Origin: Heliocidaris erythrogramma
Taxonomy: Eukaryota; Echinodermata; Echinoidea; Camarodonta; Echinometridae
Assembly: GCA_025617745.1 (NCBI GenBank)
Contig: CM046853.1
Location: 50,088,934 to 50,152,933, forward strand
Reading direction: 5' to 3'
DNA length: 64,000 nt
The position numbers were made by a program, and so were the translations under genes. The stretch's first letter is position 1, and every line of letters begins with the position of its first letter. This document shows positions 1 through 64,000 of this stretch, one piece after another. The notes beneath the pieces were generated by a model. The model was not told where the DNA came from. It did not search any database and saw only the letters and a list, made by a program, of their open reading frames with translations.

Positions 1-3000
1 TACTGGATAATGATAAATAGTCTTTAAAGTAAATTATATGAGCTAAAGAAGTCCGCTTTGGTGGTTTACACAACAGAGGGCAATACATAACAAATTAGAA
101 TGCGAAGGCAGATTGCTAATTTTAATGCTAAGTGCGATGTCTACAAACGTAAAAAAAGAGTGGAACGAACACAAGGGCTGGTCAAACAGGAGCTAAAAAC
201 AAAATGGGCAGCGAGGAAATGAGAATAATCCTTCGAGTATTAAAGTCCAGTCGACTCGAATCGAATTAAGATCCATCCATTTGATCCTAATGTAATACTG
301 GAAATGATGGAGGGTCCCATCGGGCGCATGTAACATGCATGAATCTCGATCTATTAGACTTTCATGAGATGGGCCTAATCTCTTAGATTGTGGAAGATGA
401 GGTTTCCATTCTTACAGGTCGTTTCCAAGACGAGGGGAATCTGCAATAAAAGCTCGAATCAGAGGAAAAATCATTCGCGGTATTTTCGTCTTATTTTTAG
501 AACAGAGAAAAGAGGGATCTCATCGTCTGTCTGTCCGAATGGAAGAAAATAGCACAACGCTACGTTTGGCATTTATGTTAAACATACAATAAAATGTCTT
601 ATGAGTGAAGTATCAGCGATACTTTTCAAGGTGGAGAAACTTAATTGGAAGGTCTATTACCATGTCTGCATGTACGAAATTTGAGTGCATGTTCAAAATT
701 CAACATGCTCGAAAACTGTAATTTCGTCGACTGTATGCTAATGCAAGATATTTGTAACGTAACAGGTTATTAATCCAAACGAATATTCCAAGCCATAACG
801 GACATGTAAAATAGAGTCTATAATCTATCAGGATAATAACAAGAGTTTATTTCGTTTCACTTAACTTTAAGTTCATTCAGTGGATATCGATTATATTTCA
901 TGCTTGCTACGCACATATCTATCTTTCCCGTGCACTAAAACATAACATAACAGCTTTAAAATCTCTGATTCCAAACCCAATTATTCAATTTCTCTGGAGA
1001 GTAGTTTCCATTCTTATCCTCATTTTGTTGTTTTTTGACGAGTTAGAATTGTATACGATTTCGAATGCAAAAATCGTATTTGACAAAAAAGGGTGTAAAA
1101 ACTGAAATGAAGTACAATCACAAGATGAATGTTTTTAATGATACAATCAACTATGTCATCACTAACCATAATTACGGTGAAGCTGCATGACCCTGAACCT
1201 ATGATTTAATTTCTGGAGTCAATCATTTTGATCTTCAGTAGTGCCTTTTTAAAATTCTCTCGGGTATTCCAAAGAATCTCAAATGACAAATATTAGTCAT
1301 TAAAATACGTTCGACTTGTTTCACATTTGAATTCCCCTCAGGATGATCTTTCAAATATCACCCCATTAAACACCAAACAGGAAATCGAGGGTATAGAGGG
1401 AAAATATGAGCAACCTATCATTCTTTACTGTGGAAATTGTTTTCGCGCCGAACTATTCCCAGGAGGCCTGCGTGTTAAAAATCGTCTGCTTTAATTTCTC
1501 GCCCTAAAAAAACGAAGAAGCAAAGCCAACTAGGTCCCGTCACTTTCACGTTGGGTTCAGGGAAGCTGAAATATACCGGAGAGTCTATGCTTATTCACCT
1601 AGGGGACGCATAACTTTTAATTCGGAGAACATTTTTCTTTCCAATTGAAGCTACCACGTTTTTAAGCCAGGTCAGCCTTTTATTGGGTGTGAAGGTTTTG
1701 GAAGAGTTTACGCACATCGAAATCAAGTCGAAGCAGTACGGCTGGCATTTAATGGCATAAAGAACGAAACCCCCAAAGAACTGATCATTTTGGATGGAAG
1801 ACAGCTATAACCAATCAGAGATCAATAATCCCCAGTCCCTCAATCGAACCACTCGACCAAAACCTACATCGCAGGTTTTAAGGAAATATCAAAGGTGATA
1901 TACACAAATACCTTTGATAGATATTTGAATTTTCTGATTCGATAGAGGTGGCTGATTCTTGCTCTGTGATTGGTCAAGACTGTCTTCGATTAAAAAAAAA
2001 TTGAATGATCCAGGAAAATCGATTTTTTGTGTGTTTTTTTTGTTGTTTTTGTGTTGTTGTGGATTGATCAAATTTAAAGTAGATAGATACATTGATCCGA
2101 AGTAGATCCATCTTTGGGGATTTCAAACTTTATGGCATTCAGAGTACGCCATAAAACTAGTGATAAAAAGAAAGAAAGGCAGAGTGACCGATCTAATCCA
2201 CTTTTTTGCTTTGATCCAACATAGATCGATCTTTTTTTTCAAATCGTTAAAAAACAAACCGACCTTTTTGGAGTTCGATCTTTATGGCTTTGAGTGTATA
2301 ATTATACAAAGCATTACGGGAAGAGATGGCGGTATCGATGAACTGTATATGCTGGGTTGGTTGGAAGGCAGACTGACTGACTGATCTGCCTCACTCTCTC
2401 AGTGCACTGCATCACGTAGGACAGCGATGAGGGAATGGCGTTATTAAACGCATCCCCAAGCTCCCGTAGATCTAATTAAACAGACTTCCCATAATTCTAC
2501 CTCGGGGGTGCTGTGCTTTTATTTCCCCCAGAGTGGAGATATATCGTATATTTTTTCCTCTGTGCCTCAGACCACAAGCCAGACACTTGAAGCAGTAGAC
2601 AAAAAGGGAAATATGATTAACTGCGATGCGATTTGTGAATTTTCTCTCGACATCATTCCCGTGAATGCAGAAAGCTGTCATAATATCAAAATGACAGTTC
2701 CTCGTAAAGTAAATACCATTGCGTCAAATAATAACGCGCTATGAGGATAATTATAGGAGACAATCTGACATTTTGCTAGGTTCGTGAACCGCTTAGGTAT
2801 TTTCTCCTCCGCGTTTTCAGGTACGTTAGCAACAGCTTACTTGGTATGATTATGTCATTTCATATTAACATGTCTATGCTTTAATAGTGATACGATTCGG
2901 TAAACACTTCTTGAAATTAAAAACGTACAGCATGGCTGCAGGCTTAAAACACATTTTTATTTATAGAAACAAATGACAATGACCTTCATCTACTTATCGA

Positions 3001-6000
3001 AACCTTGCAATCTAAAATAAACTTCTTTTGTACAGACGCACAGATAGACAGACAGATATATTTTGCACAGACTTTGACATTACAAAAGCAGATAAAAATC
3101 CCCTTTACAATACTAAAACTGTGAATATTTTTTATTAAAATGTTGTATTAAAGCAGACGCAGACATTATGAAGGCAGATAAAAAATTACCCCCTTTTTAA
3201 ATTGCAATTTTAGTTAAAATTCCTAATTATAATTCTTCAAACCTTCAGGGATGGTGTTCTTACATTTCAATACAAATTAATGTGTTATGTCAACTACTTG
3301 CACAGAATTGTTAAAATGTTAGATGTCACATGTAATGGGTTATCTACACGCGTTAAAAAGTTTTTTAAAGGTCATTGCCCATAAAGTCATTGATTTTGTC
3401 TCGAGAGAGCGAGCGAGGCATCTCTTAGGGTTCCTCTGGACAATATAGTTCCAGGAATTCGTGTTCAAGAACGTGGTTTGCATTTTCATACGTTGAAAAC
3501 AGATAGATGAATATTCTTCGCCTTTTAAGCACTGAACTGCTTGTCTCCGTCAACGCGCAACACTTTCCTTTTTTGTCAAAAGCCTCTTCCCCAGCCAAAG
3601 TACAAAGTCTACGTACTGTTCGTACGCTGAAATCAATAAGAGGGATTCGCCTTTTAAACAACGAAATTTGTTTTTCTAATCGAGCTGTTTACAATGTTTT
3701 CGAGAGGCAGTCCTACTACGTGTTTATTTTTCTTTTTGCTTGACCGTACCATGTCACGATCATGCCGTCTCGCGCGAGGAAATTTCTTGTTTTTTATACA
3801 AAAAGATCGGAAAGACATTTGAGAAATCAACTTTAAGGGATTCTGTAACCTTTTGAAATTTGAGAACATTACATTGACATAGTTCTTAAATAATGCGATC
3901 ATGATATCCATAAGCAATGTAATAAGATATTGAAATTACCTTCTTCTTGATTTCTCGAAAGTTTTTGTGAGACGAACCGCGAAACAACGACGAGATGAAC
4001 ACGAGCTTAGTTAATCAGGAAAAAATTCCTCAGTTTCTCATTCATGGAGTCGATATGGCTCATTTGATCATATGAATAGGGTTGCTTCAATCGCCAGGCA
4101 TTCGGTATTGTTGTAAGCTCTAATAACAACATATACAATTAGGGTTCTTGCTAAGAAAACAGTTGCCTCTATTAGGTTCTTAAATGGAGGATTGGGCCAG
4201 CGCCAGCGCATTCGGTTATAAGGGTAATTTACTAAGACCTCTCCATTTAATTCCTAGGCCTCGGCTAGCCATTCAGGTATATTAGTGACTGATTATAACG
4301 AAATGAAAAGAGAATGATTATCGAACCGTTGATGGACGCTCGTCGAGTACGAGTACCGTGTGAGAATCATGATTTATCGCAATTGAACTTTATGTTTGAG
4401 TGCAAATGTCAGATTATGGCTGAATCATCGATGGATGAGCTGAATGTCTTCGACTGCTATACATTAATATAACTTTGTTTAATACAAGTCATTGTGATAT
4501 TCATTAAGGCAAATCATATATTCTGTCTTTTTACCTTTATTGCAAATTCCGTTGAATCCTATGGGGGAGTTTATTTTTCGTCAGCACTAGATTTTAAGAT
4601 TGCTTTTGAGGAAAAATAAATATATTTAGGGATGCGTAATCATTGAAGTCAATCACTCGTCGAATGTTTGTCTATGTCCATTCACAATTAAAGGGGGTTC
4701 TAGGTTGCTGTAAAACACAGACACTGACTCACCAATCAAAATTTATGTTAACACAAGGATCAATAGCGTATAGCTATGCAGCTTTAAGTTTTTGGTGGGA
4801 GGGGGGGGAGCAGCCAATGCGAATGTGCTGACAAACTGAACAGGGAATAATAGGCTCCCATTTGTGGACATAGTGTTAATGCAAAGATCTAAATATCAAT
4901 TGCTCCCAGATTTGTCTATGCCTCGGGTGATCTTACCTTGAAAGCGTGAAAGCGGGTTGGCCATATACAGTTGCAAGTATACGGATCAACAGTGCATGCA
5001 GCAAAGGAATACAGAGGAGAGAATGACAGAAATATGACAGTCGCCTATATAAGATAAGATTGTAAAATTAAGGTGCTATAGTATGTTGGCCATGATGTGA
5101 CAAATAACCATCCGTTTTACGATTATACGATATCTGCATTATCACTGAAACTGGTCCCAAACTCGATCCTCGAATCCACGGGTCACAGCTTTAGAAGTGA
5201 CCCTTGAGAGGTGACATCGGTGAAAGCAGTATATCTTCGGAAGCCGATACGCATTTTCCTAATTAGCATTATAGTTCGAATTGCACAAGCACAAGGGAGA
5301 GAGAAAATGAGCGCTTCACTTTTATTTATCATTTTGAAGACGAATGGGGCCGCTTCTTCATAGCACCCTAGGTGTCAAATAGCTCACTTCAGCGAAAACC
5401 ACCGCCATTAAAATAGATTGCAGGATTTGATGAATGTCGTCTGCAGCAAGCTAAAAGCAGAAAAAACCCTACGCTAAAACCGATCGCTTACGGTCGTGGT
5501 GAGTGAGATCCTTAGCCAAACTCGCATATTCTTCGAATGAAGCATAAATAAAACTAATACAATCAGTAGACATGTAGCTTTGTTACTTTAAAACACCATT
5601 TACAGAGGAAAACAGATATATTATTTGTTTGAAAATTAAAATCAACTATTTCTACAAAAATCTTTGTGATTTTTTTAAACGAAGGGATATCGTTTAATGT
5701 TGCCAGAACGAAAAGAAAGTTAGTGTTGTTGCGTACTTGCAAAAAGCTTATTAAAAAAGTGAGTAAGATACTCTTAAACTTTGAACCTCTTTCTCTATTG
5801 TTAATTCACTCAATTGCAGTAAAATATATTTCTTTCTACTCAAAATATTATTTTTGTCTAAATCCAAAAAGAACAGTAGTTTTCTTAAATGTTTTCTGAA
5901 CTTCACAGTACATACAAATCATGGAAATGTGTTTGGTGATTGTCTGTAGTGGACCGGCCTTCCATCTATTATCACTCTCCGACGAACGTTTTTGATAGCA

Positions 6001-6271
6001 ATCTCAAAAGCCTTACTGGTAAATCTGTTTCTGCCAATCACATTTTTTCTTCTTGATGCATGATGTGTAAAAGTCACTTCTTTGATCTTTGCTTTATAAG
6101 ATATCACTGACTTCAACACAGAGATTACTCACACTCGAGAAATGTGAACGGATCTGAAAGAGAAAGACTGACCTAGAGGGAAAACAAAGAGGGACGACGA
6201 AAAAGAGATAAGGAAAGAGAAATGGGAGTGTAGAAAACAGGGATTTATGGGAAGAAAGGAGAGAATGAGAT
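1..6271. other. No gene recognised (1-6271)
   Basis: AT-rich sequence with only short shadow frames. I looked on the minus strand for the remaining PDE11A-like GAF-B and catalytic exons and recognised none. GATC-rich words recur around 2060-2330 but too weakly to define an element. Confidence 0.6.
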
Positions 6272-6293
6272 AGAGAGAGAGAGAGAGAGAGAG
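6272..6293. repeat. (GA)n microsatellite
   Basis: Uninterrupted GA repeat. Open frames on the minus strand here are repeat artefacts. Confidence 0.9.
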
Positions 6294-6412
6294 CAGAAGA
6301 AGAAGAAACGAAAACATCGACATGTATATAGGTCGTCAGAGGTAGATGGTGTTGATAGGGGGCGTGATAGCTCACAATTTGATACAGACGGATAAAACAA
6401 AAAAGTAACAGA

Positions 6413-6705
6413 AAATCCACAACATTTTTTAGGATAACACTTTCATATCTTCAGTAGACAGCGTGTATGTCATGAACCAAGAAGGGCGTTAAATCACATA
6501 AATATTTTGTATGAAATTACGCTTTTCTGGCGCTCAAATAATATGAATGATTAAAAAGACAAACCGACACAGAGAAATCCACATCTTTTTTTTTTAGATA
6601 ACACTTTCATATCTTCAGTAGATAGCGTGAGACAAGAAGGGCCTTTAATCATAATTATCATTTATTTAAAATTACACCTTTCTGACTCTCAAAAATTTAA
6701 AAATA
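6413..6705. repeat. Tandem duplication of about 159 bp
   Basis: Two diverged copies start at about 6413 and 6573. Both contain AATCCACA, GATAACACTTTCATATCTTC with AGTAGA, AGAAGGGC and TGAAATTACGCTTTTCTG-like sequence. No coding frame is preserved. Confidence 0.75.
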
Positions 6706-7084
6706 CATTCCTCACAAGTAGGCTACATCCCAATACTTCTGTGCGTGTATAATGCTCAGAAACTCAAACCACACTTAATTACAAACCGTGTCCCTTTACA
6801 GCGCAATATAAGTTGAAATTCGAATGACCCTATATCTAAGTCGTCAGAGAGGTTTGTGGCGATGCAATTCGTGAAAATGAACGACAGGCATAAAAAAGCA
6901 GACATGAACAAGAAAAAAAGAGAGAAGTAGAGAATGGTTAACAAGAGGGAAATAGAACGAGACCGTCTATTGATTTGTATTCTATGGAGTAGTAAGACGA
7001 ATCAAAGCAAAAAGATAAGGGAGTGTGAGAATTAAAAAAAAGGAGCTCAGACATGACTTTACGAGACGTGTACTGTGAGAAGCT

Positions 7085-7345
7085 AGAGGGAGAGATAGAC
7101 AGAGATAAAGAGAGGAGATAGAGAAGAGAATAAAGGGTGGAAAGATGGGGAAAAGGGAGAGAGGGAAAGAGAGAAAGAGAAAGAGAGAAGGAAAGAGAGG
7201 GTTGAGTGAGGAGGGTATATACATGTACTGTAGGGAGAGGGGGAAAGAGGGAGAGGGGAGCGAAGGAGAGAGGGAAAAGCGAATGAAAGACAGGAGGGAG
7301 AGGGAGTGGGAGAGGGAGAGCGATGGAGAGAGGAAAAGGGATAAA
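7085..7345. repeat. Purine-rich GAGA/GGGA tract
   Basis: About 260 bp of almost pure A and G on the plus strand (GAGAGGGAAAGAGAGAAAG type). It could form triplex DNA. The Ser/Leu/Pro-rich or Arg/Glu/Lys-rich frames across it are artefacts. Confidence 0.85.
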
Positions 7346-8520
7346 CAAATACAAGTACGGACAGGACACCCGTTACCGCACTGAATTCGGTATTCATCAT
7401 TCCATCAATATTTGATTAAGGTCCCTAACGTACCTGACATTATGATTCCGGCAAATACTTCATTTCCTATCGTAAGATCAAGCCTAGATATTCATCGACC
7501 GAGTGATGGCCGGTAGCTGTCGATCGGGAGGCAGACATTATTCGAGGAGACGGCGAATATTGAACATGATAACGTACATTGTAAGCTGGTGATTAGAACT
7601 TGAAGGCGGCCGAGCTTTAAAACTCACCTGACAGCGCTAACTTTATGTATTCCGCCATTTTGTTTTTAATAAACGGCGTGTGCTGACGAAAAGCGCGCCG
7701 ATAAAAAAAATAATAAATAACGTGGAGGAACTTATTGATTTTGAAACGCGAAAATTAAGAAATGGAGAGGGGAATGGAATGGGGAAAGGGATGGTAAGAG
7801 GGATAAAAGAGAGGCTATGAACATGTATGCGCGGTTGTGGGTGTGTTTGTGCGTGAATAGGTGTATGGTGTGCTGTGATGGTGTGGGTGTATGTAGTGAA
7901 TATACAACGCCCCGAGAAAAAAAAACGCAACGCAAGAGAGTCACTCAAATAATAAACGTCAAAATATCAAGATGATTTCAAACAAGAAGCTCATTAGAAG
8001 AATGAAAAACATGTCATAAAATATTGGGTTCGGATTGGGCTAATCCTGTTATCTTCGAAAAAGATGAAACAGTAAAATAATGGTAGGCTTAAACGAGATC
8101 ATTACAGAATTGTTCTGACGATAAAGAGACACATTGAAAGATAGGGAACCATGGCGTATTCAGAATACCAACATGGACATCGTTGCATGGTCAAAATAGC
8201 AAATGCATTATGTCTACTGAAAAAGTTGCTGAGAGTATATTTGTAGATTTATTAAAGTTATGTTTTTTTAATGTTCTATGGGAAAAGATCGTGTATCGAT
8301 ACGAAAAGCAGTCCTGGCAAAAGTGAAAACAGCACAAAAATGACGAGTGACAATCAAGGAAGGAGGGAGAGGTAGCAAAGGAAACCATACGATGGATACA
8401 GGGATTGAAAAAAAGAGATAAAAGGAGAAAGAGAAGGAGAGATCGCGAGAGATTCAGGAGAGATACCAATTCAAAATGCGAAAGAAAACGAAAGAGACAA
8501 ACAAACCAAAAAGTAATATC

Positions 8521-8654
8521 ATGCCCAAGTCACATTGACGAGACCGACACGAGCTCGGCAATAGACCGAACAAATGATTTTATCACCGCGAATGGCCACG
8601 ATTTTGCAGGTTATCGGTTTCTTTGGAGTCGGTTCGTCGGTGTGACTTGGGTAT
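8521..8654. mobile_element. CAGTCACAC-family MITE, copy 1
   Basis: Inverted ends ATGCCCAAGTCACATTGACG and CGTCGGTGTGACTTGGGTAT, 134 bp. The ends match the copies at 37694-37806 and 62325-62439. There is no coding capacity. Confidence 0.75.
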
Positions 8655-8679
8655 TAGGAAAAAGAGGGAAAAAAAGTTG

Positions 8680-10230
8680 AGTCAGAGAGAAAAGGTCCTT
8701 GGACGGCCGAGACGCAGAGAGGAAGATTGGACGAGAAGATAAACACGATCTCCTATGCTAGGTCACGGCTTAGCTTTCCTCCTCTCAGGCCCTCACTGGA
8801 CTAGAAACCCCGAGGCTCACAAAGGTTAGGCCTCTCAAGACTTCCCCCTAACTACTTGTCTGATTTCCTCAAACATTGGTTTTCGGACAGCGAATCCGTG
8901 TTTGCAGAGGGGAACGATGGAAAGGGCACGTGGTGGATGGCATTGGCGGATTTAAGGGGAGGGCATAACCAACCCATGCCCCCTTTGTAACCCAAGTAGC
9001 ATACCTAGGGGGCATTCTCCCCAAATATGCCCCGTTTTCAAACGTGATAAATTTTCCATTCCTTAATTTCATTATTATTTTTGGTTTGGCTAGTCAATTT
9101 TTCCTGTATTGCCCTCCTCCTCTTTTACAAAATCATGGATCCGCCCCAGTCCATGGACCGTCAACAACAAAACCCTCTTGCCTTTTTTTTAATTCAACAC
9201 CATCACCAAATCGGAGGGCCTTTTCTCATTTTTGTAATAGAAATTACTAATAAATTCTGTAAAGAGGCTGTAATCGCAAACACAGACGAGATTAATATTG
9301 ATTTTTTTCACCTAATTTTGATTTGAATATCAAGTCATTATAAATTATCTGTTAAGTTGAGGCTAAGCCGAAACCTTTGACAAATTCCTTTCACAAATGT
9401 TCCTTTCACAGCTATGTCCCTGTTTTTCATTCTCATAACGAATACCAACGTGACAGCTTTCAATTTCTGCAACAAAAGAAAACAAAAGAAGAATTGCCTT
9501 CAGACATCACTCAGACACGATTGTATTGAACATATATGAACAATCATCCATTCTTCTAATACTCTAGAAGTGTACTTCGTGTCGTGTTACAAAATTGAGG
9601 GCGTAACATTGTTTGTTATTACTTGAATCATGGATGAGAGCTCGTCGAACATTGGCTAGTGGATGTTTGTCTCCATATTCCCTCGTCGTTGGGTTTCACT
9701 ATTTTTTTTTCTTCTTGTGAACGACGCCTAAAATTTATAGCAGTAAGTTAAGCCCACCGAAAACCATACGATCGGTCTGCGATCCGATTTCTGAAGAAAT
9801 ATAACAGCATTTGATATAAACAATTAAAACATAAAATATTTGGATGGAGTTTCTGAATAGTCATTATGGTAAAATCGAAAATACGGCCTGTTGCGAGCTT
9901 TAGTCGGAGGAAAGGCCAAATCGGCTCCGAGTCGTAGTGACGTCAGAGCAATCCTACGATTGTCTACGATTTAAAACTGATTTGGCCCTTATTCCCAGTA
10001 TAAGGCTGACAGTGCACTAAAACGCTGTGTCTCTAGTATTAATTTTATTGTTCAAAACCTGAATTAGGGAGAGGTTATTTGTTCAAATGCGCTTATTTAA
10101 TGCTATTGCAATTTATTTCTAACATCGGATCGCAGTCGAACGTATAGTGTTCGGTGGGCTTCAGCGGTAGTTATAATATGGGAGAAGACCTGTTGGCAGA
10201 TTAGACTTGTGCTTAACATAATTATCATCT
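8680..10230. other. No gene recognised (8680-10230)
   Basis: No exon, RNA gene or clear repeat end was seen. The short frames have no family features. Confidence 0.6.
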
Positions 10231-10234
10231 AGTA

Positions 10235-10470
10235 AAGCCAACTACTACTACTGTAGTTCTACTACTAGTACTACTGCTACTACTACTACTACTATTACTA
10301 TACTACTACACTACTACTACTACTACTACTACTACTAGTAGTACTAGTACTACTGCTACTACTACTACTACTACTACTACCACTACTACTACTACTACTA
10401 CTACTGCTACTACTACTACTACTACTACCACTACTTCTACTACTACTACTACTACTACTACTACTGATAC
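10235..10470. repeat. (CTA)n trinucleotide repeat
   Basis: About 230 bp of CTA/ACT repeats with scattered GCT, CCA and AGT interruptions. The poly-valine frame on the minus strand is an artefact. Confidence 0.95.
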
Positions 10471-11589
10471 TTCTATTTCTAATACTACTCTTAGAGCGGT
10501 TTTCCAGTAGTTTACTTCTAGCAATTTTTATTGTAGTATTTCTTCTAGTTTTCCTCTAGTATGTCACATCTGAATCTAAATACCAAAATTATTATATTAT
10601 TAAAAATTACAAAACTATTATCAAAGTATTCTAGATTACACACTGCACATCGAAGTAGGCCTGTTTTGTTTGTTTTATAATCTGATATGAACATAAGAAG
10701 AGATTACAGTTTTCAATCTGTATATCTCCTTGACGATAAAATGGACGGCTATTTTAACGTCATATACACATGTACTAACTTTATAATCCAGATCAGTTCG
10801 AACAACGTACATAAAGGAATAAACCAATATGTACATCTGGCGCAGATATTTCAATGGACACGGGGAAGGAAACAAAGATCACCGAGTTCAGAAAAATGCC
10901 TCACAAATGCTGTAAAGGGCGTCGGCCTTTCCTGACTCAATTTCAATAATTCCACAGTTATGAGACTAACGAATGCAGGCACACACCCACTCACCAACAC
11001 ACACGCACCATCCCATCTATACAATCATCCAGCATACTAAAATTATTGTAATCCCGGCAACTGACGTGGAATTTTCTGGGAAGAGGGAAATATCAAATGC
11101 TATTGATAGGATTATGATATTCTATTCCCCGGATTTAACGTGGAAAAAAGCGGGTGGTTTGTGGATTATGGTTGTACAGGTTGATAGAAACATTAGATCC
11201 CGAACCGTATCGCGAAACAGGGAAATGTTTTATGCTTTATACCGCTTCAGAATTATGTTTAAACAAAAAACAAACATACAAAACAAGAAAATAAAAAAAT
11301 GTTGCGCCTTTCATGAATGCGATTATTTTTCTATAGGTAGTGAGAAAAGTCATTGCTTACCGAATAAAATATCACCATGATTAAAAAAACAAAAGATAAC
11401 TTGATAACTTACCTTACCAAAATTTACGAAAAAGAGTAAGGTATAATAAACATTGCAATGAAAAATATTTCCCTGTTTGTTGAAATGTGGCCTATGGTTT
11501 GGCAATATCTCTAGAGTCATTAGACCTTATTTCCGTCGTCTTAATCAAAAGTCGACAGCGCTATAAAAGACATCAAATATCAACTACAG

Positions 11590-11771
11590 GCCTGGTCACA
11601 TTAAATTTTGTCCGATAACGATAACGAGTTTGTTTTTTAAAGGTCACCCCAATACCTGTCCTATTTACTATTTACATACACGAGCATACTCACGCGTACG
11701 CACAGCACAACAATCTGGGGTGTACCTTCTACTGAAAATATCGTTATCGTTAGCGGACAAATGTGGCCAGC
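11590..11771. mobile_element. TIR element with TCCGATAACGATAACG arms
   Basis: The left arm CTGGTCACATTAAATTTTGT runs into CCGATAACGATAACG. The right arm ATATCGTTATCGTTAGCGGA runs into CAAATGTGGCCAG. The element is about 180 bp and non-coding. A related but one-sided sequence lies near 54560-54730. Confidence 0.75.
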
Positions 11772-12410
11772 ACTTCAGAAAATCTTTACTATGTAATGTA
11801 TTACCACTGTCTCTTCTATATTCAGGTGTGGTGGCTTGTGAATTTTATCTGAAACAAAAGCAAATATAAAGATAAGGTCGGACAAACGCACAGGGCAAAT
11901 CCGATTTCATGCATAAATGCAAGTGATAGTAATCATACTCTCTTGTAAATGCAGTACATTTTTGTCTGCAGACAGCGGAATCCTTTGATTTTGGGTATCG
12001 AGAAAAACCAGACGGCTTTTGTAATCATTTGCCCGCTTACAAATTTCATCAATTTTAGTCCTCACAATACCCTCTCCCCCTTTCCCCGGAAACCTTCTAC
12101 TTCATTGGAGTGCAGGAAGCAATGCTCAGAATATTTTTGATGGCGGCAAAATATTTTCGTATAAAAAAGCTCTTTAACATATTGGCTTGCAAGAATGAGG
12201 ATATACTGATAACGAATCATGAGCAAATATCCAGGGAGTTTTTAGTTTCGTTTTTGGTGTTTCGTTTCATAGTTGATGCTGGCCTAACTTTTGTTTTAGT
12301 TCTGAATACGTTATCCAGGATCTGCTCCTCCCCTTTATTTCTTGGCAAACAGGGTGCGGTCATTGTGAATTTGTATTAGGAAACAAGTGACTGCATGAGC
12401 TAGTGGACGT

Positions 12411-12500
12411 GTGAGGGTGCGCGTGCGTGCGTGCGTGTGGGTGTGTGTGTATGTGTATGCGCTTGAGACAGAGAGAGATAGAGAGAGAGAGAGAGAGAGC
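12411..12500. repeat. GT-rich plus (GA)n tract
   Basis: GTGCGTGCGTGTG repeats pass into GAGAGAGA. It is low complexity, with frames on both strands that lack conserved content. Confidence 0.85.
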
Positions 12501-13041
12501 GATGGAGAGAGGGTGGTATGGATTGAAAGGTCGAGGGAGAAAGAAATAAAAATGAAAATGCATATGATTGTGAGAATCACGGGTACGAACCGGGTTTATA
12601 TTTAAATTTACACATTTTTTTCTCTCTTTCTCTTCAGATACTTTTTTAACCATCAAAATCTGCATTTTCCCCAAAATTATTAAGATATTTAATTCCACCG
12701 AAGAGAAAGGGGCAGTCTTTACCAAAGTTGCTTTTCATTTCTGAAAAAATAATGGTAAAACAAAATACTCAAAATAATCTCCTGAAACATCTCTCCTCCG
12801 AAAAATACAAGTTGCCACTCAATTCTAATCTATAACCCTTACACGTTCATGTTCATTCCAATTTCAATTTCAATTCTACATTTTTTTAAATTTTTCTGTG
12901 GGAACAATAATTCTTGTTTTACATTAATGATTAATAAAATGATCTATCTCGTCTGACAGATCATGGTAAGATGGATCATGCCCGATCGGATCATCAATCT
13001 GCATTTCTTTTTCAGATCCCACGCAAAGGATACAGCAACAG

Positions 13042-13189
13042 TGCCCCCGTTTCATAAAACTTGTTATCAATAATATCAGCCACGTTTCCATGACAAATTT
13101 GCTCACAGCTAATCAAATTCAGCGATTTCAGTAGCTTATAACAGTGATTGTAACTTGTTAGGGTAAATAGTTTTATGAAACAGGGCCCA
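13042..13189 (-). mobile_element. GGGCCC...TTTCATAA MITE, copy 1
   Basis: Left end CCCGTTTCATAAAACTTGTT and right end TTTTATGAAACAGGGCCC. The interior GATTTCAGTAGCTTATAACA is the reverse complement of the copy at 40356-40503, so the two lie in opposite orientations. Confidence 0.85.
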
Positions 13190-14994
13190 GAATCATTATA
13201 ATAAATCGCAGTAACGCTTTTCATGTACGTTTTCTGATATATTTTGAAGGCATGCAGTGCTTATCACCCTGCTTATGTAAGGATTTTCTGGGCTAAAATG
13301 AGCGTCTCAACAATACTATTTGTCCATCTGGAAAGTTTGCTGTGTATGAATAATTATTTCATCATTAAACTCAAGTATCTGCCTCTATTCAGAAACGCAA
13401 TTTTAGATTTCAATAGAAATCATAATAAATACTTTCAACAAGGCACAAACAGCACTTTTAAATTTTCATTACGTATCCTAAAACAGCCTCACTTGAGACT
13501 TTTGTTTAAAATGAAGCCCCTGGGATATAGTTCCTTCTGTTGCTCATTATTTAGCGCTTTTTTGCCCGAACATCTATCGCTCACAATGTTGCGTTTCGCC
13601 ACCATTCAAATATTGCATGATGTCCGACATCGAAATTACTTCATCAATTCTCTGAAAGAAAGCTATGCCTTCATGGATAAAATCGATAGTGTCCTCAAGG
13701 CAGAGAACTTCATCACAAACTTTTCTGTTGTTTTTATGCTATCATGTGAGAAAAAAGGAGAAAAATCTTCAAACCTAGAAAAAAAATAAGATATATCCAC
13801 TTTGCCTGCATGTGAATTCGAACTTGAATTGGAATATTGCAACATGAAAGGAATATTCAAGTGCTGACTATATGTCAGCACTTGTTATTTGTTCGATTTT
13901 CTCAAAAGCATGGAAGGGGGTATCCCGATTTCTCTTATTCCTTGCAGCTCTACTTCATATTAGTATGTTACTTATTTTAGTCCCTTCACCCAGTCAATGC
14001 GCATAACGTTTTCACGGACGGAATTTTTAAAAAGCCATTTATCCCAAAAGATATTGTTATATTTATAGTACATACACATCTCTGCATCGTTATAATAATA
14101 TGTATCAATGACTAATGCCACAAACGACTTCATCTTTCGTCTGAGAGCCCAAAAGGCGTTTCCTTAGTGCAAACACATATGAGTTATGCCCTTCTTCTTC
14201 TAAACAGACGCTTTAAAGGAAATATAATACAGTATGGACATGTTTATAAACTACAGAATATGTAGGAAATATGGTCCTACTCAATGTTCCAGTTCCATCA
14301 TGACACTTTTTTTTTGACGAGCACAAATGTAGAAGAGGGGCATAAGCACAAGACAAAGCTCCAAGATAACAGTGTGAGTGGGAAAGATCTCCATTACATC
14401 GGCAGCTCGCTGAATGTTTGCCCACCACTTGTTGAGTTTTGATCAGAAATGGCAAGGCACTCCAAATCTAGGTCTGCATATTGGTTTGGAGAGAGTGGCC
14501 AGGCATACAGATGTATTATCATCTTCGCCTTCTTTTCTTTCCGCGATCCGAGAAGACCCCGGCAGATTTACGATAACTTAAACGTTTCGCGCTCAGGTGA
14601 AATGTTATTGAATTATATTTTCCACAAGGGCCCGGGAATGATTCCAAGACAGACGAGCCTCTCCTGGCGATGCACACATGGTTAAAAGAAGAAGGTAAAC
14701 AGTCATTACTGGAACGCCACTTGTTAAAGAATGATGTTCAACGGTGGGGGTTGTATAGAAAGCAGTAGGAACTTTCAAATACAACACTGACATCATAGAC
14801 GAAATAAAGTGGTGATGTACACAGAGATGACGAATAAGATCGGAAGGGCAATGGGGAAAATGGAATCTTGAGGTTTAGTGTTTATGGAAAATGATATGAT
14901 CCTTTCGATCCTCATGATCCTCATTATCATATGGCAAGTCAAAGGTATTTGGTCATTTGTTGTCCAATATGCCACCAAGTATCATTGAGTTATG

Positions 14995-15085
14995 AAGGAT
15001 AATTGACCTTGCTAGGATTCGAACCCCCTACGCTTTTATTGGAAGTCCGGTGATTTAACCTTTATATCAATGCGCTCCTACGTAA
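14995..15085 (-). repeat. tRNA-derived SINE fragment
   Basis: Read on the minus strand, the segment has AGGAGCGCATTGATATAAAG, then CACCGGACTTCC and GGTTCGAATCC, a B-box sequence. It looks like the head of a decayed tRNA-derived element. No tail was found. Confidence 0.5.
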
Positions 15086-16328
15086 AACTATAACTCAATG
15101 CTACAGTATTTTCTGCTAAAATTTTGTATCACTCCTCTCAAACATGTTTTACATATTTACGTCATTTTCATGGTTCAAGCAAATTGCAGTAATTCTCCTC
15201 GTTTTATGAACCCTCGAAGTATTGGCCAATACAATGAAACAACAGGGAAAAAAACTAAGTCTACTGCAAGCCGGTATTAATTATTCAACAATAGACAGGT
15301 ACGAGAGACCTTCTTCTCAAATCTGTGTTTTGGATCGTTGTGACAGAAAGATAATACGGTTTTTATCTCGGTGCCCCTGGGCGTCGGATTTCCATATCAA
15401 ATATAGCTTATCCAGGGTACAAATCTCTCGCATTAGTTTCCTAGTTTATGAACCATCGGTTGAACGTCCATCAACTTTACTGAGAGCATCTCAATTAAGC
15501 GAAAGGGTAAAACAGGGTTGGCACTTAAAGAAAAACCAGGCTAAACTTCATCCTCTGATTGTAAAGGAATAATGATCTCATGGAAGATGTGGAAAAAGCA
15601 AGTAGTGAACTACTTATCGTCTGTGATTCGACTGACTCTTTGATAACAAGCTATAATACCCACAAAGCATAGCTACTTCCATTAAAACTCTAGAGAGCGA
15701 CATTATGACATCCAAGTAGTTTACGGACCGTTATTCAGTCCACTATGTTTGCTACATTAGACACACGCGCACCGAGATAGCAGACGACGGCCATATGAAA
15801 TGGTAAGCGGGGAAGTCTAAGTTTTAGGGTATGCGACGCCATTAGAAGTGACACTTATCCGACGACCGGAGCCATTTTAAACATGTTCAGGAAGCGTCAA
15901 ATCTCCTGAAATAGAAGTATTGCAGGAACAACACTGCAGACTGAATTATTTACACGAGATGACATGAATGTTTTCCGATTTTTCAAAGTGATTTTTTTTC
16001 TCTCTCATTCCGCAGCTAATCAGCAAACTGTTTGTGTCAAAGCCAAAAGTGCTTGACCAACAAATTATTTTTGGAAGGATGGTAATGCTATGTAAATATA
16101 TGTCCATAAAAAAGATTAGAAAAAGAAAGGAAAGAAATAGAAATGTCTTCTTCTGTTTCTTTGCGACTGTGACCATGGTTTCAATGTTGAATCGTAACCC
16201 GGATCGTCTTCTTCGCACAAATTATTTGTGAGACACACATCCCCATTGTTAGGGGGGGGGGGTAGCATGTACCATCATGCTGTTTTCTGCCAGTCGGCTA
16301 CAGCGACACAAACTTGTTTAACACTCAC

Positions 16329-16469
16329 CTCTGCAGACGGATCTTTGATGATCATTACCGAGCAGCGTTCACATTTGAGTAATGACTGGGCCCGTTGCAT
16401 CGTCTTTTGAACAACGTTGTCCAAACTCGTCTGCTCTTCAAATAGATCATGGGCAACTTCCAAGAGTTT
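16329..16469 (-). CDS. PDE11A: PDE11A-like exon, start of GAF-B (47 codons)
   Basis: This 141-nt exon sits between an acceptor ending TTAACCAG and a GTGAGT donor, phase 0 at both ends. The translation begins KLLEVAHDLFEEQTSLDNVV, continues QKTMQRAQSLLKCERCSVMI and ends IKDPSAE. The L-F-E-E-Q-T motif, the R-A-Q-x-L-L-K-C-E-R-C-S-V block and the spacing match the opening of PDE11A GAF-B as I remember it. This is the strongest family evidence in the window. The next exon (rest of GAF-B) should lie at lower coordinates. I looked for it on the minus strand across 1-16328 and did not recognise it, so the gene is incomplete here. Confidence 0.93.
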
Positions 16470-16597
16470 CTGGTTAAGAGTAACATGGGAAGGGGAAAAG
16501 AATTGTATTTTGATGAAGGAGAACAATATGATAGGAAGTTTCGTCAACAGGAGAGTGGACATTTATCAGTAGCTAGTGAGGTCCACAAACGCACCCA

Positions 16598-16627
16598 TAC
16601 ACACACACACACACAAACACACACACA
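16598..16627. repeat. (CA)n microsatellite
   Basis: CACACACA with AAAC interruptions, about 130 bp 5' (in gene direction) of the GAF-B exon. Confidence 0.9.
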
Positions 16628-17018
16628 AAAATGATTCTAAAAAGTAAGTCACTTGGATTTACCTAATAATCTAGAATGGGTAGATTCCAAGAACATTTGG
16701 GCGAAAACAGTTTCGACAATGTAAAAGTAATAAAATTGCAATTAATAGTTCTCTTATATCTCCTGAAACAACTTTCCTTTTCTTAATATTACATTATGAT
16801 GTAGTATAAAATATAGCATTAATATATTTGTATTACTATTGTTATTACCATCATCACAAACAATGATAATACACGAATATCATCAAACATGTTAAATAAA
16901 GCTCTTAAAATTAAAATTTTTAATCATTGATCCAGTAACAAAAAGTCTGGGTTTATACGGTAGAGAAATTGTTAAATTCATTTATGGTATCAAAGTATAT
17001 TCATATAAAACACACACA

Positions 17019-17025
17019 ACTCTCT

Positions 17026-17064
<39 letters not shown>
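17019..17064. repeat. (TC)n microsatellite
   Basis: Long TC run in the 4.9-kb intron. Confidence 0.9.
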
Positions 17065-17066
<2 letters not shown>

Positions 17067-17460
17067 GGATTATATTATTAGTCCTTGAATATCATATTAT
17101 ATGATTTTTGAATACAAAAAATAAGAAATTCATGAACACGAACGCAATACGAGGAACGCAAAAACATTTTAATTAACTTTCGTCTGAGGGGGCCGCGGAT
17201 TTGGAAGGGGAAAAGATCCGAGGTGGGAAATTTACGACGAGAATGGAAAGAAAAATTGAATATCTATTCTGAGATACATAACGAAGGGAATTTTAATGTT
17301 TTTGTCATGCATACTGAAGAATACAGACAAGAGTAAGCACATTTACTGAAAAAGAGTGCTGAAGGTAACTAAATAAAGGAACAGCTATAAGAGAAGTATA
17401 CTCATACGGAGTAGCAGCGAATGAGTAAATATATTTGCACAACTTCAATGGGTGAATTTT

Positions 17461-17895
17461 CCCTCCACCAACCTACCATCCACTGGTTCAAGGGTTCATA
17501 TTTCTGAAGGTTCATTAATTCGAAGGATTTTTATTCCCGAAAATCATATTCCGATGGTTCGTTAGTCCGAAGGTTCATAATTCCGAAAATGAAATAGAAC
17601 CATATTTCATTTTCGGAAAACAATCCTTCGGAATAATGAACCTTCTACTATCTTCGAAATTATGAACCTTTGGACTAACGAACCTTTGGGGTACTGATCC
17701 TTTGGAGTACTGAACGTTTGGAGTAAACGCACAATATGTTCTGAATAACTGAATAATATGATTGTTTTGATTCAATAAAGCACATTTAAAAAATAGTTCG
17801 GAATTATGAGCCTTATTTCATCTTCGGAGCAATGAACCCCCTGTTATGGGAAGTTTGTGTTTTACGAAATTATGAACCTTCGGAAATACGAGTGC
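17461..17895. repeat. Word hairpin: GAACCTTCGGA element
   Basis: Variants of CCGAAGGTTCATAATT fill the first part and the reverse TTCGGAATTATGAACC fills the second part. The centre is a palindrome at 17584-17618 (CCGAAAATGAAAT...ATTTCATTTTCGG). The word is repeated at least eight times with changes. A spacer near 17725-17790 contains GATTCAATAAAGC. It lies in PDE11A-like sequence just outside the last recognised exon on its 5' side, in the 4.9-kb intron. Confidence 0.8.
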
Positions 17896-18770
17896 CTTCC
17901 GTACTTCCTCCCCACACCAACTACACACACATGTACAGTATTGAGGAGAGGACCGTCAATGATTGTGTTACACACGCTTAAGCCGAAGAAATACAGTAAG
18001 GAACATTCAAGCAATCATGTAGACAGAGGGATCTCCCAATATTCTTTTAAAGGTATATTAATGTTGGCAAATCAACCCTACAACGAGTTACCCTGCAGGG
18101 GAACATGGCTGGTAATGTTTATTTTTTTATTTTTTAATAATTAAACATTCTTCTCACAGATATTTCAACACATTGCAGATATCTGGACAGCTGATACTAC
18201 GCGTACGTACATGATATCATATTGAATTTGTATTTTACTTTACTTGAAGATACAAAAAGCTTTGATTCATTATGTTTAAGTATTACGATTCAGGTTTTCT
18301 TTGTATAGGTTGGTAAGAAGGCAATCATGGAAACCAGATATTAGGCATATTACCGTAGGACGGCAGAATTCAGATGAGTTGTATATCCAATGGTACATAC
18401 GAATTGATTAGAGATGTACCGATTTAATTCACAGCTGTGTTTGTATTCTTACTACAATAAAGAATATTTAATTGTAAAAATAATCCCTCTATCCTGTATT
18501 ATCATCAATCAGTTTGTGCCCGCGCTTTCACAAAATTTCTAGAAATCAAATGATATGCAAATTAAATGTCCATAGTAAGCCTATGTTCTTCGCAGAAAGG
18601 GGGTAGATTGTATAGTTCCTCGGAGGGCTCCCAGAGGGTTCTCACCCTTCTCACCCCGGCAAGACGGAGAGAAAAAACCCATAGGAGTGTGAAACGTTCT
18701 AAACCTGAACCGAGGACAGGAAATGCTACCGTACTCGAATTTCATCATGCATCCCTTGAGCGAGGCAGCT

Positions 18771-18818
18771 GAAGGGGTGCGATATAGGGGAGACAGCCTG
18801 GAGATATCGCACCCCTTC
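18771..18818. repeat. 15-bp perfect hairpin in a GC-rich patch
   Basis: GAAGGGGTGCGATAT (18771-18785) and ATATCGCACCCCTTC (18804-18818) enclose an 18-nt loop. It ends a locally GC-rich stretch (about 18590-18830). The short frame there (18566-18772) looks like no family I know. Confidence 0.8.
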
Positions 18819-18829
18819 TTTAAACTGGA

Positions 18830-21324
18830 GGTACGATTTCAGTCCTTTTATTCATACACACATTCATCAAATTTTTCCTTTCCCTCTCAGTTTCACTGAC
18901 TCTTCTTTCTGACAAATCTGCTAGAATCTTAATCTCTGTCTACGCAGCTGAAACCTACATATTTTTTGTAGCATTTTTGCGTAACATTTTTGACAAAAAT
19001 ATAAATAGAATAATTTTTAATCTCAGAATCCGTCATCATTGGTTCCTTGCGCAAGTGTATATACCACAGGCATCCCCTTACGCTGTAGATTTTTGTGCTG
19101 CTTTACTTTTGGACAATTATTAATTAAAATGCTACCCCGTGAGCTTTACACTGATTTTATGTCCACTTCCAATAGTGTTTCATTGCTCTTTTCAATAACA
19201 AACTCGTCACCATCACCAAATGAGCTCTATTATTGTTGTTTAGCCTACTCCCTGTACTTCATCGTCACGGGATTTGGTCATCCTGTTACTGCCTTCACCT
19301 TTTCCTTGGGGCCTTTGATATGGCGATATGGCGATTATAATTATGTTCCGTAAACGGTTTTGCATGTAGACGTATTTTCGTCATCATTATTCAGTCCCAA
19401 ATTTGTGCTTCTCTAAGTAAAGATATCGCTCAGTGCTCTGGGCCCGAGTTCTAGTCTAAAAACTCTCAGTAAATCGGTTAGGGCTTATCAAAAGATCTGT
19501 TCCGCTTGCTATACTAGACAAGTTATTACGTTTCGTAAATCCTCTCCTGTTTCGTTACCCTATATACACCAAGTTCTCTCCTTTCACACCTTATCACCAT
19601 TCTGTGTCCATTTATCGCGACGAAGCTAGTACGCTTTCCATTCAATGTGCACCATCTTCTCACTATCCCTCTATTCTCCACCGAGTCAATCTCCTTTACC
19701 CAACTTTATGGACTCGTGACTTGATTGACGAATATTGTTAATCTTTTTTACTTATCCTTCCTACTCAAAGTTATTTTTCACTTCTGGAAATGTAATATCC
19801 TAACTTGACTTGAACTTTCTGCACAAATAAATTTACGAACTAAACTTAAGAGCATTCCATAATCCTATAAAATGCACTAGATATTGGATTCCGACAAATA
19901 ACATGCAGTTTTGATCACAATACACCTGAACGGTGTGCATGTTGCCGAATTGTAAGACGTTCGGTAGCTTAAGACTTTCACAAACATTTTCATTGAGGTG
20001 GGTAATATGAAGCTAAACGACTTTGACAACAATATTACAACTTGTTATAACAGATTTTCACAAAAGAGCATATCACATCTCAATGACTAGAACGAGGTGG
20101 TTATTTGGATATCTCTTCTTCGTTTTCTTCGATTTGCGTATGATAAATACGAAGTTTGGATTTGAGTCATGGAGTTGAATATCATCATGCAATTAACCTG
20201 TCAAAAGGCCCTAGACTGAATGATGTGCTGAATCGGGACAGCCCAGTAGATCGACATCTTACGGGACAGACAATCGGTATCATCGGCTATCGGTCTCGTG
20301 GGCTATAGTCGTGTTAAATTCATATATCGTTCAGCACTATCCTAGGTTGATGCACGGCTGGGACTTAATTCCTTTTGATTCCTTAAGGGCACCCACTGTG
20401 AATCTGACAGAACTGAAGAATAACAATTAATAAAGAAGGTTTGCGGATTGAGAAGGTCACCAATAGCCACTATAACCGAATTTACGCCATAAATAGTAAT
20501 GCTATTCGGACATTCTTCCTCTATGTTGCTTAACACGAAATGACTTTGGGTTTTGAATCCAAGATTATGAGATAATAGCATATCTTTTGAACTTATACAT
20601 TCACTGTGGATACATCACGTATCCATTACGAAATATAAACGAGAGCCTTTCTATTTCCGCTCAGTTTGGACTATTAGCATATAAATGTCATCGATTGACC
20701 CTAATCAATCGTGGCTTCAAGAAAGGAAAGGGGTCAGCTAAAACACAGAATCGCCTGCGGAGAATTGTCCCCTTTCTGTCACGTGGGTTGTTCTTTAAGG
20801 GTGTGTTATCACTTTTCCTTTTTAGACCATGGGTGTGCAGACATTCGGGTACAATACGCTTCAAATTTCCCGTTCATTTGGATGCAAGCATGCATAGCAA
20901 GAATAAAAGCTTTCTGATAGGAACTAGAAATGTTTTGTAAAGTATTCTATCCAAGGAGGGGCGACATTACTGCACAAAATTTACTACGTATTAATTTTAG
21001 TAAAAGGAAAAAGTTTCACCTTTCAATATTTTGAATGTTATTTAGGTTTTTTAGGCTTTAAAAGATATATTTCAAAATTTCCGTAGACGTGTTTTGGCGG
21101 AAGGGCCTTAAGATGTTATACACTTGAAATCACAGTAATTATTAAAAATCAAGAAAATCCCCGAAAGAAACCGCACATTTCCAATGCAGAAAACGGAACT
21201 AGAATAAGCCAGAGCATATAACATTTCATCTTGTCAAACATGTCAAAGATTGACGGTATATAACACGAAGCTGAATTGCATTAAAAATACAATTGCAGCA
21301 TTTTTGAAAGGGGAATTTTCTTAC
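18830..21324 (-). other. Intron sequence without recognised features
   Basis: Part of the 4.9-kb intron between the linker exon and the GAF-B exon. An open but Met-less stretch of about 94 codons on the plus strand ends near 19741 and does not resemble a family I know. Confidence 0.6.
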
Positions 21325-21414
21325 CCTATTTCTGTCGTATTCCTTCATGTATGTGTCAAATAGCGTGGCATTGCTGATTCCAATCCCACAGAAAGTCAGG
21401 TACGTCTCCAAGAG
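21325..21414 (-). CDS. PDE11A: PDE11A-like exon, GAF-A/GAF-B linker helix (30 codons)
   Basis: This 90-nt exon follows an acceptor ending CTTTTTCAG and ends at a GTAAGA donor, phase 0 at both ends. It encodes LLETYLTFCGIGISNATLFD followed by TYMKEYDRNR. The F-C-G-I-x-I-S-N-A-x-L-F core is the last strand and long connecting helix that link GAF-A to GAF-B in PDE5/6/11 enzymes. The vertebrate PDE11A counterpart that I recall has the same 30-residue length and ends with E-Y-E-R-S-R. It joins directly after the DDEK end of the previous exon and before KLLEV of the next. The upstream intron is about 12.8 kb, the largest in the window. Confidence 0.92.
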
Positions 21415-22686
21415 CTGAAAAAGAAACAAGAAAATAATGAAGAGAATACTGTTTAAATTTAGTATTAAAATCATTGTTGTATTGTATATTCATAAAATGC
21501 AGAATAAGATCATTTGCTTTTTGTATTTTGTATGTGTTTGTGGGGAGGAAAAAGTCCCTTCCTCTTTATTCACCCATCTACAATTCACATAATCTCACAT
21601 ATAGTGAGCAGATCCATGGGAGGGGCTTCTCCCTAATTCCTATCAGCTTATATACACTATAGATCATAGGTTCCGGGGAGTGAGGGAGGGGATACATTTA
21701 TAATGTTGGCGCATCCTATTCTCCTACATACACCCATCCATCCTCCTCTTCCGAACATTATTTCACTCTCGGACCGTCTGCAAAGCTCTCTGCATTCGCC
21801 ATATCTGCTGGCGTCCCCGCTGGTGGAACTGAGAATCAATCATTTGGTTATTTATCGGGAGAAATGACGCGGTGAATTTCCCCGGAGATCCATTTCCGTC
21901 GCTGCTCCATTATCCGATGCTCAAAAGAAGAATATACCCAAGTTCTCAAATATATGTAAACAGAGAACACCTTATACATAAACATATTGAGTTATTAGAA
22001 TATAATGTGCTAGCTGGGACATTAGGGCCAACACTTGCGAGATGGATTATTATCGAAACTATAATTATTCGTGGCACCGCGAGGAAGCCAATTAATGACT
22101 CAGCTATAATGCGCAGTCCTTTTCTAAGTTTCATCTAAAAATATCGTACTATAGCTTCATGATCTAACCGAGGAAAATATTATGGATCATAAAATTTCGG
22201 TGAAGATATCGGACGATGAATAACACTTAATAGTTCTTCTATATACATGTGTTCAATAGAAAGATCTAATCATGAAAATAATATGCTATTTTTGACATAT
22301 TGCTACAGATTATCAAATAATTCTACCATTTTGTTTGTAAACTGCAGCCTTCATTATAACATTAACATTCAACATACCTCTTTTTATTATGATTTTATTT
22401 AATTTTAATTCATTGTCATAATCATAATCTAGTTTACGGTTCTTGGGTCATTTAAACAGTAACATAATTATACATAAACATATAGTAGCCAATCACCAAG
22501 AAATATTTTCTTCTGTATGTTAGAGGTTCAATGTCGCTATACTAAATTTATATGCAAAGTATGAGCTTCAAATTTTGATTCTATGAAGCGATATTGCAAG
22601 TTCAAACACACTCTCAATATACATTACAACGACTTGTTAGGAGACTAGATGACGCACCCGTATGCGTTCGCATAGAATATGGGCCC

Positions 22687-22720
22687 GCGCGGAACCGAAC
22701 TCATGAGTTGGGTTCCGCGC
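22687..22720. repeat. 34-bp GC-rich palindrome
   Basis: GCGCGGAACC and GGTTCCGCGC flank the self-complementary AACTCATGAGTT, with a single G-G mismatch on each side of it. It could extrude as a cruciform. It lies in the intron between the 21325 and 34186 exons. Confidence 0.8.
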
Positions 22721-22739
22721 AAGGCCTGGGTTTATGAAA

Positions 22740-25190
22740 TTCTTTAATTTCCCCATACTCTTTTAGCCAAATAAGCCCAGGTAAAGTGTTTTGAGGTTAA
22801 TTTTATACATTCTAGCTTTACACAAATTATTTGTGATTGGTATACACTTTAACTTTTAAGAGAAATTTATTCATATTTCTGGCAAAATCTAAACATTTTA
22901 ATAATGAATCACAAAACATGGTAGATATACCTGTTTCTTACCTTTTTCCTATACATAACAGTGTAAGAACGTGCAAAAACGAAAACAAAACAAATACAAA
23001 CTTAACAAAGTTAATCAAGACGTCAAACTCATACCATAATTTATTAAATCTTCAGTGATTATTTCAATCAATTTGTAGTTTGCTTTAACATTATGTACAA
23101 AACAACATTTTATAAGCTTCGGGGTTTTTTTTTTTTTTGTATAAAGGTTGTAGATTCTGGACAAGGAGGAAAGCTTTGCAGTTACACTCAATCACCAAAA
23201 TTGCTTGGGGCCGAGTCTGAGACCAGATAAACTGGGTCTAGAGACCAGTGTCGAGTTTGGTTTTGTTAAATCACTCTACTCATACGCGTTTATCATCTCA
23301 TTAAATTTCATGGTCGAAATTCGACCTAAAACACTATACGTGTCTCTTTCTTTCTCTTTCATGTTCTCTAATATTGTTGCTATTGGAAGAAAAAAAATAC
23401 AAAAATAGAAACGTGTTTTTGTCTGCGCCTCGTCTGTATCCATTCACAACCATGCAATCAATCTATAAAACATGTTGTTTTTGGCGCCATTACCGTGCGA
23501 AGTTATCGTGTCAAAGATAAATGTGTCTCTGTTTCGTTGCTAATTTAGACTTTCTTTTTTTTTTTTGGTCTTCTCTTCGGCTGCACCAGACATGTATACT
23601 GTCAAAAAGGGGGAGTTTATGTCGTCCTCATTTGAACGGGATGAGAGAAAGCTGGCATCATATTTTATTTACACGTGGCTAAGTTTAGAGGAAGAGAGTA
23701 CGACGCGATAATAAAATGCAGCTGACTTGATTTCCGCTATCGATCGCTCACGGCAGGATCGATAGGACAAGTGGTTCACACTTTCACAGCTAAGCGCTAA
23801 CAGGGGCTGGATAGGTTCCTTGCTATATGAAGGGTGTCTTATACCTCTTATACCTCTTGTCGAAGAAAAAACAACTAAAAACGTGCATCAAAAATATATC
23901 TTGAATGACCCATTCATGAATAACAATTTCGTTTTATATGAGCCTTATGATTTTATTAAAATTAATTCAGCCATAGTTGATTACTGAGCAGATCGTCATG
24001 ATTACGCTAAATTCTCCATTAATACGGTGACACATATTTTGACAAATGACCACCTCCAAAAGCACTACACAGAGTAACTCATGCGATTGACTAAATGTCT
24101 AACGGCCTTTTCCTCTCCAGACTTGTGCCTACGTCAATTCCAAAAAAGTTCATAACGAATAAAGATTTTTGTGTTTCACTACATTAATGAATTGAAAGCA
24201 ACATAAGATTAAAATGGATTTGCCATGGTTTGCATATTTATTCGCAGAATGCAAAACAAATCAGAAAGGAATCTTAGATAATCAAGAAAATGTCATGTTC
24301 CTCCATTCACTCTATCGTTTCGTGTCATCCTTTTCTGCTTTAAACACACAAACAAAAGAATAGCTGTACGTTGGAGTACTTTGGAAATTGGAATGCTATT
24401 TTCGAAACCCTATAATGTTCTTAGCATCAAATCAAATCCCCAGACTAATATTGTTTGTCAAAGAAGGCAGATTTACAAAGACGAGAGAAATCTTCATCTC
24501 GTTATCCTGGCCAAGACACACCCCACATCGAGCAGACTTCTTGCCCCATTAGATGATCAAGTCTGTCGAAGTAATTTCCACAGATATTCGTTATCAAGGG
24601 GACATTATCCATTGACAGGTCCCATGTGTAACATAGCGAGGACCTTAAATGTCAGATTCAACCCCAATGACGTCACTATGACGTGTCGCCTAGCAACAGA
24701 TGTAAAGTGTACAGAGTCCAATAAAACTTATGCTTTGCTCATATTGTCACCAACAAAAAAAAAAGAAATCACGAGGAGTAATCATCAAGTGTGACTATTT
24801 TTTCACGTCGGCGACATGAACTTGGATTTGAACGGTCTTCAAGGCGAGGGTTGCATTTATAGATTGTCACTTTATGGGCAGAGGTCCATTAGAAAAAGTC
24901 TTTGGGGGATAAGTTCTTTATACTTTTGCTTCCTTCTATTCACTTTATCAACATCCGAAAATCGCAAGGGATGATTATTCAGAAAAAGGCATATAGACTG
25001 TTGACAAATCTCTAATCTTAATTTAACGACAACCGAAAGTTGAAATCGATGTAATTCTAATAAAGTCACGCCAAATGATTATTTTTAGGTTGTAATCAAA
25101 TTAATCGTCAGCAAAGTGCAACAATATTTTTTTTAAATACATGGTAGAGGTAAGATGTGCACTTTTTGGCATTGGTAAAACCAATTCAAA
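22740..25190 (-). other. Intron sequence without recognised features
   Basis: Part of the 12.8-kb intron. The plus-strand frame at 24381-24794 (137 codons) has no recognisable domain and lies opposite the host gene, so I treat it as chance. Confidence 0.6.
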
Positions 25191-25203
25191 ACAAGCTATA
25201 TGT

Positions 25204-25363
25204 CGTGGAGAAGGTTTACGGTTCACCATGTGTGTTGGTAGGAGGAAAGGGAAAAAGGAAATTAGAAATGGATAGACGAGAAAATCCCATTTAGCCCATT
25301 TCTAATTTCCTTTTTCCCTTTCCTCCTACCAACACACATGGTGAACCGTAAACCTTCTCCACG
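25204..25363. repeat. Perfect 68-bp inverted repeat with 24-nt loop
   Basis: Arm 25204-25271 and arm 25296-25363 are exact reverse complements over all 68 bases (CGTGGAGAAGG ... CCTTCTCCACG). The loop is 25272-25295. A 12-bp direct repeat, AAGCTATATGTC, occurs at 25193-25204 and 25401-25412 and brackets the hairpin. No coding frame is involved. Confidence 0.95.
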
Positions 25364-25757
25364 TTATAAGCTCCACCATGCAAACCTTCAAAGATCATCT
25401 AAGCTATATGTCATAAGTAGATTACAGTTTCCCCTCCAACATGGAACCACATCTAACGCTTATCGACTCCAGAGGGGATTAAATGTTTGATATTTTCTAT
25501 ATGCTGAGGTGACTGATTTATTCCCAGAAGTCATAAATACAGAATGTTCTCGAGTTCAACCAAATAGCTAAAAAATGATACTTGGAATGAGGGTTCATCA
25601 TAGCCCTTGCTCTGCTGCTTGGTGAAGTGCTTGGTGAAATCTTTTCCAAAAAATTCAATTTACAGATTGGAAAGTTTTTAGAGTAATGACAAAAATGAAC
25701 ACGACACATACGGGAGCAATATGTGTGTTCGTATGTGCGTGATGGTGTACCAACAGA

Positions 25758-25894
25758 GGTATACTTGTGTGACTAAATGGACAGTCAAACACAATAGATG
25801 CCTTTATTCCGTCAGGCTTGTGTGGCTTTTTTTGCTGCTTGTGTGGCTATTTGAACAATAGAGAGAACAAAGGGAAAGACACACAAGTATACCT
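25758..25894. repeat. Word hairpin: CTTGTGTGGCT element with TTTATTCCGTC core
   Basis: Ends are exact 15-bp inverted repeats, AGGTATACTTGTGTG (25758-25772) and CACACAAGTATACCT (25880-25894). The interior repeats GCTTGTGTGGC twice, has CAATAG spacers, and carries the core TTTATTCCGTC at 25803-25813. It is flanked by GTGTG-rich sequence. Confidence 0.75.
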
Positions 25895-25923
25895 GCGTGA
25901 GTATGTGTGCGTTTGTTTAGCAT

Positions 25924-26095
25924 TATGTCCGAGGACATTTTCGGACAGAGAACAAAAAAAAAATCATGACAACAATGGTCCTCGGAAGGCGGACAATAGT
26001 CCTCGAACGTCGAACAATGAATTTATGCCTTATTCCGTCGACTGTCCGAGGACGAGTAATAATAGAGGAACAATAGTTGTCCTCGGAAGTAAAGC
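25924..26095. repeat. Word hairpin: GTCCGAGGAC element with TTATTCCGTC core
   Basis: The words GTCCGAGGAC and GTCCTCGGA occur at both ends and at several interior sites, separated by GAACAAT or ACAATAG spacers. The core TTATTCCGTC is at 26030-26039. A GT tract (26105-26134) follows directly. Confidence 0.75.
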
Positions 26096-26100
26096 CATGT

Positions 26101-26104
<4 letters not shown>

Positions 26105-26134
<30 letters not shown>
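26105..26134. repeat. (GT)n between two word hairpins
   Basis: A 30-bp GT run separates the GTCCGAGGAC and TCATCGGTTG elements. A second run is at 26311-26340 on the other side of the latter. Confidence 0.95.
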
Positions 26135-26136
<2 letters not shown>

Positions 26137-26310
26137 ATGTATACGCATTCAAACCGATGACATCGAACAAAGAGAACAATGTGTCATCGGTAGTAATTCA
26201 ATAGGTCATCGGTTGTCAACAATTGGTGAGGTTTATTCCGTCAATGAATTTTGTGACGCAATTCAATAGTGGAGTCATCGGTTGAAATTCGAACAATAGA
26301 AAACATAGAT
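26133..26310 (+). repeat. Word hairpin: TCATCGGTTG element, copy 1
   Basis: Words GTCATCGGT, GTCATCGGTTG and the reverse ACCGATGAC are separated by GAACAAT and TTCAATAG spacers. The core TTTATTCCGTC is at 26232-26242. GT tracts lie on both sides. A closely similar copy in opposite orientation is at 44630-44808. Confidence 0.85.
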
Positions 26311-26360
26311 GTGTGAGTGTGTGTGTGTGTGTGTGTGTGTCATTTTCTCAAACATGCTAG

Positions 26361-26714
26361 GCTCCACCCTAAAAAAATGTTCCAGCTCTCATTCCTGCAG
26401 TGACATCATCTGTCAATCATTAGTGATCTAAGGAGAGACAGTGGTATGTAGCTTTGCCAGAGATGACCATCTGTTCTAATAGACCATACAATGCATACAT
26501 AGTAGTTGCTATGTCAGACATGCTGTAGCATCACCAGGAAAAGAATGGTAATGAGAAGGTATTGTTCTAAAGCATGCAATTCTATTGTGAGCATGTGCTG
26601 AGCTGGGGGAAGTTACATTCCACTGTCTATTGTAGAATGTTAGTGCAGCTGACTGATGATTGACAGATGATGTCATTGCAGGAATATGATCTGGAGCTTT
26701 TTTTAGGGTGGAGC
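26361..26714. mobile_element. MITE with TIRs of about 65 bp (GCTCCACCCTAAAAAAA)
   Basis: Left arm GCTCCACCCTAAAAAAATG with GCAGTGACATCATCTGTCAA further in. Right arm TTGACAGATGATGTCATTGC ending CTTTTTTTAGGGTGGAGC. Flanks read CTAG and TTAG, so a short duplication is possible. It directly follows the word-hairpin cluster. Confidence 0.85.
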
Positions 26715-27180
26715 TTAGGATGTTGGAAAAAATATTTCAAAAAATATTTAAAAATCTATGGAACATATTTAGATTTTTGAATAACAAAATATTAGTTGTA
26801 TGCATCGCTGCACATCAACAGCAAAAAACTTGCATTTGGGTTGCATTAAGTTGCAGGGGCCCTTTAAAGAGAAGGTTGAGTTCTAGGCACCGTAACTCAA
26901 AGATTTGCAATCAATTGTTAAATGGTATAGGCCAATCAAGATCATAGTTCTGTGCACATTGTTCAAAAGGCTGACTATTGACCAATCAGAATCGTTGTTT
27001 CAAATTTGCATCTGATTGCAAACTTTTGTGTTACTTGGCCCTGGTAAAGGTGAACATGAATTTTTGAGCCTTCTCTTTCTTTTTCATGTCCATGTGAAAA
27101 CTATCATATAGAATTATATCTGCTAAAAGGATTGATCTTGATATGCCCTCATATTCAAAATATGACCGGAAATGGCTAAA

Positions 27181-27606
27181 AACTTTCGGATCAAATTTTC
27201 ACGCATATGTGTGTGTAGTCCCTTGTACTAATTTTCTGTGTGCAGTCCTTCTCACTACATGTGATTTTCAGCAAAATTTTGTCAATTTCTTACCATTTTA
27301 ATGATTTCCAAACCAGATTTCCAGATTGCTTCTTTCACAATGCAATCGCATGACAAGTATTCAGCTATATCGTGAAATAATAAAGTTGAGTTCTGGCCAT
27401 ACGATTACACTGTGAAAGAAGCTGTACGGAAGTAAACGGGAAAGGTTGTTTATGTAGTACGTATAAGAATTGATGTATACTGTGAGGTTTCGAAATGACC
27501 AAAATAAAGAGAACTGACTCAGTCTTGTGGAAAGCCACATGCACTTCATGCACACAGAAATGTGCATATGGGACTACACACACATGCAGCATCAAAGTTT
27601 GAAACA
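27181..27606. mobile_element. Foldback element with GTGTGTGTAGTCCC arms
   Basis: The left arm GCATATGTGTGTGTAGTCCC and TTTCTGTGTGCAGT pairs with TGCACACAGAAATGTGCATA and GGGACTACACACACATGC on the right. A second inner pair is GCTTCTTTCACAATG with CTGTGAAAGAAGC. It lies 5' of the LINE tail at 27739. Confidence 0.65.
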
Positions 27607-27738
27607 TTTCAGCTGTTTCTCGTCATAATTATTTCGAATATTAGGGCTTACGAAGAGCAGTCTTTATAGTATGAATACCTTCCACGCTGACAGAAACAAG
27701 AATGAGATAGAAAGCTCACAAATTGCTCACAAGCTCAT

Positions 27739-27919
27739 AACTTGCCATTGGAAGTCAGGAAATCACCATCTGTGAATATGTGTAAATCAAAACTCAAAGC
27801 ATATCTATTCAAATAATAACAAGCATATCAGGAGCTCATGTAGCGCAGTAGAATATATACTTATTGTTGGATAGTTACTGCGCTTCAAAAATGTATTATT
27901 ATTATTATTATTATTATTA
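27739..27919 (+). mobile_element. Non-LTR retrotransposon 3' end (ORF2 C-terminus and ATT tail)
   Basis: Codons 27739-27816 read NLPLEVRKSPSVNMCKSKLK then AYLFK and a stop. This is the usual C-terminal end of LINE ORF2 proteins (N-x-L-P...S...F/C-K-x-K-L-K-x-x-L). About 80 nt of 3' UTR follow and end in (ATT)n at 27896-27919. Upstream sequence is a different foldback element, so this is a severely 5'-truncated copy. Confidence 0.7.
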
Positions 27920-28150
27920 AATTATTTTTCATCTTTACCAGAATTCGACTTTTTCTTTAAGGGAGGAAAGATGATAGTGTGATGAGAAAGTGCCGCGTCC
28001 TTCGTCTCACTGGGACACGATACCGTGGTTGATGTCCGACTTCCTGGCCTGATGACACTGAGTGCAGTCTCATACGATAAATTACCCGCCATTGCGACAG
28101 AATGTTTCAGGAATAGGCCGCAGGAAAGAGTTCAAGTGAACTTCATATTT

Positions 28151-28341
28151 CATCTCTCTCTCTCTGCATTTCCTGTGTCTTCTCCCTCTCCCTCTCCCTC
28201 TCTCTATCTCACACCCCATCTCTTTCTTTCTCTCTCTCTCTTCCTTTCTCTATCTCCATATCTCCCTATTTCTCTCTAACCAAGCCACCTTGCTCTCTTT
28301 CCTTTCTCTCTCTCATTCTCTTTCTCTCTCTCTCTCTCTCC
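28151..28341. repeat. (CT)n / CTCCCT tract
   Basis: Pyrimidine-rich low-complexity sequence, mostly TCTCTC with CCCTC and TTTC interruptions. Confidence 0.9.
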
Positions 28342-30390
28342 TTTTTAAAATTCTATTTCATTTTCGTTTTTTGAAAATCAATTTAACGATTTGGTTGTGG
28401 CGTGAAATAAATGTAGTGTTTCTACTTTTCTGTTTCCTAGAATATTTCAAAACATTTAATGTGAATTAAAAGATCCTAAATATTTCGTACCAAATCGCAC
28501 GTTCGCTTAAAACTCTTGAAAGGCAAGCGGTTCTCTACATGAAATTTCGATTGGATATTGTTCATACATTATTGACCTCCTTTGACCTGCTACCTATACA
28601 CTGTTGTCATTTGGATGGATGTACAATATTTTGACATAAATCTGAAGATCTAATTGGATCTAATTGAACTGCATCGAGGGTATTGGCGACTTAATTTTGT
28701 TCCTCTTCAAATTATCCGGCTTGTCGGTTGGTCTTGTTCGATGTTTATTGAGAAAGAAAGGCACGCCCAGATAATTTGATTATAAGAGCGCATTCATATT
28801 AAATCAATTTAGGTCAATCTAAAGAACTATGGTCGAAGTTCAATAATTAAATTGCAATCCTGTACGTCTATTAATGTAATTAGAATCATGGGAGACACGA
28901 AAATGAAAATATTACTTCATTCTTCCAGTGCACTATTGAGAACAATCACAATGGATAGCGAATTGATGTCACAAATTCATGTTCGCTATCTGAATGAAAC
29001 TGAGATACAAAAACATAAAGTTATGTCGAAAATCATTCATAAGAATTCATATTCGGCACGGCACCGGAAAGGGTTAGGGTTAAACAAGGGCTAAACAGAA
29101 CAAAATAGCACAATTGTGAAAATATTCAGAAGCATTCATTCCGGATAAAACATCGCGAACTCTTAAAATCAAAATGAGATAAGGAAAATGGACAGTTGGC
29201 TTGAAATGCTAACACGAACAATTTGATTGTGTTAATGTGATGGACACACACTTGTATATCCATATAAATCAATATTCATTTAATGGTGAATGTCTTTCTC
29301 GCAAGACATTCATATCAGAAAGTTGATCAACACTTTAGCTTCAACTGTCATATTTTTTTCTCGAGCATCACAGCATAATGCAGAATCCAAAAACTTTACT
29401 GAAATTCAGTGAAGCCCCGCGCAGTGGTTAAAGATATGTAGTGAGTGGGTTGCGAAATTTTATTCAATTCACAACTTGTCGACTTTGATAAAGGCCGTAA
29501 TCGAACACATGATCTAAAAGCGATTTAAACCTTTCATGAAAAGAAGAAAAGGTTCCGTAACTCTTTATGAACATTTCCGACGCCATTTTCCTAACGGAAG
29601 CTTAGAAAAGTCTCTGGGCTGTCAAGTCGACGGGCACCCAAAGCATCGATGTCGTTCGGCGGGATATTATAATGTCAGGACGGACCTCGGAGAAAATGCA
29701 ACTTCATACATGAGATGATACAGTGGATTGGTGATGAGCTACAGACAGTCGCCTTGTAAGATCATCGAGACAATTCTGACAGCAGCTTCGGCTTTGGGGA
29801 AATCTGGAAGCGATACTTCAAAGATGGCATCTTTAAGCATCGGAGATGAGACACAAAGTGCACTGGGTAACCACAAGGTCTCAGTCAGTCTCGAAATAAA
29901 ATCCAATCGTTAAATTGTATTGCGATATGTTTCTGCTCCGTTTTAAAACCAATTGTTCCTTCGTGTCCTTTGAAGCAATCGGGAAATGGTTCGTGTCACA
30001 TTACGCTTTGCAACCTGTTGGCGCCAATCACTGGCCAAAATATTATCGTAGGATAGAATTACATCACATATTAATTCAGCATGATTACTATAGTCAAAGT
30101 TTTCATTTTTTTTAAATTTAACTTGCTGCAATGCTCTGCTTTATTGTGATCATGCTTGATAATGATCATCTGCATGCAGCTCATAGCATATTAAATGTCA
30201 GCATGCTAACTGGATCAATATAATGACCTGATTTCTTCCACTACACTGAAATAGTTCTGTCATCGAAGAAGAAATCCTTAAGAAGAGAAATGTCATTACG
30301 GTCGCTTCGAATCCATCATGCCATGAACATTACAATTCTCATAAATATTCATACATTTCCAGTCACTGTATGAACGTGTCCAGAAAGTAA
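28342..30390 (-). other. Intron sequence without recognised features
   Basis: Continuation of the 12.8-kb intron between the CT tract and the TA-flanked MITE. It holds short frames only. Confidence 0.6.
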
Positions 30391-30397
30391 TTTGTTA

Positions 30398-30792
30398 GAG
30401 TACCGAAGTGTGACGTCATCAAATTTTGATTTTTGTATTTCAGTATTTTTATGACCATATATAGGTAGAGCATGATGGAAAACGTTCACACATCAAATTT
30501 GACATGAATCAGTTAATGGTGGCCCAAGGTATGGCTATATGAATATCTAATTAGCCCCACTGAAGTCAGTGTAAATTGGCCTGGTTCTTAAAAGTTTAGA
30601 ACCAGGCCAATTTAACACTGACTTCAATGGGGCTAAGGAGGTATTCATGCGGCCATATCTCGGGGCCCAAAGAGCCAATTGCCATAAAATTTGGGATCTG
30701 GATGTTTTTCACCATGTTCCTTTGAGATATGGTATGAAAAATGTCAAAATGAAAAAAAAAATGCTTTTTGTGACGTCATCAATTCGGTACTC
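30398..30792. mobile_element. 395-bp MITE with TA target duplication and two TGACGTCA sites
   Basis: Terminal inverted repeats are GAGTACCGAA and TTCGGTACTC, flanked on each side by TA, which suggests a Tc1/mariner-type non-autonomous element. TGACGTCATCAA occurs near both ends (30411-30418 and 30771-30778). The centre is a near-perfect hairpin (GCCCCACTGAAGTCAGTG ... ACTGACTTCAATGGGGC) around 30598. Confidence 0.85.
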
Positions 30793-32050
30793 TATAGATA
30801 CACGCTAATTGATCGTTTCATGATTTCACGATCATAGACCTTTACAAATTATTTAGTACAGTGCCGAGAATTCAGTAAAGTGTATGGTAATATAATAATG
30901 ATAAAATATCGTATATGATAATAGCACATTACAACTGAGCTGTAAAGTCTGAACTCTTCTTCAATGTCGTCTTGTCCAGCATAATCATATTGACCTGTAA
31001 TACATAGTTCTCATGTAAAATGCAGGTCGAAAAAATCTCTGTGTCCGGGAAAGTGATCCAATATTTACAGAAAGAATCTCATGGATAGAATAACCTTTCT
31101 TTTTCATCTAACATAAACGTATCTGTAACGGTACATGTAATAGTATGTTGTTTTTTTAATTCAAAAGGCATGGGAGTAATGCATCCCTTTCAAAATGAAA
31201 CTGAATACTTTTTACATCATTCTTATGAACAGAGCCTTTTTTTCCCCTAATGAGTGCATGTTGTCACTCATTGAATAAAATGAGGTATTATAATGCACCT
31301 CCCCCTCCACTACAGGAGTCAGCGGAGTAATCATGCATGCATATCAAATGCATAGCCTTCTGAAGGAGCTAATACTATTATATTTAATGTACATATAATG
31401 GCATAATTTTAAGCTGCGCCTGCATATGGAATGTCTCTTCGGAGCTCATCGCGGAGAAGTATAGAGATTTTTAAAACACTGCGTTGATATTTTGTATGTA
31501 TCAAAGCTTCGTGTACTACCATATTCTGCTTGTCTGATGATATGTTATTTCAATTCAGTGAAGCAGAAACTTCTGGATACATTTCAAATATAAAATAATG
31601 ATCATTTAAAAAAACCGTCTGATGAATGCACGTTTCGGTGATTAATACAACATATCAGGACCAAAAGGTAGTCATAACAAAACGACAATATTCAAGGCGC
31701 AAACGTAAACGCTTCAAACATACTCTTGAAATATTATCTTGATATTTCTTAACCATATGTCTTGCTTACGCAGTCAAAATAATTGACAAGTTGGTATTAC
31801 AAGACAGAGCACATAATTTATACAACCATGATTAATTTTTACGAGTATATAGTTCAGTCATGCATGTAACTAACATGCGTCTGCTGAATGTTGTTCGGAT
31901 AGATTCGGATATTAAAGCGCCTGACTATAAAGTTAAAGATTAAGTCCGAGAAATTATATCATTCAAGATTTTATAAACGGGGAACTATAGAAAGGGACTC
32001 ACTGTCTATAATTTTAAATGTATACTATCAGCATTTTAGTGTCTCTGTAT

Positions 32051-32243
32051 CCATCTCTCTCTCTCTCTCTCCTTCTATCTGTCTGTCTGTCCGTCTCTCT
32101 CTCTCTCTCTCTTCCTCTTTTCCTCTCCTTTTTTCCTTCTCTCTCTGTCTCTGTCTGTCTCTTACTCTCTCTGTATATCTTTTCTCCCACCATCTTTTTG
32201 TCAATTTGTCTCTTTTCCTCTTTCTCTCTCTCTCTCTCTCTCC
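32051..32243. repeat. (CT)n / CTGT tract
   Basis: Pyrimidine-rich tract with TCTCTC and CTGTCTGTC. The Ser/Leu-rich frame over it is an artefact. A second CTGTCTGTC patch follows at 32490-32545. Confidence 0.9.
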
Positions 32244-33517
32244 CACTCTCTTTTTGTTCATCCGATAATATGCCTCTACGACACTGACTTGCTCATGTCC
32301 TTATTGAGTCAAAGAAATTGCCAATTGCCAATTGGATATTATTGCGATCGGGTATAGGTTAAGTTTAGGATATAGGGCCGGTACATGTATGTATAGCGCA
32401 TGGTCCAGAGTTGGAAGTTAGCAATTCTGTTGGTATTAGAAAATGACTGCGGAGTAATTTTGCCGGAGAATGTATCGTACAATACTCTCCGCCTCTGTCT
32501 GTCTGTCTGTCTGGCTGGCTGCCCGTTCTCTGTCTCTCTTTGTCTCCTCAATTTCACAAATCTCTAATAGTGTTGTTACATATCTGTTCTCTCTTTCAAT
32601 TTCCCCCAGCCATGTCAATCACAGACAAAAAGTATCAGAAGAATACCCAATGAAAATCGCTTGATCTGAGTATTAATTTTAGAGATCGAAAAGAGATCTC
32701 TGCGGGATAAACTATTATTCTACAAATAAGAGAAGTAAACTGGGTGATAACGATTAGACAAATCGCATCAAAGATTATGAAATATGCTCGATGAAAATGT
32801 TGTCTTAAGTGATTTCTCGTTCTTTTTATGCTTCCTCATTAAATGCCTTTGTAACTCCATCAAACCACCATCCTTTTCAAATATATATTCATTTCCTGTG
32901 CGGGTAAATCTTACAAGCCTTAAACCTGGGGAGCAATAATAAATAATCCACCCCGGAAATTTCAGTTCTTCGTGTCCTCCTGTGACTGCATGATTTTCAT
33001 TAAGTGGGAAGCTCGCCTAGATTCTCGGATTAAACTCCATCAAGATGTCTTGTAGACGTCAATGGATGGCCGATCGTAGAAGAGTAATTTTGGATATATT
33101 GCGAAATTCATGTCAGAGTAGTCGTATGTCCCTCTTTTTTATGTTAAAGAAGAAGGGTATTGCACTATTTTGACGTGACCCAATTATGGAACTGAAGGTA
33201 TGTTTTTGTCCATTTTATTCATCTAGATTAGTTAATTATTATAAAGCAATGTAAGATTCAAAATGTTTAGAAATATACCATTATTGACGTACATTAAAGG
33301 CGCGTGTTTTCATAGTCATTTAAAGTTAGTGTGGGTCCCCTATTTTCAAGCACTCGGCCGGAGATTCGACTGTCAAACAACATTTCACTGGTGGTGTAGG
33401 GAAATATGTATAGCCCATGGACGATCATAGCAAAACAGCTTTATTTACCTACAGGTATTGAGGATATTATAATCACTACACGTAAACGATAATGACATAC
33501 ATATCTTCTATAATAAT

Positions 33518-33545
33518 ACATATATATATATATATATATATATAT
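33518..33545. repeat. (TA)n microsatellite
   Basis: Uninterrupted TA run in the intron between the 34186 and 21325 exons. A G-run lies at 33642-33657. Confidence 0.95.
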
Positions 33546-33824
33546 GGAAAATCATTATATTCACTCATTCATCTTTACACTTATTTCAATTTTTAATACG
33601 CACTATTACACATACGTCATATTATCTCCTGCGAAACGGGGGAGGGGGGGGGGGGCAAGTACATCGATCGTTAGCATACACTTTGTACACGTCTTGATAT
33701 TCGATTAATTATTTGAAGGCTGCTGCGCCTCAACCGCCATCCCGATCAATACTCTACACAATGCGTGATATATTTTACATAACATAATGTTGTTATTTCA
33801 ATCGCACATCTATACTCCGAGATC

Positions 33825-34098
33825 GGCCTACTCTCTCAATGCAGAAGAGTGAAAATCCACTTTTGTATGAGTGATATTAAGAATCTCTTCCACTGGAGTT
33901 GAATTCACTCCAAATCATAGTGGAATCCATTCCAAGGTAGTGGTTGAATCACTCTTTTGAGAGTAGATTTCACTCTTGTGAGAGTATATTTCACTCTTGT
34001 GAGAGTATATTTCACTATTTTGAGCGTGTATTTTCACTCCAAACAAGGTGATGGCTCAAAAGGTGGAGTTCCACTGCTGTACACTTTAGAGAGTAGGC
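33825..34098. repeat. Word hairpin: TTTCACTC element next to the GAF-A exon
   Basis: Ends are imperfect inverted repeats GGCCTACTCTCT and AGAGAGTAGGC. Inside, GAGAGTATATTTCACTCTTGT is tandemly repeated, with outlying words AGAGTGAAAA and GAATTCACTCC in both orientations. The element ends about 90 bp from the donor of the exon at 34186-34341. Confidence 0.65.
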
Positions 34099-34185
34099 TG
34101 CACGGAGGGTATGGAAGGGGCACAACTGCCCAATCAACCACCATCCAATGTACGAAGCCCGAGTGACCACACCCAATATCCTTAC

Positions 34186-34341
34186 CTTTTCGTCATCCGG
34201 AGAAAATGTTGCCCCTGTCACTTTATTGATAACGAGTGCCACCCCGATGACGTCGTCCTCGCTGTTCCTGATTGGCAGACACAGCAGGGATTCCGCTCTG
34301 GACCCGAGATTCGGTTGCACGTCATTCAAGCACGGGGGTTC
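34186..34341 (-). CDS. PDE11A: PDE11A-like exon, GAF-A C-terminal part (52 codons)
   Basis: The exon is bounded on the minus strand by the acceptor GTGTTTTCCAG and the donor GTAAGG. It is 156 nt long and phase 0 at both ends. The translation starts EPPCLNDVQPN and contains AESLLCLPIRN, then VIGVALVINKVTGATFSPDD, ending EK. It carries a complete NKFDE signature (N-K, then F-x3-D-E). In PDE GAF domains this motif supports the fold needed for cyclic nucleotide binding. In human PDE11A the GAF-A domain is the reported cGMP-binding one. An intact motif suggests ligand binding is kept here, which is inference. The donor lies about 90 bp from a CACTC-word repeat element in the following intron. Vertebrate PDE11A reads DDEK at the same position, which supports the exon end. 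Confidence 0.9.
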
Positions 34342-36771
34342 CTGGAAAACACATGAGTAAGAAGGTGCAAATTGTTATACAATTTCATCCAACTATCGAG
34401 AAGATAATTTCTATATTGTACCGGTATTTGGTAAGAAAAATATAGTTTCGAGAAAACGGGTGAAAGGAAGCACAATCTCATCCCCGGTTTTGATTACTTT
34501 TGTTATAATTTATGCAGCTTTTTATATGATAAAATAAGCTATTCGTTGTGCACCGCGCATGGATAAAACCGGCCTTAACCATTATACCCAAACTCAGAGT
34601 TGGAGCCGGCGCTACCCTGTACGAAACACCCATTCTTTTTCGCCCTGCAACCACAACACGCACATGATAGACCACAATAGTTACATCATCATCCCCTTCA
34701 TACTACAACCCCATCCCTCATATACACCACCCCTACCCCCTCACTCATCCCCACCCTCAGCCACAGACATACAATCCCTTTTCCCTCCTTTACAACTATC
34801 GTTAGAGTCAGCGAGAGGAATAGAGTGGTTTGAGAAAGGGTAGAGATCTACATGTGACGACATATCATCCAGACATATATATGAAGTGACGACACTGGAC
34901 CTACTGGATGAAGAATCTTTTCATTTCGTGTCATAATCGTTCTGTGTGTGTAACATCCACGTCACAAAACGAATGAGAGGGACGTACGCAAGGAGAGGAA
35001 ATTGCGTTTCGAAGAAAAACCTTCTCCTCTTAACCACTCATTGTCATTTTTACTTGTGCTACCTCTCAATGAAAGGCACAACAGCACACGTCGATGTCAT
35101 AACCATCAATCTTCAGTATGTAGAACTGATTATAGAAAAATCACAGTTCACAGACTCACAGTTCTTGTTAATAGGAGAAGCTAAGAGATCACAATAATGT
35201 TTAACACCAATGCTAAAATAAATTTCTCCCCTGGAACAATCCCTTCGTAACAACCAATGACCCCCCTAGGATAATTACAAAATGGATAAATACAACTAGG
35301 ACAATCATTATTATGAGAATAATCCCTCTGGGAGGATGGTTATTCTAAATAAATCTGTCGTCGGGGATAATTATGCTTCATTCAGATATCTGGGTTGTAG
35401 TTGTCCTAGTGTAGAGAGGAAGTTGACTCTATGTTTCAAGAAAATTAATGTCCTCAGGTATATAGTTGACTAAATTGTAATTTACAAATCGTTCGGGGGC
35501 GGGGATACTTGTCAATGTCCGTCAGGGGGTATTCGTCGAAGAATCTTTTTTGCAACTGATTTGCACACGGGATCAATCTCTCATTGTCGCCAGTCTTATC
35601 ACAAATTCAAACTTGTGGAATTAACACAACAAGATGCATTGCCTTGTTTCTTCACTATGCCTCAGTGACACTCAATACTCAAAAGTGATGCAAATGCATT
35701 TTGCCTCCATCGATATGTCCCGGACTTAAAGGGGAATTAACCTCATAATATAAATGTGCTTATATTCAAAGATGTAATCTATTCCTTCTTGTTGTCCTAC
35801 GTAGTTTTGCATTCGAATATACGAGATGGGTATAAATCAAGATTGTGTACATAAAGATATTTTTAATCCGAATGCAAAATTGTCTTTCTTCCTGATACAA
35901 AATCCCATTTGAGATTTAAAATATTTAACAGATATATACATATATTCTAAAAACGAAAATGTGTTTTATATTTCTTTGAAAATTACGATTTTACTAAATA
36001 TAAATCTATTTTCTTGATACTATGACGTACGCGACGGAGCGAATTAATTCAAATTTATGCCAGATGACTTTCCTGAGCGTCAATAGTGACAAACTATGCA
36101 TTCACCTGCTTTGAGATAATGGACTTCAAAAGTCAGAATGCGCGTTGTATAAATTATGTTCTGCTCTGCCAGGCAAGCCCAAGAAAACGACTTCTATTTA
36201 GAAAAACCAGAGAATTTAAAAAGAAATCTATTAATTTAAAAGTTCAGAATATATGTATAGACCTGTTATGTATTTTCCATCATATATGGGGATTATTTTA
36301 TAATGAAGAGAAGCAATTTAGTTCGAGGATTAAAAATATCTTCCTGACCGGAACGGTTTCCAATGGTTCATATACAACTCCATGTCATCAAGAAAATGGC
36401 AGCCCCCATGTAAAGTGTTAGCAGATGATATCGTGAGCTAGAATGTCTTGATTTAAACCCTTTTCTGATATTTTATTTCTAAAGTGATACAGGTCAATGA
36501 TTAAGAACACATTACACCTTTGAACATAAGTACATTTGTATTCTAGTGTTAATTCTCCTTTAAAGCCTTTAAAATGGTGTGTGCTGACATAATTGAGCCA
36601 AACGTCGATCCCTAAAATCATTATACGTTTTTACGAATTTCCAAAACCCTTCCTTTTTACATCTTCCGCGAAGCTTGAATTGACATGAAGAGTACAAAGA
36701 GAAAAAAACAAGAAAGGAAAAAAAATAACTCTGCGCCATGAAAAAGCAAGCCCCGACGAAACAAACTTAAC
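34342..36771 (-). other. Intron between GAF-A exons
   Basis: A 2.4-kb intron. Words such as CCTAGGATAATTAC and ACTAGGACAATC recur between 35220 and 35420 and may be a decayed word hairpin. Nothing else was recognised. Confidence 0.55.
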
Positions 36772-36831
36772 GTACAGATATTCCGCGATGTCCACAGGGA
36801 TATCTACATTCACCGCTTCCAAAGAGAAAAC
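36772..36831 (-). CDS. PDE11A: PDE11A-like exon, GAF-A middle (20 codons, tentative borders)
   Basis: On the minus strand a pyrimidine-rich acceptor ending TTTTCCAG precedes 60 nt, followed by a GTTAAG donor. The frame reads VFSLEAVNVDIPVDIAEYLY. The segment EAVNV fits the E-x-V-N-I stretch near the middle of a PDE GAF-A domain. Exon length and phase 0 at both ends allow it to join the next exon (EPPCLNDV...). The joined region is about six residues longer than I remember for vertebrate PDE11A between VNI and the SLLC motif. That could mean lineage divergence or a wrong donor choice; GTACGT three bases upstream is an alternative but breaks phase. This exon is less certain than the other three because it is short and carries no hallmark residues. 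The exon before it, expected to encode the G-x-x-G-Y stretch, was not found. Confidence 0.5.
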
Positions 36832-37693
36832 CTGGAAAAATCGTAATTATACAGAAGAATGACAGCCTGTTTAGTTATTGATATTCCCATGACATATCGT
36901 AAATAAATGTACAGCAGCAATCTTGCTAACAGCATGTATCAATACATAATGTGGTCAGAATTCTATATTGTACATTGTTTATTGTTTATTATATATATTA
37001 TATTGTATTATTGAACATTGACCATTTCTAGAGTGAGTTAGAAGGCTTATGCTGACGTCAAACAACTTACGTCGCACTTGACAATAAGCACAAAACTTTG
37101 TGATTTTTATCAACATGCGCAAATGTGCTAAAATTAAAATATATGTCAGCATAAATGTAACTATACTCCTCAGGGGACTTCTAAACGTTCTAAGATTTCA
37201 TATCTTTGTCCCGTAGGAAGTAATATGACGCGACATGTCTGAGAATATAATCCAATCTAATATCATGTTTATACAGACATCACTAACTGACAAAAAAATA
37301 CATTGACAATTAACATCTGATGAGTTTGGATCGTTTTCTCCTTTGTGGTTGGAGGAGGATCAGTGATTCATATCTCAGAATTTCTCCATTTCATTTCATT
37401 ACTATACATTCGAAGACAACACGTATGTCTTGAAATTAAAGTCTGAAATATTGGCACGATTATGTCATAAGTTCTTACTTTGTTTCTGTTAAATCACCAC
37501 GCAATGAGTAAAACTGTCACGTCCTTAGGCATCAACGTTAACAGAACGGAAGCTTTTTCTTTTTATACTAAAATGGATGCATTACCATTGATAGGATTTG
37601 GGAGGGAGTCGTTAAAAAAAATCCCATACATAGAGTTGATATCCAGTATAAATGATCCCCACTCCATTGGTAGCCAATCATCGCGCTAAACTC

Positions 37694-37806
37694 ATACCCC
37701 AGTCACACCGCCATACCGACCGATCCTTGGCCATTGGTGGCAATGTAATCTTTTTGTTCGATCTGTTGCAGGCATAGCGTCCGTCTTGTCGGTGTGACTG
37801 TGGTAT
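37694..37806. mobile_element. CAGTCACAC-family MITE, copy 2
   Basis: Inverted ends ATACCCCAGTCACACCG and CGGTGTGACTGTGGTAT, 113 bp. It has the most symmetrical ends of the three copies. Confidence 0.8.
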
Positions 37807-37950
37807 TAGAAAGCCATCTTCTTTATTATGGTATTCATCAACATCTTTGGATGAAAGATCGGGTTAGTCAACCTTCCATGCAGAGCTTGTTATTACCATT
37901 GGTTAGATCTTACTGAAGCTTGATTGCTAATGCTAAAGGTGTACCATAGA

Positions 37951-38213
37951 GGTGTTGTGGTCTAGTGGATAAGTCACCGGACTGTAGATCACAAGGTACG
38001 GGGTTCGAATCCCACCGCAGCACTAACGTCCTTTGGCAAGACAATAATCTACATTGACACTCTCCACCCAGGTGTAAATGGGTACATGATATGCTTGAGC
38101 GCTAGTTACTTTGGCGGCTCGGCTATAACCAGGGTAATAATGTCTAAGCGCCATGAGCGTCACGGATATGAGCGCTATATAAGTGGCCATTATTATTTAT
38201 TATTATTATTATC
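37951..38213 (+). mobile_element. tRNA-derived SINE with ATT tail
   Basis: The head is tRNA-like, with an A box around TGGTCTAGTGG and the B box GGTTCGAATCC. The body contains CACTAACGTCCTTTGGCAAG and TGAGCGCTATATAA and runs into a TTATTATTATT tail. This layout is typical of deuterostome tRNA SINEs whose 3' end matches a partner LINE. No target duplication was established. Confidence 0.85.
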
Positions 38214-38512
38214 CTTTACGTAGAGCATCAGCTATGGCGGGATTTTCTAAATAGACCAGAGAGTCACAATTTCCAAAATTAAAAATAACTAACTAAAAAT
38301 ATATGGCTACACAGGTGCTGAGACATATTCTCCGACATAAATATTGGTCCATTTCTTCAAGGATATAGAGATACAGGTTTAGGGAAAGTGTTAGGGTTGC
38401 ATTTGGGGTTTAGTGTAGGTTTAGGTTTTGGTCCAAAGGTAAAATTAGGAATTTACATGTATACCCCAAAAAGTTTAAAAAAAGGTAAGGAAACTCCACT
38501 TTGATCGATTAT

Positions 38513-39349
38513 ATTTCTTCAAAATAGAAAATATAGGTCGTATTGAGTATTATTTTAAAGCTTAGATAATTCCCTATCAAACCATAACATACTTGATATG
38601 ATTTGCTGAATGGGGCATGTGCGGGCGGCGTAAATGAGGGGAAGGGTCATTTGAAAGCTTAGATAAATCCCTATCAAACCATAACACAAAAAGACAACGG
38701 GGACACTTTTCTTTCTTGTGTTATTGGATTAATGGGGTCTCCAAGGACATTCTCATTGTTAAAAAATTCCTCGCTGTATTTCATTAATTTCATTAAATGC
38801 CTTGTAGTGAGTGAATGAGTGAGTGAGCTTCAATCTGCCCTATGGCACGGGGCCCTATCAAGATCTGTCATTATTGACATGATGCAGTTTCGAAGACAAG
38901 TAACCAGTAAGTGCACAATCACTCACTACAAGGCATTTAATGAAATTAATGAAATACAGCAAGGATTTTTTTAACAATGAGAATGTCTTTGGAGACCCCA
39001 CTAATCCAATCATTCAAACAAGAAAGAAATGTTTCTCCGTTGAGTTATTGGGTTCAGATGACTTGATGATATCCCCGATCCAATAATTAACAAAAGAATA
39101 AAAATAAACCGTTCTGTGTTTGCAATGTTCAGAAATCCCCAAACAATTTTTAACAAACATCATCAAGTATACCAAAAGGCAAAATATCGCTCATTTTGCA
39201 ACATTTTCTTTCTGACACTTCCCCTCATTTACGCCGCCTGCGCACGCCCCATTCAGCAGATCATATAAGGTATGTTATGTTTTGATAGGGAATTATCCAA
39301 GCTTTAAAATGATACTCAATACGACCTATATTGTTCTCATTTTAAAGAA
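38513..39349. mobile_element. Large foldback element (arms of about 310-430 bp)
   Basis: The left arm has ATATAGGTCGTATTGAGTAT, CCCTATCAAACCATAACATA, GCGGCGTAAATGAGGGGAAG and CATTTAATGAAATTAATG-type sequence. The right arm contains the reverse complements in reverse order. An interior part of the left arm repeats itself (CCCTATCAAACCATAACA at two sites). The loop around 38840-38905 is unpaired. No ORF. Confidence 0.85.
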
Positions 39350-39536
39350 AACACGATAAGAACTACTTTCGAAAAATAAACTCAAGGGCAATTTCAAAGG
39401 CCTATTGTACTGCCCACAGAAATCATGTTCGGATTATGTACTACACCATTGTAATGTTCGCACATTTCTAAAGGTGATAGACAGGGCTATTGAAACTGTC
39501 TTGAGTTTATTTTTCGAAAGTAGTTTTTATCGTGTT
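39350..39536. mobile_element. 187-bp TIR element abutting the large foldback
   Basis: Inverted arms AACACGATAAGAACTACTTT and AAAGTAGTTTTTATCGTGTT, continuing into CGAAAAATAAACTCAAG and its complement. It begins at the base after the preceding foldback ends. Confidence 0.8.
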
Positions 39537-40355
39537 AGAAATATAATCAATCAAAGTCGAGTTTCCTTAATTTTTGTGCTGGGTATATTTAGTGTAGGAT
39601 ATTGACTGCCGAACAATTGTTATTGGATCATGTGAAAATGTAATGCATATCGTTATATTGAGAATGATGAACCACTAACTATCTGACCATAAGAAACAGA
39701 ACAGCAGATTTACTACACTACGGTTGTCTTACACAGTTTCAAATTCAGGGGCTTACTTCTTAGGTTATGTTGTGATCTCCTACAATACTTTCATTTATTT
39801 TATTTCAACCATTTATTCTATAAATTGTAGAGGTGAAAATTGAGAAGTGTCATAGAGGCGTCCAGATGGCCCGTAAGCCAGACGTTGACAAATGTATTTC
39901 GTCAAATATTTTCAAAAAATGTCTGCTTGTATTTTCCCTTCCAGAGCAAACTACCCTGATACTTGGATAATCCATTGCGATAAAAAGGATCAAAATAGAA
40001 ATATTTAAAGTTAATATCTTTCTGGGACGAACGAAAAACCTTGACGCACTGAGTATGCCGAGGGTAGGAACCCGCAATCTGAAAACATCACCCACGTGCT
40101 TGGTACTAAACTACGAGCACTTTTGTAATCTTCTTGTGATGATGTGTGTGGGGTGCCTGTGCGTGTGCAAGTGCGTGTGCGTGTTTATTTTATTTTTTAT
40201 TTCACAGACGTTCATCAATCAGATATGACTATTGTTCACAAAATTAAAGAAACAACTCGGGATCGGACATCGGGTCGTTGTATAGGAAGAGCAGAAAGTC
40301 GATCACTGTGTGTAAGCTCACATCCGCCATGAAATTGAAAGATCGATTTCTATCA

Positions 40356-40503
40356 GGGCCCTGTTTCATAACACTTGTTATCAATAACAAGTTGCAATAA
40401 CTGTTATAAGCTACTGAAATCCTTGCATCTGCTTGGCTGAGAGGAAATTTGTCATAAAAATGTGGCAGTTGTTATTGTTAACAGGTTCTATGAAAGGGGG
40501 CCC
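40356..40503 (+). mobile_element. GGGCCC...TTTCATAA MITE, copy 2
   Basis: Ends are GGGCCCTGTTTCATAACACT and, on the other side, TTCTATGAAAGGGGGCCC. The two ends continue as inverted TTGTTATCAATAACAA and TTGTTATTGTTAACA. At 148 bp it is the same length as copy 1. Confidence 0.85.
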
Positions 40504-43500
40504 TGGTATATCCTTTAGTAAAAAAAACCTATATTACAACCTGTGTCTTTGAAACTGTAAATTTTGGAGAAAAAAATTGTTTTCCCTCCCCCCTTTCTCT
40601 CTTTCTCATCCATCCCGTTAAGCATTAAATTTAGTCAGCCCATGCCATGTTGAGGAAAAGACAACTCCTTCATTTTGTAGCCTGCCGCTTTCAACAGGTG
40701 TCTGACACACTATCCCGATACTCACATTACTCGGCAGGCTGTGCTATCTCGTCCCGATATGAAGCCATTCCCGCCTTTTTTTCCCAGCTCGCTCTACGTA
40801 CGTGGGTGTGCGGGGGTATTATGCGCGCGGGTTGAATACCATTTGCGTTGCAAAGTGTGAGTGGGCCATGGGGATGGAATGCAAAGTGTATGCCGTCATT
40901 TGTTGTTTGTGTGATTGTACGTGTGGGAAGTCCGGGCGTTTCACATTTCGAGTGATTTAGGGGGTCATTCCGGACATGTTTTGTCTAATTAAGGTTTTCA
41001 AGGAAATAAGTGTCTGGCGTGCACATGATTGATTGAACAATTTGTCTGGGGTTTTTTAAATTATAATTCACTTCACTGCCTATATGCATTCAATATATCA
41101 AGATTCTCTGGCGGAAGAGAATTTCTGAGAAACTCATTCAAAATAAACGAATATATCAATTTGACTAAAGGTCTCTTTCATTACTTTATTATCAGATATG
41201 TCATTTCAATTGTCTTAATGTATTTTATTGTGAGCCTTTGAATATAATATAATGGTTTGAGTATTTTGACGTGTATTTTATGTCGTGTCATTGCTATTGC
41301 ATCACTTGTACACTTTGCATGGGACACGATATTAGTACAAAATAATATAAAAGCAAACAAAAAATAATAATTATACTCACCACAGATTCTTGGAGGAGAA
41401 TGGCTATTTTACAGTAAATTTTACACTTGGCTTTGTTTTAACAAAAGCCAATTAAACCGGACTTTCAGAGAAAGTAAATAAGTGGTTTCATTATTTGCCG
41501 ATAATAATGAATGTAATGATAATATGGTCTTATTTACTTGGCGTAACCTCATCAGTACCATTATTGCTATTCCTGAGGACCCTGCAATTATTATACCCAA
41601 GCATTGCCAGTTATTCGTTTAATACACCGGGGTCAAGTGGTACAAAATGGGGGGGGGGGGGGAGGGGGGCAACACTTTGTCCAAGGATGTAAGAACGGGG
41701 CAATAATTACAGAATCGAACCCCTGACCTCTCTTTGGGAGTCATTCATTATTTTTAATAAACAATGACCATGGTCAACTTAAAGTCTGTCTAGCTGGTTC
41801 ACATAGAATACTTTGTCGGGGTTGGCGACGTCGACTACTAGTACTTGACGTAATTCGGAAACGAGGACATTTAATTGGAGAGCTTGGCAGATAACAGTAT
41901 GAATCATAAAGACGATGGAGAATGAGCGTCTTTGCCATGGACCATACGAACGTAGGACAATACCCTCTTCGAGACCTACACGCAGACCACTATATCTACT
42001 TGCACTACCTTCTTATTCACATGCATTTCATCAATGCTTTGTCTTTTTTTTTAGTTTTTGATTAAAAAACCCCAACCAATTAGTGAGATAGCTGTTGGTT
42101 ATAGACCTCACGCTTGGGCTACTTTTGTTTTAATTACTCTTCAATCAGCTAACATTAGCACGCCAAGTCCATTATGCACTCTGGACTTGATAGAAAAATC
42201 AATTATGATTATCCGTACTGTATTGATATTGCTTTGTGACGGTAAAGGTGATAATTAACAATTCGGATATTTGTATCAAGTCTGTAATGACTTGTATTTA
42301 GTAATACCTTTCCTTTGGAAACAAACAACCTCCTGATCTTATTAACCGTTGATATTTTTTATAATCTCACATAATTTTAGTACGGCAATTGACAAGTCAG
42401 TCGTGGTTGATTTTCTATGTATGTTAGACATGTAGACACTTACGTCATTTATATTTTATTATATGATCCGTCATACTGTTGATGTTATGTTATGTTACAT
42501 TGGAAATGCAAAGGATCAATAAAGGGTCAATAAAGCAAGAATTACAAAAAAATACTTTTCCTTTAACTGGCTTTTCTATTTTGTATATGCAAATACTTTT
42601 GAAGTGTTTATCACACTGACACGCACACCTACATACGCCCACGCAATGGCATGAAATCTATGCAGTTGGTCTTACTGATCGGATTTAATGACAGACTTTG
42701 TTTATCTGTTTTACTCCGTTTACATATCCTCTTGAACTTTTCGGAACCTTTTCAGCCCCAAATCAATCTGACATTAGACATCTGAAACAAGGGAAGGAAA
42801 CGAAAGAAAGAGAGAACCAGAGAGAGAGAGGGGGATAATAAAAGGGCAACTACCTTTAATATCACTTTTAGTTCGACTCAACATGTCTTCGACGATGGAT
42901 GACATTTTAAAATGTGTTTGCCTTATTACATTTTCTCGGTTTCAAGATTTAGACTGAAGAAAGATAAATCTATGAAGCTTAATGAAGTTCTTTGTAAACT
43001 GGAATGGAAACAGTCACCCTTAAAATCTTGTACCAAATGTCAATAAAATCCGTTTCATCAAAATATATTTGGCGACCGAAAAAACTTGTACAATCCCGCA
43101 TTATCCCAATTCTATATATGTGCGTACTACCAATTTAAAACGCCCGCGGACCTATATATTTCCTTCGTTCAAAAGAAGGAATATATAGCCTTGTAGTTTG
43201 TTTAATATGCACATTTATAATAAGCGTAGGTGTATATTAAATCATGCAACTAATCTTCTCCTACTCTCACGCTGTCACATATGTAGAAATCTTGCTCGAA
43301 ATGAGCATTATTGAGTTATAGCTACACATTATGTAAGGGCAAGTAAAACAAATTTCCAGCTTAATATTAATGTCATTTGGGCTATACCGCATTCACCTTA
43401 TCGATTGGGGAATCCCGGATATCTGGGTGCCATCAATTAGGATGACACTCTTCTCATCACTTTATAGGAAATATTACGCTAATTGATGTTATTGAACGTA

Positions 43501-44605
43501 ATATATTTCAAAGGTAAGTTTTATTAGAATCACATGAAGACTGTGAAGTCTTAGCCTACGATTTCACTATCTATTTTCGACAGTCCTTTTATTCAAAGAT
43601 TCTGCAATGCTTAGCATACCTAAAAATCACATATCAATAAGCATAGAAAAATCACGTACCATTTTGATGCATTTCCTAATCAGTGTCAATAGTTTTGAAA
43701 CAGGAATGAGAGAGGAATGTCTCGATTTATTGACATTGCACAACTGCATTATATTGAATGTACGCCACCGAACGCTGGCTGCAAGACTGCTTAAATTTAT
43801 TATGGGCTGCAGGGGCTGTAAATCTTAAAGCTTATTTAAGGCTTCACAATCTCGATGACTTACTAATTTATTGAAATGACACAATTTAAACCGTTTCAAA
43901 TCGTGTCATAGATATGTTTGGGGGTAGAAGTCATACCATTTTAAGTGTAAGATGGTGGAATAGCTTCATCCTACTTGTTATTTCACTGCACAGTTATTCA
44001 CCATTTTCATAAAACCGTAAAAATCAGATCATACAACAAAGCCATTCCATACATAATTAAAAAAACAGTACATAAAGCAAAAAATATCGTAGACAAGTTG
44101 TTATGAGTTCATACTTTTTTTAAAGCTTTGAGGATGGATTAGAATGAGTAAAATTTCTCCTTTGACTCCAGAAAACAAAATCAATCTCAAAAAAAGTTTT
44201 CAACTTCAAGTACTTATTGTATATATTCATGAAAAAAAAACAAATATATTGTTATCTTATTCCCCTTATTACTGTTAATATGAGAAGATTCCTTGGACCT
44301 GTGTTCTATAGAGGGCAATAAATGCATCCATTTTACTTTCAAATCATTTTGACAAGCCTTAACTATTTGTGATGGATATTTTCAGTTAATAGAGACTTCT
44401 TTCTTCCTTTTTAGACGTAATAAATCATCACTACGTTTAAAACTTACCGCAACAAAAAAAAAGAAAACTGTGGAACTACGAAAATCGAAACAATCATACA
44501 TAACTGATGCAATAAGAATATTCCAAATCTTTATCATTTTTTTAAAGGTGTAAATTAACAAAATAAGAATTGTTCTACTTCACGCTCTGGTTGATAAGAG
44601 AAAAA
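40504..44605. other. No gene recognised (40504-44605)
   Basis: AT-rich sequence with a G-run near 41650 and short frames only. I looked for 5' GAF-A exons on the minus strand and recognised none. Confidence 0.6.
43152..43187. repeat. Short hairpin CTATATATTTCCTTC/GAAGGAATATATAG
   Basis: Arms of 14-15 bp around an 8-nt loop, with one bulged T. It lies outside any recognised gene. Confidence 0.6.
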
Positions 44606-44629
44606 CCACACACACACACACACGCACAT

Positions 44630-44808
44630 ATCTATGTTTTCTATAGTTCGAATTTCAACCGATGACTCAACTATTGAATTGCGTCACATAATTCATTGAC
44701 GGAATAAACCTCACCAATTGTTGACAACCGATGACCTATTGAATTACTACCGATGACCCATTGTTCTCTTTGTTCGATGTTATCGGTTTGAATGCGTAAA
44801 CATGTACA
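44630..44808 (-). repeat. Word hairpin: TCATCGGTTG element, copy 2 (inverted)
   Basis: The reverse complement aligns along its whole length with 26133-26310 at roughly 95% identity by eye. It includes the core (here GACGGAATAAA) and flanking CA-rich tracts. This shows the element is a real dispersed repeat unit of about 178 bp. Confidence 0.9.
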
Positions 44809-45882
44809 CACCTACGAGCGCGCGCACGCACACACGCAACACACAATCATACACAACGATTTTTTTCCCCTTCAAGTATCAATATGTCCAATGAGAGAAT
44901 CGAACCAATTCTAGTAGTATACAGATGTCTATGCACTAGGAAACATATTGTCATTGCCTCGGTTTTCGTTTCATAATGCTTGAATCTGATACGTTGTATA
45001 TGTTACTGTGATAGATTTACTTTACACTGATTAGACATATTGATCATAAAATTATGTTTCCATAAGTTTTCTTCATATTCCAAAAGTAATGGAGATATAA
45101 ATGGAAAATAAATGAGCCTTCTTCTTACTTACGGATAATCACTGTTCTAATCCTAACATAAATAATGAGCGAATGGCCCAAGACACTAAATCGTGGCTTC
45201 GGCAACGCTTTTTCCTTTCTTCGGAAATCCATTATTCCCCAAAATGATTTCAATACAGTTTCAGTACCCTGAATAAACATCCTACTAAAATGGTATGAAT
45301 CCATTTATTGTGATTTAGAGATGACATTTACAGTGGATCATCTGTTTGTTTATGGGGTTTTTTTTGCTAGTATACTCCACGCTTGCCTTTGAAGGAAAAT
45401 CCAATGTAAAATCTTCACCGTTTTCCATGTAGCCTGAATTAATTCAAATAAACTAGGTTGAGTTTGATTGCAGATAATGATATATATCCAATCTGACTTT
45501 ATGTATTGAGTTACAAATACCAATGAGGTACTAAGCTTGTCCAGTTCCTCCTTACAATACCAAAAATACATAATAAAGCATACTCCGTACAACGAATATC
45601 CTGCATATCTTTGACACCTGTACCGGACTAAAATTATATATAAAAAACAGTGATCAGCGTGATATTGGGCTTGGGTTATAAAGTGCGTCCCAGAAAAAAT
45701 TAACAGTTCGAAATAGTATCCCCAAATTAATGTTTCAAAATATTTAAAGGAAATGTTCATACCTGTGGACAGTTTAAGGTCTCTTCTATCAAATGACACA
45801 AAAATACAATATTCGACGGTTGATTGAGCAAAAGCCAATTTTGTGAAAGCGTGCAAAATCCAGACTAGACAAGAATTAGTAT

Positions 45883-46243
45883 TGGCTCTGGTCGGTATCA
45901 GCCAAGCTGAGATTCATGAAAAGGCTTAGAAATTTCCATTTTATGATCAATAAAAGACAATTTTATGAAATAACAAGCTTTGTTCTTTGTATGTCTTTAC
46001 ACATTCTATGAACATCTTGCTTGAGTGAGCAATTAACTACTTTGTTGAGTGGTTTAAAATGTTACTTATGGTGAGTCTTTAAATTTCACCTGCTTGCTCA
46101 CTCAACCAGAAAGTTTTGATGGGAATATATCATGGAATACAAAAAAAAATCTGTTCTTTCATAAATTGTCTTTTCTTGATCAGAATATGATAATTTATTA
46201 GCCTTTTCATGACTCTCAACTTTGGTGATACCGGTCAGAACAG
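45883..46243. mobile_element. Foldback MITE with arms of about 90 bp
   Basis: The left arm runs GGCTCTGGTCGGTATCA, then CATGAAAAGGCTTAGAAATT and AAAAGACAATTTTATGAAA. The right arm is the imperfect reverse complement ending CTTTGGTGATACCGGTCAGA. It lies just before the tRNA-like satellite. Confidence 0.8.
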
Positions 46244-46269
46244 ACTTACAAACATTTGTCAATTATGGA

Positions 46270-46734
46270 TTTTGCACCCTTTCACAAAAGTAGTTGTTTA
46301 CTCCCAGTGTTTAAGATCGTAGGCTCGATCTGTAATGAAAAACACAAGTCAGAAAAAATTGGAACCAGCGGGATTCGAACCTGTCATCTACTGCTTGCCG
46401 GGCAGCGCCTTAACGACCAGGCTATTCTGGTTCACGGCCAAGTCACGATGAACGGGAATCAAATACACAAGATCCTCTTCTTTCTGGCTCATTAATATTC
46501 AAACGGTCCGCCGTAGACAATGGTTAGTAAACGAAAAAGCTTGATGGGAGGAATTTTAAGTTGTAAACAAATTTTTAGGCATTTTACTCCCAGTGTTAAA
46601 GATCGTATGCTCGATCTGTAATAAAAAAAAAAACACAAGTCAGAAAAAATTGGAACCAGCGGGATTCGAACCTGTCGTCTACTGCTTGCCGGGCAGCGAC
46701 TTAACCACCAGGCTATTCTGGTTCACGGCCAAGT
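46270..46734 (-). repeat. tRNA-like satellite, two inverted (minus) copies
   Basis: Two minus-oriented copies of the unit of about 286 bp seen at 46735-48165 lie head-to-head with it. Both keep the tRNA-like segment in antisense, recognisable by GGATTCGAACC, the reverse of a B box. The more distal copy begins in diverged sequence near 46290. The second copy lacks the segment between GGCCAAGT and CTACGGCGGACC, so the inversion point sits at about 46730-46740. Confidence 0.85.
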
Positions 46735-48165
46735 CTACGGCGGACCGTTTGAATATTAATGAGTCAGAAAGAAGAGGATCTTGGGTATTTGATTCCAGTT
46801 CATCGTGACTTGGCCGTGAACCATAATAGCCTGGTGGTTAAGTCGCTGCCCGGCAAGCAGTAGATGACAGGTTTGAATCCCGCTGTTTCCAATTTTTTCT
46901 GACTTGTGTTTTTCATTACAGATCGAGCATACGATCTTTAACACTGGGAGTAAAATGCCTAAAAATTTGTTTACAAATTAAAATTCCTCCCATCAAGCTT
47001 CTTCGTTTACTAACCATTGTCTACGGCGGACCGTTTGAATATTAATGAGTCAGAAAGAAGAGGATCTTGGGTATTTGATTCCAGTTCATGGTGACTTGGC
47101 CGTGTACCAGGATAGCCTGGTTAAGTCGCTGCCCGGCAAGCAGTAGATGACAGGTTCGAATCCCGCTGGTTCCAATTTTTTTCTGACTTGTGTTTTTCAT
47201 TACAGATCGAGCATACGATCTTTAACAATGGGAGTAAAATGCCTAAAAATTTGTTTACAAATTAAAATTCCTCCCATCAAGCTTCTTCGTTTACTAACCA
47301 TTGTCTACGGCGGACCGTTTGAATATTAATGAGTCAGAAAGAAGAGGATCTTGGGTATTTGATTCCAGTTCATCGTGACTTGGCCGTGAACCAGAATAGC
47401 CTGGTGGTTAAGTCGCTGCCCGGCAAGCAGTAGATGACAGGTTCGAATCCCGCTGGTTCCAATTTTTTTTTTCTGACTTGTGTTTTTCATTACAGATCGA
47501 GCATACGATCTTTAACACTGGGAGTAAAATGCCTAAAAATTTGTTTACAAATTAAAATTCCTCCCATCAAGCTTCTTCGTTTACTAACCATTGTCTACGG
47601 CGGACCGTTTGAATATTAATGAGTCAGAAAGAAGAGGATCTTGGGTATTTGATTCCAGTTCATCGTGACTTGGCCGTGTACCAGGATAGCCTGGTTAAGT
47701 CGCTGCCCGGCAAGCAGTAGATGACAGGTTCGAATCCCGCTGGTTCCAATTTTTTTCTGACTTGTGTTTTTCATTACAGATCGAGCAAACGATCTTTAAC
47801 AATGGGAGTAAAATGCCTAAAAATTTGTTTACAAATTAAAATTCCTCCCATCAAGCTTCTTCGTTTACTAACCATTGTCTACGGCGGACCGTTTGAATAT
47901 TAATGAGTCAGAAAGAAGAGGATCTTGGGTATTTGATTCCAGTTCATCGTGACTTGGCCGTGAACCAGAATAGCCTGGTGGTTAAGTCGCTGCCCGGCAA
48001 GCAGTAGATGACAGGTTCGAATCCCGCTGGTTCCAATTTTTTTTTTTCTGACTTGTGTTTTTCATTACAGATCGAGCATACGATCTTTAACACTGGGAGT
48101 AAAATGCCTAAAAATTTGTTTACAAATTAAAATTCCTCCCATCAAGCTTCTTCGTTTACTAAATA
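46735..48165 (+). repeat. tRNA-like satellite, five direct copies (unit 283-290 bp)
   Basis: Landmark CTACGGCGGACC begins at 46735, 47021, 47304, 47594 and 47879, giving periods of 286, 283, 290 and 285. Each unit has a tRNA-like core with an A-box-like TAGCCTGGTGG and a B box GGTTCGAATCC (47388-47459 and 47962-48033 in the best copies). It continues with ATTACAGATCGAGCATACG and a common tail. Units 1, 3 and 5 read CCTGGTGGTTAAG and AACACTGGGAG. Units 2 and 4 read GTACCAGGATAGCCTGGTTAAG-type sequence with a 3-nt deletion, and AACAATGGGAG. The order is therefore A-B-A-B-A. Frames open across the units are by-products of the repeat. Confidence 0.92.
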
Positions 48166-48528
48166 TTTATTTTAGGAGACTTTTCCCAACTGTTTTCCAA
48201 CTTTTTTGGGGACGCACTGTAGAGTTGGGTTTTAGGTTAGGCTTTAGGTTTAGGGTTCGAATTTGGTATTGCGTATGGTCCAGGTGTGAAGTAAGGACAT
48301 GACAAATATTCTTAGCACTTTAATTGTAATAATAAAATTTAAAAATCTAACGGTAACATCAAACCTTTTACTGTGTCACTTTGGACCATCTCTTCATAAT
48401 TTGATAGATGGAACGTCCCAAATATATTTTTCGTTATTATCAAGTTATCCAAGTATAGTCCTCTTTTTTCTATTTGGACACTGGAAATACCTAGCAGGAC
48501 AATGGAAGGCAGTTTCATGACACCAGGG

Positions 48529-48694
48529 TGGTGTTTCATAAAGCTGTTCGTAAGTTACGCACAACTTTATGCACGACTGGTGATCAGTTCTTGTGCTAAA
48601 TGATTGAGAATCTGATTAGTATAGCACCCAAGAACATGTTCCAGTCGTTCGTAAAGTCATTCGTAACTTTACGAACAGCTTTATGAAACACCCC
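48529..48694. mobile_element. GGTGTTTCATAAAGCTG MITE
   Basis: Inverted ends GGTGTTTCATAAAGCTGTTC and GAACAGCTTTATGAAACACC, continuing into GTAAGTTACG and CGTAACTTTAC. The element is 166 bp with no coding content. This type of hairpin is familiar from echinoderm-like genomes (inference). Confidence 0.85.
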
Positions 48695-50602
48695 AGATTA
48701 CCCACCATATGCCACTTTAATCTATGATACATATGGCATTATTGTAATAGATAGGGCATACAGGATGTTAGAGTATTCCATCAATTTTGCCTTATACATG
48801 CTGGTTTGGTAATTTTCATTTGAGTGAGGGCAACTGACGACGTTGAATCTTAATCTATGCAGCAATAAATGTCTTTAGTCCTGGTTATGACCCCCCCCCC
48901 CTCCCCCCCCCCAAAAAAAAAAGATTCGACAGTATACAAATGAAAATATACTGTTAAAAGAAAACAACCAACATTAACCCCCAAACAACAACAAAGAAAC
49001 AAATATATATGCCAATTTGCATATGTAACATGTAACATTATGTAACTGTAAAGAAAGGAATGGTAACGAGATTTTATCTGCCAGGACTATAACACATAAT
49101 TATTTGTCTGGGCTCAGCAGGTGTTCTTGATGTCGTTGATATCAGATTTCGGTATCACGATTCTTGCCTAAAGAACTATTTAAGATTATAACTTTTAAGA
49201 CAGTTTCATACATTTCGCTCGAATTAACGGAAAATGTTTATTTTTTTTTCTCCATTTCTTGAATTGAAATAATTTTTCGACATGATAAACAACCACAAAT
49301 AACAGTATTACACTAACATCAAACATAAAACTAGGATACACTGATTATTACATGCAGAGTATACATAAATGTGACCTGCTATACCTCGAAAATAAGAGAA
49401 AGAATGTTGAACAAATCATCCCATCAGAAGTAGAAGTTCTATAGTTTGATGATGATGAATTTCAATCTAGTAATTTTTCAATTCATTTGCCACCTGTCGT
49501 ATAATAGCATTTCCCTTATTTTCGAGAAACAGGTCTGAAATAGGAAAGATATAAAATGTTCTTACCGGAATATATGAGCCGTATTTCATGATTCGCACGT
49601 GACAGTTTGGGGAGAAGTTTGCACAGTTTTCACAAGTTGTGGGACGAGCCTAAAAATCAAGATGGAGGTACAGCAAACAGAAAACACAATGTAGAAACAT
49701 GCAGCAGACTGACTATTGAATGGATGAAACATGCACACAAGAAAACTCAATTTTTGATTGAGAATTCAATGATATATACTAAACATTTAAAGACTGGTTT
49801 TTACTCAGGTTTAAAGTAGCTAAATGAACAAAGTGACATCAATAACTAATGAGCAGCAATGGTGGTAGCGTCTAGACTACATCTTCAAGCGCAAGTCCAA
49901 GGTATTTTCCCATACATTACCTACACATCAATGAATTCAGTATACCTGGTAAGTGAATTAGTTTGACAGACCCACTAGAGCTGGGATCAGACAAATGGAA
50001 ATTGGTATTTCCCATGCTTATTATGTACATTATACCATTATTGTTGGTAACGTAAGGTACACGGAATGATCAAAGACCTTGGACTTGCGCTATTAAACTG
50101 ACAGGGTTTGCCTAATCATTGTGATAATGGGCATCTATCAATCGTGACGATTTTTTTCTACTAAATTACTAATTCAATGTGTACAGTACAAATGTATACA
50201 GAACATATTTTCAAATCCTAAGCTGGCAGTGAAACTATCAATAAACGACTCTGACCATCAGGAAAGTGCAACTGATATAATCATGGTCAGGTGATTTATA
50301 ATTGTACGATACATTGACTCACATATTCTTAATATCTAAATGATGTACATGGATTACTTGACATATAAAACAAAACAAAACAAAAATTAACAGATATAAT
50401 GCAGAGAAATTCAATGCGTAGGTTAAAGCGAGAGAAAGACGATTTTGAATTAAAGTATAACACAAAAGAGAGTTGTCACGCTAATGTTTATTCATGGCGT
50501 GTGCTTTACTAAATATGATTACAGCCCCTGTGTCGGCGTAGTGCCACTGTCAGCTAGCCCACATATTTTTGCGATTTAGAGAGAACAAGACACGCCACCA
50601 AG
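48695..50602. other. No gene recognised (48695-50602)
   Basis: AT-rich, with a C-run and A-run near 48890-48920. No supported feature. Confidence 0.6.
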
Positions 50603-51748
50603 GGCGGATCCAGGAATTTGAAATAGGGGGCGCCAGCGGCGAGGGAGCGAGGGAGGGTATGGGAGGGGGTATCTCCCTCCCACGGTAAGGACTTTTTCAA
50701 AAAAAACATGTGCGAAAGTCGCATTTCAAGAGCACTTTTAGAGGAAAAGTTGTAACCAAATGAATGACATACCGGGAATGGGCTGTTTGTAAGGAAAATT
50801 AAATACCTTTGAAGTTTATTTATTCTTAATATGCAAAATACGGTAGGCGTCATTTCATAAAAATATTCAGCTTGAACGATGCAGTCAGTTAAATTTAAGC
50901 ACAATTAATTGTTATTGAATGATAATAGTTAATATACCTGAGGCCTATTTCTCAAAGACTTAATTGAAAATTAAGATCGTCTGAAAAAGTAAAGTGTGAT
51001 GTGAGTGCCTTAACTGCCAGACCAAATGCCTCTTTTTGAGACTTTTCCATTTAGTTACATTATATGTAATCATACAAAGAGAATGAGAAACATCTATGTT
51101 TTTTAATCAACAAATAAAAAAGAAAGAAATGAACTCTTAAGGTATTTATTTTCAATTCGATAGAGTACTGTAACCATGATTATTAAGTCGAGCTTCAATT
51201 TTATATCAAAACAAATCGTTCGATCGTGAAACACCCCCTTTTCACATTCTTAGTGCTTCTACATGTGTGGCCTTTATTATGTTGTACACGCGCGCACATA
51301 TGGCAAGCCTTATCACTATTTAAAGTGATTTTTTGATATCACGAATTCGAATTTGTGATATCAAAAATTAAATTCGTGATATCACAATTTCGAATTCGTG
51401 ATATCACATATCACAAAATCACTTTAAATAGTAATAAGGCTTGCCATACGCACACTCGTGGATCGTGAAATAAACAGTACCTGAACTACTTTCCTAATAC
51501 TTTTAGCCTCGGTACCAATCTAATTTTGCGCTTCATTATCATGATTAACAACTTGAAGTAAGGGAAGGGGCGCTTCTTACAATAAAATGTGGTGTGCTAC
51601 TATTAACGAAATACTTGGTAATGAAACCAAAAAAATTTATGAAAAGCCCACGCTATATTTAAGGTGATCCGAAGATTTAAAAAAAAAATCACAAAACAGA
51701 AAAAATTAAAGGGGGCGCGCGCACTTGGCGCCCCTGCCTGGATCTGCC
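50603..51748. mobile_element. Non-autonomous element of about 1.15 kb with GGCGGATCCAGG ends
   Basis: The left end reads GGCGGATCCAGG with GGGGGCGCC nearby. The right end, reverse complemented, reads GGCAGATCCAGG with GGGGCGCC. A GGCGGATCCAGG end is a motif I associate with abundant invertebrate repeats, though I cannot name the superfamily. There is no transposase frame. A younger-looking palindrome (51301-51446) is nested in it. Confidence 0.65.
51301..51446. repeat. Palindrome with ATTCGTGATATCAC words, nested in a larger element
   Basis: Outer arms TGGCAAGCCTTAT and ATAAGGCTTGCCA continue into ACTATTTAAAGTGATTTT and its reverse complement. The interior repeats GATATCACGAATTCGAAT in both orientations. 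The whole hairpin sits inside 50603-51748. Confidence 0.85.
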
Positions 51749-54356
51749 ATTGGCCACACAAAGTCTAGGAATAAAATAATATTGATGGAAAAATACGAAC
51801 CAAAAATATTGATTGAACGTCTGATTTGAGCGATTTCATTCGCAAGCCCCGAAATGTCAAATTTCATGTCAACAAATTGCGAACTATGTGCGAAGTAAAT
51901 GAGTTTGCAGACATAGGATATATTTGTTTTTGTATTATCAAAATTACACGACTGTTTTTTCTTGGTAAATTGACAATCTTCTTGGGAATTCTTGAATTTG
52001 GATTTTGATTTTTTGGCAAAATGGCACTTGTGGCTATCAGAAAAATAACATGTGATTAGTGATTATAGCAATACCAAGAATATTTCTCGCTCACTCCCAA
52101 GTGAATACTTTACTGTCGCATGCATATTGGGCTCCCCATCATACCTAAGCTCGTATTGCAAATATCATTATACTCTCACATAATGATAAAATATTGATAT
52201 ATTTATTCGTACTGGAAGGATTACTTGCAGAGAGAGGCGCCAGTATATAAGGGTAACTCTGAATAATACATCGGGGCTATTGTGTGATATATTACAAATT
52301 ATATCAAAAGGGCGGTATAGCATGATGTTTCTACACTGCAGACATGATTATAATTTCTGTATATTGTTTAACAGCACGTTTTAAGGCTATTTTTCAATAT
52401 TATAATCAGATTTAATTTTCATCTTACTACTTTGATATATCAATCCCACTATCTTAATAATCAGTATCGGTACATTCTTTCTGTAATGGCACCGCATTTC
52501 TGTGATAGGATCAGCCACCATTTAATCAATATTGATTATATACTGCAAGCGAATTTTCGGCAAAGAATTCAAGTGATAATGTTCTACAGTGGTTTTTGCA
52601 CGACGCCATGTTAAATTTGACACCTTCGTTCAAGCTTGTAATTCCATGCTAAAGCTCGTGACAAGAATGCGACAGAGTGTTACAAGCACGCCGAACATTC
52701 TCAATGCATCATCGGTTGGATGAGTAGGGTTTGTAAAGAGAATTTACTCCAATAAATAAAACCAGAGAGACTTGAGTGAATTGAATTCCTGCCTACGTGT
52801 ACGTGCGCGTGAGAATATTATGTGGGTGTGTATCCTATGTGGGTGTGTTTAGGGATTTGTGGGGAAAGGTATTTGCTGCCGATGAAACAAGACATTTGTC
52901 GATTCATAGGATCAGAAATTATCGGAGGTTCGAGCAAAATGTATTTTACATTTAACATTAAGGGTGCTCAAAACGTACATTTGCAGTGGATGCTCTTAAT
53001 GCTGTGATTTTCAAATAATAAATAGTATCATAACTCGAATATTCGCTGGAGAAAATGATAGCACACAGCAAGTATTTCCATCATTTCAGCAATAATAACC
53101 ATATGACATTATAGAATACATCTTAATTAATTTTTTTGTACGCCAGCTGCACGCACGCTCCCTTGTTTTCATTTTGCATCAGTTCAAATCAAGGAATCAT
53201 ATATATCTAAAGTCCATCAAACTTCATGATAAAAGAAGTGAAATGTAAAGAATAAACTCAAGGCACGGTTTAATCAAATGTTTATGAAAGCTGTTACCTT
53301 GTATCCTTCTTCTTCGATTGGCATTTCGTGACATTTTCCCTGCCCCTGCCCAGTTCATGAATTCAAGATTAAAGTGCCGAGGACAATATAAGAAGAGCAC
53401 GTGTTCCCTGGGGCGGAAAAAGCAAGTCTTCACTTTATACCATGCCATCAATCTAAAAAAGGGCCTATTATTGCGATTGCCTCTTCAAAGCAGTCTGTCT
53501 TCGATTGATAGAAACTTCCTTCCCCGGTCGAATTCGTTCCACCAACCCACTTTTGCAAAATACCAAGGGAGAATGTTTAAAACTTTCCCCACCAAAGTAT
53601 AGTACGTTGTAGTTTCAGCTTGTCGATGTGTGGATTGTCAAATCTTATTCAATTTTTCTAATGAATGGTATAAGCAATTTGTGTAATTGGAATTACGAAT
53701 ATTCTGGGTAAAGTTGATTTGAAAAATAAAGCACTATTCCCCCGCAATGAAATGCGGATCTTTGGGGTTGGAGATTCGTCATAATCTGAACCACGTAAAT
53801 CTGGATAAAGGCTCATAATGCCAAAGTATCGTTTATCCGATTACATAATGAAATTGCAGAATAACAAATTCTTACCTGATGCAAGACTGATATCCTATCC
53901 TCAAATTATCTGCATTATTGCTACACTTACAACATTAAACTGGTATACATGCAGATATCAATTCAATACCTGCTTGCTCAACTACCCATCAGATCATATC
54001 GTATTAAGCTGTTAAAAGATTGCCTATATTTTAATTTCTTGTAGCATTAATTTATTATTTTGTGAACACTTCTTTCATTTTCTTATCCTTTTTCAGCTAT
54101 TCAAATAATTCATAATAACAATAATCAAACTTCCTTCGGTTTTTTTCTTCTAAAATTTCAATTTAATGCAACATCATTAAGCACCTTGTATTTGAAGATT
54201 GCCTTTCGATCAGATTCTTCCATTCTTCATTAAATTCTTAACGTCCCCATTTGCGCGTGCCTGGCAGACTTGTTGACCCTGTTTTAGCCCTGCTCGATCG
54301 ATACCGCAGATTCTATGTCGATCTCGACCAAACCTGCTATATAATGTCATTCACCT
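51749..54356. other. No gene firmly recognised (one weak exon candidate)
   Basis: The only candidate is a minus-strand open segment at 53298-53407. It lies between a good pyrimidine-tract acceptor (CTTTTTCCGCCCCAG) and a GTAACA donor. Its translation (REHVLFLYCPRHFNLEF...) matches no GAF or PDE N-terminal sequence that I recall. Confidence 0.4.
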
Positions 54357-54487
54357 GGGCCCTGTCTTATGAAGAATTGCGATTGTTCCGAATCAATCGC
54401 AAGTCCTGCAATCAATAGTAATTTTAAAATCCTTTATGTCTATGTACATCAACTTAAAAATTGAGTTGCGATTGATAAGGCGCGCCC
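54357..54487. mobile_element. GGGCCCTGTCTTATGAAGA MITE, copy 1
   Basis: The left end GGGCCCTGTCTTATGAAG is followed by ATTGCGATTG. The right end has GAGTTGCGATTGATAAGGCG and CGCCCC. The repeated GCGATTG word in both arms links it to the sequence at the right window edge. Confidence 0.6.
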
Positions 54488-55410
54488 CTATTCTTAGGAC
54501 GAGAACACGGCTGGATCACGTGATTTAGTACTACCGCAAACTGTAATCCACAGTCTAAGGGGCTGGTCAAATATCAAAGATGACAATAACGATAAAGATG
54601 AAATCGTTCAATGTAGAAATTGTATCGGATCCGAGAAAATTAGGTGCTGAAAGCTAATTAGCATAATCTGGTGAGCACTATAAATTTCTACTTGACCGAT
54701 GTTATCGTTGCAGCTATCGTTGATGTAAGAAACTCATGACGTAAGCTCGTAGAAACATTTCGTTACATCATATCATTTGAAAATAATCATTCACTTTCGA
54801 CAATGTGGCAGTCATGATGCACCATTTTAGCACAATATAATCGTCTGTTTTGATAATCCATCCATCGATGTGGGACTATTAATAGTTTGTCTTTCTTCTA
54901 TTTCTGGTTAATTTTCTACAGCGGACCTATTTGTCTACACGAAAGACACTTTGTCAGAATAATAAAGGTGGGTTCGAAATTGCCCACACGACTTTCATCG
55001 GGGTACTGGAGAGCACTTTGAGGAGTTTATGTGCGTGGAGGCTTCGACGAAATAAACAGATTCGGATGATTAATGACGAATGTAAGGCTAAGTTCAACCT
55101 TTTTGTCACATTCACTCTGATGACTAAACAGGGATCGTGTTGAATTTACAGAAAAAAGAGAAAAGGAGGACCAAATGAAAAAAGGGCGAAGAAGGAATGA
55201 AGCACACGATTCTAGGAACATAACATTTCACAAAGTGTAACGTCGTGAACTAGCCTAGTATGCCTTGTGGTCTTTTTCTTATCTTGTCTAATAAAAAACA
55301 CGCCCAAGATAAAGTCTTAAAACTTATTGTTCCTTTCATTAGAGTTAAACATATAAATGAATAAAAAAAGGTTTGATGCGTCGCATGCAACTTTGAGTGT
55401 TCTGTATCTT

Positions 55411-56432
55411 AAGCTGGGTTCACATAAACGATCCGACGCGCTGTCGATGGGATTTCGACAGATTTTTTTTTTTTTTTGGGGGGGGGGGGTGAGAGGGGCA
55501 CATTCGGCGGCAAGTCTGAGATGCTTCGTCGATCAATCGGGTTTTCCGCCGACACAAACGACTATTTTTGGTGATTGGTCATTTTTAAGTGCGAGTTAAA
55601 ATTTTGCGATCGATCGGCGAAGAAAGCCCTGGCGGCACCCATCGCCGACTTTTCGGCGGCTGTCGGCGTGCAATCGCAGATTAATAGACGAAACACCGCC
55701 GATTAGTCATTGTTCCCCGTCCGATTACAGCATGTCAGCGAACCTGGGCAGTCATTTCCATCATAGCCGACTGATCCCCGACATTTTTGCGGCTGTCGGC
55801 GTGCAATCGTAGATTAATCGACGAAACGCCGCCGATTAGTCATTGTTCCCCGACCGATTACAGCTTGTTGGCGACACATCTAAGACCCTACGGTGATTAG
55901 TCAACGACTAGCCGCCGGCGCGTCGCAGATATATCGGGGGCTTGTCAGTGATATAACGTATAGCCTTTTTCACACGGTCCAGAAAGGATGAAAATTATTG
56001 GAAAAAGTATTTGACATAGAAACAAAAACTGTGGGAAAATTGTTCAAATCGCAGTTGTACAAAGCACACGTAATCGACGATACATTGGCGACGTGCCGGC
56101 GGCTAGTCTTTGACTCGGCCGGGGGACCATTGACTAATCGGCGGCGTATCATCGTTTTATCTCCGATTTCATTGACTCGGCCGGGGACCATTGACTAATC
56201 GTCAGCGTATCGTCGTTTTATCTCCGACTGAACGCCGACATATACCCCCCCCCCCCCCAATCGACGATGTTCACAGGAAACCGTTGGGGGACGTCGGTTT
56301 TTGTGAATGCTCGAAAGCACAAGCGTTGCTGGATACCCCGACATCAGATCGCAACGTCAATCTCGCCGACGCCGATAAAATTTAACAAATCGCCGAGGTA
56401 TCGGTACCGCCGATTTTTATCTGAACCAAGCT
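55411..56432. mobile_element. GC-rich foldback element with GCCGATTAGTC words
   Basis: Terminal inverted repeats are AAGCTGGGTTCACATAAA at the left and, reverse complemented, AAGCTTGGTTCAGATAAAA at the right. The interior is much richer in CG than its surroundings. It repeats GGCGGCTGTCGGCGTGCAAT, GCCGATTAGTCATTGTTCCC and the reverse GACTAATCGGCGGCG. A T-run/G-run lies near 55468-55490 and a C-run near 56247. No transposase is visible, so it is probably a large MITE or foldback. Confidence 0.75.
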
Positions 56433-56539
56433 TTATCTGTCTTATATTATTTTTTTCATTATTAATCGTAAGAATTTTAAAATATTATACGTGTACATGA
56501 GCGTGTGTGTGTGTGTGTGTGTAAGGACCAACAAGTTAG

Positions 56540-56800
56540 AATTTGCCAGATGTTCTGTCTCACAGACATTTGTTCATGAAGGAAATTAATAAATTGCCTA
56601 TTTGCGGCATTGAGATCAAGAGATTTAGTATATTTGGCGTGAGATTTATAAATCACTGTCGATCAGTATTGTTTGGAATATACAGCACAATAGATCACAA
56701 TTTGGTATCACGGAGTTCTTTCTCGTTCTTACTGTAGAGGCCTGATGAAGATCACAGAGCGAAAGCTTGACTACAAATAAAGGATGATAAATAAAAGCTA
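56540..56800 (+). repeat. Possible retroelement 3' fragment with CTGATGAAG...CGAAAGC
   Basis: The frame at 56543-56737 ends HNLVSRSSFSFLL and a stop. It is followed by CCTGATGAAGATC, GAGCGAAAGCTTG and CAAATAAAGGATGATAAATA. A CTGATGA...CGAAAGC stretch after the ORF is often seen in retroelements of invertebrates. I cannot name the family. The CTGATGA/GAAA spacing is hammerhead-like, but I could not form stem II. Confidence 0.3.
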
Positions 56801-56921
56801 CGACCGCCTCATATTTACCACTTCTTTCACTGTATATATATATATATATAAATATATAATGTGAAAGAAATTACGAGAATAACGTTGCGTAGCTCAATCA
56901 AAGTTCCCCAGAGCTGTCCTT

Positions 56922-56929
<8 letters not shown>

Positions 56930-56956
<27 letters not shown>
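56930..56956. repeat. (TA)n inside the tRNA-bearing inverted repeat
   Basis: TA run next to the left arm. Similar TA tracts lie at 56832-56852, 57312-57338 and 57507-57520. Confidence 0.9.
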
Positions 56957-56959
<3 letters not shown>

Positions 56960-57077
56960 TACATACATTATCTATACATATCTATATACATACAGAGACA
57001 AAGGAATTAATTAAAAAGGTTGGAGATTTGTCAATCTGTCGGTCAATTGAATTTGGTGTCGCCGAAACCACTGGGCC

Positions 57078-57149
57078 GTATCCGTTGTCTAGTGGTTTAG
57101 ACATTGGCGTTTTAAGCCAAAGACCCGGGTTCGACTCCCGGCGGAGACA
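57078..57149 (+). tRNA. tRNA-like gene, anticodon TTT (Lys-type), inside an inverted repeat
   Basis: The 71 bases plus an A discriminator fold as a cloverleaf. The acceptor GTATCCG/CGGAGAC has six of seven pairs, the D stem is GTCT/AGAC, and the anticodon stem TTGGC/GCCAA has loop GTTTTAA. The variable loop is 4 nt and the T stem is CCGGG/CCCGG with loop TTCGACT. An internal B box (GGTTCGACTCC) is intact. A run of six T follows at once (57150-57155), as expected for a Pol III terminator. The loop reads anticodon TTT (Lys), but the body does not look like a standard eukaryotic tRNA-Lys and has an A-G acceptor mismatch. It lies in the centre of a repeat bordered by inverted arms of about 65 bp. 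It may be a mobile or pseudogenised tRNA rather than a working gene. Confidence 0.45.
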
Positions 57150-57358
57150 TTTTTTCAACCTTTGCAAAAATTTCAAAAAGGGAGGACAGCTCTGGGGAAC
57201 TTTGATTGAAGTTACGCAACCATTATTCTCTCATTTCATTTCACATTGTATTCATTTCCACGAGAGTTGCCAAAGCTGTTGTATATGTTATTTCCTTACA
57301 ATTATATATTTATTATATATATATATATATATATATATCAATATATATAAACACCTAT

Positions 57359-57495
57359 CGGGTACATTAGGAGGACAGTTTTTGTTCTTTTTCTTTGTCC
57401 AACTGTCGACTTAATGTACCAACTGTCGACCTAATGTAGGGGTCTCTATTACGACGAAATAAACTGTATTGTCAACTGTCGACCTAATGTACCCG
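57359..57495. repeat. Word hairpin: GTCGACCTAATGTACC element
   Basis: Ends are inverted, CGGGTACATTAGGAGGACAG against CTGTCGACCTAATGTACCCG. The word AACTGTCGACCTAATGTACC appears three times with small changes (57401, 57421, 57474). A core variant GACGAAATAAAC lies at 57453-57464. TA tracts flank the element. Confidence 0.8.
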
Positions 57496-57527
57496 TTAGT
57501 CAAATATATATATATATATAACTCTAT

Positions 57528-57664
57528 ATGGTACCTTAGCAGGACAGTGCTTTGTTAGGAGCATTGTCTGAATGTCCTGCTAATGTCCGCGAGTGTCCTG
57601 CTAATGTACAGCAATGTATTGTGACGGAATAAACCTCATTGTTCACTGTCCGCTAACGTACCAT
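57528..57664. repeat. Word hairpin: GTCCTGCTAATGTAC element
   Basis: Ends are inverted, GGTACCTTAGCAGGACAGTG against CACTGTCCGCTAACGTACC. The word TGTCCTGCTAATGT occurs twice inside. The core GACGGAATAAA is at 57623-57633 and is followed by CATTGTTC. It is the same size (about 137 bp) and layout as the element 33 bp upstream but uses a different word. Confidence 0.8.
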
Positions 57665-57689
57665 CCAGTGATATACACTTTTCTGTATT

Positions 57690-60600
57690 TTGGAATTCAT
57701 AATAAAGTTACTGAAATTGTTTAATAGCACGCTGAACCAGTTTGAAATACATTCTGCTTTCGAAGAGTTATTAACTATCAAAAGGGTTACCGCAACGAAA
57801 TTTTAATTTCGATAAAATTTCTCTTCCTATCCCCCCATTTGTAATGAACCGCTTAATATCCACCTTTCTTTTCCAACCAGCATCCTGGCTTCAGCATTGC
57901 TTGAAGTATTATTTTTACGAGAAAGGAATGTGAGGAAAGAAAGATAAAGTTTATGAGACAGGTGCTAAATCAAAACGAACTTGAGTTTATCATCAACACG
58001 TATTGTGTGCATGAGGAAGCGTAAAAGAGGGAGCCTAAATGAATACATTGCTTGCTGATATAACCCGTGGCATTAATCTTTACTTTACAAGGACTGGAGG
58101 ACTATATGAAGTAGACTGAAAGCTGTACAAACATGTAGGATGTTTTACCGGCTGGTATTTGGGGCAATGGAACATATTAGAAAGATCACATATTCATGAT
58201 ATTGATATCGTGGCAATGTTTAGAGTCAATCAACTCTGTGGCTTGAAAGTTACATAACATGAGAACTGTGAAAATATTTGATAGGACCTGGAGGAAAACT
58301 GTAAAACTAAGAATGTTTGATAATTGTTTCATTCATGATGTTACTTTCCTCCACTTTTACATCTAAGCTCAATCAACAGGTTTACAAGCAGCCCTATACT
58401 TATCACGGATTACCTGATACAAAGTGACATATAGTGACATAACTCTCAGGTCTAAATTATCGTGTAGAAGGAACTTTTCCTTAATAGCACAATGTATATG
58501 AGGGCGTTCTCTCTCTCTCTCTCTCTCGCTGTATTTCTCTCTATAAATGTATTTTATGTCTCTATCTCTATTTCGGTCAAAGCCAACTACTTATTGATTT
58601 TTTTAAAAGAAATGGAAGTAACCTTTCGGTTAAGATGAATACAAGTTTTTATTCCTTAAAAATTAAGTGCCATTTTCCTACGGAATGAAATCCGAGATAA
58701 GTTTACTTCAAATACATATTCCACGCCGGAAATGAGAAAACATGCCAAAACAACCGTGAAATGTCTATTCCTCCAAATGTCGTTTACCTACAACGAAAGG
58801 ACGATAGAAAAATCAAATGAAGCGGCATTGTATTTGGCAGACTTCGGTTAATAGAAAACACTAAAGCTCTCTTAAAAGGTAAATGATAAATCGTTGTTCG
58901 AGGGGAAACTGATTACTTTAATCGAAATGGAAAGTTGTGCTCGGTTTATTACCATCAGTCACTTTTTTTTCCTGAGAGGACGGTGAAATTCTAGGCAACA
59001 AGGCGACAATAGAACATTCGAGTAATTGATCCCTCTATCACTTGGATGAGATGTTATGAGGAAACCAAGTGAACATTAACATGATTTGCAGGCTCACATT
59101 TTCCCATTTGGGAGGCCGTTTTTAAGGTATTCCCGTCGAAGAGCCCCCCCCCCCCCACCCCCTCCTGAATCAATACTGGAATATAATATCATTTGTTAAG
59201 TCCATATGGAAGTTTTAATTGAAGAGGCACGTTATATACTTAAATGACACTCATGGTTTTCTGATTGATTTATCAGATTCGATTCAATAACCGCTGGTTT
59301 CAACCCATTGAATATATTTTTTGTTATTTTGAGTACAGCACTCGGGCAAGTCCAAGTTATTTTGTCCCGTTAGTTTTTTGACCTCTTCTAAGATTTTACA
59401 ATATTTGATCGTTGTATTATAGTTAATATCCCTACTAAAATGAAGAAAAATAGCACATTTTGATAATATTTTATGTTTAAAATTCCCCATTACTTAGTAC
59501 CGTATGGGGCTGGAAATGAGAAATAACTGTGACTTGCCCACCCATTTCTGTATAGTAATAATTATATACAGTAATGTTAATTTCAACATATTCGGTAGTT
59601 TATTCATGGACTCGCAGCAATGCAGCCGATTTATTTAGTGTACATGAATTAATAAATGCAATACAGTAACAACATTAACGGCACCATAAGTTGAAATAAG
59701 CATTCATCATTATGATCACCGGTTACTAAAATGCCCAATTTTTAGGATTAGTGCTGAAGAATACTATTTGATTAGCATGACTTTATGTGTATGATAATTT
59801 GGATTATTGTGCCCATGAGGGGAGACATTTGTTAAATAGGCTATATTATCCGAGCTGTAGATTATATTAAAGTACCACTAAATTGTAAAATATTCTTGAG
59901 TAAATTCTGATATCCATACATTTTCAAACAAGGACTCTTTAAAAGATTGTATCGTTCGACGATGTAGGAAATCCCTCGTCATCTCTCAAACAGCAACAGC
60001 CAAAGCTATCCACATTAGATGGAAATCTCCATCTAAAAAGAGCGGCCGATATGCATGCGGAGGACTTGGGGAACGCCTCGAGAATGCCCCAGACTTTGGA
60101 ATGAATTGCCATTATTTCACCGGATTTGATCATCAATCGAGCCAATCTTTTAGATCCGTGAAGTCATCCCATACTTCAAACTGGAAGGTCTTCGCTCGGT
60201 AAGAAGATGGGATAAAATAAAAGGGGGAATGTCATTTTGTGCTGCTGCCGAATTCAAAGATTTGGGACATGTTCTGTTTTATAGCTTTAAGATTCGGAAC
60301 ACGTTCTGTTGTAATCGCTCAACCTCGAAAACTGGGTAGTTTTTTCAAGATGAAACAATTTACTTGGTTTGTATTAAATCCCTTTGCAAAATTAATGTTT
60401 TATTTCATCACGGGATTGAAATGCGATATCAAAGCGTTACTTTTTCTATCCTTCCTAAATCTATATATATCTCTCTTGCTTTTAACGAAGACCTAAAACA
60501 GTAATGATTATTGCTTTTATTAAACATATAGCTTTAATATTGTCCTTCCTATCTTATAAATGCATTTGGTAACCGAAACGTGTTATTGGTACGGGTTTCC

Positions 60601-61870
60601 AAGTGCCTTGAAGGTTTGCTTCATGTTTAAAAAATATAATATTAAATAAACAACATCTATAATTACAAATTTTTTAGAAATTTACATGTATAAATATTTC
60701 ACCTGTTTGAAAAAAGTGTGGGAGTACCGTATCGAAAAACAACATATTTGAGATATTCTTAAAAAACACACCTGGAAGAGTTTTTACATCGTAGAATAGA
60801 CATAGCAAGATGAGTCACCAATTTTCCACGTACTATCATCGTTCTAAGATGTTTCTATGTCTAATGTGATAAGGTGGTTGTTATTTTGTACTTTCGAACC
60901 TTAGTCATGTTCTTAGACCACTGTTATCATTTCATAAATTCATTGCTGTTATGGAGGCCTGACTGATATACCGGTTACGTTATCAGCAATTATTGTATTC
61001 ATTTCGGAGAGCACCATGCGTGTCATTCCTTGACGAACCTAATCGTTAAGACTAGCAGTTCAGTTCTATGATATTAGGTGTATATCTTTGAAAATACATG
61101 TTGAAATACCCGGTCAAAAGGCACGAGTATACGGATGATTAAACTGCTAATTACTCCTCCAATTCAGATGATAAAATAGCGTAGAATTATTATTATTCTT
61201 CATTGAGATTCAACAAAATGAATATCCCCCTTACTGGACGTGGATTATTTTCCTTAAAACTTAAGCGGTGTTTATTTTTACACGCACATTCTAAGGCAGG
61301 CTTATAAATAATTAAACTACTTTCTAAACCATGTCAAGGAGTTGAAGAGTATCTTTATATTAGTCCATCAATTTATTTCTTTTGGTTCAGTTATTTTTAT
61401 TTGTCTCTCCTGCTTACATTTGCCGTACCAATTCTATTTAGGCAAAGTGTTATAAGGTAGTTAAGACAAACATTATTCTCTGTATAACTATTTTATACTA
61501 AAGTCTAAATAACTGATATAGGTCTTTCCATAAGCAGGGTTCATCTATCTTAAAATAAATTTTCTAAACACATATAATACATTATCTGTGTGTACCTAAC
61601 AACGCAATACTTACCCTTTAATAATCGTCATAGAACAATACGATTCCAGACTGCGTGTAATTAGGAATGCATGCAATTTTCCATTTACGTTCTTACGGAT
61701 GCGGGTACCATATCCATTACAACATAAATTAAACAAAAGAGACATTCTGCACACGCATATTAGTTGTATATCTATTTGCTCAGCTGTGCTACAGGACAGT
61801 TGTTTTAATGGGTGCCCTATTCTGGCCACTAAACGCAAATGTGATGCGGTAAACCGCTGCGAAAATCAGC
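57690..61870. other. No gene recognised (57690-61870)
   Basis: AT-rich with a CT run at 58508-58528 and a C-run near 59146. Frames are short and without family features. Confidence 0.6.
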
Positions 61871-61879
61871 ATCCTCGGC

Positions 61880-62318
61880 TACGTTTACACGAGCCTCTAC
61901 AACCTGATTCTAACTTGGCTCCATTCTGATAGCTTTCCGCTGTCCATGCGGTGTGAGATCTCATGCCATATTTTTCATCACGCCGAGACATCTCCCATCT
62001 TATGGAGACCGCATGAGATGACATCATGCACTGTCCATACAGTGGTTTATCTCGGTGTGATAGAAAACACGGCATGAGATCTCACATCGTCTGGACAGCG
62101 AATTGAAATGACCTTCTGCTTGACCATACCGTGTGAGTTATGAAACGCTGTAAGAGATATCAAATCGTATGGACAGCGAAGTAAGATGTCATTTTGCTGT
62201 CCATGTGCGATTTATCTTAGTGTGTTTTCTTAGGAAACGCGGCATGAAAATTCATCTCGTATGGACAGTGGAACATGACTCATATGAAACCCGAGTTTCG
62301 GAGGTCCGTATAAACACA
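61880..62318. mobile_element. Foldback element with CTGTCCATACGGTGTGAGAT-type words
   Basis: Imperfect inverted ends GTTTACACGAGCCTC and, reverse complemented at the right, GTTTATACGGACCTCC. The interior repeats CTGTCCAT, GGTGTGAGATCTCATGCC and GTATGGACAGCG in both orientations at least five times. It lies seven bases before a CAGTCACAC MITE. Confidence 0.65.
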
Positions 62319-62324
62319 GTCTTT

Positions 62325-62439
62325 ATACACCTCAGTCACACAGCTAAAACCTATTCCAACCCAATAGTTTTGTGACTGTTCGGGGTAATGCAAACTTTTG
62401 TTCGGCCTGGTGTCGGGCTTGCAAGTGTGACTGGGGTAT
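62325..62439. mobile_element. CAGTCACAC-family MITE, copy 3
   Basis: Inverted ends ATACACCTCAGTCACAC and GTGTGACTGGGGTAT, 115 bp. It abuts the foldback at 61880-62318. Confidence 0.7.
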
Positions 62440-63238
62440 CCTAATCAAAACTGATGTCATCGATCAGCTTGGTGTCGACATTCTGCTATGTTTCAATTTC
62501 ATCATTCATACAATTTAATCACACCAAATTTCATATTCACGGCCGCTTCCATTGCAATATAATCAATAGCCAATCCAGATGATTAACTTAAACGTATTTT
62601 CTGCTTGAAAACAGTTCCGAGAAGGTAGCTTCTATCATAATTATGAGCTATAGGTTTTTATAACTATTCGTTTTACCGGTTATTTGTGAGGTGTGAGTGA
62701 ACATCCTGCAGTCTAAATGCTATTGAACATCATAACTTATGTTTCACTGGCTTAATGTTTCCATACATTTTTTCACAGAGACATCAGTACTGTTATATGC
62801 ATAATGTTTTCATTTTTTCACCAATTATATAACAATATGACGTCAATACCCACCTTCTTCAATGAATAATTCAATGTGTAATGTATCGTATTATTACACA
62901 TAGATGGAGATAAATCTCTTTGGATACACAGTGTATCCCGATACTCTTTTACCAGACCTTTATCAATTTCACGGGCGTTGGAAATATGGATTTGTTTAAA
63001 TGTCAAATAGATAGGGCGAAATGATTATTTTGATGTGGTATTACATTGTCTACAATAGTCGAAATCGCGATAACACTATCTGCTTATATCTAGCATGATT
63101 CCACACGGTGGGTTTTAAAAGATATATGAAGTCCACGCTATTTTATTCAATACGTTACCGACCATAATTAACATGTTTATTTTATATCCTTGTATTAAGT
63201 TAATAACTTTCCGAGAGAACTAAACAACAAAATATGAA

Positions 63239-63890
63239 GTGAAATTAAATTCTACTATTCATAAATACGAAACCAGACACGCAAATCACATCCATCTACC
63301 CAAGCACAGAACTTTATTATTCCAACATAACATCCGGTACTCAGGACCTAAGCTGCAGTGGAACGTAATCCCTGACACAATAAAGTACTCCGCATCTCTT
63401 GCCAGCTTCTCAAGAAGGATTAAAAAAACACATTTCACTTCATCTTACAAATAATATATCTTCTTCCCCACCCTCCATTGGGTCTATTCTCTCCCTCTCT
63501 TCTCTCCGTTTCTTCGTGAATACATCTCTTCTCCGTACTCATTTTATGTTGCACCACCATACTTCCCCCTTTTTCCCCTCTTTCTCCCTCCTTTTCCCCT
63601 CTCTTTCCTATTTTTCTTTTTGTCTCGGAATGTTATCTTTTTCTTTTGTTGTATGTAGTTACTTTCTTTTTACATAATATTATGTTACTAAGGGCACCCT
63701 CGCCTCAAGCTTTTGCTTTTAGATGTGTGTCCTCCAACTATGTATGTACCACATGAATGTGTATTATGTCGTATTTTTGTTAAAAACACATGTACATTAT
63801 TTCGCTCATTTATTACTTTGTATATACACCTATATTAAAAAGTTGGAAATAAATGTCTTTAAAAATATTTAAAAATATTTAAAAATGATA
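63239..63890 (+). mobile_element. Non-LTR retrotransposon 3' end with ORF2 C-terminal tail
   Basis: A frame at 63239-63454 encodes about 71 residues, including YETRHANHIHLPKHRT, GPKLQWNVIPDTIKYS and FSRRIKKTHFTSS, then a stop. These R-x-A-x-x-I-H-x-P, G-x-K-x-W-N-x-I-P and SF-x-R-x-x-K-K blocks are characteristic of the extreme C-terminus of LINE ORF2 proteins. The rest of ORF2 (endonuclease and RT) is absent. The 3' UTR is pyrimidine-rich and ends around GGAAATAAATGTC plus short AAATATTTAA repeats near 63890. It is a dead, 5'-truncated insertion. Confidence 0.8.
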
Positions 63891-63895
63891 CATCA

Positions 63896-64000
63896 GGCTC
63901 CCGTCTTATAAAAGAGTCGCGATTGATTCAAATCAATTGGAACGTGATATCAATCGCAATTATCTCTTTAGTAAAGATTTGCGATTGGTACCACGTTCCG
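63896..64000. mobile_element. GTCTTATAAAAGAG MITE, cut by the window end
   Basis: It starts GGCTCCCGTCTTATAAAAGA and GTCGCGATTGATT. It carries ATCAATCGCAATTATCTCTT in reverse and a second GCGATTGG. It resembles 54357-54487. The other end is beyond the window. Confidence 0.55.

Follow-up and report, generated by a model that had tools for sequence, protein, structure and literature searches.

Six short stretches of a 64-kb window (the whole piece of DNA that was analysed) had been described in a first-pass annotation as hairpins, each filled by its own word repeated in both orientations around one near-identical core. The question raised by the locus is what these elements are, and how the words of one element can differ from those of the next while the middle stays the same. 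Reading of the sequence at these places bore out all six elements (E1-E6, Table 1), which are 137-180 bp long by the annotated limits (E1, E5 and E6 137 bp each).

Words, lineages and layout

A 9-letter word was counted in each element on either strand with at most one mismatch; 5, 5, 4, 4, 4 and 4 copies were found in E1-E6, and these counts were matched in 0, 0, 4, 0, 0 and 0 of 200 dinucleotide shuffles (the E3 count exceeds 196/200), in agreement with the annotation that each element is filled by its own iterated word. The fifth match in E1 is inverted, lies inside the element at about 25783-25791 and was left out as a word. Neighbouring direct copies are spaced 20-22 bp apart and the terminal words are inverted (e.g. 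GGTATACTTGTGTG, GGGTACATTAGG and GGTAC(N)TTAGC) in all six elements. With at most one mismatch no word matched in elements of other lineages, nor did the E2 word match in E3; with two mismatches 0 to 2 cross-matches per element were obtained. The same 9-mers occur elsewhere in the window 7 to 16 times, singly. Other iterated-word repeats lie at 17.5, 33.9, 51.3 and 61.9 kb of the window and are without the core. GAC, picked out by eye as a candidate cross-lineage signature, stands at the inner end of most words.

The six elements fall into three lineages with five word families between them. E3 and E4 share a family (194/202 aligned bases identical, 96%), and alignments spanning the element length were obtained for E2 with E3 (141/187 aligned bases identical, gaps uncounted; score 65 against 48 for the best of 200 shuffles) and for E5 with E6 (118/160; score 113 against 55), so the earlier statement that the words are unrelated holds between the three lineages and not among all six elements. 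The words of E2 and E3 are a few letters apart (CCGAGGAC vs CCGATGAC), as are those of E5 and E6 (GTACATTAGGTCGACAGTT vs GTACATTAGCAGGACAGTG). Three cross-lineage pairs scored narrowly above all 200 shuffles (E1/E3 48 vs 47, E1/E4 46 vs 43, E3/E6 53 vs 50), which is tentatively ascribed to the core and the TG flanks; for six other cross-lineage pairs among E1, E2, E3, E5 and E6, and for two with E4, between 1 and 17 of 200 shuffles scored as high. A profile built from the six elements, which were its training set, gave no further match below E 0.1 elsewhere in the window.

Two layouts were seen in core orientation. In E1, E5 and E6 a word precedes the ACAAT-core, two more words follow it, the second 20-21 bp after the first, and ACAAT or ACAAAG motifs lead on to the inverted word. 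In E2 and E3/E4 a first word is followed by ACAAA(G) and ACAAT motifs; next come an inverted word, ACAAT (replaced by TCAAT in E3/E4) and, 21-22 bp from the previous one, another inverted word, after which the ACAAT-core, an ACAAT-like motif and a last inverted word complete the array, with an additional word copy directly after the core in E2. The core is combined with word arrays of either orientation.

Table 1. Positions of the elements, their cores and the neighbouring dinucleotide tracts in the window
Feature	Position	Strand	Description
E1	25758..25894	+	word CTTGTGTGNCT; terminal copies 25764-25774 (+), 25877-25887 (-); internal copies 25817-25827, 25838-25848 (+)
E1 core	25791..25813	+	ACAAT...TTTATTCCGTC; pattern match
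E2	25924..26095	+	word CGAGGAC/CCGAGGAC, reverse complement GTCCTCGG; five copies, stretches from 25925, 25976, 25997, 26042, 26077
E2 core	26014..26039	+	ACAAT...CTTATTCCGTC; pattern match
TG-rich tract	26103..26148	+	alternating; between E2 and E3, extends into E3 start
E3	26133..26310	+	word ACCGATGAC, reverse complement GTCATCGGT; four copies, stretches from 26149, 26182, 26204, 26273
E3 core	26219..26242	+	ACAAT...TTTATTCCGTC; pattern match
(GT)n tract	26317..26340	+	downstream of E3
(CA)n tract	44607..44631	+	at one E4 end; TG on core strand
E4	44630..44808	-	second, inverted copy of E3 family
E4 core	44698..44721	-	pattern match
(TA)n tract	57314..57338	+	outside E5
E5	57359..57495	-	word GGTACATTAGGTCGACAGTT and near copies; four, from 57361 (+), 57401, 57421, 57474 (-)
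E5 core	57453..57472	-	ACAAT...TTTATTTCGTC; pattern match
(TA)n tract	57504..57520	+	between E5 and E6
E6	57528..57664	-	word GTACATTAGCAGGACA and near copies; four, from 57530 (+), 57570, 57591, 57644 (-)
E6 core	57623..57642	-	pattern match

Conserved core and motif polarity

The central block described for all six elements was recovered: the pattern ACAAT-N(1-12)-YTTATTYCGTC matched 6 times in the window, each time within an element (0.01 expected from 100 shuffles), a count that is descriptive because the pattern was written from the elements themselves. The string TTTATTCCGTC with at most one mismatch matched 9 times in the window, 6 of the 9 matches being the six elements (1.57 expected; 0/100 shuffles reached 9). 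Within the elements and 10 bases on each side, all 15 copies of ACAAT lie on the core strand and 0 on the opposite one (13 and 0 when the sister copy E4 is set aside), and the split for ACAAAG is 5 and 0; across the whole window ACAAT is found 114 and 119 times on the two strands. These motifs may resemble HMG/Sox sites.

Public collections of prokaryote genomes and viruses, from which the source's own or near genomes are possibly excluded, gave core-pattern matches in 39 stretches (prokaryote genomes) and in 0 and 25 (virus), and the E3 word pattern had 0 matches in the virus collection. None of the 64 core-like matches had at least 4 word copies within 85 bases (46 had 2, 15 had 3 and 3 had 1), so they were taken as chance. 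No description of a repeat of this type was found in searches of the open-licence PMC literature; the literal core string or its complement stands in 4 papers, in one of which it is a primer in onion.

Concerted change of the words

That the arms of an element are rewritten together, as had been proposed, was supported for the words of two homologous pairs, E4 being omitted as a copy of E3 and E1 having no sister; the comparison leans toward this result, since words were picked by how alike they are inside an element and were aligned by eye. With the same caution, words of E2 and E3 (five and four copies) lay at a mean distance of 0.188 inside one element, against 0.333 for words of the two elements in the same slot; 2 of 12 columns were fixed for different letters and the true labelling alone was best among 126, and in E5 and E6 (four copies each) the distances were 0.167 and 0.287, 2 of 20 columns were fixed for different letters and 2/70 labellings were as good, namely the true one and its mirror. 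Copy 4 of E5 (GAGGAC), which departs from its three sister copies (GTCGAC), is an exception to the concerted pattern.

Identity between the copies of one element was 0.91, 0.96, 1.00, 0.83 and 0.78 over nine word columns (E1, E2, E3, E5, E6) and 0.22-0.26, near chance, in the flank columns of the same elements (more than 16 before or at least 9 after the anchor). In E1, E3 and E5 the profile has dropped by about the third column from the edge of the word; the drop is less clean in E2, where some motif columns remain high, and in E6, where an indel in one copy blurs the edge. Matched slot by slot, E5 and E6 agree at 41/64 spacer, 61/76 word and 16/20 core bases, and in E2 and E3 the agreement scarcely differs among the three classes (75/99, 31/40 and 19/23). 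From the slot-matched and within-element identities together, spacers resemble the slot partner in the sister element and not their neighbours in the same element; words resemble both.

Surroundings and folding

An alternating purine-pyrimidine run of at least 12 lies within 30 bp on one side of 6/6 elements and on both sides of 5/6, as compared with 6.2% (one side) and 0.4% (both) of 20,000 random placements, and at a stricter cut of at least 14 the values are 5/6 and 3/6 (E1 none, E2 and E6 one side, E3-E5 both); neighbouring elements share tracts, so these counts are not independent. Microsatellite on both sides, as expected of a microsatellite-targeting MITE, is thus found for 5/6 elements at the cut of 12; E1 has a tract at this lenient cut only. 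The flanks of E1-E4 are TG-richer on the core strand. Elsewhere in the window, an exon-like stretch at 34018-34374 (-) resembles chains of cyclic-nucleotide phosphodiesterases (best E 8.7e-13) and gave no Pfam family; a match to GAF at 16278-16562 is weak and falls below the cut-off (E 0.011). The DNA is presumably of animal origin.

All elements were folded as DNA, E2-E4 as trimmed stretches, and z-scores of -3.1, -2.7, -0.6, +0.5, -4.6 and -3.8 were obtained for E1-E6. The description of all six as hairpins is right for the inverted terminal words and for the four elements that fold better than shuffles; it does not cover the internal direct copies, nor E3 and E4, whose folding as trimmed stretches is no better than that of shuffles. 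A stable stem in every copy, as a miRNA-like hairpin gene needs, was therefore not seen. In Rfam, the window gave only a tRNA, outside the elements, at gathering level; with E up to 5, the regions of E1-E3 and E5-E6 gave 16 matches, all far under the family cut-offs, and the best of these sits on TG repeats. A ribozyme/retrozyme or miRNA reading is without Rfam support.

Nature of the elements

The six elements are probably short non-autonomous inverted-repeat transposons (MITE-like) that went into alternating (TG)n and (TA)n tracts, or next to them, in an apparently animal genome. They have the MITE traits of shortness, terminal inverted repeats and absence of coding sequence; they are too short for a transposase, and neither a transposase partner nor an empty site was seen within the 64-kb window. 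Dispersal may be reflected in one separated pair in 64 kb, E3 and E4, which lie 18 kb apart in inverted orientation and whose flanks beyond the TG tracts, judged by eye, are unlike. No clear target-site duplication was found at the element flanks, which are mostly TG/TA repeats that mask such a duplication, so that none is readable; E1 has 7-base direct repeats, one of them (TGCGTGA) at a distance of 15 bases from the left end, whereas direct repeats at E4 do not exceed 4 bases.

Against the transposon reading stand the similarity of E2/E3 and of E5/E6, which runs into the flanks, and the orientation of the cluster members, which all face one way and are compatible with tandem duplication. The same flank similarity and the head-to-tail arrangement of E1-E3 and E5-E6 would suit satellite-like tandem monomers (word element plus microsatellite, a unit of about 170-225 bp), perhaps Helentron-like-borne, that diverged in place, and oyster Helentrons are reported with satellite-like arrays in the accessible part of PMC7492417; this origin is nevertheless improbable, given that E4 is solitary, inverted and 18 kb off, that E1, E2 and E3 are adjacent yet carry differing words and that the layouts differ. 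Hairpins kept by the host for a regulatory or RNA-coding function (enhancer, miRNA-like) could account for the strand polarity of ACAAT, and are very hard to reconcile with the Rfam result, with the two elements that fold no better than shuffles and with the internal words, which are direct repeats of one another and change along with the terminal ones.

The template switching or arm-to-arm gene conversion suggested in the first-pass annotation would rewrite the words within a copy without any binding protein taking part. Both processes work well on inverted and direct copies within 150 bp, and fixed word differences between homologous elements are what they would leave. The explanation is not favoured here and is judged unlikely: conversion usually takes neighbouring bases along, whereas agreement between copies is confined to the words and is near chance in their flanks, and E3 and E4 give no sign of fresh homogenisation (8 mismatches over 202 aligned bases; 39/40 aligned word bases alike). 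Agreement that fades a few bases off the word would fit a protein-recognition site better than long-tract conversion; very short conversion tracts may also cause it.

For transposons of the kind proposed, a mechanism can be outlined in which the protein assignments are held with less confidence than the transposon reading itself. Words that keep near-fixed slots at two-turn spacing, are inverted at the ends and stand between dissimilar flanks would suit the sites of a multimeric DNA-binding protein. A transposon-encoded DNA-binding protein or transposase would recognise the terminal word, which recurs inside the element about every two helical turns, and ACAAT with TTTATTCCGTC would be a second, slower-changing site set common to all families, read perhaps by an HMG/Sox-type protein, either accessory or from the host. 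Families would split when the word-reading protein shifts its preference; only copies with all words matching would then keep spreading, so that the words would turn over together and the core would stay. What is observed is the anatomy, the conservation of words and core, the concerted word differences of two pairs, the microsatellite flanks and two separated copies of one family; transposition, any bound protein and this selection are inferred. More tentatively, and with doubt outweighing confidence, the elements may belong to an animal mini-transposon superfamily with a two-part address, consisting of a fast-changing word that is kept alike across the four or five slots and an ACAAT/TTTATTCCGTC code that is strand-polar and fixed between families. 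If so, one conserved reader and interchangeable word readers would allow new families to arise by swapping the word alone, and the fixed middle, if confirmed, would point to an unchanging partner protein.

Comparison with known systems

A conserved middle with changing ends is unusual, and no match to this combination was found in searches of the open-licence PMC literature. The sea urchin TU foldback elements have modular inverted repeats of short iterated words and are much longer than E1-E6. Closer in size and setting are the microsatellite-targeting MITEs, short inverted-repeat elements adjoining dinucleotide repeats, of which the accessible parts of PMC8449440 and PMC4486113 describe the Ac-mMITEs of pineapple, which cluster through adjacent insertion with microsatellite in between (PMC8449440), and MuTAnT of Medicago, with modular terminal inverted repeats (TIRs) and target-site duplications that are hard to read (PMC4486113); rice Micron and maize TAFT are also named among them (PMC8449440/PMC4486113). 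The two pineapple families share TIR similarity (PMC8449440, accessible part), family-specific iterated words round a common core are not among the features in those parts of the two papers, and both TG and TA tracts are involved in E1-E6.

ATon of Aedes aegypti, as far as the accessible part of PMC3422177 goes, comprises 26 families in one genome of small non-autonomous animal elements with TIRs (ATon-I 112 bp, ATon-II 144 bp), comparable in this to E1-E6, and its partner is given there as unknown. Internal and TIR sequences are particular to each ATon family, and groups covering 22 families share 5-9 extreme-end bases (same part of PMC3422177), a pattern that appears to be nearly the reverse of that in E1-E6.

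The statement that no named repeat class behaves in this way was too strong. In the accessible parts of PMC8978399 and PMC2613891, CACTA elements, soybean Tgm (PMC2613891) among them, carry subterminal words of 10-20 bp, iterated direct and inverted, that differ between related elements of different species (PMC8978399) and among CACTA elements generally (PMC2613891); in Jozin of Chenopodium, four elements from four species have the 12-bp word TATTTGTAACTA, TATTTGTAACGG or, in two species, TATTTGCGTCAC, in 19-23 copies (PMC8978399). A word that differs in all slots thus has precedent, and element-specific words in both orientations near the ends are found in E1-E6 as in CACTA (En/Spm-type) elements. 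CACTA elements differ in being kilobases long with CACTA ends, whereas E1-E6 have 137-180 bp, four or five words and a conserved middle; CACTA/CACTG ends were looked for and E1-E6 have none of this type, CACTR lying close to 1 of their 12 ends, where chance would give 0.39. According to the accessible part of PMC2613891, the subterminal words are read by TNPA in Spm, coevolution of words with TNPA-like binding proteins has been raised, and so has the question of a recognition site changing in several slots together. Such change is harder to trace in kilobase-long CACTA elements; if genome-wide copies confirm the pattern, elements of the present type would offer a readable record of a transposon recognition site changing in several slots at once.

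Other repeats and coding-like sequence

The core (the ACAAT-gap-YTTATTYCGTC block common to the six word-bearing elements E1-E6) was absent from a further inverted repeat built of an iterated word, of GGTTCATAATTCCGAA type, and from an inverted-repeat element with three copies of the ATCTCATGC word. Palindromic words of GATATCAC type were nested in a foldback. Five copies of a 284-bp tandem repeat were adjoined by an inverted copy of 222 bp (whole region 46297-48162). An exon-like stretch matched phosphodiesterase 2A/5A chains, and a Pfam search of it returned no family.

An inverted-repeat element carrying a tRNA lies 150 bp from the word-bearing element E5: between its 31-nt arms (97% complementary) are a complete tRNA-Lys(TTT) and a (TA)n tract.

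Positions of the features in the window
Feature	Position	Strand	Score
GGTTCATAATTCCGAA-type inverted repeat	17489-17891
Exon-like stretch	34018-34374	-
Inverted copy	46297-46518
Tandem repeat	46733-48162
Foldback	51287-51460
tRNA-bearing element	56894-57209
tRNA-Lys(TTT)	57078-57149		58.8 bits
ATCTCATGC element	61938-62100
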